A stretch of 64,000 bases of DNA, taken from contig NC_087078.1 in the NCBI RefSeq assembly GCF_026151205.1, positions 19,947,606-20,011,605 on the forward strand. The letters run 5' to 3'. Under the pieces are notes generated by a model. It had not been told where the DNA came from. It made no database searches and worked only from the letters and a program-made list of their open reading frames with translations. The position numbers and the translations under genes are program-made. The stretch comes from Bolinopsis microptera (taxonomy: Eukaryota > Ctenophora > Tentaculata > Lobata > Bolinopsidae). This document shows, piece after piece, positions 1 through 64,000 of the stretch; position 1 is the first letter of the stretch; the number at the start of each line of letters is the position of its first letter.

Positions 1-1128
1 TCTGGACGGAAGTTCTCTGTCACAACCGGCTCTCTCGTTATCGGACAATATCATAACACCTACAAGATGGAGGCTTCGTTCAGGTCGAATGGTTACTCAT
101 TCGGAGGTGAAATCACAAAGTTGAACATCCTGAAACGAGAACTGACCGAACAAGAGGTAGCCAAAATGTACAAGTCAGGCATCTGTTCCAGCTTTGAAGA
201 AACGCTTGAAACTGACACCCATCTTTCGTGGGAGACGCTACTTTCTGATGATACCGAAAAACATGGAAACATTGTGAAGTCAAACTTGACCTGTCCGGAT
301 CACACACACGAGCCAACCACTGGGATACCTACAACAGCTGCGCCAACAGAAGAATCTGAGGGGGGCTGCAACAACCGTTGGGCAATCCTCCGACTGTCTG
401 AGTTCTATAATAAGGTGAAGATAATTTTATGAGTTGTAGTAATTACTAAATAATTAATCGGGGGTTTATTTATTTCATCTTGTTATACCAACAAAATGAA
501 TATATGAGGTGTGGTTTGTGATGAAGGTTGTAGGGTTGGATATTATATAAGTATATAAACCTTATTAGCTTATTATAAATAGTCACATATAATTTCAGGT
601 AATCGAAACTGACCTACTCCAAAACTTGAGGGATATATGGGAGCTGCTGGCAGAGTTCAACGGTCACCAGATAGACGAGGCCCTTTTAGCTCACCTCATT
701 AAACATCACTGTGGCACAGAAGAACCATCAACCGCTGAGGGACCTGATGAGACTGATGTGACCGATGAGACTGATGGTTGTCATAAACGCTGGGCTATCC
801 TTCGTGTTTCTGATTTCTTTAATAATGTAAGAAAGGTTACGTTTAGCAGTTCAAGTTGTTATATTTAAAATGAACTTTTTAATGTAAGGTTCTTACATAA
901 TTGTAAACTGGCATTTACAATGAAATCTAAATATATATCAATTTCTGATCTTCCGATAAGCGAAATTACAAATTATCTTTAATGAGATTTTTTCAGGAAG
1001 TGACTGCCACCATGATGCAAGATTTGAGGGAAAGATGGGGACTTCTAGCTGAGTTTGAAGGGCATGCCATAGATGATAGCTTAATATCTCACCTGAAGAA
1101 ACATCACTGTACCAACGAACAACAATAA
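1..1128 (+). CDS. LamG/pentraxin-like secreted protein, 3' part (5' end outside window)
   Basis: Three exons with matching phase: <1-414, 599-826 and 997-1128 (stop TAA 1126-1128), about 257 residues. The first exon carries the end of a concanavalin-like LamG/pentraxin fold (F-G-G-E-I-T-K-L-N, then a conserved Cys), strongly resembling the gene at 5632-7684, so the two are tandem paralogues. A Thr/Pro/Glu linker follows, then two copies of a module of about 55 residues. Each begins R-W-A-I-L-R and each is interrupted by an intron after F-Y-N-K or F-F-N-N. The second half contains W-x-L-L-A-E-F and ends H-L-x-K-H-H-C. Donors are GTGAAG and GTAAGA; acceptors are TTTCAG. LamG folds bind glycans or ligands outside the cell; the role here is unknown. 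The repeated module is not one I recognise. Exon structure is inferred from phase and splice motifs, not from transcripts. Confidence 0.7.
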
Positions 1129-1715
1129 CTCTCGCGGTACCTTGTCATTTTTAGGTTTTGGGCGTTAAAATAAAAACGATCAAGTTTTTAATGGCATTGT
1201 AAACCTTAACACTAGAAAAATAAAAACGCTATCTTTTTATTTACCACCTGATAAAACCCAAATATTCACCACTTCTTAAAGTGATATGTTTGTCACCTTA
1301 ACATATTATTCTCTCCCTGCAGATTTACGAAACCGGGAAAATACACAATAATACGCTGCTCAAGATGAGGATTATTAAGCTAGTGACATTTCTGACTTCA
1401 CTGGTGACATCATGTGAACATTCTATGAACGATATACATTTTTATAATGAACTCAACGAAACAGCGTTAAGAATCTATTAGATTAATTTCTGGTTTTAAT
1501 TACTTTAACTTAATCATTACGGTTCGATGAACTCTTATTGATGATATGAGGTCAACTATAATACACTGCTTCGTATAGTGTTATAAGAGTAAACAATTAA
1601 AAAAACAAGATAAAACTTATTTAGCCAGTGGAAACTTGCCCTTCACTGGTGACATAATGCGAACTTTCTCTAAATAATATCTTAGTATTAACGGCTTATG
1701 ATTTTTGTAATGAAC
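1129..1715. other. Intergenic, nothing recognised
   Basis: AT-rich sequence downstream of the LamG-like gene. No coding exon or repeat array could be supported. Confidence 0.5.
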
Positions 1716-2225
1716 TACCTTACAAGACATATTTATAACGTACGAAATGTGGCGGTTTTCCGAAAATTTCGCCATATTTTCGGACCGCCAAAATTTCGGT
1801 CGTCGTAATAGAATCCGTCGCATTATCTTTTAGCTTATTTCAATGACTGTGCCTTCACTGCTTTATTTTGTTTCTAAAAAGTAATATCAAGTAAAATAAA
1901 TAAATAAATTCTGGCATCTTGGGACAAATTATCACCACACCAATGACGAATTGAATGTCAAGCAATACAGTTTAAATTTGCATTAAAATACATGTATGTG
2001 CTAACATGAAAGTCTTAAAGTCTTAATACAGACTAAGTTTGAACATGATTTTACCGAATTTCAGAAATTTCCTTACTGCTTACTGTCACAAAAAATGATG
2101 AAAAATACCCTTATTTTCTGTGACGTCCGAAATTTGACGGTTTTTGTTCAATTTCGCCATATTTTCGGACCGCCAAAATTTCGGTCGTCGCAAATTAGGC
2201 CGCCATAAATATGTCTTGTAAGGTA
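1716..2225. mobile_element. TIR element (MITE-like), 'ACCTTAC' family, copy A
   Basis: Near-perfect 20-base terminal inverted repeats, TACCTTACAAGACATATTTA at 1716-1735 and its reverse complement at 2206-2225. The outermost TA may be the target duplication, as in Tc1/mariner-type elements. Inside, a motif with CGCCATATTTTCGGACCGCC occurs near both ends in the same orientation (about 1770 and 2153). No transposase is encoded. A second copy lies at 52397-53435 and a solo right end at about 31010-31084. Confidence 0.75.
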
Positions 2226-2930
2226 AGGATATATTTTGCTTCACGTGAGTCATGACGTTAAATTAAATAATTTTTGTTTTGGAATGTGAATGAATCGATT
2301 AATATCACTATCAGTTGGAAATATTTCTCCTAAATTTCGTATCTTCATTTTGATACTTTAAACCCTTACCAGGAACAAAAGACCAACTTCCTAAATCAGT
2401 CCAATAACGTTTTAAGTATAATAAACGGCAGTAATGTGTAATAATAGTTCATAAATTACGGACCTGATTTTATACAATCAAAAAGTAACCATATGCATAT
2501 TGAGTCTCAGTGCACACCCACCAAACCTTACTGGCTGCCCAGTGACCGTGTTACTAGAATTTGACTAATTATAAACAGATGCATGGCGTGAATGAATGGG
2601 AAAAGCGAGCGACCGATTTCATTCTCGGTATCATTTTGCATTTGCAGACGATCATTCAAATTAATATCATTTACTTCTGTTTGGGAAAGAAAGACACTGG
2701 CTGCGGTCCACTCTACCCAATTATGGGTTTTGGTCAAATATAATATGTTAATATATATATATATATAATACAATTTTCAACTAAGTGGCCAAACAGCACC
2801 TGTGTGGGTGAGAATAGTATTATTTATATTTAATATTTATATTTAAACCATAGACTCTGAGTTAGATTAACATAGCGTAATAGTTGGGCACCTGGGAGAG
2901 TGAGAAATGTATCACCCGAGGGGGGGTTTC
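2226..2930. repeat. Spacer with one solo arm of the 8405-8917 inverted-repeat element
   Basis: Positions about 2586-2748 closely match the right arm of the 8.4-8.9 kb element (shared motif AAGCGAGCGACCGATTTCAT), with substitutions. No partner arm was seen nearby, so it is a decayed single arm. The rest is AT-rich and unremarkable. Confidence 0.6.
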
Positions 2931-3400
2931 AAATGCTTACGGTTAATTACGGGGGGGGGGGGGGGGGGGGGGGGAGGGGGGTTTTGATCGTTGATTTCGT
3001 AATCAAAATTTTAATTTTTTACCGATTTTCGAAATACCAATTGGACAATTTTCGTTAATTATGTAATCAAAATTTTCGTTTAGTAAGTGCTTTGCGATAA
3101 TTTCATTCATTGAAAGGGAGGGGGGTCAAACCTTGATTACGTAATATAGGGGGGGGGGGGTTCGGTCTTGATTACGGTTGATTACAGAGGGGGGGGGGGG
3201 TAAAAATTGCCAAAATATTGATTACGTAATATGTGAACGACCCCTAATCACTTTTTGAACAAATTTTGCCCCCCGCCCCCCTTCCGTAATCAGTTTTACA
3301 CATAGCTATTGTGTCAAAATTACACCAGCGTAATCATTTGGGAACCCCCTTCCCCCCTCGACTGATAGCGTAATACTAATATGTGAACGACCCCTAATTC
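2930..3400. mobile_element. Cluster of poly-G/C MITE copies (GGGGTCGTTCACA family)
   Basis: At least two joined copies of the family whose clean representative is at 4835-5004. One right terminus, ATTACGTAATATGTGAACGA, ends at about 3244 and is followed directly by the body of another copy whose right end is at about 3398. Homopolymer G tracts at 2951-2981, about 3151-3160 and 3188-3200 lie inside. Left ends are missing or degraded. Confidence 0.6.
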
Positions 3401-4555
3401 CGCTTTCTTCCACGTGACAACAACACGTGATGGTCGCCTCTTCTATAATTTTGTTAATGCTTGCTTTTATGAGCATTGATATTATGCACTTTTTACATCA
3501 TATTACTCCTTACCTGGGGACCTCAGGCTATTATGTTCATAAACATATAGAATAGAGATTAGGCGGAATGACAGGCTGAGCGCGGCCCAGTAAATTACTC
3601 CACACCACTATTCATATTTTCACTGTTTTTAATTCAGAGGAATAAATGTTACGAAGGGCATTTATTTCTATACAATTTTACGGTCAATCCCAGCTTTTAG
3701 TTTTCTCATGGCAAATGACACCAAGCTCAGTAAGTATATCGATTCATCATGACGATACTGGAAACTTGTGCAGGGTTACAAGTTGTCGTTGTACCATTTA
3801 AGCATTTAATTATATAAGCATGAAGACCTTATAGTTATAGTCTTTAAGTCTTCCGTAAGGGCTGCGATCACTTTTGGATTGCAGGTTGCTGGTTGCATGT
3901 CTAGGTTTTTTAATATTATATGGGGGGGGGGGGGGGGGGGGGGGGGGAAGGTGCAGGAGACCACCTACTCCACTGTCCACGATGGATGATGATTAATCAC
4001 TCTACACTCGACTGTCACGTGACTTTTTCAACCCGTTCTCTAGCTGGTCCTGAACGACAATTCGAAACCCTAACCCTCTAATCTGATATTCCCAACCCTA
4101 ACCCAATCCTTATCAAAAACATATGCTGAAACCCTAACCCTAACGAGAAATTAGACTAACTTCCTTATACGGTCATATCACGTGATCGAGACAGTTTTTC
4201 GCCAATACCTCGTCAGTGGAGCATTTTAACCCTATGTCATGGGGGGTGATTCGGAATCAGCGTCCGAAAATACATTGAAGTTGGTTTCAACTGTGTCTGT
4301 CGGGAGCCCTTTTACTTTTAGAACAATCTCGAAGATCGACTGTAGAGTGATTTAGCACGCTCGCTCCACGATGGCATCTGATACAATTAATACAAATTTC
4401 TATTTTACTGAACAACTTAAATTATTCATTTTATTATCGTCCCCTCTCCTACGATGATCTTTCACGTGCCTGCATCACCTTATTAAACACGTGGGGCCAC
4501 CACATGTTTTCCCTTTTTGAACCAACATAAGTACTCATTGTAGTTCTTCTTTTTA
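3401..4555. other. Intergenic with poly-G tract and scattered repeat fragments
   Basis: Contains a run of 26 G at 3922-3947. A short dispersed repeat at about 3514-3600 is an inverted relative of about 7485-7580 and 29612-29680. A fragment at about 3837-3900 recurs at about 44725-44785. Scattered CCCTAA-like words lie at 4066-4147. No coding exon seen. Confidence 0.45.
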
Positions 4556-5124
4556 AGGGGCCATCTACTAGTACTTAGGACGTCCGCCAAAATCGCAGAT
4601 TTTCAGACCATCCCCCTCTCCCTGTCCGGGTGTGTCCGAATTTTGAAAACCACCCCGCCTCCCCCGGACGTACGGATTTCCAACTACTTTTAAGAGTACA
4701 AATAAAACTAACTCAAGTTGTACTTAAAATAGACAATAATACATTTAGTGTCGAACAAGTTAAGCACAGTTACATTTAACTTTAAGTACTCATTCAAAAT
4801 ACAGGGATCTAAACTTACTGAGTAATTACTATTAGGGGTCGTTCACATATTACGTAATCATTTTTTGGAACATTTTTACCCCCCCCCCCCCCCCCCCTCC
4901 GTAATCAGTTTTACACATAGCTATTGTGTCAAAATTACACTAGCGCAATCATTCGGAACCCCCCCCCCCCCCTCAGCTGATTACGTAATATGTGAACGAC
5001 CCCCTACTATTAGTGTCAAAGAGTTTTTCAGAAACCACCCCCTCCCCCTGTCCGGATTTGTCAGGAATTCCAAAACCACCACCCTCCCTATTTTGTATTT
5101 GCCGGACGTCCTAAGATGGCCCCT
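4556..5124. mobile_element. TIR element interrupted by a second MITE (nested insertion)
   Basis: Outer element with inverted ends AGGGGCCATCT (4556) and AGATGGCCCCT (to 5124), internally rich in CCCTCCCCCTGTCCG-type motifs. It is homologous to the uninterrupted copy at 7996-8362. That copy shows the empty-site sequence GAGTAATTAGTGTC where this one carries the 4835-5004 insertion, which gives the order of events: outer element first, inner second. No protein is encoded. Confidence 0.8.
4835..5004. mobile_element. 170-bp MITE with internal poly-C tracts and 8-bp target duplication
   Basis: Terminal inverted repeats start GGGGTCGTTCACATATTACG and end with the reverse complement. They are flanked by direct repeats TACTATTA at 4827-4834 and 5005-5012, an 8-bp target-site duplication of the size made by hAT or P-type transposases. 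Two C homopolymers (about 4879-4897 and about 4961-4973) lie inside. Related copies are at 2930-3400. Confidence 0.8.
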
Positions 5125-5631
5125 GAGAAACCAGGCAATTAATTTTACTTTCCTAAAATTAATTATTTTAAATATGGTATATATATATATTTTTCAAACA
5201 TTCCACTACATTGTGCAGAAAGTTGGAGATTTAAATTTTGGAAGCACGGTAGGGATAGAGATCTGATAGTGATATCGATCGTAAATACTAAAAATACTCT
5301 AGAACACAATTGTAACTGCAGTTTTACAGAACTCTAAATGCTTAATAAACACACTTGCAGGTACCACCCGTATTCACACTCAGAACTGAGTTTAGTCATT
5401 TTCCGATGCGAGATTGGGGACGGGTTCTATAAATAAAGTTAAACAAACAAGGAATTAAAAGGAGACCTGACACACACTATAATTACATGAAGTCATTAAC
5501 TGTAAAATTATGCCAGTGTCTGAGGATACAATTACATGCTGGCTGACTATTAATAAATAAATGATATATATATATATATATATATTATGTGTAATAACAT
5601 TAGCTTCAATACCCGCTCGCAAACCGCAGTT
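5125..5631. other. Presumed upstream region of the second LamG-like gene
   Basis: AT-rich, with a TA dinucleotide run at about 5568-5586 just before the gene. No core promoter motif could be assigned with confidence. Confidence 0.35.
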
Positions 5632-7684
5632 ATGTTTTTCTTGTTGATCGTCATCATCGTCTTGCCTGCTGTTGCCTCTGATGATAAGCACTCAAAACAG
5701 TACACTGCTCTTCATTTTGGTACCTCCAGTAATGACTACATTGGATTTAATTTTAATATGGCCCCGTTCCAAGACTCCTTCTCCATCTGTACTTGGATGA
5801 AACGTGTAGACACCTCTGCCCCTTACCCGCAAGTGTTGAACTACCATGTAAATGGAGGCAATGAAATCATGATAACTTCTAACGGGCATCACAACCATGT
5901 AGGAGGTGATCGAAATTTGAATAGTAAGGAAAGTGAGTTCACAACACCTGTCGGGAGCTGGTTTCACTACTGTATTACTTGGTCACTTGGCTCGACGAGC
6001 ACCAAGCTGTATCTGGATGGTAACTTGATAGGCACAGGTACGACGCCATCTGGAAGAACACTGAAAATGGGAGGAAATCTGTTCTTCAATAGACTTTCTT
6101 ACAGTACAGATTCTCGTTTCATTTTCGGAGGGCAGATTTACCAGTTTAATATTTTCTCTGATGTACTCAGCTCGGTCGAGGTAAAGAAAATAGCAGAAGG
6201 TGGGCTGTGTATGGACCTTAATGAATTCTCTGGAACTAGGGCTCTGCGATGGGAACACATTTTGTCCCAATCGAGGAGTGGATCTGTAAGCGAGTTTATG
6301 ATGTGTGAGTGGAAGAATAAATTAGAAGCTCGGCTGAGAGCGGCAGAAGAGAAGTTGACAAATGTAACTGGACAACTTAGCAGGACTGAGGAGAAACTGA
6401 ATACAACCCTAGAAGAGCTAGGAGCCGTGAGAGGTGAGCTCGAAAGGACGGAGCGCGAGCTGCAGACCGAGTCAGCTCAGCACAACAAGACAGGGGAGCA
6501 GCTGGATACTTGCTCAACTTCCCTAACAAGCGCACTGACCCAGCTGGAGGGCGACAGAACATTCCACAACTTGACCAGGTGGGAAGTCCTATACACATCA
6601 CCCTATTTCAATAAGGTGCTCCCGGAGGAACTATTCCAGAAACTGTCTTCCAGTTGGGGAATGTTGGGTAAACTTTCTTTGTAATTTATATTGCACCTCT
6701 TAATCGTATTATCACACCAATACAACCTCTGAACATAAATGTAATATGCATTTACTTTTTAAAGGGATTCATATCCTGGATAGTAAGTACCTTAGGGGAA
6801 ATTTGAACGTACTTTGGACGGACTGTAAACGGACAACATTTTATATTTGAACGGACAAAAATATGAACGCTAAGGCCTCCAGCTTCCACTTAATGTCCGT
6901 GCAGATAAAGTTCGTGAAATATAAGAGCATGGTGACTTCATAAACAGACTTCAATTTAAAGTTTAAATTTTCAGGGAAGTTTGCTTGCGCGAATATAAGT
7001 ATAACCGAAGGTGTTGTCGACCACTTCCTTCTGTACCATCAAGAACCAGTTTGTGACGTCTTCGAGCAAATCTCATACCCAATGCTTAGTAAGTTATACT
7101 TATACTTTAAATTTAATCTGAAACTGAGAAATGGACATAGGGGCCGCCGCCGAGGAGCATTTGTTTATTGACGAGGTATTCATTGCTAAGTTAACGATGC
7201 TAATCTAATCTAATCTAATCTAATCTAATCTAATCTAATCTAATCTAATCTAATCTAATCTAATCTAATCTAATCTAATCTAAGACAGTACAGTTTCCTT
7301 TTATCCTCACTATAATAAATAGTAATATTACATTCACGGAAGACCAATTAGACAATATTGTAAGTTAATTCTCGCAAGAGATCTTCATTTCCCTTTATGC
7401 TTTATAGTTTATACTTTTATAGACCAACTCAACAACAACATGTTGATGTAAGTTTACACCATTATAGTTATACTTACTCATACTGCCACTGGGGTCTTAG
7501 TCTTACTGGGCGGCGCTCAGCCTGTCATTCGACCGAATCTCTAGTTATGAACATAATAGCCTGGGGTCCCCAGGTAACATTGTACGTGCGAGGTTGAGTT
7601 TTAACAGTCTCTAATTTACAGTAACTTTTTTCAGGACAGTTTGAAAGAGTTGAATGGACTAAAAATATAACTGATCACCTTTAA
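5632..7684 (+). CDS. Secreted LamG/pentraxin-like protein with coiled coil
   Basis: Exons 5632-6667, 6975-7088 and 7635-7684 (stop TAA 7682-7684), 399 residues, phases consistent. An upstream in-frame ATG at 5587 exists, but the one at 5632 begins a good signal peptide (M-F-F-L-L-I-V-I-I-V-L, predicted cut after A-V-A-S, residue 16), so I prefer it. Residues about 22-200 form a pentraxin/LamG-like fold: S-I-C-T-W-M near the start, and H-Y-C-I-T-W-S at about 112-118, close to the pentraxin signature but lacking its last Ser/Thr. Residues about 226-305 are a charged heptad coiled coil with N-glycosylation sequons, suggesting oligomerisation. The end has a diverged copy of the R-W-x-x-L ... F-N-K-V module of the gene at 1-1128. 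The last two small exons rest on splice motifs alone. Likely an extracellular recognition protein; the ligand is unknown. Confidence 0.75.
7199..7281. repeat. (CTAAT)n pentanucleotide microsatellite
   Basis: About 16 uninterrupted copies of a 5-base unit (TAATC), inside the last intron of the LamG/coiled-coil gene. Confidence 0.95.
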
Positions 7685-7995
7685 GAGACTCACCATGTGA
7701 GACTATGAGCGATACGGAGAGCTAACTCACCAAGTGAAATACGGACAGCAACAGTCCACACTCAACACTCAACACTAACAGTAGTCAACAGTAGTCAACA
7801 GTAGTCTTATTACTATTATGACTCAAGGCTAGGAGCAATGAACTTTTTGTTCTTGCGAGCGATCATGATTTATATCTCTGAAAAAGCACATTCCTTAAAT
7901 TTCGCGCATTCAACGTTGAACGTTGCAATGGATTGCAACGTGCGTCAACGTTTTACATTTTATTATTGCAAATATTTAAAAAATTTCTACATTTT

Positions 7996-8362
7996 AGGGG
8001 CCATCTACTTAAGACGTCCGCCAAATTCGCAGATTTTCAGACCACCCCCTGACCCCTCCCCCTGTCCGGGACCCGGGTATGTCCGAATTTTCAAAACCAC
8101 CCCTCCCCCGGACGTCCGGATTTCCAGCTACTTTTAAGAGTACAAATAAAACCAACTCAAGTTCATTGAGTAATTAGTGTCAAAGAGTTGAAATTAATGG
8201 AAATTTTTCGTTAATTCTGCCAAAATTTCCAGACGTTCGGATTTTTAGAAACCCCCCTCCCCCTGTCCGAATTTGTCCGAAATTCCAAAACCACGGCCAC
8301 CCCCTCCCTATTTGCCGGACGTCCTTGGTCCTACTCCTAGACGGCCTAAGTAGATGGTCCCT
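7996..8362. mobile_element. TIR element, uninterrupted copy of the 4556-5124 family
   Basis: Inverted ends AGGGGCCATCTACTTAA (from 7996) and TAAGTAGATGGTCCCT (to 8362) enclose CCCTCCCCCTGTCCG-rich subterminal sequence and a GGACGTCC motif near each end. It has no coding capacity. It supplies the empty site for the nested insertion at 4835-5004. Confidence 0.75.
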
Positions 8363-8404
8363 TAGCAGATTTGATATCACGAGATATATTTTATACTATT
8401 TGTT

Positions 8405-8917
8405 ATTTTACCAAAACCCATAATCATGGGTAGAGTGGACCGCTGCCAGTGTCTCTCTTTCCAAAACAAAAGGAAATGATATTAATTTGATTGACCGTTC
8501 TCAAATGCAAAATGATACCGAGAATGAAATCGGTCGCTCGCTTTTCCCATTCATTCACGGCTTACGAATTGTAATAATGAATAAGTTTCGATTGATTACA
8601 TCAATCAGATGCTGTAAAAATCTCTTTGGGTTGCGTTCGGGTCGATACCTAGTATTTCGGGGTAAGGGTGGTAGTTATTACTTATTGAATTAGCTGAAGT
8701 TTATTGAATCTTTATTGCCGAGTACAGCTGCCTTTGGGTAGTTCTTCTTAATCTATTACAATTGTAAATGAATGGGAAAAGCGAGCGACCGATTTCATTC
8801 TCGGTATCATTTTGCATTTGAGAACGGTCAATCAAATTAATATCATTTCCTTTTGTTTTGGAAAGAGAGACACTGGCAGCGGTCCACTCTACCCATGATT
8901 ATGGGTTTTGGTAAAAT
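8405..8917. mobile_element. Inverted-repeat element with ~151-bp arms
   Basis: Left arm 8405-8555 and right arm 8767-8917 are near-identical reverse complements, starting ATTTTACCAAAACCCATAAT and separated by about 211 bp. It is a foldback/MITE-type element without a transposase. A diverged solo arm is at 2586-2748, so the family is dispersed. Confidence 0.8.
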
Positions 8918-10017
8918 ATCATCTCTTTTTGATTATAATGCCTGGGTACTTTATAAAGTCGAAATATAAACTGATATCTTCATTAATAAGGAGGAAGTTT
9001 CAACGATTTCGAAATTTTTCCTTTAAAAACATTTCCTTGTGTTTAGGTAAGCATATCGGTCGATCACTGACTGAATATGCCACTTAATACTCATTCAAGT
9101 TGGCATTAAATTCATATATAATGACATTAAACTGTCGTGGCAAAGCAGAATTTGTTGGAAATCACGAATGAGCAAAATTCTCACCTTTCGCACGTGCAAA
9201 CTTTGAGCGGACGTTGCGTGCGCATCCGATATTGAATCGCCGTAAATTTTTGCATGTAATTGTTTTATATATAGCTTGATAAGCATGCAAAGTTTCAAAG
9301 TATTTCAAGAAGAACTGTAATCACAACGGCACTCTAAAGTTGACAGAAAATGACGAAAACAGCAATTATCAGTGATTTTAGCAATTTTCTATCAATTTGG
9401 GCGTGTCCCCACGTGTGCAACTTTTCGATTTTCAACTTTAAAACTAGCCTTATGCACAATTTATACCTATAGGAAGCAGAACTGAGCTCCAAAACCCAAG
9501 GCATGGCCCAACACCAGAGAATACTAAATCGCAAAATTGACGTTTTTATAAAATAATTCTTCAAAAAAGCACAAACTTCAATGACAAATATCTTTATGAA
9601 GGAGCAAGCTAGAAAAACTTTCCGGTAGATTTTCAGAATGCTTGAACACTTATCTAAGATGAAAATTTCCTCAGATTTTGAATACAATTACTTTTTAATG
9701 TTGTAAAATCATTTTTAAAAGTTATTACTTTGTCAAAAATCAAGTTTAAAAAACGGTTAACTTGATGACGTCATCAAGGGGTGTTCATGACGTCAAATAA
9801 TTTGTTTATACAATGTAAACTAAAGTGTAAACAATTATTTTCAAGACCTGTGGTAGGAAATGGCTGTACCTTTTATACTTTTGAATCTATGGACAATTAA
9901 ATACAGGCTACAATTGACTGGCAAAGCGTCTATTCCTGAATATATATATAATTATATAATAAATAGTTGTTGTTTGGTTTCCCAAAGAGAGTGCTCGACT
10001 GCAGTTAAGCAGGAGCA
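8918..10017. other. Non-coding spacer, nothing recognised
   Basis: AT-rich. The open frames here have no recognisable domain or codon signal. A TATA-type run at about 9941-9960 adjoins the foldback element that follows. Confidence 0.45.
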
Positions 10018-10235
10018 TTATAATTCGAACAATTGAAACAAATCAAATTGGCGGGCAAACGATCCGTTTCATGATATGTATAAAAACAATACCAATCATC
10101 AGTGCCAAATAGAATAATGAATTGTAGCGCTATGACATGTTGCTCCTTTATAAAATAATTTTTATCGATCATGAAACATTTTCAAAATTATCAAAATTTA
10201 CAAAATTTCCAAAAAAACAGTTTATTGTGTCCGTC

Positions 10236-10498
10236 CCAATTTTAAAATTGTCTATGAAGTAAGGTAGTAAGATATCTTTGGCTTTTAAAGTTGTAAACTG
10301 CGTTGGCCTTCGTGTAGTGGTAGAGGAAAATTCTTTACTGATTCCGTGAAGCTGGTAGAATACGGATCCTAATTCTACCAGCTTCACGGAACTCAGTAAA
10401 GAATTTTCCTCTACCACTACACGAAGGCCAACGCAGTTTACAACTTTAAAAGCCAAAGATATCTTACTACCTTACTTCATAGACAATTTTAAAATTGG
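10236..10498. repeat. Near-perfect palindrome inserted in the foldback arm
   Basis: Arms 10236-10361 and 10372-10498 (126/127 nt) are reverse complements with a single indel and a 10-nt spacer (ACGGATCCTA). The right arm of the host element lacks this block, so the palindrome was inserted after the arms formed, breaking the left arm at GTCCGTCC. Confidence 0.85.
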
Positions 10499-11049
10499 AA
10501 CGGACTAGGCTATCCACTCCGATAATCGTTACCGATAATTATCTCCGATAATTCGTTAAAAAAGGTTATCTGTTTATCTAGATAAAACATGTTTTTATCG
10601 GTATAAAAATTCACTAGAAATTACCGAAAAAACTACTAAAATTTTAAAGAAATATTAGTGTTTTTTGCCTTCCCAAGTAATCCAAGAAACAGTCCCAAAC
10701 GTTTTATAGTATGATAGAAGAGGTAGTTTACTTAAATGTGAGCTTAAGAGGTTTATTTACATTTGTATACCTATGGAACTGTAGAACTGTAGAACTGTAG
10801 AAGTCTAGAGAAAGTTATTGACATTGTTATCTTGAGGCTAGGGTGCTGGCGTTCTACCTTACAACCATTCTGGAGACAGGAACGAGCATGTTACTGTTAA
10901 CAAGAGTCAAAAATACCGGCAGGCGGCAGGGCACTCAATTAAATTCCGTAAGTGTTCTAGGCGTGAAACATTGTCTTCAGGAGAAGGAATCTGTTGCTCC
11001 AAGTTATCCACAGGATAAGGAAACGGTTCACTGAATCACTTTAAATGTT

Positions 11050-11960
11050 TTACTGTTTCGAGGAGAATTGGTATTTGTTGCACTACTGTTCTCAAGAGAA
11101 GGATACCGGTGGTTTACTGTTTTGAAGAGAACTGGTGCACTACTGTTCTCAGGAGAAGGAAACCGGTGGTCTAATGTTTTGAAGAGAACTGGTGCACTAC
11201 TGTTCTCAGGAGAAAGAAACCGGTGGTCTACTGTTTTGAAGAGAACTGGTGCACTACTGTTCTCAGGAGAAGGAAACCGGTGGTCTAATGTTTTGAAGAG
11301 AACTGGTGCACTACTGTTCTCAGGAGAAGGAAACCGGTGATCTACTGTTTTGAAGAGAACTAGTGCGTTACTGTTCTCAGGAGAAGGAAACCGGTGGTCT
11401 ACTGTTTTGAAGAGAACTAGTGCGTTACTGTTCTCAGGAGAAGGAAACCCTTGGTCTACTGTTTTGAAAAGAACTGGTGCACTACTGTTCTCAGGAGAAG
11501 GAAACCGGTGGTCTACTGTTTTGAAGAGAACTAGTGCGTTACTGTTCTCAGGAGAAGGAAACCGGTGGTCTAATGTTTTGAAGAGAACTAGTGCGTTACT
11601 GTTCTCAGGAGAAGGATACCAGTGGTCTACTGTTTTGAAGAGAACTGTTGCACTACTGTTTTCAGGAGAAGGAAACCGGTGGTCTACTGTTTTGAAGAGA
11701 ACTAGTGCGTCACTGTTCTCAGGAGAAGGAAACCGGTGGTCTACTGTTTTGAAGAGAACTAGTGCGTTACTGTTCTCAGGAGAAGGAAACCCTTGGTCTA
11801 CTGTTTTGAAGAGAACTGGTACACTACTGTTTTTAGGAGAAGGAAACCGGTGATCTACTGTTTTGAAGAGAACTGGTACACTACTGTTCTTAGGAGAAGA
11901 CAAACCGTTGGTCTACTGTTTTGAAGAGAACTGGTACACTATTGTTCCCCGGAGAAGAAA
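11050..11960. repeat. 57-bp minisatellite, ~16 copies
   Basis: Tandem units containing CTACTGTTTTGAAGAGAACT and GTTCTCAGGAGAAGGAAACC. The length is a multiple of three, which opens long spurious frames on both strands. It lies inside the foldback element. Confidence 0.95.
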
Positions 11961-12765
11961 ACTGATGCTCTAATATTTTCAAAAGAAAGGAAGTTGTACT
12001 TTAGCAAGATTACTGGTAAACAGTAATAAAAGTCGACAATCAGTTTTTGTGAAATTTGGAAAACATTTTGGCTTTGGCCTTCAGCAGAAAAATTATCGGT
12101 TTTATCGGTTTTATCTAGATAAAACCTAAATTTTTATCTGTTTATCTAGATAAAAGATTTCATACCGATAATGGATAGCCTAGGACGGACACAATAAACT
12201 GTTTTTTTTGGAAATTTTGTAAATTTTGATAATTTTGAAAATGTTTCATGATCGATAAAAATTATTTTATAAAGGAGCAACATGTCATAGCGCTACAATT
12301 CATTATTCTATTTGGCACTGATGATTGGTATTGTCTTTATACATATCATGAAACGGATCGTTGCCCGCCAATTTGATTTGTTTCAATTGTTCGAATTATA
12401 TAATTATATATATATGTATCACGACAATCTATCGTAAAACAGGGGTTCTAGAAAACCCATTTCCCGATGCTCCTGAAACCTGAAACTTTTTTTGCAGTCG
12501 ATTTGGGCAACGTCTAGACGCCCTGAAAAATTTCAGATCTCTAACTCAATTTTAACATGGTTTTAAGGCACCTGAATATGGCGATTTTGGGTTTTTTACC
12601 GAATTTCGTATAACAGTGCTGGCGAGTATTTTATGCAAATTTCTTAAAAATCTCAACATAACTATTTTTTATTCCTGTCATCTTTGACATCAAATTAGAA
12701 TGTTTTGAACTAAAAATAAATCTGCTGATCGACTTCCGATGAGTCTTAATGCCTGAAAAACTCCT

Positions 12766-12823
12766 GCCGGAGGCGGCGGCCTTCGGCCGCCGCCTCCGGC
12801 CGGAGTGCACGCTTCGCGTGCAC
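12766..12823. repeat. Two adjacent perfect hairpins with TTC/GAA loops
   Basis: Hairpin 1 has a 16-bp perfect GC stem, 12766-12781 with 12785-12800, loop TTC. Hairpin 2 has an 8-bp stem, 12805-12812 with 12816-12823, loop TTC. On the minus strand the second reads GCGAAGC at its tip, a known exceptionally stable DNA mini-hairpin. The surroundings are AT-rich. Confidence 0.9.
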
Positions 12824-13740
12824 GAAAGAGGCTTGTAACGTGTACCAAAGGGGGTATAATAGTAAAGGGGGTATAATAATAAATGGGGTACATAGTATAC
12901 CCACAATAAATGCAACGGTCGTGCTTGCCAGCACTGTGATGATCTGATTCCGAGCTATAAATTTAAATTAAATTGAATTAAATTGAGAGTTATATATTAA
13001 TACAAGTCTAGTTACAGTATTCCCACTCCATGACCATAATACAGTTTTTAGGACGAAAATCAGTTACAGTAGACCGATATATAAATAAAATCAAAATTTA
13101 GATTAAATTAAAATTAAAATCTATATTGACAAGCTGTTTTCTTCAGTCAGTGCCGTAGTGAAGGGGGGAGCAGCCTGACGCCTTTACAAGCTCTTCGTGA
13201 TTGTACAAAGTCTGAAAGTAGTGTTTTAGTTGGAGCTGACCAGAATTTTAAATTTGCCTTTTTATTCTTCGCATATTCACCACAAATTTTCTTCATATTG
13301 CATATTTTCACCCCATATTACACAATATGTACTGCATAGTACTGTAGTGTGTATGATAGAACAGTCTATAAGTATATGCTCGAACACTCTACGCACCTAA
13401 ACTAATAATTTCCAAATTTTAAGTTTAACCTGAAAGCAGTATGAAACCGTATTACATATATATATATATATATAATCAATAGGCTTACATACGAACATAT
13501 TGACATGGGTATAGAGTTGAGCCTGTACGGAACCTAGTAGTTTCAGTTCCTTGTTTAACTTGCCGTACAGCAAGGACATTCACTACTTTAGCCCGGCGAG
13601 GCACATAGCTCACTCCACAACTCCGTGTCAAATGTTTCATATATACAAGCCAAGAACACAAGATATATCCTTGTGTGTTTGGGAAGCGCTCATTACCGGT
13701 CATTACATCATTACTGATGCAGTCAGTATCGGTTTCTTAC
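12824..13740. other. Spacer 3' of the glutaredoxin-like gene
   Basis: AT-rich, with a TA run at about 13456-13474. The last exon(s) of the minus-strand glutaredoxin-like gene should lie here or further left, but I could not pick them with confidence. Confidence 0.35.
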
Positions 13741-16168
13741 CTTGCCGTCAAATGCGAGGTAGGGAGTGTAGGTAGTCTCGGCTATTCTCCCCTTGTACTT
13801 CTTGATCTCGTCGTGAGTGTAAAAGTCGTTTATCTCGAACAGCTCAATATCTTCTTCTGTAACTCCTGCACGCAGTCACGCAATGTCACTATTTATTGAA
13901 ATGGTTTTTACACATGATGGATATGAAACTTCCGCCTAATTTTAAGGAATTTAATTTCTACAAAATAGTTAATTTAAAACTTAAATACGGAGAGGGGAGG
14001 TTATATTTGTTTTACTTAATATTTAAACGATCCCTAAGAATAAGATAAAATCCCGCTATATGCACCAAGCTAACTTTACTAACCGACTTCTTTGAGGCAG
14101 TTTTTAGCATTGAAACAGTGAGGGCATCTTGTCTTGGAGAGAACAAAGTATTTCTTTCCCTTTGATCTTGCAGTTCCCTCGTCCACAAAGTCTATAGCTG
14201 CTTGTTTTATCTGTTGCAGGTAACTAGAAAAAGTGTACAATTATTAGAAATCACCAAATGAGTCATGATTACTGATTAGCTGTTGACTAACTGGAGACTA
14301 ACTAATTAACTAATTAATAAGTTAACTTATTAGTTGTTGAATATTAATTGGAGACTGACTAATTAATTAGTTAACTGGAGAGAGTACTTACAGGTAGTAT
14401 CTTTAGTTAACTGGAGAGTGTACTTACAGGTAGTATCCTTAGTTAACTGGAGAGAGTACTTACAGGTAGTATCCTTAGTTAACTGGAGAGAGTACTTACA
14501 GGTAGTATCCTTAGTTAACTGGAGAGAGTACTTACAGGTAGTATCCTTAGTTAACTGGAGAGAGTACTTACAGGTAGTATCCTTAGTTAACTGGAGAGAG
14601 TACTTACAGGTAGTATCCTTAGTTAACTGGAGAGAGTACTTACAGGAAGTATCCTTAGTTAACTGGAGAGAGTACTTACAGGTAGTATCCTTAGTTAACT
14701 GGAGAGAGTACTTACAGGTAGTATCCTTAGTTAACTGGAGAGAGTACTTACAGGTAGTATCCTTAGTTAACTGGAGAGAGTACTTACAGGAAGTATCCTT
14801 AGTTAACTGGAGAGAGTACTTACAGGTAGTATCCTTAGTTAACTGGAGAGAGTACTTACAGGAAGTATCCTTAGTTAACTGGAGAGAGTACTTACAGGTA
14901 GTATCCTTAGTTAACTGGAGAGAGTACTTACAGGTAGTATCCTTAGTTAACTGGAGAGAGTACTTACAAGTAGTATCCTGGGATGGCTCCAGTTTTGTAG
15001 GCAGCCCTGACCCCCTGTCCAGTATAGTAATAGTGTCTGGCCTCAGTGTAGCCTCCTACAAACTGAGGGAGGAGGGAGCTAGGAGACGATCAAGTTATTC
15101 AAAAGCAAACAAATGGCCTGTCTTATCAATTCATGTACAACACAAGTTATTCAAAAGCTGAAACAAATGGCCTGTCTTATCAATTCATGTACAACAAAAG
15201 TTATTCAAAAGCTTCTGAAACAAATGGCCTGTCTTACCAATTGTATGTTTTCAGACCCTCTCCAATTGTTTGTTCTTTATAATTTACTAAGCAGCAAGTA
15301 TCTAAGAGATTGTTGGTTATTTGGTACCGACCTTCTTGTTTGCACAAGGCTAATCATGTTGCTGATAATACCTTCTTGTTGATGAAGATTTGAGGAACTG
15401 TTTTCATCTGGCTGTACTTGCAGTAAGCGTAGTTTATAATTTCCATCTTGTTGTCCATAGTGTCCAGTTCATCTACCTCAATATCACTCTCGTCAAATCC
15501 TGCGTATTTTAAGTGTTACATCTACCTCAATATCACTCTCGTCAAATCCTGCGTATTTTAGGTGTTACATCTACCTCAATATCACTCTCGTCAAATCCTG
15601 CGTATTTTAAGTGTTACATCTACCTCAATATCACTCTCGTCAAATCCTGCGTATTTTAGGTGTTACATCTACCTCAATATCACTCTCGTCAAATCCTGCG
15701 TATTTTAAGTGTTACATCTACCTCAATATCACTCTCGTCAAATCCTGCGTATTTTAGGTGTTACATCTACCTCAATATCACTCTCGTCAAATCCTGCGTA
15801 TTTTAGGTGTTACATCTACCTCAATATCACTCTCGTCAAATCCTGCGTATTTTAGGTGTTAATCAAATATATATGATATCTTTATAGCTCAATCGCGCCA
15901 AATCAAAACATTTGTCCATTCATCAAGTAAAGCTGAATTTTAATGAGAAGTTTAAATAGAAGTTTAATGAGATCTTATAGTTATATTTATAACATATAAC
16001 AGTGAAAGTTGAAACTAACCCATTTTCTGGATGACACTTTTGGCTCTTGTACACCATCCACAATAAGTGAGGCCGATGAGGTAAACCTTGCTGCCGGCTA
16101 TCTTATCTTCAACATGCTTGGCGGCAGCTGGGTCGAGGTTGGAGCAGTCTGCATCCCATTTCAGGTTA
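13741..16168 (-). CDS. Tandem glutaredoxin-like domain protein (partial, 5 exons)
   Basis: Minus-strand exons in order: 16168-16020, 15499-15372, 15062-14968, 14223-14084 and 13865-13741, about 212 residues, all phases compatible. Module 1: a helix-rich lead, then V-Y-L-I-G-L-T-Y-C-G-W-C (active-site C-G-W-C), a K-T-V-P-Q-I-F-I cis-Pro loop, then F-V-G-G-Y, as in glutaredoxins. Module 2: Y-F-V-L-S-K-T-R-C-P-H-C, then E-E-D-I-E-L-F, and T-Y-T-P-Y-L-A-F-D-G-K at the cis-Pro position. Glutaredoxins reduce disulfides using glutathione; a C-x-x-C pair allows the dithiol mechanism. Upstream exons are missing, probably in or beyond the N gap, and the 3' end is unresolved. Three introns carry arrays built on exon edges (14369-14990, 15470-15860, 16312-16400). 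Confidence 0.8.
14369..14990 (-). repeat. 36-bp minisatellite repeating a 5' splice donor, ~17 copies
   Basis: On the minus strand each unit contains GGATACTACCTGTAAGTACT: about 10-11 coding bases from the end of glutaredoxin exon 15062-14968 plus the donor GTAAGT. The authentic copy is at the array's 5' edge, with T instead of C before TGTAAGT. Units also contain a CTCTCTCCAG stretch resembling an acceptor. The 36-base length makes a spurious 247-codon frame on the plus strand. Confidence 0.95.
15470..15860 (-). repeat. 50-bp minisatellite repeating a 3' splice acceptor, ~8 copies
   Basis: Minus-strand units carry AAAATACGCAG followed by the first 30 or so coding bases of glutaredoxin exon 15499-15372 (encoding F-D-E-S-D-I-E-V-D). 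Each copy keeps the acceptor CAG and exon start. Only the last copy (the one nearest 15372) continues into the full exon. Confidence 0.95.
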
Positions 16169-16311
16169 CTGCGGGTGTTACTGTTATTTATTGTTATTAG
16201 GGCCGGGTTCCCTGTCCCTCAGAGATTACGTAAGGTCCAGTTCACCATAATACTACTGATAACCAGCATTAGTGGTAATATTGCATAAAGTTACGACTAT
16301 ATAATGAATTG

Positions 16312-16400
16312 ATCCAGTTATGAGTTACTTACTCTAAAGTTATGAGTTACTTACTCTAAAGATATGAGTTACTTACTCTAAAGTTATGAGTTACTTACTC
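16312..16400 (-). repeat. 22-bp array with consensus donor, cut by the assembly gap
   Basis: Four copies of a 22-bp unit that reads AGAGTAAGTAACTC on the minus strand, i.e. each holds a GTAAGTA donor. The array runs straight into the N gap, so its length and the exon it belongs to are not visible. Confidence 0.85.
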
Positions 16401-16500
16401 NNNNNNNNNNNNNNNNNNNNNNNNNNNNNNNNNNNNNNNNNNNNNNNNNNNNNNNNNNNNNNNNNNNNNNNNNNNNNNNNNNNNNNNNNNNNNNNNNNNN
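16401..16500. other. Assembly gap (100 N)
   Basis: One hundred N, the usual placeholder for a gap of unknown size. It directly abuts the 22-bp array. Confidence 1.
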
Positions 16501-17172
16501 GTCACGAATAATATGATTTGATTTATTTGATATTTAAATATTGCATTTAAATATTCAAATATTATTCAGAAGATATACCATATGAAATTTAATAATAAAA
16601 CAAATATTTAATAAAACAAATATTTATTTTTACGGCACAATCAAACAATATCAATAATAAATAAATCAGGGGAGGTTTGAAGAGGTTTCAAGTGCCGAAG
16701 GCCACTGCTTATCTTTAGGATTTGAGAGTGACCTGTGCTTGAAACCCCCTCAACCATCCACTTTAAGATGGGCGCCATCCTGCTGAACATTGGTTACATA
16801 TTTTCCCAACAACTAGCCCCTCTCATCAACTGATGGGCGCAAATAAAGCTACCATACTTTTAAAATAAGACGATATTGTGAATAGAGGCGCCAAAAATCA
16901 ATTGTAAGATTCGTCCTTTCTGTGGCAGGGTTTCACACATCTATCACGCATCTATAATACTTCTTAAATGTCACCTTACTTCCGGACGAATGATAACATG
17001 ATTTATGGTAGCATGTCTATATCTATCATATTATCTGAGTATGTACCATGTATTAGATAAGCTAGCATGTACTTATATAATCTAATATGTACATTATACT
17101 ATGAATTAGATAAGCTATTATTTACATTGTACACCTATTAGATAAGCTCTGACTTATCTCCTCTCTCCTCAG
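16501..17172. other. Between gap and VAC14 exons, nothing coding recognised
   Basis: AT-rich. A short inverted pair around 16667-16756 (GAGGTTTCAAG / CTTGAAACCCCCTC) may be a small MITE. Earlier VAC14 exons are not seen here. Confidence 0.4.
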
Positions 17173-20100
17173 GTAGAGAGTACACCTCGCCCTCCCAGAT
17201 CTCTGTCACCACCAAGATAGCAGTGTTACAATGGGTCCGGACCCTCCACTCCCACGTCCCCAACAAGATCAACTCTCAACACCAGGACATATTTCCGGCT
17301 GTTATCCGGACTGTTTCAGATCCTTGTGATGGTGTTGTGGTGCTGTCCATACAGCTCCTCGCTGCAATGTTAGTAGTATTAATAGGTACTAACTAAGGGA
17401 TCATTCAAATTATGTGAGTTCTGTTTCTGGCCATTTCCTCTTCGTGGGCCACTTTACGCATCTAATCTATTGTGTAAATACTAAATACTAGCCATTCCCC
17501 TATAATGCAGGCCCATGTTAGTTGTAACAATAGTTAGTTGTGAGCCTGCTAGTGATGTACCAATAGTACTCTGTTGTTAACTGGAAAGACGATTGATTTA
17601 CATGACAAACAATGGGATTCAGTTCAAGTGTTGTAATGTGGACTATTGTTTCGTTTTTCCCTTAGAATTATAACTGTCTTTGTTAATTAGCTCGGGATAT
17701 TAACAACGTAACATAAGCTTGATATTGTGAGCTCATCATCATTAAACCAACCCTCAACAATACAGGTGTATGCAAAATAGTGATCAAGACAAGACCAACT
17801 TTGAGAACTTTCTACGAAGCCTGATAGCAAAGTTCAAGGACGATGAGAAACTGTTAGACAGACGGTGCTCCTTTATAATTCAGACTCTCTGTACCCATGT
17901 GGATAGTGAAAAGGTAAATGGAGACAATATTTTGTGTCAATTAGGCCGTATTGTAAGAACGAAAATGAAGCACAGCATTTAACAACAACAGTAATAAAGA
18001 TTCTCTTGTACTCTAAATTAATTTTATGAGACAGTTTTCTCACATATTTACCAATTTTGTCAGCATGAATACGAAGTTGTTACTTTGAAACGTCGTTTAT
18101 CCTAACAGTGCAGTATCATTTGTCGCAAGAAATCAGAATAATCAGAAACTATTTGGAACTCCCAGAAACTGTCTAAATTAATCCTCCTATTCTCCAAATT
18201 GATCCTCCTATTCCCATACTAATACTCCTATTCCCGTACTAATCTGACTTGTAATCCAGGTGTTCTGTACGCTAGCTCGACTCCTGGTGGAGGAGACTGA
18301 CATCGTGTTCACAGCTCTCTTAGTCCAGTACCTGAACTGGATCCTACTCACCTCCCCCAACCTCGCTCCACTCAGGGATACCCTTAAATCTCAGCGCAAC
18401 AACCCCAAACTCGGGTAGGTACAGTCTACAGCGCAACAACCCCAAACTCGGGTAGGTACAGTCTACAGCGCAACAACCCCAAACTCGGGTAGGTACAGTC
18501 TACAGAGAACATCACTAAGTCACGTACCAGGTTGGGTATTGTTAGGAACTTGTATGGGAGGTTAGTCATGCTTGGGGAGGTTAGTCATGCTTGGGGAGGT
18601 TAGTCTTGCTTGGGGAGGTAGAAGGGAAGGCGAGCCATATGAGTAGGAGATTGGCACGTAAGTGAGAATCGGAGGCGGGAAAATCACAATTCACATAGCT
18701 GTATTGAATCATACGCTCCTCTATCAGCTGTGTATTCATTTTGATTCCCAATCCTAATATTACATGAATGTGGAGTGTGGAATAAATACTTGATATGTAG
18801 AATGTAGATATATCTGCAATGAATTCTGCATCTGAAATTTAACGAGTTTCGTTGTAGAGATCCCATTTCAACGAATGACCAGTCTGCTCGTCTCAAAGAT
18901 GGACAAACTCCGGCTCCAAAACCTGGAAATATGTTCAGCAAATCTCCTCCGGGAAAAGGAAAATCTAACTCGAACTCTAACTCCTACTCTAACTCCAACT
19001 CTAGCTTGAACTCCAACTCTAACTCTAAAAGTGGTGGGATACTGCAGAAAGATAATGGAGCTGGAGAGCTGGAGAGCAGATCTCCCCTGGAGATTGTAGC
19101 TCGCCCAATCGAGGGATCTAGCGAAGATATGGAGTAAGATGGTTTTTTAGTGTGGCGTTAAACGTGCGAGGGCTGTTAGTGTTGTTCGAAATGTAGTGCA
19201 GCTCAAATAGTTAGCCCAGTGAAAAAGATTTTTTATTGACGTGTCCTCAAGTGGATAAAGTGATGTTTTATATTTGTCGGACTTTCGTTGCGGGGTGGTG
19301 TCTAGACGTATTTATAGTAGTCAAAAACTGTGCTGTACTAATTTGTAAGTCTGGGAAATCAGGTTAATCATAAAATTAATAACAAGTTCTGCACAAAACT
19401 ATGACACATAACTTAGAATTCTGCACTTGTTTTTTGATAACATACCATTACCACATAACATACCATTACCACATAACAAGATTATGAAACACTGGTGTCT
19501 CGCACATGACGTGCACTCCGTAGTAGTGTCTCGCATATTACTCCGTAGTTCTGAATACTGGCGGAGAAGTGAACCGTATTTGTCCTGACACGTGACAGCG
19601 ACTAACCAATCAGTTTCCAGCATTGACCAACCAAATTCAGAAATCAGAATCGCTGTCACGTATATATACGTTATATCTTTATATAAAACAAATATATAAT
19701 AGTTGGATCTCCAGATATATGCCTTGGAACCACTGCAAACCACCGAATTGGAGATATTTTTTGTGTTTAAGGTGATATCTCAAATTTGGCACATAGAAAC
19801 TCGCTTAAACTTACACAGATTATCCGTCCTATAACCACCATATTTTATAGAAAGTGTCAAGAAAATCGTACGGTAGGATCCGACATAAACTATTGTCCGA
19901 ATAACCTATTTTCTGAGTCGGACAGATTTCGCTGTCGGACAGATGTCGCCCAATCAGTTAACCTCGCCAGTCGCCACATATATCCAAATCGTTAACGGAA
20001 GTATTTATGTTCCTGAGAAAATGTCTGATAATTCCGTATAAACGACTGCAAGAGAAAATGCTCTTTTCAATTAAAGGAAGTATTTATCCACATTTGCATT

Positions 20101-22913
20101 AACTCCATTACTCTCTCAGTAAGAAGGGGTCTACAGACGGAAGAGCAGTTTTCAGCACCCTTTACACAACTTGGTGCCACGACCCAGTCTCAACAATCGC
20201 TCTGTGTATGATAGCTCATTCTTATCAGCATGCAAGTGACGTCATACACGCGCTGGGAGAATATGAGGTTAGTTCTTATCAGCATGCAAGTGACGTCATA
20301 GTGACGTCATACACGCGCTGGGGGAATATGAGGTTAGTTATTATCAGCATGCAAGTGACGTCATAGTGACGTCATACACGCGCTGGGAGAATATGAGGTT
20401 AGTTCTTATCAGCATGCAAGTGACGTCATACACGCGCTGGGAGAATATGAGGTTAGTTCTTATCAGCATGCAAGTGACGTCATAGTGACGTCATACACGC
20501 GCTGGGAGAATACGAGGTTAGTTCTTATCAGCATGCAAGTGACGTCATACACGCGCTGGGAGAATATGAGGTTAGTTCTTATCAGCATGCAAGTGACGTC
20601 ATACATGCGCTGGGAGAATATGAGGTTAGTTCTTATCAGCATGCAAGTGACGTCATACATGCGCTGGGAGAATACGAGGTTAGTTCTTATCAGCATGCAA
20701 GTGACGTCATACATGCGCTGGGAGAATATGAGGTTAGTTCTTATCAGCATGCAAGTGACGTCATAGTGACGTCATACACGCGCTGGGAGAATACGAGGTT
20801 AGTTCTTATCAGCATGCAAGTGACGTCATACATGCGCTGGGAGAATATGAGGTTAGTTTGGAGACGAGGAATCCTCCACCGATATTGTTTTTCTCCAAAA
20901 ACTCCTAATTTTCCGGACTCCAGTTTTATATCCCCATAATTTAGTATGGAAGGGTTCTAAAATGTGCACTGTCTTTTCTCAGATGACAGAGATGACCTTG
21001 TCCGGACTTGACAAACTCGTTCAACTGTTGGAAAGTCCGGTATTTTCTGCCCTTCGACTGGAACTCGTTCAACCGGACACCAACCCTGAACTCTTCCGTA
21101 GTCTGGCAGGTGAGAGATATTTCGGGGTAGAATATATTTTAAAATCAAATAAGAATGTTTTATCCATTATTCTAAATCATAATTTTTCTACACAGACATT
21201 TAAAGATATAAAATTATATCTTTTGTTCAGGTATTCTTATGCTACTGCCCCAATCCGAGGCCTTCACCCTGCTTCGTAATCGATTGGAATGTGTGGGTGT
21301 GGTCAGGGCTGCTGAGAGAACGAGTCAAGCAAGCAGGTGTGTTCCATCATCAGACAAGTAATCAATTAGCTGGTTGGTAGACTGATCGGTTGATTGGTTC
21401 TGTGACAGTCATGTCTAAACTCTAATCTAATTAGGCGGTATTATTATTGTTATCGAATTTAACACAAGTATTTAACAATAAACATTCTAAAGATCTGATA
21501 AGTCTACAACCAAGTAGAACATATCAAATAACTTAAATGTTAAAACATAAAACTTCTTTATTAATTTATGAAATACTTGAACATAAAAATTCTATATGCA
21601 TAGTAGCTAATATAAATTTCTCCATAAAATACAGTTTGAGGCAATATATAAATAAACTATACATTGTATCCCAATAATATACAGGCTGACCCCAAACATA
21701 TTGTCCGTATTTTTGATGCGGTGAAAGTATAAATTATGGAATATATAATAGTTAGAATGCATAAAAACTAAAACTGCATGCAGTTCAAATTGCTGCTGTG
21801 TGATGGATAGTCCTTATGATATCACTGACATATAATTATATCTCCCCCTTGACCAGCAGGTTTCTGGTATGGTTTATTATTAGAATGGTCGTACATCCGG
21901 ATCCCGACATCACTGTCGTGGCACTCCGGCGGCACTCTGGCGGCACTCTTGCGGCACTCTGGCGGCATAGTGCCAACTTTCAATCATGTTCTTTCAAAAT
22001 CATAAGGATTGCAAATCACAAGTCTTTGACAAATAAAGGGTAGTGCTTTTATGACACCGTGGTTATCGTGAAAAGATAATGAAGGTATAATGATTGTCTT
22101 ATGCTTTTGAAAGAATTTGATTGAAAGTTGGCACTGTGCCGCCAGAGTGCCGCCATAGTGCCGCGACAGTGCCACGACAGTGCCGTCGGGATCCGGATGT
22201 ATGACCATTAGAATCGCATTATTACATATTGCATTGAATATTCAATTTTGTTAAATTTTAATAATGAACCATTTAACCATTAATTTCCCTGAATTTCAGA
22301 CAGCATAATGTAAAATCTCGTTCGAACCTTCGTGAACGGAGCAAATATGAATTAGTAACCTTTTAACGGCTAGAATACTCGGAATACCGCTCGATCTCAA
22401 AATATATTTATGTATTAAAAGGTTTAAGATCTGTTGAATTTTTGGTGGATCCAGAACCGAAACATTTGATCGTTCGACGACAAGACCATTTTATAATTAT
22501 TCTCGTAGAAAATCTGAGTATGACAAAAGTGGACTTCCATGAATATTTATCAGTTCATCTAATCAAATCTAATCTTAAATGATTCAAATTTTATCAAATA
22601 ATTATGGTATCAGTCACGATAAGATACCTGTATCCAGATAAGGCCATATTTGACGGGATGCATGCAATAAACTGTCTTACCATAAATATTTCCTCTCCTT
22701 TGTACTGAGGAAATCAGTTCATTAAATACCACACATCGCAATTTCATTTTAATATCATGGCCCATGGGTAATAATATATCGCATAAAATTGTCAGTGATT
22801 TGGTGGACGATAAAACGCTGAAGGATATGCTGCAGCATTTTAACATAGTACAAGCACAACACGCTATCAAAAACTTGAAGTTAAGTGAGAGTCAGAATCT
22901 GAGTCAACAGTGA
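17173..22913 (+). CDS. VAC14: VAC14, scaffold of the PIKfyve-FIG4 complex (3' portion)
   Basis: Eight exons, all phase-compatible: 17173-17368, 17766-17913, 18260-18414, 18858-19133, 20120-20267, 20983-21109, 21231-21336 and 22796-22913 (stop TGA 22911-22913), about 423 residues. VAC14 is the HEAT-repeat scaffold that holds PIKfyve and the phosphatase FIG4 to make and turn over PI(3,5)P2 on endosomes and lysosomes. Recognisable stretches: the S-D-P-C-D-G-V-V-V-L HEAT segment, then the C-terminal FIG4-binding domain with L-Y-T-T-W-C-H-D-P-V, L-D-K-L-V-Q-L-L-E-S-P-V-F, L-M-L-L-P-Q-S-E-A-F and a final L-Q-H-F-N-I-V-Q-A-Q-H. Exon 18858-19133 is an oddity: it inserts a disordered Ser/Asn-rich segment (hexamer repeats at about 18960-19030) into the conserved domain. 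Two introns begin with donor-repeating arrays. N-terminal exons lie outside or in the gap. Confidence 0.9.
18394..18504 (+). repeat. 37-bp array repeating a VAC14 5' splice donor, 3 copies
   Basis: The unit contains CGCAACAACCCCAAACTCGG (the exon end) followed by GTAGGTACAGTCT. The authentic exon ends at 18414; two further exon-end-plus-donor copies follow. Confidence 0.95.
19590..19661. repeat. Short inverted-repeat element, copy 1
   Basis: ACGTGACAGCG at 19590 pairs with CGCTGTCACGT ending 19661. The interior (AACCAATCAGTTTCCAGCAT) recurs in inverted orientation at about 52249-52290, so this is a small dispersed family. It lies in a VAC14 intron. Confidence 0.6.
19759..19916. repeat. Dispersed repeat, inverted partner at 29939-30104
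   Basis: Contains GATATCTCAAATTTGGCACA and AAGAAAATCGTACGGTAGGA. The reverse complement with mismatches is found about 10 kb downstream in a VPS37 intron. Identity is unknown; probably a transposon fragment. Confidence 0.65.
20213..20857 (+). repeat. 54/65-bp array repeating a VAC14 exon end and donor, 11 copies
   Basis: The unit is the last 48 coding bases of exon 20120-20267 (encoding S-Y-Q-H-A-S-D-V-I-H-A-L-G-E-Y-E) plus GTTAGT. Four copies carry an extra 11 bp that doubles the TGACGTCA word. The authentic exon is the first copy. The 54-base unit has no stop in the exon's frame. Confidence 0.95.
21886..22207. mobile_element. 322-bp TIR element with subterminal GGCGGCACT repeats
   Basis: Ends TGGTCGTACATCCGGATCCC and the reverse complement, flanked by the direct repeat TTAGAA (21880-21885 and 22208-22213). 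Several copies of a TGGCGGCACT-like 10-mer sit inside each end in inverted orientation, as transposase-binding subterminal repeats often do. It lies in the last VAC14 intron. Confidence 0.8.
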
Positions 22914-24087
22914 AGACCAACCGTGGAATCCTACGACGATTGTATTGGACGACTTAAAAGCCAAAGCTTCTTTATCTGACAAAGTGGTGAACGTGGTAAA
23001 AAGTGGGGGATTTTCACAAGAAACCCACATGACACAAAGTTTATTTGTAATGGTTTAAATAAATTCTATGCTTAAAAGCTTTTTTAGATTTTCTCAGCAG
23101 CATTCAGAGGATTCTCAGTTTATTTGTGTTCTATGTGGCCGGGATTGTTTTTTTTGAGTAACATAACTTATTTGTGTGGTTAGTTAATATTCCCAGAAAT
23201 ATTGGATTTTATTTCTGTAACGCCCTGTTGTTGCCAGAAATCCTCAAACAAAACTGGTAACGATATTTAAGAGAGCGTTCATAAATATTAATAATTATTA
23301 GAAGAAAAAAATGAGACCATTTTGATGTGGTTGGTAGATGAAAATGGAACTTTAGTAGAATTTGTAAATGCTCTCATATATTACGGATGTGACTGTTTTT
23401 GGGTTTGTTACTCGGGCTTTTGTTGATGATTGGCAGATATAACTTATGGCGTTACAAATCAGATGTTTAAATTTGTCTAGCGTGTTTTTATTAATTGATT
23501 ATCATGGTGAATTATAAATTATGGATATGAATCGATAAAATTGGCGGAGATAAAATTAATACTTGTTTTCTTGGCAATAACGAGGATTATTTTCTAAAGG
23601 AATCTACCTTGCTCTTAAATTACAATACTCTTTTTAGAAATTTGCTTCTTTTTTAGGTTTTGAATTACGTTTCTATCTCTATGTGCATCAACCTGAAAGA
23701 CTATCCTGTTTCTGTTTACCATGTCTTGACAAATAAATCAAAGTTTATTTAAGACCTGAATGATAATTTTAGTCCATGACGAATGAGAAATCATAATATT
23801 AATGATAATAGTGATAATAATTTACCGTGTTTTATGTATCTAATTTGAGTGTGTTGTAACGCACGTGTACATTGATAATATTGTTTTTGATGAGCAGGTC
23901 TCTTAAATCATCTCGTGTCTTACTTAACCTAACTTCTAAACTACTGCCAGTGCCAATATAATGCCATCTTATAGGCTGAAAGTATTAACCCCGTCTCTAT
24001 AATCAGTTACCACAAATACACCTTAAAATCTACAACATTTCTAACTCCAAGATATATTTCTAAACCCTCGCCCTCTAGCCTAGCGCA
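22914..24087. other. VAC14-VPS37 intergenic region
   Basis: About 1.2 kb of AT-rich DNA holding the 3' end of VAC14 and the presumed promoter of VPS37. No motif could be assigned firmly. Confidence 0.5.
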
Positions 24088-27000
24088 ATGTCGGGGCCAT
24101 ACGGTTACGGAGGATACGGGGGTTACAACGCTCCCGGCCCCGGGGGGTACGGGTACCCCCGACCTGGGTACCCTCCCGGACAAGCCCAGGCTCGCCCAGC
24201 AGGCTATCCGCCCGGTCAGCAGCCCCCACCAGCCGGCCCTCCTCAGGGGTACGGACCTCCTAGACAACAATACCCACCTGGGCAGCAGACCGGTTACCAA
24301 GGTTACCAGCAACAACCTGGATACGGCATGCCAGGATACCGACCTCCTGCAGCACAGCCTCAGGTATTTAATCTTTATATGATAGCGTATGTACGTGTTT
24401 TTATTGGATATATAGTCTTAAAGTGTTTAGCTATGGAAGGTGCATTATCCCATGATTGGGAGATGGAGGGTGTCGCCCTCTGTCTAGGTAATTTGTAGTA
24501 TTCGTGGTATCGAATACTTGTTTCCATTACCATGGTCATGAGATGGAAATACCACGAAACTGGGATGGATATACCACGAAACTGTTCTCGTGATATGCAT
24601 TATTTGTCTGGGTAATTTAATCGATCCAATCATTTGCGTCAGGTTTTAATGCAACAATGTTGTTCATGAGCTGAAAGCAATAAATCTTCGTGTGACGTTA
24701 AACAGTCCTCTTTGTGACGTTAAAAAATCAAATCATTTTGTCAATCTAAACTTCTAAAGAGAGAATATTCCAGATCAAAGCTATCTCCATTTCTAGTGGT
24801 TAACAAAACAGCAACTACCCGGTAATATTCGTGCCTTCTAATAACAATCCCTCAATTCTGCCAGGGATACACGCCAGTTCCGGGCACTACAGCCGGCTAC
24901 ACACCACCCATCTCTCAACCGCCCCCCATGGCAACCTCCGGCCACGGTCCCATGGTGACAGCAGGCCACGTTCCTACAGTCAGTTCAGCCAACAGGCCCC
25001 CGGTGAGTGAACCACGCCCCACCATGTTTACAACAGTTTGTGAGGCCCCCGGTGAGTGAACCACGCCCCACCATGTTTACAACGGTTTGTGAGGCCCCCG
25101 GTGAGTGAACCACGCCCCACCATGTTTACAACGGTTTGTGAGGCCCCCGGTGAGTGAACCACGCCCCACCATGTTTACAACGGTTTGTGAGGCCCCCGGT
25201 GAGTGAACCACGCCCCACCATGTTTACAACGGTTTGTGAGGCCCCCGGTGAGTGAACCACGCCCCACCATGTTTACAACGGTTTGTGAGGCCCCCGGTGA
25301 GTGAACCACGCCCCACCATGTTTACAACGGTTTGTGAGGCGTGCCCCCGGTGAGTGAACCACGCCCCACCATGTCCCGGTGAGTGAACCACGCCCCACCA
25401 TGTTTACAACAGTTTGTGAGGCCCCCGGTGAGTGAACCACGCCCCACCATGTTTACAACGGTTTGTGAGGCCCCCGGTGAGTGAACCACGCCCCACCATG
25501 TTTACAACGGTTTGTGAGGCCCCCGGTGAGTGAACCACGCCCCACCATGTTTACAACGGTTTGTGAGGCCCCCGGTGAGTGAACCACGCCCCACCATGTT
25601 TACAACGGTTTGTGAGGCCCCCGGTGAGTGAACCACGCCCCACCATGTTTACAACGGTTTGTGAGGCCCCCGGTGAGTGAACCACGCCCCACCATGTTTA
25701 CAACGGTTTGTGAGGCCCCCGGTGAGTGAACCACGCCCCACCATGTTTACAACGGTTTGTGAGGCCCCCGGTGAGTGAACCACGCCCCACCATGTTTACA
25801 ACGGTTTGTGAGGCCCCCGGTGAGTGAACCACGCCCCACCATGTTAACAACGGTTTGTGAGGCCCCCGGTGAGTGAACCACGCCCCACCATGTTTACAAC
25901 GGTTTGTGAGGCCCCCGGTGAGTGAACCACGCCCCACCATGTTTACAACGGTTTGTGAGGCCCCCGGTGAGTGAACCACGCCCCACCATGTTTACAACGG
26001 TTTGTGAGGCCCCCGGTGAGTGAACCACGCCCCACCATGTTTACAACGGTTTGTGAGGCCCCCGGTGAGTGAACCACGCCCCACCATGTTTACAACGGTT
26101 TGTGAGGCCCCCGGTGAGTGAACCACGCCCCACCATGTTTACAACGGTTTGTGAGGCCCCCGGTGAGTGAACCACGCCCCACCATGTTTACAACGGTTTG
26201 TGAGGCCCCCGGTGAGTGAACCACGCCCCACCATGTTTACAACGGTTTGTGAGGCGTGCCCCCGGTGAGTGAACCACGCCCCACCATGTTTACAACGGTT
26301 TGTGAGGCCCCGGTGAGTGAACCACGCCCCACCATGTTTACAACGGTTTGTGAGGCGTGCCCCCGGTGAGTGAACCACGCCCCACCATGTTTACAACGGT
26401 TTGTGAGGCGTGCCCCCGGTGAGTGAACCACGCCCCACCATGTTTACAACGGTTTGTGAGGCGTGCCCCCGGTGAGTGAACCACGCCCCACCATGTTTAC
26501 AACGGTTTGTGAGGCCCCCGGTGAGTGAACCACGCCCCACCATGTTTACAACGGTTTGTGAGGCGTGCCCCCGGTGAGTGAACCACGCCCCACCATGTTT
26601 ACAACGGTTTGTGAGGCGTGCCCCCGGTGAGTAAGTGAACCACGCCCCACCATGTTTATAACGGTTTGTGAGGCGTGAACCACGCCCCACCATGTTTACA
26701 ACGGTTTGTGAGGCGTGCCCCCGGTGAGTGAACCACGCCCCACCATGTTTATAACGGTTTGTGAGGCGTGCCCCCGGTGAGTGAACCACGCCCCACCATG
26801 TTTACAACGGTTTGTGAGGCGTGCCCCCGGTGAGTGAACCACGCCCCACCATGTTTACAACGGTTTGTGAGGCGTGCCCCCGGTGAGTGAACCACGCCCC
26901 ACCATGTTTACAACGGTTTGTGAGGCGTGAACCCTAATTATACTGAAAAAGGGCAGCTGTTGCGCCCGAACTTATTCTAAAATAAATGATATTTCTGCTG

Positions 27001-30000
27001 CGATACTAATCCTCTCTTATGTAAATGAAGAGTTTACTTGGTAAATGGCAGCGATTATATTATAGCCCATGAGCTTGCAACAGAGACCACACCCATTACC
27101 ACTCGTTAATACAGCTTTGAAATTAGATGGGTCCCACGTTATTCACGTCAAGCACCTTGCACCACTCATATATGAATAATTCATTATAATACCTCTTATA
27201 CCTCTCATATCTTCATTCCCTCTTTCTTTTAATCCAACTCTTAAGTACTGATAGTTGGATAATATCCGGTTGAAAGAGACAAGGACAAATGAAACAGGAA
27301 GTTAGGAATGTAGGCAAATTTTAGGCGTCAACGCCATCTTCAGGCTCAAATTATTTGTTATATAGTAGTGTTGAAAGTTTATCAATCATGAGACTAATAA
27401 ACAGCGAACTACTCCAACATTTGATAATCAACTCTTAAGTGGTCAGAAAAATCATAAAATTCTTCTAAATTAAAGCAACCTGCTGCAATGCTGCTGTGTG
27501 ATTCAAGTTCTATTTGTAGCCTAAGTGGTGGTTTAATGAGAGATGCAGCTTGGCGAGTTTTCTTTAACCTCTTCCCTAGTTATTGGGAGAGTATGGAGTA
27601 GTGTTAAAAATGTGGTGCTAGAGCGAGGTATTCGAGGGAATTAACAAATTGCGATCTTTGATAACCGACTGCGGGGGCGATCACAGATGTTAAAACCAAA
27701 ATGCGTCCATTTTTAATGAATGATTAAGAAATGTTACGAACATTTATGTAGTATGATGCTAAGAGACATGCTTGTTACCAGATAGTTAATAAACCAATCC
27801 ATGTGAAATAACTTGAGAGTGAAATATTGAGTTTTATATTTTCCTTTTTGTCGTCTAGGAACTAAGTTGTTTGAATGTTCCTTAAAACTGGGCTGTAAAA
27901 CCTGGGCGCTCGCGTGGGAAATTTCATTATATAATGCGCCCACGTGCGCGTGCAAATACCAACCGTGGGAACGTACATTGTAAACAAAACTGCCTTCGCG
28001 GAGTTTTGCCTTTCAAAACTCTTTTCGCGGAGTTTTGTGTCAAATCTGGTCGCAAAACTGAGCCGTGGAACTGGGCTGTTAGCCAGGATGCTAAACTATG
28101 AAAAGGTTGATCATCACCCTACTGGCCGTTTGTTTTCTTGGGGATAAAAAGCAAAAAGAAGTGAAGTTGACAAATAATATCACCAGATGTACGCGCAGCC
28201 CCCCAGACCAGGCCCCCCTGCTCCCGGACCTGGAGGATTCCGACCTACCAGACCTGCTGGCCCAACTGTTCCCCAGTCCTTCCCTGAACTCTATGGTTTG
28301 AGGTGAGTTTTCACTTTGAATTGTTAAATTGTTGCTTTTTTGGAATCAGTGATCAGCATGAGGAATGCAAGCAACCTGTGTTAAATTACTGTCTCAGTGT
28401 CTAAAGATATATTGTCAAAGTTCAAAACAGTTACTCCCAGTTACTCGAATTTCCGGTTTTGTTGCAAAGATTTAACCGAGTAATCATGTGATCCAAACGT
28501 TTATCTTGATCAGTCGAAACCCACAATCTTTCATCTAATATTAACCAGTTAACCCTAATTCTTGCTCTATTCGTAACCATAACGCTCGCGCTGCACCTTT
28601 TAATAAAAGTGCTTATAGTTATACATCATTTTAAAATCAGAGGTCTTTAAGCATTTTTGACACTTAACCGCTGAACCTCCCATCATAACCCGAAAACTAA
28701 CAAAATTCAAAATATAGTCATAAATCGAACATTTCGATCGATGAATTGCTTAAATTAAAGAATTTAAACTGATTCCCTGGTAAGGAAACTGGACCTAGGG
28801 ACCTAGCAGGAGCAATGAGGTGACCATTGCAATCTTTAAATCATAAAATTGCATACAATTTTGCAGAATTAAGCCATATCTTATGATTTTTTTGAATGAA
28901 AAAAGGATAAGTCTTTAGGAATATCCTGTATTTACTATAAGTACAATTACAACCGTAACTATATAATGTACATATATTAGTGCTTTTCAATACAAAATAA
29001 AAACGAAGCCTCCATATTATGGAGCCAGGGTTTGATCTGGCTTTTACCCGCCTAAAATATTTCCATTACGATACACGGATACATAATACTCAATAAATGT
29101 AATAGATTTGGAGTGTTGTAATAATGATTTACTGTTTAAATCACTGTTCAGTACTAGTAGGTCGTTAATGCTTTTTGAAATAATTTCACCATATTTTTTC
29201 CCGATCCATGACTCAAAGTGCCGAAGGCACAAAAGAGTCAAGGACAAGGGTTAGCGAACGAGGTTTTTTTTGTATATGGTAGCTTTGCGACCGTACCTGC
29301 GAGCGTGCGAGCGTGCGACCGTACCTGCCTGCACACACTGTAATCGCCCACGTGACTACCTGCGCAAAGTTATTTTGCGGAATAATCCGAATTAGCTAAT
29401 TGTTGGCGCGCGGCGCTGAACTGACCAAGTACATTGTTAATTTCACCATGTACATATCCCACTAGGCACTAATTGATAGCATACTATTATTATTTTGAGT
29501 TACTTAACTATTTTGCACACATCCGTGTAGGGTGTCAGGTTGCATAAACAATAAGCATATGGTTTTTAAAAATATACACGATTTTCAAATTCAATATGGA
29601 ATTATATTAACTTGGTGGCGCTCGGCCTGTCACTTCGCCATATCTGCATACTTATAAACAGTAAAAACTGGGGTCCCCAGGTTGTATAGAAAATGATAAA
29701 ATACGCCATCACGGATCGGGAAATTGAGCGGCCATGCACAAAAAAAAGCGGCCGCATTTCTTGTTCCGCTTTCAATCTGTCTCGCCATGTTGAGGTGTTA
29801 CAATCACTCTTTCGAAGAAATTATCTAACCAATACTCCCGTAACTTATAGTGTGCCTGGCAAAGTGGCAATATTGATAGCTTTATTTAACGCCGTTATAC
29901 ACTGTTTAAAATGATTGGGCGACTCCTGTCTGGCTTCGAAAATAGGTTGTTCGGACAATAGTTTACGTCAGATCCTACCATACGATTTTCTTGAAACTTT

Positions 30001-30920
30001 CCATTATAAAGTATGATGGTTATACTTATAGGACTGACGATCTGTGTAACTTTGGGTGAATTTCTATGTGCCAAATTTGAGATATCACTTCAAACACAAG
30101 AAAATAGTGCTGTCGGACAGGAGTCGTTATCGTTTAAAATCCTTGTTGGTGGTATTATCTCTGTCTCGTGGAGGTCAATGACTTATTTAATATCTGGAAG
30201 TTCATCTCCTAACACAAATTAAGAATCCTAAATCTAGACATCTTAATAAGATGCGACAAGCATTATGATTGTGGGGACTGTTTTGAATATTATGACATTT
30301 AAATGTTAGAAGCATGGCAATATTATTATATTGCAAGGCTTAATATTAAAGAGTATTAACTTGTTAGCGCCATGTTAAATCTAGATGATGAAAGTCTCCC
30401 CCATAAATATAAGAGAAATGGGTAACACGTGCCCGACAAACTGGTGCCGTACCATAAAGAGCATTAACTTGTTAGCGCCAAGTTAAATCTAGATGATCAA
30501 AGTCTCCCCCATAAATATAAGAGAAATGGGTAACACGTGGTACTAGAAACGTGCTGACAATATTTAAAGATCATGGGTTCAACAGACTGCGTCAGCTATT
30601 ACACCCTGGAACTAATATGATGATATCTGACATAGTACTCAAGTTCGCATCAATTTGTCATGACTCATGGATAATGAACATCTGCAGCTAGACAATTTGC
30701 TTGATCATTGAACTTCCGCTTCAATTTCTTTACAAGAAGTTTGAAGGCACGCATGGCTACTCTTTACGGACAATTCAGGCGTTATAGAATATTCCCCTAA
30801 ATCACATGATATACTCTTCATAAATGGCGCTCAGGCGGTTGAATCTTTTGACACAGCATAATTTGCATGTAAGACATGTATCAACGATCAACCGCCAGAT
30901 TTCGAAGGGAAATGGCCACG

Positions 30921-30951
<31 letters not shown>

Positions 30952-33900
30952 ACCCCCATGGGCACTATTATCACACTGTTTAGATACTGTTAAAACTTGA
31001 ATCAAAACGAAAATCCCATATTTTCGTTCCCAAATCACTAAGGTCACCGGAATTTCGTCGAATATAAATATGTCTCGTAAGGTACCTGGTTTCCTAGATT
31101 ACTAGCTTACTTGTTCAGCAGTCACCCTGCTAATTCCTATAATTCCTCTCCTAAAGGTTTATTAAGTTTTTATTGCTTCATAATAATTCTTTTAGAATAG
31201 CTAAATTGTGAGAGTTCCATTATTCAGGATTGATTCAATTTTGTATTACAGTAAATATGAACCTTTTTGTTGCAGCAAATGTTATTAATATCAAGTACAG
31301 CAATTCTTAAGACATTTCAATTAAAAACATATACAAGCATATCAACTCTGGTCAGGTTTGTAAAATGAAAAATAAGATTTAAGAATAAATACAATCATAA
31401 ATACTCTGGAAAAATAAATTTTGAATAAGAATTCGAATACAAATAATTTAGCGGTCTTCAACATAATAAAATCATGCCTATACAAAACAAATGACACAAA
31501 TTAGAGCAGTTTCTTCTCAAAGATTATTTTTGTATGAAAGCCGTTTGGTCACGAGGTGGTTATTAAGTTGTTGGCCCTACTTGTCCATGCGAGACAAACT
31601 CATATTATCGTTCCTCCGAATCATTCTGTTACCATCCGATCTCCTCTTCCACAAATCAAACTTCTCTCTGGAAAAATCCCCAAGTCCACTAGCCTTGCCT
31701 CTATTGAACCTGAAGGAGTCTGGACCACAGAAGTAACTCTGCACCGACTTCTTGAGAGTGCTGCCTCTGATGAGGAGGATGAAGGGGTTGAAGAGGGAGT
31801 TGACAAAAGGCAGCATCACGCTAGAGACAAAGGTGGCACACATGTAAGTGGGGAGGTTGTCCGTGGAGATGGATATGACTCCCAGACACACCAGGTTCAG
31901 CACAAAGTCCGGGATGTTGCAGGCAACGAAGACAGTGGTGAGGTAGAGGACGGTGATGGTGATCCGACGACTAACAGCGCTGTGTCGACCTACCCTGCTT
32001 CTGATGATCAGATAGTAGGTTTGGATGACCATGCAGGCTATAGAGATGGCAGATGGGAGGACAAAAGGCACCCCTTTCACCAGGACATATACGCCGATGA
32101 TGTTGAAATTGTGGATGTTGCACATCTTGTCAAAGATGTAGTATATGAAAAAGAAACCTGTAAGAGGGTTGACCACTAGTGAATCAACAAGGACGTCATA
32201 CTGTGTCGACGGGATCTCGTTTGTTTCCGACTTCATTTTTGCAAAGTATGGCAGAATCTGCTGGAGCCCTACAATATCAATGGCGGCAACACTGAGCCAC
32301 AAGACCTGGCCCACCACCAGCACCACTATCACTCTACCCCTCTTAATGGTGTAAGTTGGGAAAACCACGTTGATGGTCCTGATGACCACGAGGATGGTGT
32401 TAAAGAAGATGGACACCCGGGAGGTTAAGGAGAAGAGGATGTAGGTCAGCTTCACCATGAAGGTCATGGTCGGGTAGGGGTCTGAGTGGGACCTGTAGTT
32501 GCACATGATCATTAGAAGCAGCGCTCCTGTCAGGAAAGCAGAGATAGCATTCCCGATGTCACACAGTGACATGGATGTGTAAAGTAGGGGGATCAGCTGC
32601 TTATACTTCTTGATGTAGTGCCGGAGGACTAGGCTGTTCAGGATCAGGATAAAGAAACACATGGCGAAGCAGAGCCCGCTGGTCGTGATGATGAACCATT
32701 TCTTTTCCCAGAGAGCATAGAGTTTGGCAGCGCTCCAATATAGACCTATGTCTACATATAGGATGGACTGTCTGATTTGGGTGTAGTTCTGGATGTTACA
32801 TTCGTCGTTCATTGACATTGCGTGTGTGTCTGAAATTTGATTTGTTTAGAATCAGGGGTCTGGTTAGGGTACTGCTGTTAAAATATCATATTAACAACTA
32901 ACAACTAGTACTCGATTAGCTGAATAACAGTACTAGTAATTTGAATATTATTTCATTTGGTTAGATTGTCGTTCAGTCAATAATATTTTAACTTTAGACA
33001 CATACTCGAACTAAGTCACGTGTCGAACTAAGTCACGTGTCGAACTAAGTCACGTGTCGAACTAAGTCACGTGTCGAACTAAGTCACGTGTCGAACTAAG
33101 TCACGTGTCGAACTAAGTCACGTGTCGAACTAAGTCACGTGTCGAACTAAGTCACGTGTCGAACTAAGTCACGTGTCGGACTAAGTCACGTGTCGAACTA
33201 AGTCACGTGTCGAACTAAGTCACGTGTCGAACTAAGTCACGTGTCGGACTAAGTCACGTGTCGAACTAAGTCACGTGTCGAACTAAGTCACGTGTCGAAC
33301 TAAGTCACGTGTCGAACTAAGTCACGTGTCGAACTAAGTCACGTGTCGAACTAAGTCACGTGTCGAACTAAGTCACGTGTCGAACTAAGTCACGTGTCGA
33401 ACTAAGTCACGTGTCGAACTAAGTCACGTGTCGAACTAAGTCACGTGTCGAACTGAGTCACGTGTCGAACTGAGTCACGTGTCGAACTAAGTCACGTGTC
33501 GAACTAAGTCACGTGTCGAACTAAGTCACGTGTCGAACTAAGTCACGTGTCGAACTAAGTCACGTGTCGAACTAAGTCACGTGTCGAACTGTGACCAGAG
33601 TACGTGTGCCTACTTAACAAAGAACTTCTTGCTCAGCTGTCGAACAAATTTAACAATATTAAAACTAAGCAACGCGTACATTAAATCAACAGTTGAACAA
33701 ATTCGATGGTTATACAGTAGCATAAATGGATAAATGGTTTCCCTCTCTATAGCAAGGGATATTAGCAACTTTATATAATGTGCGTTACTGATCCGTTTTT
33801 CTGAAGAAAGCAATATCTGAGATTGATTCTCCTCTGTACTTTTTTCATTAGACTATAAAGTATAAAGAGGTTTTGCGTCCATTTCATCAGGGAGAACTTA

Positions 33901-36900
33901 TCCGTCCTTTTATCTCTAGCTCTCACAAAATTATATGAGAATATATAGCAATAAATGCTCGGCGTTTGCGGAGGCTTGCCATTTTAATTTGTATCTCATC
34001 TAAAATATGTGGAACTGTAAGGGCACAGATGCAATGGTTCTCGCCATTGATCCTCATGACGGGTCAGGATTGAATTGAGTTGTGGTCGTATTTAAGTCGG
34101 GTTTTAGTCTAAGTTTATTTTATTATTTCCAGGGGTGTAGGACTGATAAGTTCGGTTTAGTCGATATTTGTCTGGATTATCTGGGTATTCTTATGGGAAA
34201 GAGATGCCAATCTGGCAATGAGTCAAAGTTCAAATCGACATTTACTAGCATGGAAACTAGAATTCAAATCACAAAAATGGCCAAATGGGTTCGCCATCTG
34301 GGTAACCAACGAGTTCATCTTCCAGGCGATTAACAGCTTTACAGGATGCCCAATCGATCGTAATTCAGAAACGCCGACTTCACCCAGGTTATAAAACCAT
34401 ATGGTTAACTTTAAGAAAGCGGAGGTGATCAGAACTGAGATGGAAGCTATGAAGTGTAAAAGATTAGTCACAGAAGTCATGATTCCAAGTGGCAGAGATT
34501 TCAGAGTGTTCAGATATTTAACAATAATTTGGAGTATATGAGGTGATATTTAGGTGCTCAAACGGCTCTTCGACAGCACTGGCCGGTTACTTACCGGCTC
34601 TTCAACAGCACTGGCCGGTTACTTACCGGATCTTCAATAGCACTGGCCGGTTAATTACTGGCTCTTAATGTGATCGCCTTTAATATGGAAGTTACATATT
34701 AAATCCACCGATGTATTTTCAAATTGCAAATGATACGCTTAAAAGAACATCAGGAAGTGTTAAATAAAATCTCGATATGACTGATGGCAAGATATGATAT
34801 TCGAATTGATTTGCTTTAAATTCTGCTGAAACTAATCAGCAGATATTAATCATAATATTAATGAGACTACCAGAGTTGTCTGTTAGGCTGTCAACTTGAT
34901 AGTGTGTCAAGTAAAATATTAATAACGGGAATTGAAACCATTGCTGTCATTAACACGTCAATGATTATTGGTGCATGGCGTATGATTATATTATGAGTCT
35001 TTTATAGCAGGAAACTTAATGGGCCAACAGAAACCATAAGTGCGAAAAATGATCACCAAAAACGGGTAAATAAAACTAATCTCTAACTAATAGCACCTTT
35101 AAAAATCAGATAATACTTCCGGGGAATTAAACAGGAATTAAACATGAAATGACCACTTAGGAGAACACTAACGAACTCGTCTTCACGTCTTAGTAAATTA
35201 GTAATACAACAATTCATAAAGACGATCAGAACTCTAAAAATTGAGAGAAAGCTACAAAGATAAAATCTTAAAAATTAACCGGTTACAATTTCACGAAAGA
35301 GAAGAAAAAAATCGAATATAATAATTTAAATGCGAGTAAAAAATAATGGAAGCTGTGCAATGTGTTCAAGGATAAACAGTTGAGGCTTCAATACAGAATT
35401 AATCATGTAATCATTTTGAGGGATTTAAGGGATTCGTAGTACTATCAAACAAATTCAGGGAAACAGTCATAGGTTTAAGGAATTGTAGTCGGTCATTGTT
35501 AATATCGAAAAATCAAATAATTTTGGATCAAGCTACGGAGAAAATTACGTAGAAATTTCTGCAGAGGACTTGTTTTAACAAAACGAGATTACACAATTAC
35601 CGAGTCTATGATCATGTTGTCAGGGTTAACATGTTGTCCGGGTTACCTTGCCCTTAAACCGCTAAAACCCCTTTAAATCTAATTAAAAAAGGTTTGACAT
35701 AGACTGGACTGAAGATCATACGATTCTCTTACGAGATTATAAAAACAACCGACTCCCAGTTGCATGGTCACTGGTGGAGAGAGAACTCTAGAGAACGTCA
35801 GACTATTTAATTAAACAGCAGCTGTCTAGGATAGAGTTGAGTCTCAGGACCCTCTTTTATAAGGGGCATAATTGTAATAGCCCAGTGAATAAATTATAGA
35901 GCCACGTGTATATAGGTTAGTGACGTTATAATAGTTCAACGTTCTAGTGCAGGATTCTAGTTCTACAGTTAACTTGGTACTGCCAGTAAAGCTTTCTGTC
36001 TCAAGATAATCGTTTCTTGATTTATGGTGATACTCATGTAAGTGGCAGTAAAATCTTTGTAACAAATTAAATGTTTAATATACTTTTAGATAATATCTGG
36101 TATAAGTATAACTATATGAAACGACTCGTATCTACGAATAGCTTGATAAAAGTAGTTATAGTGCAAAAGCTAATTCTCGCAGCTGCCTCCCGGGCCTCAT
36201 TTTCTTCTCGTATGTCGTCCTCAATATCGTATGTCGTCCTCAATATCAGTTGCAATCGAGAAAGGAACGTTCCGATTCCTACAGTAATTATGAAGGACGG
36301 CACACGGCATAATAATCTGGCAAAACATCTCAACGTACCCTATCTAGGAAAAGTCAACATTGGGTTTAGTTGTCCAATAACCCAAGGGTGGGTGGCGGGT
36401 TTTTATCAAACTACTACTAACGCGTGATCTGTCACGCATGTGTTGTTAAGGTACAAATCTGGTAAGAGAAAAATTACAGGCTACTCCTGGCTAGCATGAT
36501 GGGACTTCCTGGGTGGGCCAAGCACCATTATACAGTCAAAATTCATAACACCTTGGCTATTGGCGAGGGAAATATGCTTTCAAGTGAATCCATAATGTCC
36601 AGGGCCAGGGAGATAATTGCTTCTGATTTCTGAGGTTGTGGAATGTGGCGTCAGTCTTACCATAGTTACACTACTAGTTACCATAGTAACACTACTAGTT
36701 ACCATAGTTACACTACTAGTTGCTTCAGAGGTTGTGGCATCAGTCTTTAATGCAGTCGTGGGAAAGCGTTTAGCGGCCAGACCCAATATTGACTCTGAAA
36801 CTTTTATAGGGGATATGCATTTCTTTGGGAATGGTTAATTGAAACTGTTCCTTGCCTTGCGTTTTAAAGATATGACTTTGTTATTATATTGGAATTCATT

Positions 36901-39900
36901 TCCAGGGAACTGTACATGAGCGGCTTTTAATTATTAAAAATCTGCAGTCAACACCACTCAGCAATCATAAATTATTTAAATATTGTTAGTGCGTTCCGCT
37001 GAAATAGGACATGATGTGGACCTCCTTGTTGGACTTGGAAAGCGGTGCGATTTACCAATGAATAACCAGTGACTAACGCTCAAGGTTCGAGCAAGGTATT
37101 TGGGTAATCAAAATAGAGGAAAGAACTCTGTCTAATAAACCAAATATAATAAGGAAGAACAACTCGTCTACTAACTACTGGAGTATCTAATCATTCGCGT
37201 TCTATAGGCTTGTTGACCATATGTTAACCTCTCTGTCTATTTCGCTTTCATTTGTCAAAGTCTCATTGGACCAGACAATCTATCAATAACGCGAGCAGAA
37301 ATCAATTTAGCAAACGCTATTTCTAGAAGATCCGTCACGCATGTGCTCAGTGCTGTTAAAGTACAATTCTAATTCTGGTAAGAGATAAATAGTTACACTA
37401 CTAGTTACCATAGTAACACTACTAGTTACCATAGTAACACTACTAGTTACCATAGTAACACTATTTCTACAAGGCAATCGAAAAGAAATTAAAATGATTT
37501 GTTTATTCCATCACAGACACTTGTCACCTTATTTTCAGCAAACAAATATTTGTTCACCTAGTTGACAATGATAAAGAGCTGACATTATAGAATCAGATAA
37601 CTTGCACTTTAAGATGGGCGTTTTAAAAAATGATTTCTTAAATAGGCAAGTCGTTAACGCGTATCAAATTTAAGCGTGTTGGCTAATCATGCTCAGGAAA
37701 CGAAGCAACAATTTATGAAGAAGCCATTTCTGAGACCGATTGAAACCTTTAAGTCAAGTTGCTATTCACGTGGTTATGTGAAACCAGGGTTTTATTCAAA
37801 TTATACTAGTATAACTATACTGGAGGTGGTGAACTTGATAGAAATGGTGGCACCATTATCAGGATTGACAGTGAACTTCAACAACCACAAAGTTGTGGCA
37901 GGGCACCCAGATGAAAGGATCCAAGCTCAAAACCTTTAGTGGCAGGGCACCCAGATGAAAGGATCCAAGCTCACAACCTTTAGTGGCAGGGCACCCAGAT
38001 GAAAGGATCCAAGCTCAAAACCTTTAGTGGCAGGGCACCCAGATGAAAGGATCCAAGGTCACAACCTTTAGTGGCAGGGCACCCAGATGAAAGGATCCAA
38101 GGTCACAACCTTTAGTGGCAGGGCACCCAGATGAAAGATCCAAGCTCACAACCTTTAGTGGCAGGGCACCCAGATGAAAGGATCCAAGCTCACAACCTTT
38201 AGTGGCAGGGCACCCAGATGAAAGGATCCAAGCTCACAACCTTTAGATTAATCTAGGCTCCGTCTCTGAGGAGGCTCGATAGATGGGAGCCCAAAAATTA
38301 ATATAATCATGTTATATTATATATGACCATGTACTATAGCCTAGGATTGGTAGTTGAATTGCATGAATAGGTTGATCAATAGGTTGATCAATGTGTGGTC
38401 TATGAATGGTAAATATCCGCTGAGACGGTGATTCAGTTGAATATTAGGAACAACTTCGCGTATTACCAAGAAACAGCAAATATTAAAAGCCCCTACGAAG
38501 AAAATGGTGTACCTTATCGGAATTTATTGTTATGATAATATCCGCACTAAGCCCAGATATTCTTGTACATATTATATTATCTTGATATCTTTTTAATGGA
38601 AAATCTCCGTGAAATTGGTATCAAAGTAGTATAGGTGCCAGCTCCGAAACAAAGGCGGTAATCAGTAATGGGGGGGGGGGGGGGGGGGGGGGACATGGGC
38701 ACAGGACAATCATATGTGGTATTGGTAGCCATTAAATCCAGGAGGATCTATGATAAGATACCTCATGAGTTCTCTGTCTTTATGGCTTTTAGCGTAAAGG
38801 TGCTATTTGCCCGCGCGCACACGTGGGCAAATAGCACGTGATATTATCGTGTTATTGAGCCAATCAGAGGCCTGGCGCTCGTGGCGGGTGGCCCGCCGGG
38901 GTGGTTGTGAACCACTTATGAGTTGTCCAAGCAGGTGTTTATCTAATTTTGTCTTGTCACGTGGTGTCGGGAATCTTGATGAGGCTAATTGTGGTGGGTT
39001 CTAAATAAGGTATCCGACCAAACTGTCTGGATTTTCCGTTTATTTCTTTGGCTGTGGAATATTATTATGGCCATATTTTTCCCCGTTTGGATGAAACAAT
39101 TATTTCGTGTCTCGTTACATATAACTCTTCTGTATTATTTTATTCATAAATGAATTAAAGTATTTTATTCATAAATAAAGTATTTTATTCATAAATAGAG
39201 TATTTTGGAGTGTCCAATTGGTATTAAGATTACCTCTGATAATTGCATAGTCGACTGCCGTTTACTCTCGCGTCAGCTTTATGTTACTCATTTAAATGAT
39301 AAACTCGATCTTTTCCCATATAAGTTAACTGTTATATATTATATTATATTACAGTTGACTGTAGTTATGGTGTATATAAGTAAAGTTAACTGTAGTTATG
39401 GTGTTTATAAGTAAAGTTGACTGTAGTTATGGTGTATATAAGTAAAGTTAACTGTAGTTATGGTGTATATAAGTAAAGTTAACTGTAGTTATGGTGTATA
39501 TAAGTAAAGTTAATAGTAGTTATGGTGTATATAAGTAAAGTTAACTGTAGTTATGGTGTTTATAAGTAAAGTTAACTGTAGTTATGGTGTATATAAGTAA
39601 AGTTAACTGTAGTTATGGTGTATATAAGTAAAGTTAATAGTAGTTATGGTGTATATAAGTAAAGTTAACTGTAGTTATGGTGTATATAAGTGAAGTTTAC
39701 TGTAGTTATGGTGTATATAAGTAAAGTTAATAGTAGTTATGGTGTTTATAAGTAAAGTTAACTGTAGTTATGGTGTATATAAGTAAAGTTAACTGTAGTT
39801 ATGGTGCATATAAGTAAAGTTAACTGTAGTTATGGTGTATATAAGTAAAGTTAACTGTAGTTATGGTGTATATAAGTAAAGTTAACTGTAGTTATGGTGT

Positions 39901-42900
39901 ATATAAGTAAAGTTAACTGTAGTTATGGTGTATATAAGTAAAGTTAACTGTAGTTATGGTGTATATAAGTAAAGTTAACTGTAGTTATGGTGTATATAAG
40001 TAAAGTTAACTGTAGTTATGGTGTATATAAGTAAAGTTAACTGTAGTTATGGTGTATATAAGTAAAGTTAACTGTAGTTATGATGTATATAAGTAAAGTT
40101 AACTGTAGTTATGGTGTATATAAGTAAAGTTAACTGTAGTTATGGTGTATATAAGTAAAGTTAACTGTAGTTATGGTGTATATAAGTAAAGTTAACTGTA
40201 GTTATGGTGTATATAAGTAAAGTTAACTGTAGTTATGGTGTATATAAGTAAAGTTGACTGTAGTTATGGTGTATATAAGTAAAGTTAACTGTAGTTATGG
40301 TGTATATAAGTAAAGTTAACTGTAGTTATGGTGTATATAAGTAAAGTTAACTGTAGTTATGGTGTATATAAGTAAAGTTGACTGTAGTTATGGTGTATAT
40401 AAGTAAGGTTAACTGTAGTTATGGTGTATATAAGATTAATTTCTCACGAAGACTTTTTCTGAGAAAAGCTTCTTAAAATAAATGTAACCTTCAATAAAAG
40501 GCCTTCTTCAAAGAGGCCAAATCGTATTTTCAAGATGAGATACAAACTGAAATATAAAACTCCTCTGACTCCTCGGACTACATTAAATCAATTCCTTCTG
40601 TAACGTCCTCAATAAATATAATAGATTTTTAGTGTTGTAATATGTTTTTTTTTCTCAAAAAATCAAAGAGCAACAGGTTGATAAAAAAATCTGTACAATG
40701 TGGTCAAAGGAAATTTTGGCCGCTATACGACACCGCATAAGTCCTAATCTATTCCAGAACAGTGGACACTGGTGTCGATGCAGATTGAACAGATTTTTTA
40801 CTTGGCTAGGAGTCATAAATCATTAATAGCTTAACAACGTGTATGAGGTTTTACTATTTTATCAATTCATCTAGCCATGCTTAATAAAGATACAAAAGGA
40901 AATAGTATTATATACAGTACGGATTGTCGTCGTTTTCAATAAATAAGTTCTCGAAAATTAAGTATCTAAAAAGCTTGAAACTGGCTTGAAAAGCCTATTT
41001 GTAAATAAACATTAAACGAGCTCTGTTAGTAAAAGATTACTCAGGAAAATCTTAGTTAGAATCGGGAATCGGAATACGGTTGATCCGTAAAATTGTGCCC
41101 CGCCTCTCACGTTTATGAGGTATTTAATAAATTATTTAATAAAATAGCTATTCAATATTCGACAAGGCAAACTTTTAACGAAGTATGATTTTAATAAAAT
41201 ATGATTCGCTCAAAAATTCCAATCTTTCGCAGAGCCTTGAAAGACAGCATTAACTTCGACAACGCCTCAAACTGGGGCCTCGCCTGTTTTTCTCCTGTTT
41301 CTATTCAAAGTTACTCAAATCATACCGATAAATGTAACACTAACAGCTCTCCTTTTATTTCAGCACAGAAGAATTGGAAAAGCTAATGGACAATGACGCA
41401 GCAGTTTTGGAGTATTTCGAGAGCAGAGATGATATAAAGAGGTTTTGATTTTACTATCATAATTTGGATTCAACTCATCAAAGGTTTATTTGTTTGTTTT
41501 TGCCTTGTGGGGCGGCATCCACTCTACCTCGATACCTGAGTAAGAAGTCTACTTACTGGGCTGACTGGGGTCCCTCTAGTGCAGGAACTGAGCTATTACT
41601 TAGCTATTCGTGCTTTTCATACAAGTGAAAACAAATTCTTCGTGTTATGAAGCAAGTGTTTGAACTGGCTTTTACCCGCTTAAAATATTTCCATCACGAC
41701 ACATAGTCATAATACTCAATAAATATTATAGATTTGTAGTTAAGTGTTGTAATTAGTTTAAAACTCAGTACTAGCATTTAAAATCGCTTAAACATAGGCC
41801 TTCATTTAAACTGTGTTCTGGGCCAAGTTTGTGGACGGCGATATCCTGGTGCTAAGTCATTGGGAGGATGTCACCCAGAACACGGCAGCTTCCTGACAGC
41901 TTCACATCAGCCCTCCTATTAGTAAATCATTACTGGAGTGGGAACATCAGCCCTCCTATTGGTGGACCATTACTGGAGTGGGAACATCAGCCCTCCTATT
42001 AGTAAATCATTACTGGAGTGGGAACCTGCGAGTGGTGGCCTCGTGTTGTCTGTTATTGATAAATAAGTAATCTTAAGTAATACGAAAGGTTTCATGAAGC
42101 TAAACGATTTCGTCTGAACCATTTAAGCTGAGTAATATCTACAATGTTACTTTTCTGTAATCAATCTTTATCCCGATCAAAATAATTTTACAACCGCTTA
42201 AAGCATTTCTGTGATCGGTTGAAAACGTCTGATTCCCAAGATAAGCATTTTAAATCGCTTAAATAGAGGCCCTCATTAAAATGTTGTAGAAGCTGAATAA
42301 ATCGAAAGCCACTACATAATGGATTGAAAGTACAGAAAGACTTCTGTGGTCTGGGATTCAGTGGTCTGTAACGATGAGATATTTTACGTCAGGAAACCAG
42401 AGCTGCAATTTGCTGCACTAATCGGATTTGCGCTACAAATATATTTTCCACAAGTGTGTGATTAGAACATGAGTATGTAGGAGTTCACAGTGCGTCCTTG
42501 AAGCTGATGTTATCAGCATGAACTTCAGAAATTAGTCTCGTATTTGGAAGCAAGCCGGGACTCGGCACTCGGCACTCTCTTAACTAGCCTGTTAAATGTT
42601 ACAGTAACTTAAGTCAAAGAGACAACTACGCCATGCATAAAACTAGCACTGGTAACTTCATTGCATCCAAATTTAATGGATAGTTCTGACCATCAGATCA
42701 CGAGAGTATAAGGTTTTAAAGAGTTGTGTCGGTCTCACTAAACGAAACACCATCGCTGTGTCAACTCTCCAGACATTAACATATGGCACCCTGGTCAATA
42801 CCATATCGCCTCAATATTGAATCTATTAAATATCAATACATTCACATGCAGCTGGTTTAATATACCTAAAATGCACTTCGATTGGTCAATCTTTCCCTGG

Positions 42901-45900
42901 AACATAAATACCTATTTAATATCTTGCCATACGATTCCTGCATCGACCATCCTCATATATATAATGACGTGATATGATGAATGAATTTGTGGGCTAAATG
43001 CTCCTTTCAAGTAAAAGCCATATAAAATAGCAGTCTTCTGATTATTTAAAAAAGCAAGCATTACATCGGTGCAAAGGTTTGAACTGCTTGTTTTCAGACT
43101 CCAAGAAGATAGGACGAAGATAGTGGAACGAAACGAAACACTAGCCCTCGAGAACCTCACCCTTAAACCGCAATTAGAGGAAAAACAGCAGGAACTCATT
43201 GCCCTGGTAAGAATGTTTTCTATGGTATATTATTTTTAAAGCCTCCTTCTTTCATTTAGCCGTTGATAAGTGGTTAGAATACTTTTTGTTGATATCTAAA
43301 TACAAGAACTGCATTTTTATAAGTGGTAAGAATACTTTCTATTTATATCTAAAAACAAGAACTGCATTTTTATCCATCCACTTATTAGAACGTGTTCCGT
43401 TTTGTACCTTTTAACTTTCCATATTTTTGGGGCCCTAGTGGTTAACACATGCTCTTGTCAAATGTCATCACATTCCTTTATCTCAACAAAATTTATAGAC
43501 TGTACCAGGTTTTTTGGTAAATTTTCGATTAAAACTGTGCGGCTATTCTGGAATGTAGCCATTGTTTTTCTCTTGAATTTAAGGAATTCTAAAATAGTCA
43601 AACTATTAATGGTTATCAAATCTGTCTATATAACCCATAAATAGACTGATACAATAGAAGAGCTGAATTAAAATTGCCCGCTCTTTTCGTTCACCAGACA
43701 CTTTAATTTTTCATCAATTTGTGTCGAGTCAGGTGGTTGTGCCTGACTAAACCTTTTTTATGAGATTAGAGAAATGAAGAATGTCTATTGTGATTTATAA
43801 AATTATGGTATTGAGATAGGGCAAAATAGATCGTGATGTGTATAAGCTAGATCTAGTGTTAGATTAAAGATACGCTTTCATCCTCAGCAGATTCATTAAA
43901 TTTCCGAATCTATTGTGTCCGCGTTTGTTGCGTGCGTGATGAAATGCAAAAGAAATCACTCAATCGCTCACCAAAACAGACCCATCTCCAAGATTAAATC
44001 ATAACGCTTCTCTTACATAGTGTTATCAATAATCAACTCTTACTGTATAGTGTTATCAATAAGCAAACGCTAGATTTGTCGTATTATTCTCTTACATAGT
44101 GTTATCAATAATCAACTCTTACATAGTGTTATCAATAAGCAAACGCTAGATTTGTCGTATTATTATCAATTGTTCGACAGTTTAGCTGCTGAAAGACATG
44201 ATAAACAATCGGCATATCCAATAGTCAATACAGCTATTACAGTTAGTAATAGCTGTTTAGTATTACTACATTTTATGCCTATCATTTAACTTGTTGTTAT
44301 TAGTTGAAGTCCGATACATTTTTTAACCTGTATTCTTCACAGTTTGGGCAGCATTTGACATCTTGAGAGATATTTATGTTTTTTAAATCCCCACCACAAT
44401 CTCAAATCTGTACTTAAACTTTGTAATAATTGGCATTTTCTTATACGTAGATAATGTTGCAAGTTTACACGGTAAAATTTTGCGTTTGGAGAAAACAACC
44501 AATACTACCATGCCGTCACAATACTACCACCACTGGTACGCATGGTGCCACCACTGGTACGCATGGTGCCACCACTGGTACGCATGGTGCCACCACAACG
44601 AAATCAGTTATGTCATTAACTGCCCATTATGCATTTAACTAATGGCGCCTTCAGTTATGCCACTAACGTTATCAATTAGATATTTAGTTATTTCTCTTAG
44701 CTTGTCTTCTTCTCTTAGCTAGTCATACTCATAGTCTTCCGTAAGGGTTGCAATCACTTCGGATTTCAGGTTGCATGCCTTGGACTCAGCTACACTACTA
44801 ATGTTCTATCGGCTCAAATATGCTAGGATTGAAATAATAAACGCCTGTTAATAATCTGGCGACAGATTGGTGGCCTGTTTGGAATGCTTTGATATTTTCA
44901 ATAATTTACCATTATATACTTTCTTATTCGACTAAGATAAGCAATAGTCACGAGCAGAGTAATGGAGTCACTGGGAATGCTTATTATTCATATTTACAAA
45001 CTTTTAAATTCCAAGATAACCAATGAATTCCACGGCCATTGGCCGTATGGAGGCATCGGGCATAACTTTGCAGCATTATGGCTGCATAATAAATAATTAT
45101 GGTACAGTCAACAGTGGCGTTGGTCGTTTCCGTACCTGGACCCAGATGTTTGGCACAAAAATTATACTTGCTTGTTGCATTTAGAACATGATTGATAGGT
45201 AGTCTGACTACTAGTTGCTGTGCTACACTCCGGAATTTAGTTTTGTATAAAAATGTTGGTACTGCTACTTTCCCAAGTTGAGTCTGTTGTACAGAACCGT
45301 GCCGTTGGTCACGTAGCGTATTACATAAGCACTAATAACTTAGATTAATCCTCGACTGTAGTATTATTGGGATGAGGGTTCTGCTTTATTAAAAATGGTT
45401 CCTGTGGTTTGAATTCTCCTTGCCAGATTGTAATTATCAACTCATAGAAGCAGTCCAGTTTCTGTTTACATTTCTCACGAGGATTGTGCAGACTGAAACG
45501 CCCGGAGTCTACGGCCCCTCATTCTATGCTTATTAGGGGTCGTACCGTCATGGCTTACCAGTTACCAGTTACCAGTTACCAGTTACCAGTTACCAGTTAC
45601 CAGTTACCAGTTACCAGTTATCTGTGCTCATCTGCACATCAACTGTCCTATCGGCTCAAATATGCTAGGATTGGAACAATAAACGCCTGTCAATAATCTG
45701 GTGACAGATAGGTGGCCTGTTTGGAATGCTGTGCACTATCATTGAATGCTTTCTTAAAAAGATAAGTTTCGCCAAATAAGAAATGTCTGAGTTAAGAAAA
45801 AAACAAATTTCTCGAAACATTTTCTCAGCCCATAACTACACTATACTAGACTATAGTCGCCTTAAAATACTCTATTCCTTTATTTCGGAGAAAAAGAGCA

Positions 45901-48900
45901 TTCAAATACTTATTTACTGGCGACATGACTCTTGATTATTAATTAGGATCAATTGGAGAGGTATTGTATTAATTACTACATTGAACCGTTATCATTGAAA
46001 GATCATTGTGTCAGTGCCTCAGATAAAATACCAGAGTCAATAGCCATTAGTCTAAAAGACCTGCCTTCAGTTTTAACTCCTTCAACACTAGAGTCACGAA
46101 GTCTTGGATATAATAATGGTTGAAATACAGCAATATGATTATAATAATATGAAACATCCGCTATAACAGAATTCAAAAGAAATCCTCATAATCAAATGAT
46201 ATGTCATTAATTCAGAAACTCCTCATCATATGTTTGACGCATACTTTTCCTTTGTCGATTGAAGTGTGGACGGGCGGACTTGCCTGTTGTAATTTTCATT
46301 TCCCAAAGGGGAGGTTTCTTGTTTTTTTTTCAATCTTCAAATTAATATCTTCGATACTAATAAGTTTGCATTTCACTGAAACCATATCTTTGTTTTTTAA
46401 ATAAAAAACCCTTTCGTTGTGAAGAACTGTTGTGCAGTACGAAATTCTGCTTCTTTAATGCCTTAGTTTGCCAGTAATGATTTGAAAAGACTGAGAGTCG
46501 TCTAATTTTACAAGGATCCGGTGGGGTTCATGGGTAAACTACCTTTGTACGAAATTGGGTCTTTGGCAGGATCATTCCTTGAAGACTTCACATAATATCT
46601 TAAACTTTGCATCTTTCAAAAGGCAGCAGTAGACTTCGTAGTTAGTTAGAATTTCCCTTTCTTCAAGGCATTCTCTCCAGCACGGATCTATTTAGGAGGC
46701 GAGGATTGCTTGCGGAGATATGACGGGTTTATTCTTTTATTAGAAATTAACAGAAGGCTCATACAAGTCCACTGTGGCCAGACTTATAGGTCCCACTGTT
46801 CCTGAAAGTTCCGGTCACTTACGGTGTGTGACTCTCGTCACTCTCTGTCGCCTCCTTAATTGGACGGTGTGTCAAAATATCACCACATTATTTCCTTTAT
46901 AAATTCAGCTACACCACAAATAGTTTAAATTTAATCATACCTTGCCAGGAGACAGTATATAACGCAGTACGTGTCTCCTGGAAAATTTTCACTTTGGTAT
47001 AATCAAGTGGCTTCAATAGGTGATATAATGACCATCCATTGTATAACAATCACCTACCGTACCTGCACGACAATGAACTATAATTCCGTCGACTTCCTTG
47101 ATTAAAGAAGAGGGAGATCGGTATTTTAATGCTAGTATTAGCTGCGGGGTTTAACTTTAATGAGTTCATTCATAATCCAATTTGAAACTCCCCCAGATTG
47201 ATTGTCAAAATTTTGGTCCGTGTCGAAGTATCTCGCAGCACAATGGATCCGGGTTTTTAAGACAAAATAGCCAACTTTTTCATAATTCATCCTAACTATT
47301 TTACAATGCTTGTCGTAAGTTCGAATGCGGAAAATTAAATTTCTATAGTACAATGTCTAGACGTAACTTGGGCGTACAATATTTCGTCGACAACAGAACT
47401 GCCACAGTCCTGCGACAGTCCTGCGACAGTCCTGCGATCTTGCGATATTCCTGCCACAGTCCTGCGACAGTCCTGCGACAGTCCTGCCACAGTCCTGCCA
47501 CAGTCCTGCCACAGTCCTGCGACAGTCCTGCCACAGTCCTGCCACAGTCCTGCCACAGTCCTGCCACAGTCCTGCCACAGTACTGCGACAGTACTGCCAC
47601 AGTACTGCGATCTTGCGATATTCCTGCCACAGTCCTGCGACAGTACTGCCACAGTCCTGCGATATTCCTGCGATATTCCTGCCACAGTCCTGCGACAGTC
47701 CTGCCACAGTCCTGCCACAGTCCTGCCACAGTCCTGCGACAGTCCTGCGACAGTCCTGCCACAGTCCTGCGACAGTCCTGCGACAGTCCTGCCACAGTCC
47801 TGCCACAGTCCTGCCACAGTCCTGCGACAGTCCTGCGACAGTCCTGCCACAGTCCTGCCACAGTCCTGCCACAGTACTGCGACAGTACTGCCACAGTACT
47901 GCGATCTTGCGATATTCCTGCCACAGTCCTGCGACAGTACTGCCACAGTCCTGCGATATTCCTGCGATATTCCTGTCACAGTACTGCGGCTGAACTGCGG
48001 TATTGCTGTTATGTTATACTCGTTTTTAAAATTTAATGTGTTATATTCCTGTGTGCTAAAAATGCAATGTGACTGTTATTACATAGTACATTCACAATCA
48101 TAAACTGTTCGATTATTATGTTTGAGGGGCTGACAAACTGCTGTGAGGTTTCGAGATCATCACTTTTAATTCATTTAATTAATTAAATAAATTATATTCT
48201 AGGCTATAATATGAATATAAAATTGTTGACCACTTAATTAAGGGCTGCTTGTGGTACAATAATACAACGTCTACGGTTTTGGATTATCCACATTACTAAT
48301 ATTATTATCGTGTTGTATAAAAATAACTTTCATGTTCTCTCCACGGGCTCTTGCCTTGACCCTATTATTTTTCGCCGCATTTTTTACCGACGATATTTAT
48401 TTGCAAAGAAAATATCTTTTACAATATACAATATACAAATTTACTGTATACAATTTATTGTAATGAGTTAATGCTACCTAGTGATGAATAAAAATGGAGC
48501 TCCTCCAAGACCGGGTCCTAGGCAGCTTCAGCGTAAAGAAACAGTTTGGGACAATCTTCAAAAAAAGACTTCCTTCATGAGTGACATTCGCGAGTTTTCA
48601 GCGGATACTAGTGCCCATGGAATAAAATTTATATTCGAAAGCCCTCGGAAACTCCTTAAAGTCTTCTTTCTCCTTCTGTGGATTGCCTTCTCGATCTACG
48701 CTTGCTACATCATCTGTACCAAGATACTCATGTTCGTTAATAAACCGACCGGTACAAAGTTCGAGGTCGTTGTGGATGATAACGAAAGTGAAAAGAAAGG
48801 CATCAAATTTCCCACCATTACTGTTTGCTCCATGAATAAAGTCAGAAAATCATACCTTGAAAATGAAGAAAACAGACTGTACAAGGATTACTTCAACATT

Positions 48901-51784
48901 ATCGACCAATACAACGCAAAACAGGCCAAAGAACTGGCCAACAGGTTGAATGATCCGAATGACGAGATGTTCGCTATCAGGAACGAAACTTACGAAAGTT
49001 TGTTCCAAAATGGTGGCCCTTCACCAAACAGACTGTTAAAATGTATGCAAAAAAACCAGCACTGTGGTCAAATGGAATCGTTTATGGAGAAGGATGAATA
49101 TGGTGTTCCAATTGATGGTGTGGCACATTACGTTACCATGCCGACTTCAAGCTCTGGGAAATGCTGGAGAGTTAACCCTCAAGGCACGTTAAGAGGCAAG
49201 ATGGGCGATTATGGTGCTCTGACCCTTATGTTTTGGGCTGACATCCAAGACTACTCCAAACGGTCATCTGATAGTGTAACCCATGGATTTAACGTAGTAT
49301 TTCATGACCACGAAACATACGGTTCAACCATTTTTTCTGGCTTCTTGATGAGTCCAGGGACTTATTACAAAGTTGATCTGGGACTCAGGGTCACACTGAG
49401 AAATAAACATAAGGCCGAAAGCTGCAACGCGTCTCTTGTAAATACCACATACGGTATATACAATGAGGGAGCTTGTCTTCAAGAATGTAAAGATAGGACA
49501 CTCCACGAAAGGTGCGGCTGTGTCCAAGTCTTACCTCCTAACAACGAGGGTAAGTACAAGGCTTGTTCTTTTGAAAAGTGGGCCAGTTGTGGGCTGTCTA
49601 CCTACCTTGAGTGGTATGGAAACTACACCAATACAGAAGATAAAAAGAAAGGCGGTGAAGAAAATGAATGCGTGTGTGACACTGCTTGCGAGGAGAAGAA
49701 CTACGAAGCCTCCATCAGCAGTGCCACCATTTCAGACAACTGGGTCGATGGTGTTCATAAAAACGTTGGTGGATTTTTGCAAGGGTTTTCACAACCTGAC
49801 TATAACGTGACCTATTCCACCCCTGACGACATCTTCAAGAATCTTATGGTTGTTGAGATCCTTTTCACCAGCATGCAAAAAACTCAGGTCAATGAAGTCA
49901 TTACTTACGATCTTGGCAACCTTTTCGGTGACGTAGGAGGGGTACTTGGACTGTTCCTGGGGGCCAGCGTGTTTACTATTATTGAATTTATCTTGTTCTG
50001 TGTGATAAGCTGTGCCAAATACTGCTGCAAGGCAACTGATTTAGGATGGCTAGAACTTATGCCTTGAGGAAGTTCATGCCTGCACCTAACTGATTTAGGA
50101 TGGCTAGAACTTATGCCTTGAGGAAGTTCATGCCTGCACCTAACTGATTTAGGATGGCTAGAACTTATGCCTTGAGCAAGTTCATGCCTGCACCTAACTG
50201 ATTTAGGATGGCTAGAACTTATACCTTGAGCAAGTTCTTGCCTGCACCTGACTGATTTAGGATGGCTAGAACTTATGCCTTGAGGAAGTTCTTGCCTGCA
50301 CCTAACTGATTTAGGATGGCTAGAACTTATGCCTTGAGGAAGTTCATGCCTGCACCTAACTGATTTAGGATGGCTAGAACTTATGCCTTGAGCAAGTTCT
50401 TGCCTGCACCTGACTGATTTAGGATGGCTAGAACTTATGCCTTGAGCAAGTTCATGCCTGCACCTAACTGATTTAGGATGGCTAGAACTTATACCTTGAG
50501 CAAGTTCATGCCTGCACCTAACTGATTTAGGATGGCTAGAACTTATGCCTTGAGGAAGTTCATGTCTGCACCTAACTGATTTAGGATGGCTAGAACTTAT
50601 GCCTTGAGCAAGTTCATGCCTGCAACTGATTTAGGATGGCTAGAACTTATGCCTTGAGCAAGTTCATGCCTGCAACTGATTTAGGATGGCTAGAACTTAT
50701 GCCTTGAGCAAGTTCATGCCTGAACCTACTTAATCTTGTCTCCAAATTGACGATTACAACTTTGTTTGATTAGAATGTGCAATGTAAGTGTGCGCTTTGA
50801 TGGATAACGAAGGTTTTGTTGAATTTTCCTGATTTCGCTTTGCTTTGACTTTAAGGCCACCCAAAGGTCAAATATGTTTGATATCATCACGTTAAATTAG
50901 ATAGCTTTCATACTAAACCATAGTACAAGTATCAAGTTTTTGCAAAAACATGTCCACTGCACTGGAGATGAAACTCCCATTAAAAGTTGAGCTACCTTAT
51001 CATCTATACTTCTTCCGGCTCTGGTGTTTCCATTATCTTCTTAGGAAATAGACAGACCGGGACAATATACAGCCGGAATTGCGTTGTGCCGGAAAATGTT
51101 TGGTCGTTCTTGTGTGTTTTTGTAGAATTTACGTCTTGATATCTATTACATTAGCATTATAGAAGAATTAACATTTTGTGATGACTATAGATTAGTAGCT
51201 AATAAAATTAAGTTGAATTTTAAATCGGTTAGATATGTCTATTTGATTGATTTTGGCTGATTTTCATCTTGTTTGATTGAATTTTGTTTGGTTTGATTGG
51301 TTTTATCTGGTTCAATCCATGTCGCTGACACCACAATTTTTAATGTTAGCTAAACTGTAATTTAATTTCTAACAGTTCGATCTTAATATTTTATCCTAGT
51401 GTTTTCCTCGTTCAAAACTTAACCTTGCTTTCCAATTATAAGATTTAAATATTTCATACACGAAATAAAGCTCATAAGGCATAAGCTTATTATATTAAGC
51501 TTATCCTAGCACCAATAATGTTTCCAGCTCAGCTGTGTCCTCTCCATACTGATGATACAAACTACTACCGTTTCAATTTATATACCTTATTAACTTAAAT
51601 TGAATAATTAAAAATCGATTAATTAATTACAAATCAATATTTTCAGTACTCAGAGTTGGAGTCAAAGCGAAACGAGCTGAGCGATCTTCAACAACAGCAA
51701 CAAGCTCTGGCTGACCACTACGCTCCCCATAACATTCTGGCCAGACTCAAGATTGCAGCCTCGGAGGTTGAAGATGAAACTGAG
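24088..51784 (+). CDS. VPS37-type ESCRT-I subunit, Pro/Gly/Tyr-rich N terminus
   Basis: Exons 24088-24363, 24865-25002, 28187-28302, 41364-41441, 43098-43206 and 51647-51784 join in phase to 285 residues; a further 12-codon exon at 57244-57279 is possible and the last exon is probably outside the window. Residues 1 to about 165 are low-complexity (G-Y-P-P-G-Q, P-G-Y-x-P). From S-F-P-E-L-Y-G-L (about 169) the sequence follows the VPS37 Mod(r) domain: E-E-L-E-K-L-M-D-N-D-A-A-V-L-E-Y-F, then E-R-N-E-T-L-A-L-E-N-L-T-L-K-P-Q-L-E, then I-L-A-R-L-K-I-A-A-S-E-V-E-D-E-T-E. VPS37 pairs with TSG101 and VPS28 in ESCRT-I, sorting ubiquitinated cargo into multivesicular bodies. The core is closest to VPS37A by eye, yet no UEV-like N-terminal domain is present. 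A GPCR and a DEG/ENaC gene lie in its introns. Confidence 0.85.
24990..26930 (+). repeat. 49-53-bp array repeating the VPS37 exon-2 donor, ~39 copies
   Basis: The unit contains AGGCCCCCGGTGAGTGAACC: the last 9 coding bases of exon 24865-25002, the donor GTGAGT, then intron sequence ending TTACAACGGTTTGTG. Later copies carry an extra GCGT. The authentic exon is the first copy. Long minus-strand frames here are repeat artefacts. Confidence 0.97.
26931..28186. other. Rest of VPS37 intron 2
   Basis: No exon or repeat array supported. Two short GCGGAGTTTTG repeats occur at about 27999-28036. Confidence 0.45.
28303..31576. other. VPS37 intron 3, left part: dispersed repeats
   Basis: Holds a repeat fragment at about 29010-29130 with relatives near 40601-40650 and 41640-41760. 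Also the 29939-30104 partner of the VAC14-intron repeat, a diverged tandem duplication of about 110 bp at 30345-30545, a run of about 30 C at 30921-30951, and a solo right end of the ACCTTAC TIR family at 31010-31084. Confidence 0.55.
31577..32818 (-). CDS. Orphan class A (rhodopsin-like) GPCR
   Basis: Single coding exon, 413 residues, start ATG at 32818 with a CAG acceptor just upstream (about 32829), so a 5' UTR intron is likely. Seven hydrophobic segments: TM1 about 42-64 with L-N-S-L-V, TM2 about 78-104 with S-L-C-D (D87), TM3 about 122-146, TM4 about 163-186, TM5 about 240-273, TM6 about 286-312, TM7 about 326-350. The usual D-R-Y at the end of TM3 is I-R-T and N-P-x-x-Y in TM7 is N-P-F-I-L, so both activation motifs are altered. 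The C-tail is basic and Ser-rich. It sits antisense inside VPS37 intron 3. Ligand unknown; lineage-specific orphan receptors of this kind are common in cnidarians (family knowledge). Confidence 0.85.
   Translation of the reverse strand: MSMNDECNIQNYTQIRQSILYVDIGLYWSAAKLYALWEKKWFIITTSGLCFAMCFFILILNSLVLRHYIKKYKQLIPLLYTSMSLCDIGNAISAFLTGALLLMIMCNYRSHSDPYPTMTFMVKLTYILFSLTSRVSIFFNTILVVIRTINVVFPTYTIKRGRVIVVLVVGQVLWLSVAAIDIVGLQQILPYFAKMKSETNEIPSTQYDVLVDSLVVNPLTGFFFIYYIFDKMCNIHNFNIIGVYVLVKGVPFVLPSAISIACMVIQTYYLIIRSRVGRHSAVSRRITITVLYLTTVFVACNIPDFVLNLVCLGVISISTDNLPTYMCATFVSSVMLPFVNSLFNPFILLIRGSTLKKSVQSYFCGPDSFRFNRGKASGLGDFSREKFDLWKRRSDGNRMIRRNDNMSLSRMDK
33004..33589. repeat. 17-bp minisatellite of CACGTG E-boxes, ~34 copies
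   Basis: Unit GTCGAACTAAGTCACGT; each junction makes GTCACGTGTC. A few copies have GTCGGACTAAG or GAACTGAG. It lies about 190 bp beyond the start codon of the minus-strand GPCR, in its 5' flank or 5' intron. Confidence 0.97.
33590..36420. other. VPS37 intron 3, middle part
   Basis: AT-rich. Three imperfect copies of a unit of about 32 bp with CAGCACTGGCCGGTTACTTA at about 34558-34670. No coding exon supported. Confidence 0.45.
36424..37465. repeat. Diverged duplication ending in 21-bp X-box-like repeats
   Basis: Segments at 36424-36470 and 37330-37385 share TCACGCATGTG and TCTGGTAAGAG. Each is followed, at about 36655-36722 and 37391-37465, by tandem units ACTAGTTACCATAGTAACACT. The core GTTACCATAGTAAC is a near-palindrome matching the RFX X-box form. 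Confidence 0.75.
37900..38246. repeat. 45-bp minisatellite, ~8 copies
   Basis: Unit begins GTGGCAGGGCACCCAGATGA and ends CTCACAACCTTTAG, with minor variants (AGGTCACAACC, one-base deletion). It lies in VPS37 intron 3 and shows no link to an exon edge. Confidence 0.95.
39340..40437. repeat. 31-bp minisatellite, ~35 copies
   Basis: Unit with AGTTAACTGTAGTTATGGTG and GTATATAAG; a few variants (TTAATAGTAG, GTGTTTATAA). It lies in VPS37 intron 3. Confidence 0.97.
40438..41363. other. VPS37 intron 3, right end
   Basis: AT-rich. A fragment at about 40601-40650 resembles repeats at about 29080 and 41700. Ends with the acceptor TTTATTTCAG of exon 41364. Confidence 0.5.
41442..43097. other. VPS37 intron 4
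   Basis: Includes three copies of a unit of about 49 bp with AACATCAGCCCTCCTATTAG at about 41905-42025 and a dispersed repeat fragment at about 41640-41760. No further exon seen. Confidence 0.45.
43207..47399. other. VPS37 intron 5, left part
   Basis: Short tandem repeats only: a unit of about 54-80 bp twice at 44000-44165 (GTGTTATCAATAA words), a 21-bp unit three times at 44525-44596 (ACCACTGGTACGCATGGTGC), and CCAGTTA about nine times at 45558-45620. A segment at about 44805-44890 recurs at about 45640-45725 (CGGCTCAAATATGCTAGGAT). No coding exon supported. Confidence 0.5.
47400..47990. repeat. 11-bp minisatellite with higher-order duplication
   Basis: Unit CAGTCCTGC(C/G)A repeated about 50 times. 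A block with CGATCTTGCGATATTCCTGC occurs near 47435, 47607 and 47902, showing larger-scale duplication. Because 11 is not a multiple of three, all frames open up on both strands; none of these is a real gene. Confidence 0.95.
48484..50067 (+). CDS. DEG/ENaC family sodium channel (HyNaC/ASIC-like)
   Basis: Intronless, 527 residues. The ATG at 48484 is the first Met after an in-frame stop at 48469. DEG/ENaC channels are trimeric Na+-selective channels gated by peptides, protons or force. Seen: the gating H-G motif at 45-46 (S-A-H-G-I-K-F), TM1 about 57-80, F-P-T-I-T-V-C-S-M-N at 109-118, a Cys-rich extracellular loop (C-L-Q-E-C ... C-G-C-V ... C-V-C-D-T-A-C), and TM2 with the selectivity filter G-A-S at 493-495 in L-G-L-F-L-G-A-S. 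The C-terminal tail is short. Length and layout match the family. It lies sense-oriented in VPS37 intron 5 and its stop-codon end is the first copy of a 54-bp array. Peptide-gated HyNaC relatives in cnidarians are the likely comparison; gating is not deducible. Confidence 0.92.
   Translation: MNKNGAPPRPGPRQLQRKETVWDNLQKKTSFMSDIREFSADTSAHGIKFIFESPRKLLKVFFLLLWIAFSIYACYIICTKILMFVNKPTGTKFEVVVDDNESEKKGIKFPTITVCSMNKVRKSYLENEENRLYKDYFNIIDQYNAKQAKELANRLNDPNDEMFAIRNETYESLFQNGGPSPNRLLKCMQKNQHCGQMESFMEKDEYGVPIDGVAHYVTMPTSSSGKCWRVNPQGTLRGKMGDYGALTLMFWADIQDYSKRSSDSVTHGFNVVFHDHETYGSTIFSGFLMSPGTYYKVDLGLRVTLRNKHKAESCNASLVNTTYGIYNEGACLQECKDRTLHERCGCVQVLPPNNEGKYKACSFEKWASCGLSTYLEWYGNYTNTEDKKKGGEENECVCDTACEEKNYEASISSATISDNWVDGVHKNVGGFLQGFSQPDYNVTYSTPDDIFKNLMVVEILFTSMQKTQVNEVITYDLGNLFGDVGGVLGLFLGASVFTIIEFILFCVISCAKYCCKATDLGWLELMP
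50036..50722 (+). repeat. 54-bp array repeating the channel's stop-codon end, 13 copies
   Basis: The first copy is the coding end itself (encoding D-L-G-W-L-E-L-M-P, stop) plus about 21 bases of 3' flank. Twelve more follow with TTAGGATGGCTAGAACTTAT and the same TGA. The last copies are shortened to about 48-50 bp. Confidence 0.97.
50723..51646. other. VPS37 intron 5, right part; 3' flank of the channel gene
   Basis: AT-rich. Contains the channel's presumed polyadenylation region and ends in the acceptor TATTTTCAG. Confidence 0.45.
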
Positions 51785-52198
51785 GTTAGGATGCTTTGTC
51801 ACTTGTTCGTCTGCTTTGTCGTTTGTTTGTCCGTGTTTTCTTAATTATTTTTCTTGCTTTTAATGTGTACGCGTGTTCGTCCGTTCCAACTGTTACATTT
51901 TATAAATGTCTGTCTATCCTATAATTTTGCAATGTACTTTATTAAACACTGTAGTAACACTCGCATGTTCAGTGATGAATCAGTATCTTTTTTTTCAATC
52001 TATAGACCCAAAACATTCTGATGAAGCAATCGGTTTCTTGTGGCCGTTTCGTTGACCAACATTTTATTTAACCATGTCTTGATTTCGCATTTTTATGATA
52101 TCTTTCGTGCGTCACGTGAAAATCAAATTAGTCAGATGAATCTAGATTTGATTTATTATTATAAGCACCAGTAAATATTTCTCGGTTAATAGTTGTGA

Positions 52199-52318
52199 AT
52201 TCTAGGTGAGGCATATTTTCTTGAGACGTGACATTGATTCTGGGGTATTATTGGTCAATAGTGGAAGCTGATTGGTTTATTGCTGTCACCTGTCAAAAAA
52301 TGTGTCTCACCTAGAATC
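52199..52318. repeat. Short inverted-repeat element, copy 2
   Basis: ATTCTAGGTGAG at 52199 pairs with CTCACCTAGAAT ending 52318. The interior GGAAGCTGATTGGTTTATTG is the inverse of 19590-19661, showing a shared MITE-like family. Confidence 0.65.
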
Positions 52319-52396
52319 CACATCTATAGGGTTTTAACTATATTTGACAGATTTATAATTTGATTCGCCACATAATAATGACGTATAGTATAGCAA

Positions 52397-53435
52397 TACC
52401 TTACGAGACATATTTAAAAGGTACGAAAGTCGGTGGTTTTCCGAAAAATTTTTTCGGGCTACCAAAATTTAGGTCACCATCATTATTTTCCCCAAATTAT
52501 TTTTCGCGTATTTTCTTTGTCGATTTACTATCAATAATCAATTTAGTAAGTTATAAATATGATTCATGACGGTTGGACACGTTCCATAAAAACTCAGCAA
52601 GCTCTGCTACTATTTCATTTGCCACGGCGGTAATTTCGGGAGTGGTGGAGGATAACAAACACCTGCGGTCTTTCAAAGGCGCTTGAGAAACTGTTTATAA
52701 GACGTAACAGCTTGTTAGAGGTGCCTACACCTGTGACTACACTGGAGACTACACCTGGGACTACACTGGAGACTACACCTGGGACTACACTGGAGAGACA
52801 AACGTCCCTAAGAAGATCGAGAAGAAATTGACTTTCAAATTTCATGTTTTATTTTATTGATTTTCACAAATATTGGGTTTTATTTTTGTAAAATAAAGAA
52901 ATGAAAAAATCCCCATATATTATTATTATAAAACTTTATTCAAATAAATAAATTGTATAAACAAATTAAAAATCTGATAAGTAACCTACTAAAACTAAAA
53001 TAACTTTCTCCACTATTAGGTCTGTCTTGGGCTAAAAAATCAAATTATAAATGTCTTCTGTATTTACAAGTTTAATGTATCTATCTGATAAGTCATTTTT
53101 AAGAGTTTTTAATAAATTACATTGGTGTCTCCCGACACGACCCTTCATATCCCTCATACTCTCAACTGCAAAAAATATTGAACATAACGCTGGGGAGTTG
53201 CTGGCACTACGAAGTATATGACCAAACATTTTCCAACGTGAGTACACAACTCTCTCACTGAGTGGTCTGCTGTTACATTTCTTATACAGAGCTTCGTTTG
53301 AAAAAAATCCCCAAATACCATGATTTAATTTGGGGTACGAAATGCGGTGGTTTTCGGCAAAAAATCCTATATTTTTGTTCCCAAATCATTTAGGTTACCG
53401 GAATTATGTCGAATATAAATATGTCTCGTAAGGTA
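52397..53435. mobile_element. ACCTTAC-family TIR element, copy B, with LINE fragment inside
   Basis: TACCTTACGAGACATATTTA at 52397-52416 and its reverse complement at 53416-53435. Subterminal motifs (GGTGGTTTTC ... CCAAAATTTAGGT) are repeated in direct orientation as in copy A. It is 1,039 bp, twice the size of copy A, and includes a degenerate retrotransposon tail and an 18-bp triplicate CACCTGGGACTACACTGG-type repeat at about 52737-52797. Confidence 0.75.
53032..53293 (-). pseudogene. C-terminal remnant of a non-LTR retrotransposon reverse transcriptase
   Basis: The minus frame, about 87 codons ending TAG at 53032, reads L-Y-K-K-C-N, then R-W-K-M-F-G-H-I-L-R, then K-G-R-V-G-R-H-Q-C and a Lys-rich end. 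This R-W-x-x-x-G-H-x-x-R ... G-R-x-x ... pattern is typical of the tail just after the reverse transcriptase domain in many LINE polyproteins. No polymerase motif is present, so it is a dead fragment within a TIR element. Confidence 0.6.
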
Positions 53436-53870
53436 TATGATATTGATATGCAATCATTCGGGGGAATTTACAGAGTTTGTCAAAAACCCACCAAATTTGA
53501 CCCATCAAAACGTTGAGGAAATTGAAAAATCGATCGATTTGCACACATCGTTATCACCGTGGAGTAATCCTCGGTATATAATGATCGATAAATCGGAAAG
53601 AAGTAGCAATGTCAAATATATTGACGTCAAATTGTGATAAAAGAACAGTTAATAGTCATTTTCATCGCAAAATCTACTAAAAACCTGGGGTTCACTATAC
53701 TGCCTGAGCTAAACTAATGAGTTTAACATTTGCTTATATATCGCAACCCCTGCGATTAAGTTATGCCTGAAAATTGGAAATATGTACCTGGTGACTATAA
53801 TCTAAACGGATTGAGCGATATATTTGATTAGGCTGCCCCGCTTCGCCCAACATGCCATTTTGACATATCT
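53436..53870. other. VPS37 intron 6 spacer
   Basis: No supported coding exon. Words such as GAAAATTGGAAATATG recur after the next array (about 53770 and about 54465), suggesting the 25-bp array expanded inside a duplicated segment. Confidence 0.4.
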
Positions 53871-53879
53871 CCCTGAAAT

Positions 53880-54296
53880 GAGCAGCAAGGAGGTCCCTTT
53901 CATTGCTCAGCAAGGAGGTCCCTTTCATTGCTCAGAGAGGAGGTCCCTTTCATTACTCAGAGAGGAGGTCCCTTTCATTGCTCAGAGAGGAGGTCCCTTT
54001 CATTGCTCAGCAAGGAGGTCCCTTTCATTGCTCAGAGAGGAGGTCCCTTTCATTACTCAGAGAGGAGGTCCCTTTCATTGCTCAGAGAGGAGGTCCCTTT
54101 CATTGCTCAGCGAGGAGGTCCCTTTCATTGCTCAGCAAGGAGGTCCCTTTCATTGCTCAGCGAGGAGGTCCCGATCCCTTTCATTGCTCAGAGAGGAGGT
54201 CCCTTTCATTGCTCAGAGAGGAGGTCCCTTTCATTACTCAGAGAGGAGGTCCCTTTCATTGCTCAGAGAGGAGGTCCCTTTCATTGCTCAGACCAC
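53880..54296. repeat. 25-bp minisatellite, ~17 copies
   Basis: Unit GAGGTCCCTTTCATTGCTCA plus GAGAG, with CAGCAAG and ATTACTCAG variants and one copy bearing a 5-base insertion (CGATC). Open frames across it are artefacts. Confidence 0.95.
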
Positions 54297-54886
54297 GTCC
54301 CTCCAAACTCAGCAGCTAAATGATTGTAACTATACCCTCCACCTGGCCTCCCTGTCTGAGTCCTAGCTCTGAAACCTGTAGATTTAATTCGTTTTCAGAA
54401 CAACTACTTATATATATTACAGCTATCCCCCAAACATTGCGATTCCACGACTGCTGCAACTGAATAATGGAAAATGGAAATATGTGCCAAGTCACTATAA
54501 CTTAAAAGGTTTGTCACGTGCTGCAAAGATTAAACCACATGGTCCACGTCATTATGTTTTAATCTAATATTTTATTAAAACTCGGCATAAAATGCTACAT
54601 TTACCCGCCTGGCATATTATATTTTAATTCAGACAGCGAGTAACCGCCAAATCATTGCCACGTACCAGCCTAACACGCGCTGAAAAGTTTATTAATGAGG
54701 TGAGAGTATTTGCCGAATCATGGTCAAAGTATAACACCTTTTGAACCTTGAAGAACAATTCGACGTCTACCATTATAGCTTGACAGTTGTTCTATTTGAT
54801 CTCCCTCTGACTGTTGCCAAAAGCAATCAACCAATAATCGGTAGTCCAGTCCCTCAACTAATGTTTGGAACATTAAATACTCAAAG

Positions 54887-57135
54887 GGGAACTCCAGATG
54901 AAACAGTGAGCTCCAGATGAGACGGTGAGCTCCAGATGAGACAGTGAGCTCCAGATGAGACAGTGAGCTCCAGATGAGACAGTGAGCTCCAGATGAGACA
55001 GTGAGCTCCAGATGAGACAGTGAGCTCCAGATGAGACAGTGAGCTCCAGATGAGACAGTGAGCTCCAGATGAGACAGTGAGCTCCAGATGAGACAGTGAG
55101 CTCCAGATGAGACAGCGAGCTCCAGATGAGACAGTGAGCTCCAGATGAGACGGTGAGCTCCAGATGAGACAGTGGGCTCCAGATGAGACAGTGAGCTCCA
55201 GATGAGACAGTGAGCTCCAGATGAGACAGTGAGCTACAGATGAGACAGTGAGCTCCAGATGAGACAGTGAGCTCCAGATGAGACAGTGAGCTCCAGATGA
55301 GACAGTGAGCTCCAGATGAGACAGTGAGCTCCAGATGAGACAGTGAGCTCCAGATGAGACAGTGAGCTCCAGATGAGACAGTGAGCTCCAGATGAGACAG
55401 TGAGCTACAGATGAGACAGTGAGCTCCAGATGAGACAGTGAGCTCCAGATGAGACAGTGAGCTCCAGATGAGACAGTGAGCTCCAGATGAGACAGTGAGC
55501 TCCAGATGAAACAGTGAGCTCCAGATGAGACGGTGAGCTCCAGATGAGACGGTGAGCTCCAGATGAGACAGTGAGCTCCAGATGAGACAGTGAGCTACAG
55601 ATGAGACAGTGAGCTCCAGATGAGACAGTGAGCTCCAGATGAGACAGTGAGCTCCAGATGAGACAGTGAGCTCCAGATGAGACAGTGAGCTCCAGATGAG
55701 ACAGTGAGCTCCAGATGAGACAGTGAGCTCCAGATGAGACAGTGAGCTCCAGATGAGACAGTGAGCTCCAGATGAGACGGTGAGTTACAGATGAGACAGT
55801 GAGCTCCAGATGAGACGGTGAGCTCCAGATGAGACAGTGAGCTCCAGATGAGACAGTGAGCTCCAGATGAGACAGTGAGTTCCAGATGAGACAGTGAGCT
55901 CCAGATGAGACAGTGAGCTCCAGATGAGACAGTGAGCTCCAGATGAGACAGTGAGCTCCAGATGAGACAGTGAGCTCCAGATGAGACAGTGAGTTCCAGA
56001 TGAGACAGTGAGCTCCAGATGAGACAGTGAGCTCCAGATGAGACGGTGAGCTCCAGATGAGACGGTGAGCTCTAGATGAGACAGTGAGCTCCAGATGAGA
56101 CGGTGAGCTCCAGATGAGACGGTGAGCTCCAGATGAGACAGTGAGCTCCAGATGAGACAGCGAGCTCCAGATGAGACAGTGATCTCCAGATGAGACGGTG
56201 ATCTCCAGATGAGACAGTGAGCTCCAGATGAGACAGTGAGCTACAGATGAGACAGCGAGCTCCAGATGAGACAGTGAGCTCCAGATGAGACAGTGAGCTC
56301 CAGAGGAGACAGTGAGCTCCAGATGAAACAGTGAGCTCCAGATGAGACAGTGATCTCCAGATGAGACAGTGATCTCCAGATGAGACAGTGAGCTCCAGAT
56401 GAGACAGTGAGCTACAGATGAGACAGTGAGCTCCAGATGAGACAGTGAGCTACAGATGAGACAGTGAGCTCCAGATGAGACAGTGAGCTCCAGATGAGAC
56501 AGTGAGCTCCAGATGAGACAGTGAGCTCCAGATGAGACAGTGATCTCCAGATGAGACAGTGAGCTCCAGATGAGACAGTGAGCTCCAGATGAGACAGTGA
56601 GCTCCAGATGAGACAGTGAGCTCCAGATGAGACAGTGAGCTCCAGATGAGACGGTGATCTCCAGATGAGACGGTGATCTCCAGATGAGACAGTGAGCTCC
56701 AGATGAGACGGTGAGTTACAGATGAGACAGTGAGCTCCAGATGAGACAGTGAGCTCCAGATGAGACAGTGAGCTCCAGATGAGACAGTGAGCTCCAGATG
56801 AGACAGTGAGCTACAGATGAGACAGTGATCTCCAGATGAGACAGTGAGCTCCAGATGAGACAGTGAGCTCCAGATGAGACAGTGAGCTCCAGATGAGACA
56901 GTGAGCTCCAGATGAGACAGTGAGCTCCAGATGAGACAGCGAGCTCCAGATGAGACAGTGAGCTCCAGATGAGACAGTGAGCTCCAGATGAAACAGTGAG
57001 CTCCAGATGAGACAGTGAGCTCCAGATGAGACAGTGAGCTCCAGATGAGACAGTGAGCTCCAGATGAGACAGTGAGCTTCAGATGAGACAGTGAGCTCCA
57101 GATGAGACAGTGAGCTCCAGATGAGACAGTGATCT
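54887..57135. repeat. 19-bp minisatellite, ~118 copies
   Basis: Unit GAGCTCCAGATGAGACAGT, 2.25 kb long, with point variants (GATCTCC, GAGCTAC, GACGGTGAG). Every unit contains (A/G)GTGAGC, a donor-like word, but no exon edge adjoins it. The minus-strand 248-codon frame is a repeat artefact (57 = 3 x 19). Confidence 0.97.
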
Positions 57136-57243
57136 CAATTTTGAAAAGTAAAAAGATTGTATCACGCTGCCTAACCAACCTCCAGAGTCGGATCATAGTG
57201 GCCCCGGTATTGAACTTGCAGTCTCAGATTTACTGACCTTTAG

Positions 57244-57279
57244 CCTCGGATGCCAGACATGGCTGACAGTCTTGTTGAG
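57244..57279 (+). CDS. Possible 12-codon VPS37 exon
   Basis: Between CCTTTAG and GTAACA, phase 0 on both sides as required by exon 51647-51784. Encodes P-R-M-P-D-M-A-D-S-L-V-E; the M-A-D-S-L-V-E part fits the (I/M)-A-E-x-F-L-(E/D) position that follows in VPS37 proteins. The five preceding residues are extra, so a different acceptor is possible. Confidence 0.4.
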
Positions 57280-59312
57280 GTAACACTTTTTAAGACTTCT
57301 TTCTTATTAACCCGGCAGATGGCGGCATCTAGTAACAGGTTGCAAGGCATGCTGGCAAGTGTCAGGAAAAATACAACAGCTTCGAAATCATTGTTACTCA
57401 TTTTTTGATTTCAGTTGTCTTTCGCCGCATTTTAATTTAGCTGTCTAGGAAGAAAGTCAGCCTCCTTCTTACAAACGATCAAACAAATTTGTGTAAACTT
57501 AGTCGTTTCCTTCGGCATGTAAGGTGGTTTTCATTTTTAATAATATTATAGGATTAATGCAAGTCCTTTGAGCATTTGTCGTTCAGAGTAACCAAACGTC
57601 CTCCATTCTCATTGAAGTTAACATAATATAGAGCCGAAATGCCTTCTTTTTGCCAAACAAAGGTGCCCATCGTTTTGATTATGAAAGTTTGGTCAATGTA
57701 TTATCGTTAATTTTGTATAGATTTTATTTTTAGAGGTCCGAACATGTCCGAACATGTCCGACGTTAATATCTGGTTGATAACATTTTCCAATACAGTGTT
57801 TTAGATAGCGAGAAAATGATTTGACAGTAAATTGCTAATACTACTACTTATATGTAATATTATTACTGATAATTTAAACATTATGTCATTTCGATCTAAT
57901 TAGCTGAGACCCCTGGTCAGCTATATTTCGGTCTAAACCGTGCAAGCCAGGTATCACTGATATTCTAAAATAGCGGTCTTATCGTAAATCTAATTTTACC
58001 GTGACAGGAGCTTGAGAAGTGATATCATTGTCTTGAAGAGGGCTGAGGGAGACTCAAAAGCGGTTTTCAGCCGTGGCTTGATTACTAATAATTTGACACC
58101 GCTCTCTATAACCAGGCCTACTTTTAGACCTTGGTCGCGTAATCGAATCTATTGAATGGGTCTAATGATTTATCAGGGATGTCATATCCACGATTCTCCT
58201 GTGTAATTAGTGTTGCAAGCGATCCCATTGTTGAACAAGTTCGTGGTCTGAAATAGCGGTAAATATGGCTGAAACTATACAAATTTACTCCATTTCAGTG
58301 GCTTGCTACCTCAAAGTGGATTATATTTGGCACCATATCAGACTTAAATCATGCTCTATTTTATTGAACATTGTTTAAACTACTGAACACAATACCCACA
58401 CACACTGGTTACACCTGTTATTGAAAGAAACAAACTTCCATCCTTCTTTTTATATAGTGTACAGGGCCCTTTAACATCGGCGACTGCTTTGCGAGTCATC
58501 GGCACCTGTTTACCATGAATGGTACTGGTAATAAGTTTAATAGTTTACTTTACACCTTTTTCCTATATGAAGTATATGTTGTGCGCTACCGCGATACGTT
58601 ATTGTATAAAAGCACAGGCGTCACTAACAGGATAAGTGGTAAGATAAGAGTGTGTTTGCGGGCCTATAAATATTCTATAGGCCCGCAAACACACCTCCAT
58701 CTATAGTATAGATGGACATTGGACCTTTTTAAAGGAATGTAATAGGAGCCGGCTTCATGGGATATATTGACAGTCTTTGGAGTTTATTTAATGGTCTTTT
58801 GCTAAACGGTTGTGTCTGTAAATAACTTTTACTTTGTAGTTTTGTGACTCCCGTGCCGTGCGATCGTTAAACTTTATATGCTTTTTTATTTGAAGAGACC
58901 TAGCTGGTCCACGAGAGGATAGCATGAAGATGCTCTGCCTGCTTCTAGGGTATGGCAACCCTGAAAAAAACTTTATATTTAACGACTAACAGGTACATAG
59001 CAATTTGTGGAGCTGTGTTTTGTACATCTCGAAAACTTAGTTATATTACTTCCATCTTATTTTGCAAGTATGATGAGACGTGATTAAGTGAACTAAGAAT
59101 ACGTTATGGGTTACTTTATTGGGAATCATACCTGTGTAACACAGAACCAACCAGCTTGTCTCTTCAGAATTGTCAATGTAAGTGATTTTGATAGGCTTTT
59201 AAGGATTTTAATTAAATTAATCAATCTTAAATCATAACTAGTTGACAGCATACTTTTGAGCTATTTCAAGAAACCTATGTGTAGTTCCAATCGTTTCCCT
59301 TATTTTCACTAG
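57280..59312. other. Spacer before the second GPCR, with hairpins
   Basis: AT-rich. A perfect 19-bp stem hairpin (58650-58668 with 58676-58694) is followed by a smaller palindrome at about 58706-58724. A missing first coding exon of the GPCR should be here, but no candidate is compelling. Confidence 0.4.
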
Positions 59313-60345
59313 ATGTATATCATCAAAACTGATTCAAAGATTAGCACTAACATCTTTGATAAGCGTTCATATTATCACCCAAATCACCCAGGGATCCATA
59401 CTGGTGGTTATAGGTGTCCTGGGCATCCTCTTCAGCAGTGCCGTCACCTACTTCCTTCTCCTGCGGCGAATAAAACTGGCAAACTGCCAAAACCTCCTCA
59501 TCATCAACGTGGCTATCAGCGACATCCTAGTCTCAACCATAGGGTTATTCAGAGGACTGGGAATAATAAACAGCAAGTTTATAGGAGCACCGGATAACAG
59601 GACCAACCCGTTCTGTGTAGTCTACACAATCTCACTCAACACTTTCGTTAACTCGGGTATGTTAGCCCTCCTCCCTCTCACTATTGACAGAGCTATCGCT
59701 ATCATGTTACCCCTCCGACACAGGTACATTATAACCAAGAGAGCATGTCTGTACATGTTTGCAGCCAACTGGACTCCTCTTCTTGGTCTCCTGATCTATG
59801 ATACAGTGGCGTACATCACAGGAGCCACCACCATCTTGTACTACGAGAAATACCACAGATGTGTGATATCAGGACGTGATTCGTACATTGAGCAAGTATG
59901 TTTCCTCGCCGTTCCATTTCTCCTGGTCGTCCTGATGTACGGGATGATGCTGTTCATCATCATCAGAAAGAGAAGGAGATGTGGATGGTTCCTGATGACA
60001 TCCACTGGGATCATAGTCACCAGTCTTCTCTCCTACTCTCCCACAGTGATAGCTAACACATGGAATGTTCCACTTACCTACGAGGTTTCACAGATACTTA
60101 CTGTCACGGTTTACTACACAAACGGTATCATTAATCCTCTGGTATACGTTATAGCTCATCCTATTACCCAGAGATATGCTAGGAATTTCTGCGGGGGGAA
60201 ACTGGGGAGAAGGACAGATTCAGCGGTCCAGTCCTCTGTTATTAGGAGCGGACTTGAGTTTAGTAAAGAAAGGTGCAACCTTGGTGTTTTGGTGCCGTCA
60301 GTAACTGTGGATACTGTTTATTTGTCCAAGATAAAGTCGATTTAG
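59313..60345 (+). CDS. Class A (rhodopsin-like) GPCR, 5' exon unresolved
   Basis: The frame is open from the acceptor CACTAG (59307-59312) to TAG at 60343-60345. There is no in-frame ATG before TM1, so an upstream exon must supply the start. Numbering from TTG 59356: TM1 about 13-37, TM2 about 46-66 with N-V-A-I-S-D (D56), C87 at the top of TM3 and C169 in the second loop as disulfide partners, D-R-A at 111-113 (variant D-R-Y) then I-M-L-P-L-R-H-R-Y, S-Y-S-P in TM6 where C-W-x-P is usual, and N-P-L-V-Y at 260-264. The C-tail is short. This receptor keeps more canonical motifs than the one at 31577-32818, and the two are not close paralogues by eye. Ligand unknown. Confidence 0.82.
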
Positions 60346-60597
60346 AATTGGGTTAAAATCCCCGTATTGCTTAATATAATAAGTTAGGGCATTATGAGCA
60401 TTTTCTGAGAACTAATTTGCCACAAGCATTTTGTGCAGGAATGTGTTGTCCATAGTACCAAGAACCAACCTAAAGAGCTGTACAAATAAATGTGATGGGC
60501 GCAATTACTACTACTATGTTGCTCCAACAATTAGCTAAAGCATATTTTCCACTCTCCCAAGAAAAAAACATTTAAAATTTTCTTCCGCTATTATATT

Positions 60598-60869
60598 AGG
60601 AAGGCACTCAGGAGCTACTTTGACGTCATAAATTGTCCTTTTCGTCTCTATTATTTTGACTACAACTCTAAGAATAAGTACATATTTAAGGGCATAATAT
60701 TGTTGTTTTATAAGATGTATATAAATGTACTTGTTGCGGCTAATACTATATTGGACTTATCCAGAAGCCTTTTATATCTTTCAAACAAAAATTAGAAAAA
60801 TTGACCAAAAATACCATCGATTTCCTAATCTATAATTATCTCCCTCATTCAGCTCCTGAGTGCCTTCCT
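60598..60869. mobile_element. 272-bp TIR element with TA target site
   Basis: AGGAAGGCACTCAGGAGCT at 60598-60616 and its reverse complement at 60851-60869, both bordered by TA, as in Tc1/mariner-type MITEs. A noisy partial second copy lies at about 61690-61990. Confidence 0.8.
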
Positions 60870-61145
60870 ACCGGGAAAAACGAATTTTTAAAGTGTGTTT
60901 TTTAAAAACAAATATGCTCAAGCTAGTTGTGCCCATCAGATCAACTTTTACAACTGTTTGAGGGCTTCGGCAATAAAGCCGTAGTACATACATATTGCAT
61001 TACTTTAAAACCGACTTTACACTGAAACCGTCACAGACGCGCGCGCGCGTTTTTCGCGCGAAGAATCATTTAATCTTCGCTATGCGTGTTACGTTAAAAG
61101 AAGTAATCCTGCTATAATCTGCCATTTATGGCGCATTTGTGGTAT

Positions 61146-61686
<541 letters not shown>

Positions 61687-62115
61687 AGTCACAATTGTCC
61701 TTTTCGTCCTCTATTAATTTTGACCCAACTCGAAGAATAAGCATTTAAGGGGCAAAATATTTGTTTGTTTTAAAAGAATGTATATAATATGTACTTGCCT
61801 GCCCCCTGACTATGTTGGCATGTTGCGGCTAATACAATATTGGCTTATCCACCAGAAAGCCCTTTTTTTTTATATATTTCAATCAAAACAAAAATTAGGG
61901 AGAAAAAAAAATTGACCAATAATATCCATCGATTTCCTTCCAATCACTTATAATTATCTCCCTCATTCACTTCCCTGAGTTTTGCCTTCCCTAACGGGAA
62001 AAACGAATTTTTACAGTGTGTCTTTGAAAACAAATATGCTCAAGCTAAGTTGTGCCCATCAGATCCCTTTTAAAATACAAAACTGTCTTTTGAGGGACCT
62101 TCGGCGCAATAAAAA
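61687..62115 (+). repeat. Indel-rich direct duplicate of 60635-60980
   Basis: Shares CAAATATGCTCAAGCTA, GTTGTGCCCATCAGATC and much else with the left flank of the GA tract, but is peppered with one- to few-base insertions, many in homopolymers. Confidence 0.85.
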
Positions 62116-64000
62116 AAAAAAAATGCAACAGGGCTCACGTCAAACCTGTTTTTTATTATTGTTTGAAATATGTTTCATATTAATTATATTTAACTGGTTT
62201 AAAATATTTAACTATTTCGATTAACTATTTCCTAGAATAATATTGAAATATACCAACTCTGTAACATTTATAAATATTTCAACAGAATCAATTCCTAAAT
62301 CCTTATTAGCACAATGTCGATTGGCGATGCATCCTTTCTTATTCAAAATTCAAGATCTCAATTTAGACAATTCGGAGAAAAGAAACCCGGAAAAAAAAAA
62401 TCTTAATGATCATCTTATTCCGTAATGTGTCTTATGAATGCATTTCTTCTCTTCTTAAAATCATTCTTCGAACAAGAACCTAAGTTTCTGGAGAAGCAAC
62501 ATTATGTGATGACGAAAATTCCCAGAACTAATAATCTTGAAAAATCAAAACCTTTGTCCTAAAATTTCTAGGGGCACACAATGAAACAGGTACCTAAGAA
62601 TGGAATTTATCGAGGACAAATTTAAATCGCTGTAGACTGCTTATTTGAACTTAAATTCAATTAAACAATAGAAAAATTTAACCCACACACGAAGAAATGT
62701 CAACAAATAACAATTGTTTTAATTAAAGGAAAACACAGCCCGACTCGTTTCGTCTAATTATAAGTATAAAGAAAATAATGCCAACAATCAAACTGAAACT
62801 AAATTTGAAAAAGCATTTTAAAAATAAATTGATTATTCCAAACTTCTCAAATTGTTGAACAAAACCTTATACCCGGTGGTTGGAAATAAGATAAGATCAA
62901 CTTTTAGACGTCTGATTGTGTGCATGTCTAGACGGAACACAATGAAACAATCACCTCAGTATAGTTTTCTCTCGGAAGATTAAAATAAAATCGGTAGTCC
63001 TGCTAAATTAAAGTTAATCAAACACACACAGACAATGTAATAAATTAAAATAACACCCGACAAAAGTAAACCAAAAGAGCAATTATTTTTATAGCAAGAG
63101 AAACATTGGCTGACTCATCGTAACAAACAATCAGTCTAAAGGATGTATGAAAAACAATCACTAAAACGAAATCTAAAAAGCATCGTTAGGAAAATTCAAC
63201 AGGAAAATGAATACCGTCCTGGTCCTTCAAACCTTTTCCACAACCCCACAACACATCCAACACCATATCGCATTATCATTTATCAATCAACACAAAACCT
63301 TTATATTTTCAGACATCAGGCTATAGCGAGAAAAAAATTTCCTGAACGGTGACATAGCGAAAGACGAATTTCAACCTCCCCAAAACACATAACATTCCGA
63401 AAAAAAACGGTAAGGCTGATACTTAAACGGAAAAAACTTTTGGCAACTAATAAAATTCATGGTTCGATAGTATTTAAATTACTCGGAAAAATGCGACTGC
63501 ACGCACACACGTGTGATTCAAGTCTATAAATTTCAAAATACTATCGACGAAAACCCACATAAAGCACGATTATTTCTGGATAATTCTCTGGATTCCTAAC
63601 AATCGTCATGATGCGAATAATTTGATGATATTTTTTTTTCCCGCAGACTGTGTCATAGTGCCGCAAAAGGCAGAAAGCAAAAAGAGGGGGGGGGGGGGGG
63701 GGGGGGGGGATGAAAAGGAACGGAGGGAATCTAGCAAATTGAAAACGTGAGGCCCGTTTTTCCAACGAAAAAAGATGATCCTTAAGTACTGATGAATGCA
63801 TGATTTGGAAACGATTCCAATTTATTTATTTGCAACGAGATTAAACTGGCTCGGAATATTTGAGTGCGATTGCCAAATATAGTGGCATAATGGCAACACC
63901 AACTAGAAATACACGCAAAGAATTCAGATACTGTTTCAATTATATATGAAGTGAATAAAATGTTTCGGGAAGAAGGTGAGACTTTCCAAATCAAGCTCAA
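62116..64000. other. AT-rich end of window, nothing recognised
   Basis: Contains A homopolymers and a run of 24 G at 63686-63709. The short open frames have no recognisable features. Confidence 0.45.

Follow-up and report, generated by a model that had tools for sequence, protein, structure and literature searches.

Minisatellites that span the edges of coding segments in the comb jelly Bolinopsis microptera

Introduction

A minisatellite whose unit crosses an exon–intron junction is known from the human CBS gene, in which a 31-bp VNTR, c.1444_1467+7(16_21), is composed of 24 coding and seven intron bases and varies in copy number among people (PMC2630376); this and the other published systems compared here are taken from excerpts of the papers cited. 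The arrays of the comb jelly Bolinopsis microptera resemble that of CBS in that the unit spans the end of an exon and the start of the intron, each copy repeating the donor site. While the CBS repeat concerns one gene and 16–21 copies, those of the comb jelly are found at at least nine Pfam-supported loci, reach about 121 copies and also involve an acceptor and stop codons.

Short tandem duplications that include splice signals have also been described in other settings. In the RdRp gene of potato, a duplication over a splice boundary copied the splice signals, as is the case here, but there a single duplication made a new intron, whereas the present arrays lie at one edge of an intron with the other edge outside (PMC4974935). 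The fission yeast genes SPOG_01682 and SOCG_00815 contain 24-bp AGGT units with splice-site words, likewise short and arranged in tandem (cited in PMC4974935), but with an exonic seed and an intron that spans several copies. For the near intron pairs of Drosophila, duplication of proto-splice sites or sliding has been invoked to explain the novel intron positions (PMC2891723); these pairs differ in lacking arrays and in that the duplication lies within coding sequence.

Ordinary minisatellites of introns and 3′ UTRs share the unit length, purity and growth of the arrays reported here, which differ from them only in the coding bases of the outer copy. No survey of exon-edge minisatellites was found in the open-access literature, as judged by titles and the openings of abstracts, which is not proof that none exists, and the excerpt of PMC12221973 contains nothing on tandem repeats. 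The architecture of these arrays, being that of the CBS type, is already known; the arrays themselves are real and recurrent.

Materials and methods

The genome of B. microptera that was sampled comprises 264.65 Mb in 232 contigs. An iGluR ligand-binding domain encoded in it finds its best PDB matches in ML032222a (1.8e-65) and 4zdm (9.6e-54), of the ctenophores Mnemiopsis and Pleurobrachia, respectively, well clear of all further matches (1.3e-28 and weaker). The window, a stretch of 64 kb (C7:19947606-20011605), ends 98 kb from the end of contig C7 (20,109,789 bases). Arrays and edges were counted in 312 kb, consisting of the window, the surrounding 198 kb and a 50-kb interior stretch of contig C1. 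Tandem arrays were called with TRF, the anatomy of their units was read directly in the DNA and arrays touching N were left out of the counts. Several period and copy-number cut-offs were tried, of which the main ones are given; the principal cut-off was a period of 30–80 with at least 2.8 copies, and the null placements were uniform, within 1.5 kb or GC-matched.

Genes were predicted using a purpose-written generalised HMM trained on sequence in which every array had been reduced to one copy, so that repeats were unable to mimic exons. The starting set consisted of the long open frames of the sample, including the ASC channel gene, and the edges proposed in an earlier note on this DNA were not supplied. 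All exon edges given here are predicted by this gene finder, partly with Pfam support, in a single assembly.

A separate count was confined to 15 Pfam-supported gene models, with each array placed only within its own gene; it omits genes that were not kept, including retroelement genes, as well as those exons of model 57 that lie below window coordinate 155000 and are of low complexity. Model 57 fused two unrelated pieces, and the piece on C1 contains VWD, C8 and TIL domains above the cut-off. A stricter recount drops gene 32 (Mod_r, 28.2 bits against a cut-off of 30.1) and the array of an SH3 gene.

A blind set of 15 arrays was chosen from at least 16 listed, solely because they held one of two words, with one of seven control arrays (on C11) left out. 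Gene-finder exons inside two of its arrays, L041 and L042 (scores 12.1 and 11.5), were taken as repeat and not counted. Donor sites were also scanned for with a generic position weight matrix (PWM).

Results and discussion

Six edge-crossing arrays in the window

Tandem arrays with a period of at least 7 occupy 20.7% of the 262 kb around and including the window and 19.2% of the interior stretch of C1, or about 20% of the sampled DNA overall; a share of 13% by TRF is given for Hormiphora (PMC8527503, excerpt). An effect of the nearby contig end, as a subtelomere, was dropped, since the array fraction in the interior of C1 is nearly equal to that around the window.

The earlier note had reported six arrays crossing coding boundaries. 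All are present where it located them according to TRF and the gene finder (Table 1), the period of the acceptor array being 49 rather than 50 bp, and all six edges within the 64-kb window were recovered by the gene finder at the positions proposed. Pfam backs the genes of five of the six (glutaredoxin, Vac14 and ASC). In five arrays of the window, as well as at the CDK16-like and pecanex donors described below, a repeat unit with exon and intron bases lies over one predicted junction.

Table 1. Genes and edge-crossing arrays, with the basis of each assignment. Positions are window coordinates unless a contig is named.
Feature	Location	Strand	Unit and copies	Edge, exons and basis
Glutaredoxin-like gene	13741..16211	-		Exons 13741-13865, 14084-14223, 14968-15062, 15372-15499, 16020-16211; gene finder + PF00462
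Donor array, glutaredoxin-like gene	14367..14979	-	36 bp x 17.0	TRF + gene finder
Acceptor array, glutaredoxin-like gene	15470..15861	-	49 bp x 8.0	TRF; acceptor 15499(-) by gene finder
Vac14-like gene, two arrays	17142..21361	+		Gene finder + PF11916 (7.4e-63)
First Vac14 donor array	18392..18505	+	37 bp x 3.1	TRF; donor 18414(+)
Second Vac14 donor array	20219..20858	+	54 bp x 11.0, some 65-bp units	TRF; donor 20267(+)
Donor array, proline/glycine-rich gene	24994..26926	+	49 bp x ~39	TRF; donor 25002(+)
ASC/ENaC-family channel gene, intronless	48484..50067	+		ORF + gene finder + PF00858 (2.1e-65)
Stop-codon array, ASC channel	50034..50728	+	54 bp x 13	TRF; stop at 50067(+)
CDK16-like donor array	-24733 to -19772		41 bp x 121	Gene finder
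Rhodopsin-type GPCR stop codon	C1		31 bp x 3.1	Gene finder + Pfam
Blind-set donor	C3		46-bp unit	Predicted exon (score 9.6) without Pfam match
Blind-set GPCR stop codon	C1		53 bp x 6.1	7tm_1 4.6e-06, below cut-off
Blind-set pecanex donor	C5		26 bp x 4	PF05041 9.7e-08, above cut-off

The glutaredoxin-like gene contains two of these arrays. Its PF00462 (glutaredoxin) match (E = 6.6e-16, residues 66–128) runs over the acceptor junction. The 36-bp donor unit consists of 11 coding and 25 intron bases, with the donor TT/GTAAGT (the slash marks the junction) found in 17 of 17 copies; it was predicted at 14392(-) in the retained copy, which corresponds to 14968 in the copy attached to the exon. The outermost copy reads TTG and the 16 inner copies CTG, and a stop would be met directly beyond the donor if the copies were read on. 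In the acceptor array, about 30 coding and 19 intron bases form a 49-bp unit with the acceptor TACGCAG/GATTTG, a signal that, read by eye, is kept in the copies.

Two further arrays lie in the Vac14-like gene, whose exons between 18414 and 20120 vary with the model version. The PF11916 match runs over the 20267 donor junction; a PDB search with Vac14 returned no match. In the first array, a 37-bp unit of 23 coding and 14 intron bases carries the donor CGG/GTAGGT in all three copies, with an in-frame stop directly beyond it. The 54-bp unit of the second array comprises about 48 coding and six intron bases with the donor GAG/GTTAGT, present in 11 of about 11 copies. The 54-bp unit is open in frame, while the 65-bp units, which are the 54 bp plus a repeat of AGTGACGTCAT, break the Vac14 frame. 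The partner acceptor is predicted at 20983, beyond the end of the array at 20858.

The proline/glycine-rich gene (24088-28302) had no match in the Pfam scan, so that its donor derives from the gene finder only; its 49-bp unit has nine coding and 40 intron bases, with CCG/GTGAGT, and donor sites are found in 38 of about 39 copies. In the ASC channel gene, the TGA stop is among the 34 coding bases of the 54-bp unit, the other 20 bases of which lie 3′ of the gene; the PF00858 (ASC channel) match holds the stop of this gene. TRF matches in the six arrays are 87–100%. Judged from these and from the donor-site counts, the arrays of the window and that of the CDK16-like gene are young or homogenised.

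Probable neutral growth sieved by selection

The observation in the earlier note that the intact exon is always the outermost copy holds, but is a logical consequence of tandem duplication. The arrays are best explained, with a probability that we put at roughly 0.6, by neutral tandem duplication sieved by selection, on the inference that splicing uses the outermost site and that growth beyond it is neutral. A stretch of 30–60 bp would be duplicated head to tail by slippage or microhomology-mediated repair at matches of a few bases, a chemistry suggested by the unit ends, and the array would then expand and be homogenised. Growth inside an exon would damage the protein and be purged. If the first unit chanced to cross the boundary of a coding segment, be it a donor, an acceptor or a stop codon, the exon-side copy would preserve the protein provided that this first edge remains in use. 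The remaining copies would land in the intron or in 3′ DNA, where the array may grow freely. All later copies come to lie past the original edge, so that an intact outermost copy and extension into the intron need no extra process.

Donors, an acceptor and stop codons share the same arrangement in unrelated genes, which fits a common factor that lies in the limit of purifying selection rather than in a splice signal. The coding share of the unit varies from nine of 49 bases to about 48 of 54, so that the edge itself does not act as an anchor.

Cases beyond the window

In the 198 kb flanking the window and the 50 kb of C1, further edge crossings were marked by the gene finder; a number of these belong to doubtful gene models or to those of retroelements. 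The best cases are the stop codon of a rhodopsin-type GPCR on C1 (Table 1) and a CDK16-like donor, at which the exon ends ...VKDQLAKIWQ and the unit is formed by its last 30 bases and 11 intron bases. Aligned with CDK16 (3mtl), the exon join is gapless, with one gap 12 residues upstream; donor sites are found in 120 of the 121 copies and the acceptor is predicted 2 kb past the array. Another gene on C1, in which F5/8 C and LDL-receptor A domains are recognised, probably has an acceptor array (30 bp x 17) ahead of a B-lectin-like stretch that scores 26.2, short of the Pfam cut-off of 32.4. The array of the SH3 gene (33 bp x 67), which was called as crossing, is perhaps wholly coding, (KSPPPIPSEPG)n, and is not named as a case. 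None of the gene-finder crossings, from models of mixed quality, involves a start codon.

Three of the 15 arrays of the blind set were found by reading to cross an edge, namely a donor on C3, a GPCR stop codon on C1 and the pecanex donor on C5, a proportion that is not significant by itself (P 0.21–0.44). The recurrence proposed in the earlier note is borne out by these cases elsewhere, among them the CDK16-like and pecanex donors and two GPCR stop codons on C1, and so is the independence of the units in unrelated genes: a blastn-short comparison among 121 units returned six similar pairs, none of which includes an edge array of the window. The units of the edge arrays of the window are without shared sequence in this comparison, which argues against one dispersed mobile repeat family.

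Edge crossing compared with chance

In the window alone, six of 12 arrays cross an edge, against 1.2 expected under uniform placement, 1.8 within 1.5 kb and 1.5 with GC matching; the window was picked for its arrays, and the tests outside it therefore weigh more. Over the 312 kb, 15 of 44 arrays cross (uniform, 4.7, with none of 1000 draws as high; 1.5 kb, 6.0; GC-matched, 5.0), and outside the window the count is 9/32, against 3.5, 4.1 and 3.6, respectively (a count reached in 3, 2 and 2 of 400 draws). When only exons scoring at least 8 are considered, 11/44 cross, against 2.8, 3.1 and 3.0, or 6/32 outside the window, against 2.2, 2.1 and 2.2 (5, 4 and 10 of 400 draws). With periods of 18–100 and at least 1.8 copies, the crossings number 22 of 114, where 9.5, 12.3 and 9.4 are expected. 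GC content does not explain the excess, the GC-matched null being close to the uniform one, and neither, by the 1.5-kb null, does nearby gene density. Crossing arrays have a longer period and span; their copy number is not significantly higher (P 0.12).

Within Pfam-supported genes, 10 of 33 arrays cross, compared with 4.2 expected (P 0.003), or with 5.4 once placements lying entirely within exons are disallowed (P 0.026). Outside the window the corresponding figures are 5/21 against 2.3 (P 0.06) or 2.9 (P 0.14), and 5/11 against 1.5 (P 0.011) or 1.9 (P 0.026) for periods of 30–80. The stricter recount gives 9/32 with the window included, against 4.1 (P 0.012) or 5.3 (P 0.059), 4/20 outside it, against 2.1 (P 0.15) or 2.7 (P 0.28), and 4/10 outside it at periods of 30–80, against 1.3 (P 0.030) or 1.7 (P 0.068). 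The proposal that the overlap of arrays and coding edges exceeds chance, checked in 312 kb with predicted edges, is thus supported as a possible overall excess, which is not significant in Pfam-supported genes outside the window at the wider cut-off. A two- to three-fold excess at exon edges is possible, and is not settled in this small sample.

Chance combined with biased gene models is one way of reading these counts: arrays that fill some 20% of the DNA must cross some edges, and the gene finder may favour edges that lie in repeat units. In supported genes, 12.8% of random placements cross (4.2/33), and the choice of the window, the doubtful and retroelement models among the outside crossings and the stricter recount outside the window point the same way. 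However, the null was built from the same gene models, the excess persists among exons scoring at least 8 and the stricter recount with the window included still lies above expectation, so that we consider this reading improbable.

Wholly exonic arrays are rarer than chance, with 1/44 observed and 7.2 expected for periods of 30–80, and 12/114 against 20.3 for periods of 18–100. Set against a sieve acting by itself, about 12.8% of the surviving arrays would be expected to cross an edge (4.7/36.8), whereas 15/43 do so, and the excess in Pfam-supported genes persists when wholly exonic placements are excluded; it is weaker outside the window and in the blind set. An excess at edges that the sieve leaves unexplained is therefore possible. 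It may be tentatively suggested, as a reading of limited probability, that minisatellites arise or survive preferentially at the edges of coding segments, two to three times as often as under neutral placement and alike at donors, acceptors and stops, with exon ends shedding tandem copies into the adjoining DNA; the stricter recount lowers slightly the odds both of this reading and of the mutational hot spots considered below. If the excess is real, exon ends would be sites at which minisatellites start or survive, steadily placing spare splice sites beside working ones, from which alternative splicing, intron sliding and exon extension could draw, and providing a natural test bed for the choice made by the spliceosome among up to about 121 near-identical donors. 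If the arrays reflect merely neutral growth, they still call for caution in annotating genes in repeat-rich genomes.

Donor words and the proposed seeding at AGGT

The same excess of crossings would also arise if exon edges were mutational hot spots through a process tied to transcription or splicing, involving R-loops, U1-bound nascent RNA, nucleosome edges or AGGT words. Such a process is favoured by the genome-wide count of CAGGTRAGT pairs at a spacing of 31–59 bp, of which there are 895 compared with 17 for the reversed word (499 compared with 2 for CAGGTAAGT alone; single words, 4370 CAGGTRAGT and 2576 reversed). Many of the listed word matches come from few long arrays, with at least nine arrays up to C3:5.83 Mb and at least 13 up to C10:1.54 Mb. 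The scrambled word GAGTRCAGT forms, among the matches listed, five clusters with a spacing of 33–48 bp in the first 3 Mb of C1; the idea that the donor word is array-prone was dropped, because the scrambled word clusters at least as readily among these matches. Two of the five clusters are possibly copies of one repeat. In the PWM scan, 12 of 97 units score at least 8, compared with 6.6 ± 2.5 for random segments and a highest value of 13 in 100 draws, which is a weak difference.

Nine donor-word arrays were read with their flanks. One clearly continues an exon, one lies at a weak predicted donor (score 2.4) and one starts 53 bases beyond a predicted donor; at the other six no same-strand predicted exon ends at the array, weak models inside two of the arrays (scores of up to 4.0) being disregarded. 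The single clear continuation argues against hot spots tied to splicing, as do the stop codons that are caught too, the ready clustering of the scrambled word and the lack of significance, at the wider cut-off, outside the window in Pfam-supported genes. We regard such hot spots as rather unlikely.

Duplication seeded at AGGT-type junctions, also put forward in the earlier note, finds no support, since by reading no unit ends at AGGT, the matches at unit ends being short and varied (CAG at 18392, AGGC at 24994), and the acceptor at 15470 and three stop codons (50034 and two on C1) are caught as well. The same applies to these arrays as a route to new introns. Intron gain or sliding by tandem duplication (the Rogers model) has precedents in the new intron of potato RdRp, which arose from a duplication crossing a boundary, and in the fission yeast arrays of 24-bp AGGT units that are spanned by introns (PMC4974935, excerpt), together with the near intron pairs of Drosophila. 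The AGGT model needs both splice sites to come from copies, whereas in all five splice cases of the window and in the CDK16-like gene the partner site is predicted beyond the array, and we hold this origin to be very unlikely here.

Spare splice sites

Selection that retains surplus signals (donors, acceptors or stops), or copies that vary the protein in frame, might be suspected from the near-complete preservation of the inner donors, from the outermost CDK16-like donor, GTTCGT, which scores below the GTTAGT of 71 of the 119 others (5.9 compared with 7.7), and from the open frame of the 54-bp Vac14 unit. However, use of a later copy would shift the frame with units of 37, 41 and 49 bp, the 65-bp units break the Vac14 frame and the copies of the glutaredoxin donor array and of the first Vac14 array meet a stop right past the donor. 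Donor columns show no consistent difference in variability from the rest of the unit, the inner donors being neither consistently decayed nor specially conserved. The selection for redundant splice sites proposed in the earlier note accordingly finds no support, and we judge it to be extremely unlikely. The variable columns number 1/9 in the glutaredoxin donor, 0/9 in Vac14, 5/9 in the proline/glycine-rich gene and 1/9 in the CDK16-like gene, in which the one variable donor column carries 50 of the 67 differences.

Arrays at and beyond predicted exon edges

At an array locus picked by word elsewhere in the same genome (L030), the GT of a donor that is only weakly predicted marks the start of the array, and the array's unit, whose first bases are GTGAGT, is nearly all intron. 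The array in the SH3-domain gene lies in the right flank of the window on C7; at both array ends read its frame is apparently open as (KSPPPIPSEPG)n, and it may be a coding minisatellite rather than an intron. Of 1493 hexamers tested in the 121 minisatellite units that the 312 kb sample holds, CACGTG shows the strongest over-representation: nine arrays contain it where 1.3 would be expected (uncorrected P = 8e-6). Within the window, an assembly gap of 100 bases immediately follows a 22-bp array.

Coordinates of the features described (window coordinates <1 or >64000 denote the left or right C7 flank)
Feature	Sequence	Position	Strand
25-bp x 10 array	L030	about 1179-1423	reverse strand of locus
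33 bp x 67 array, SH3-domain gene	C7, right flank	156571-158797	
Assembly gap	window	16401-16500	
Laminin-G/pentaxin-like gene	window and left flank	about -408 to 1128	
Laminin-G/pentaxin-like gene	window	5631-7684	
Retroelement-bearing stretches	C7, right flank	78514-94163	

Neighbouring and fetched genes

The two adjacent genes with laminin-G/pentaxin-like domains are probably a tandem gene pair. All three iGluR genes fetched from elsewhere in the genome (L026, L027 and L028) are each contained in one open frame of more than 900 residues and therefore look intronless. In the right flank, two retroelement-bearing stretches have long identical predicted proteins in common, in opposite orientation, and form an apparent large inverted duplication.
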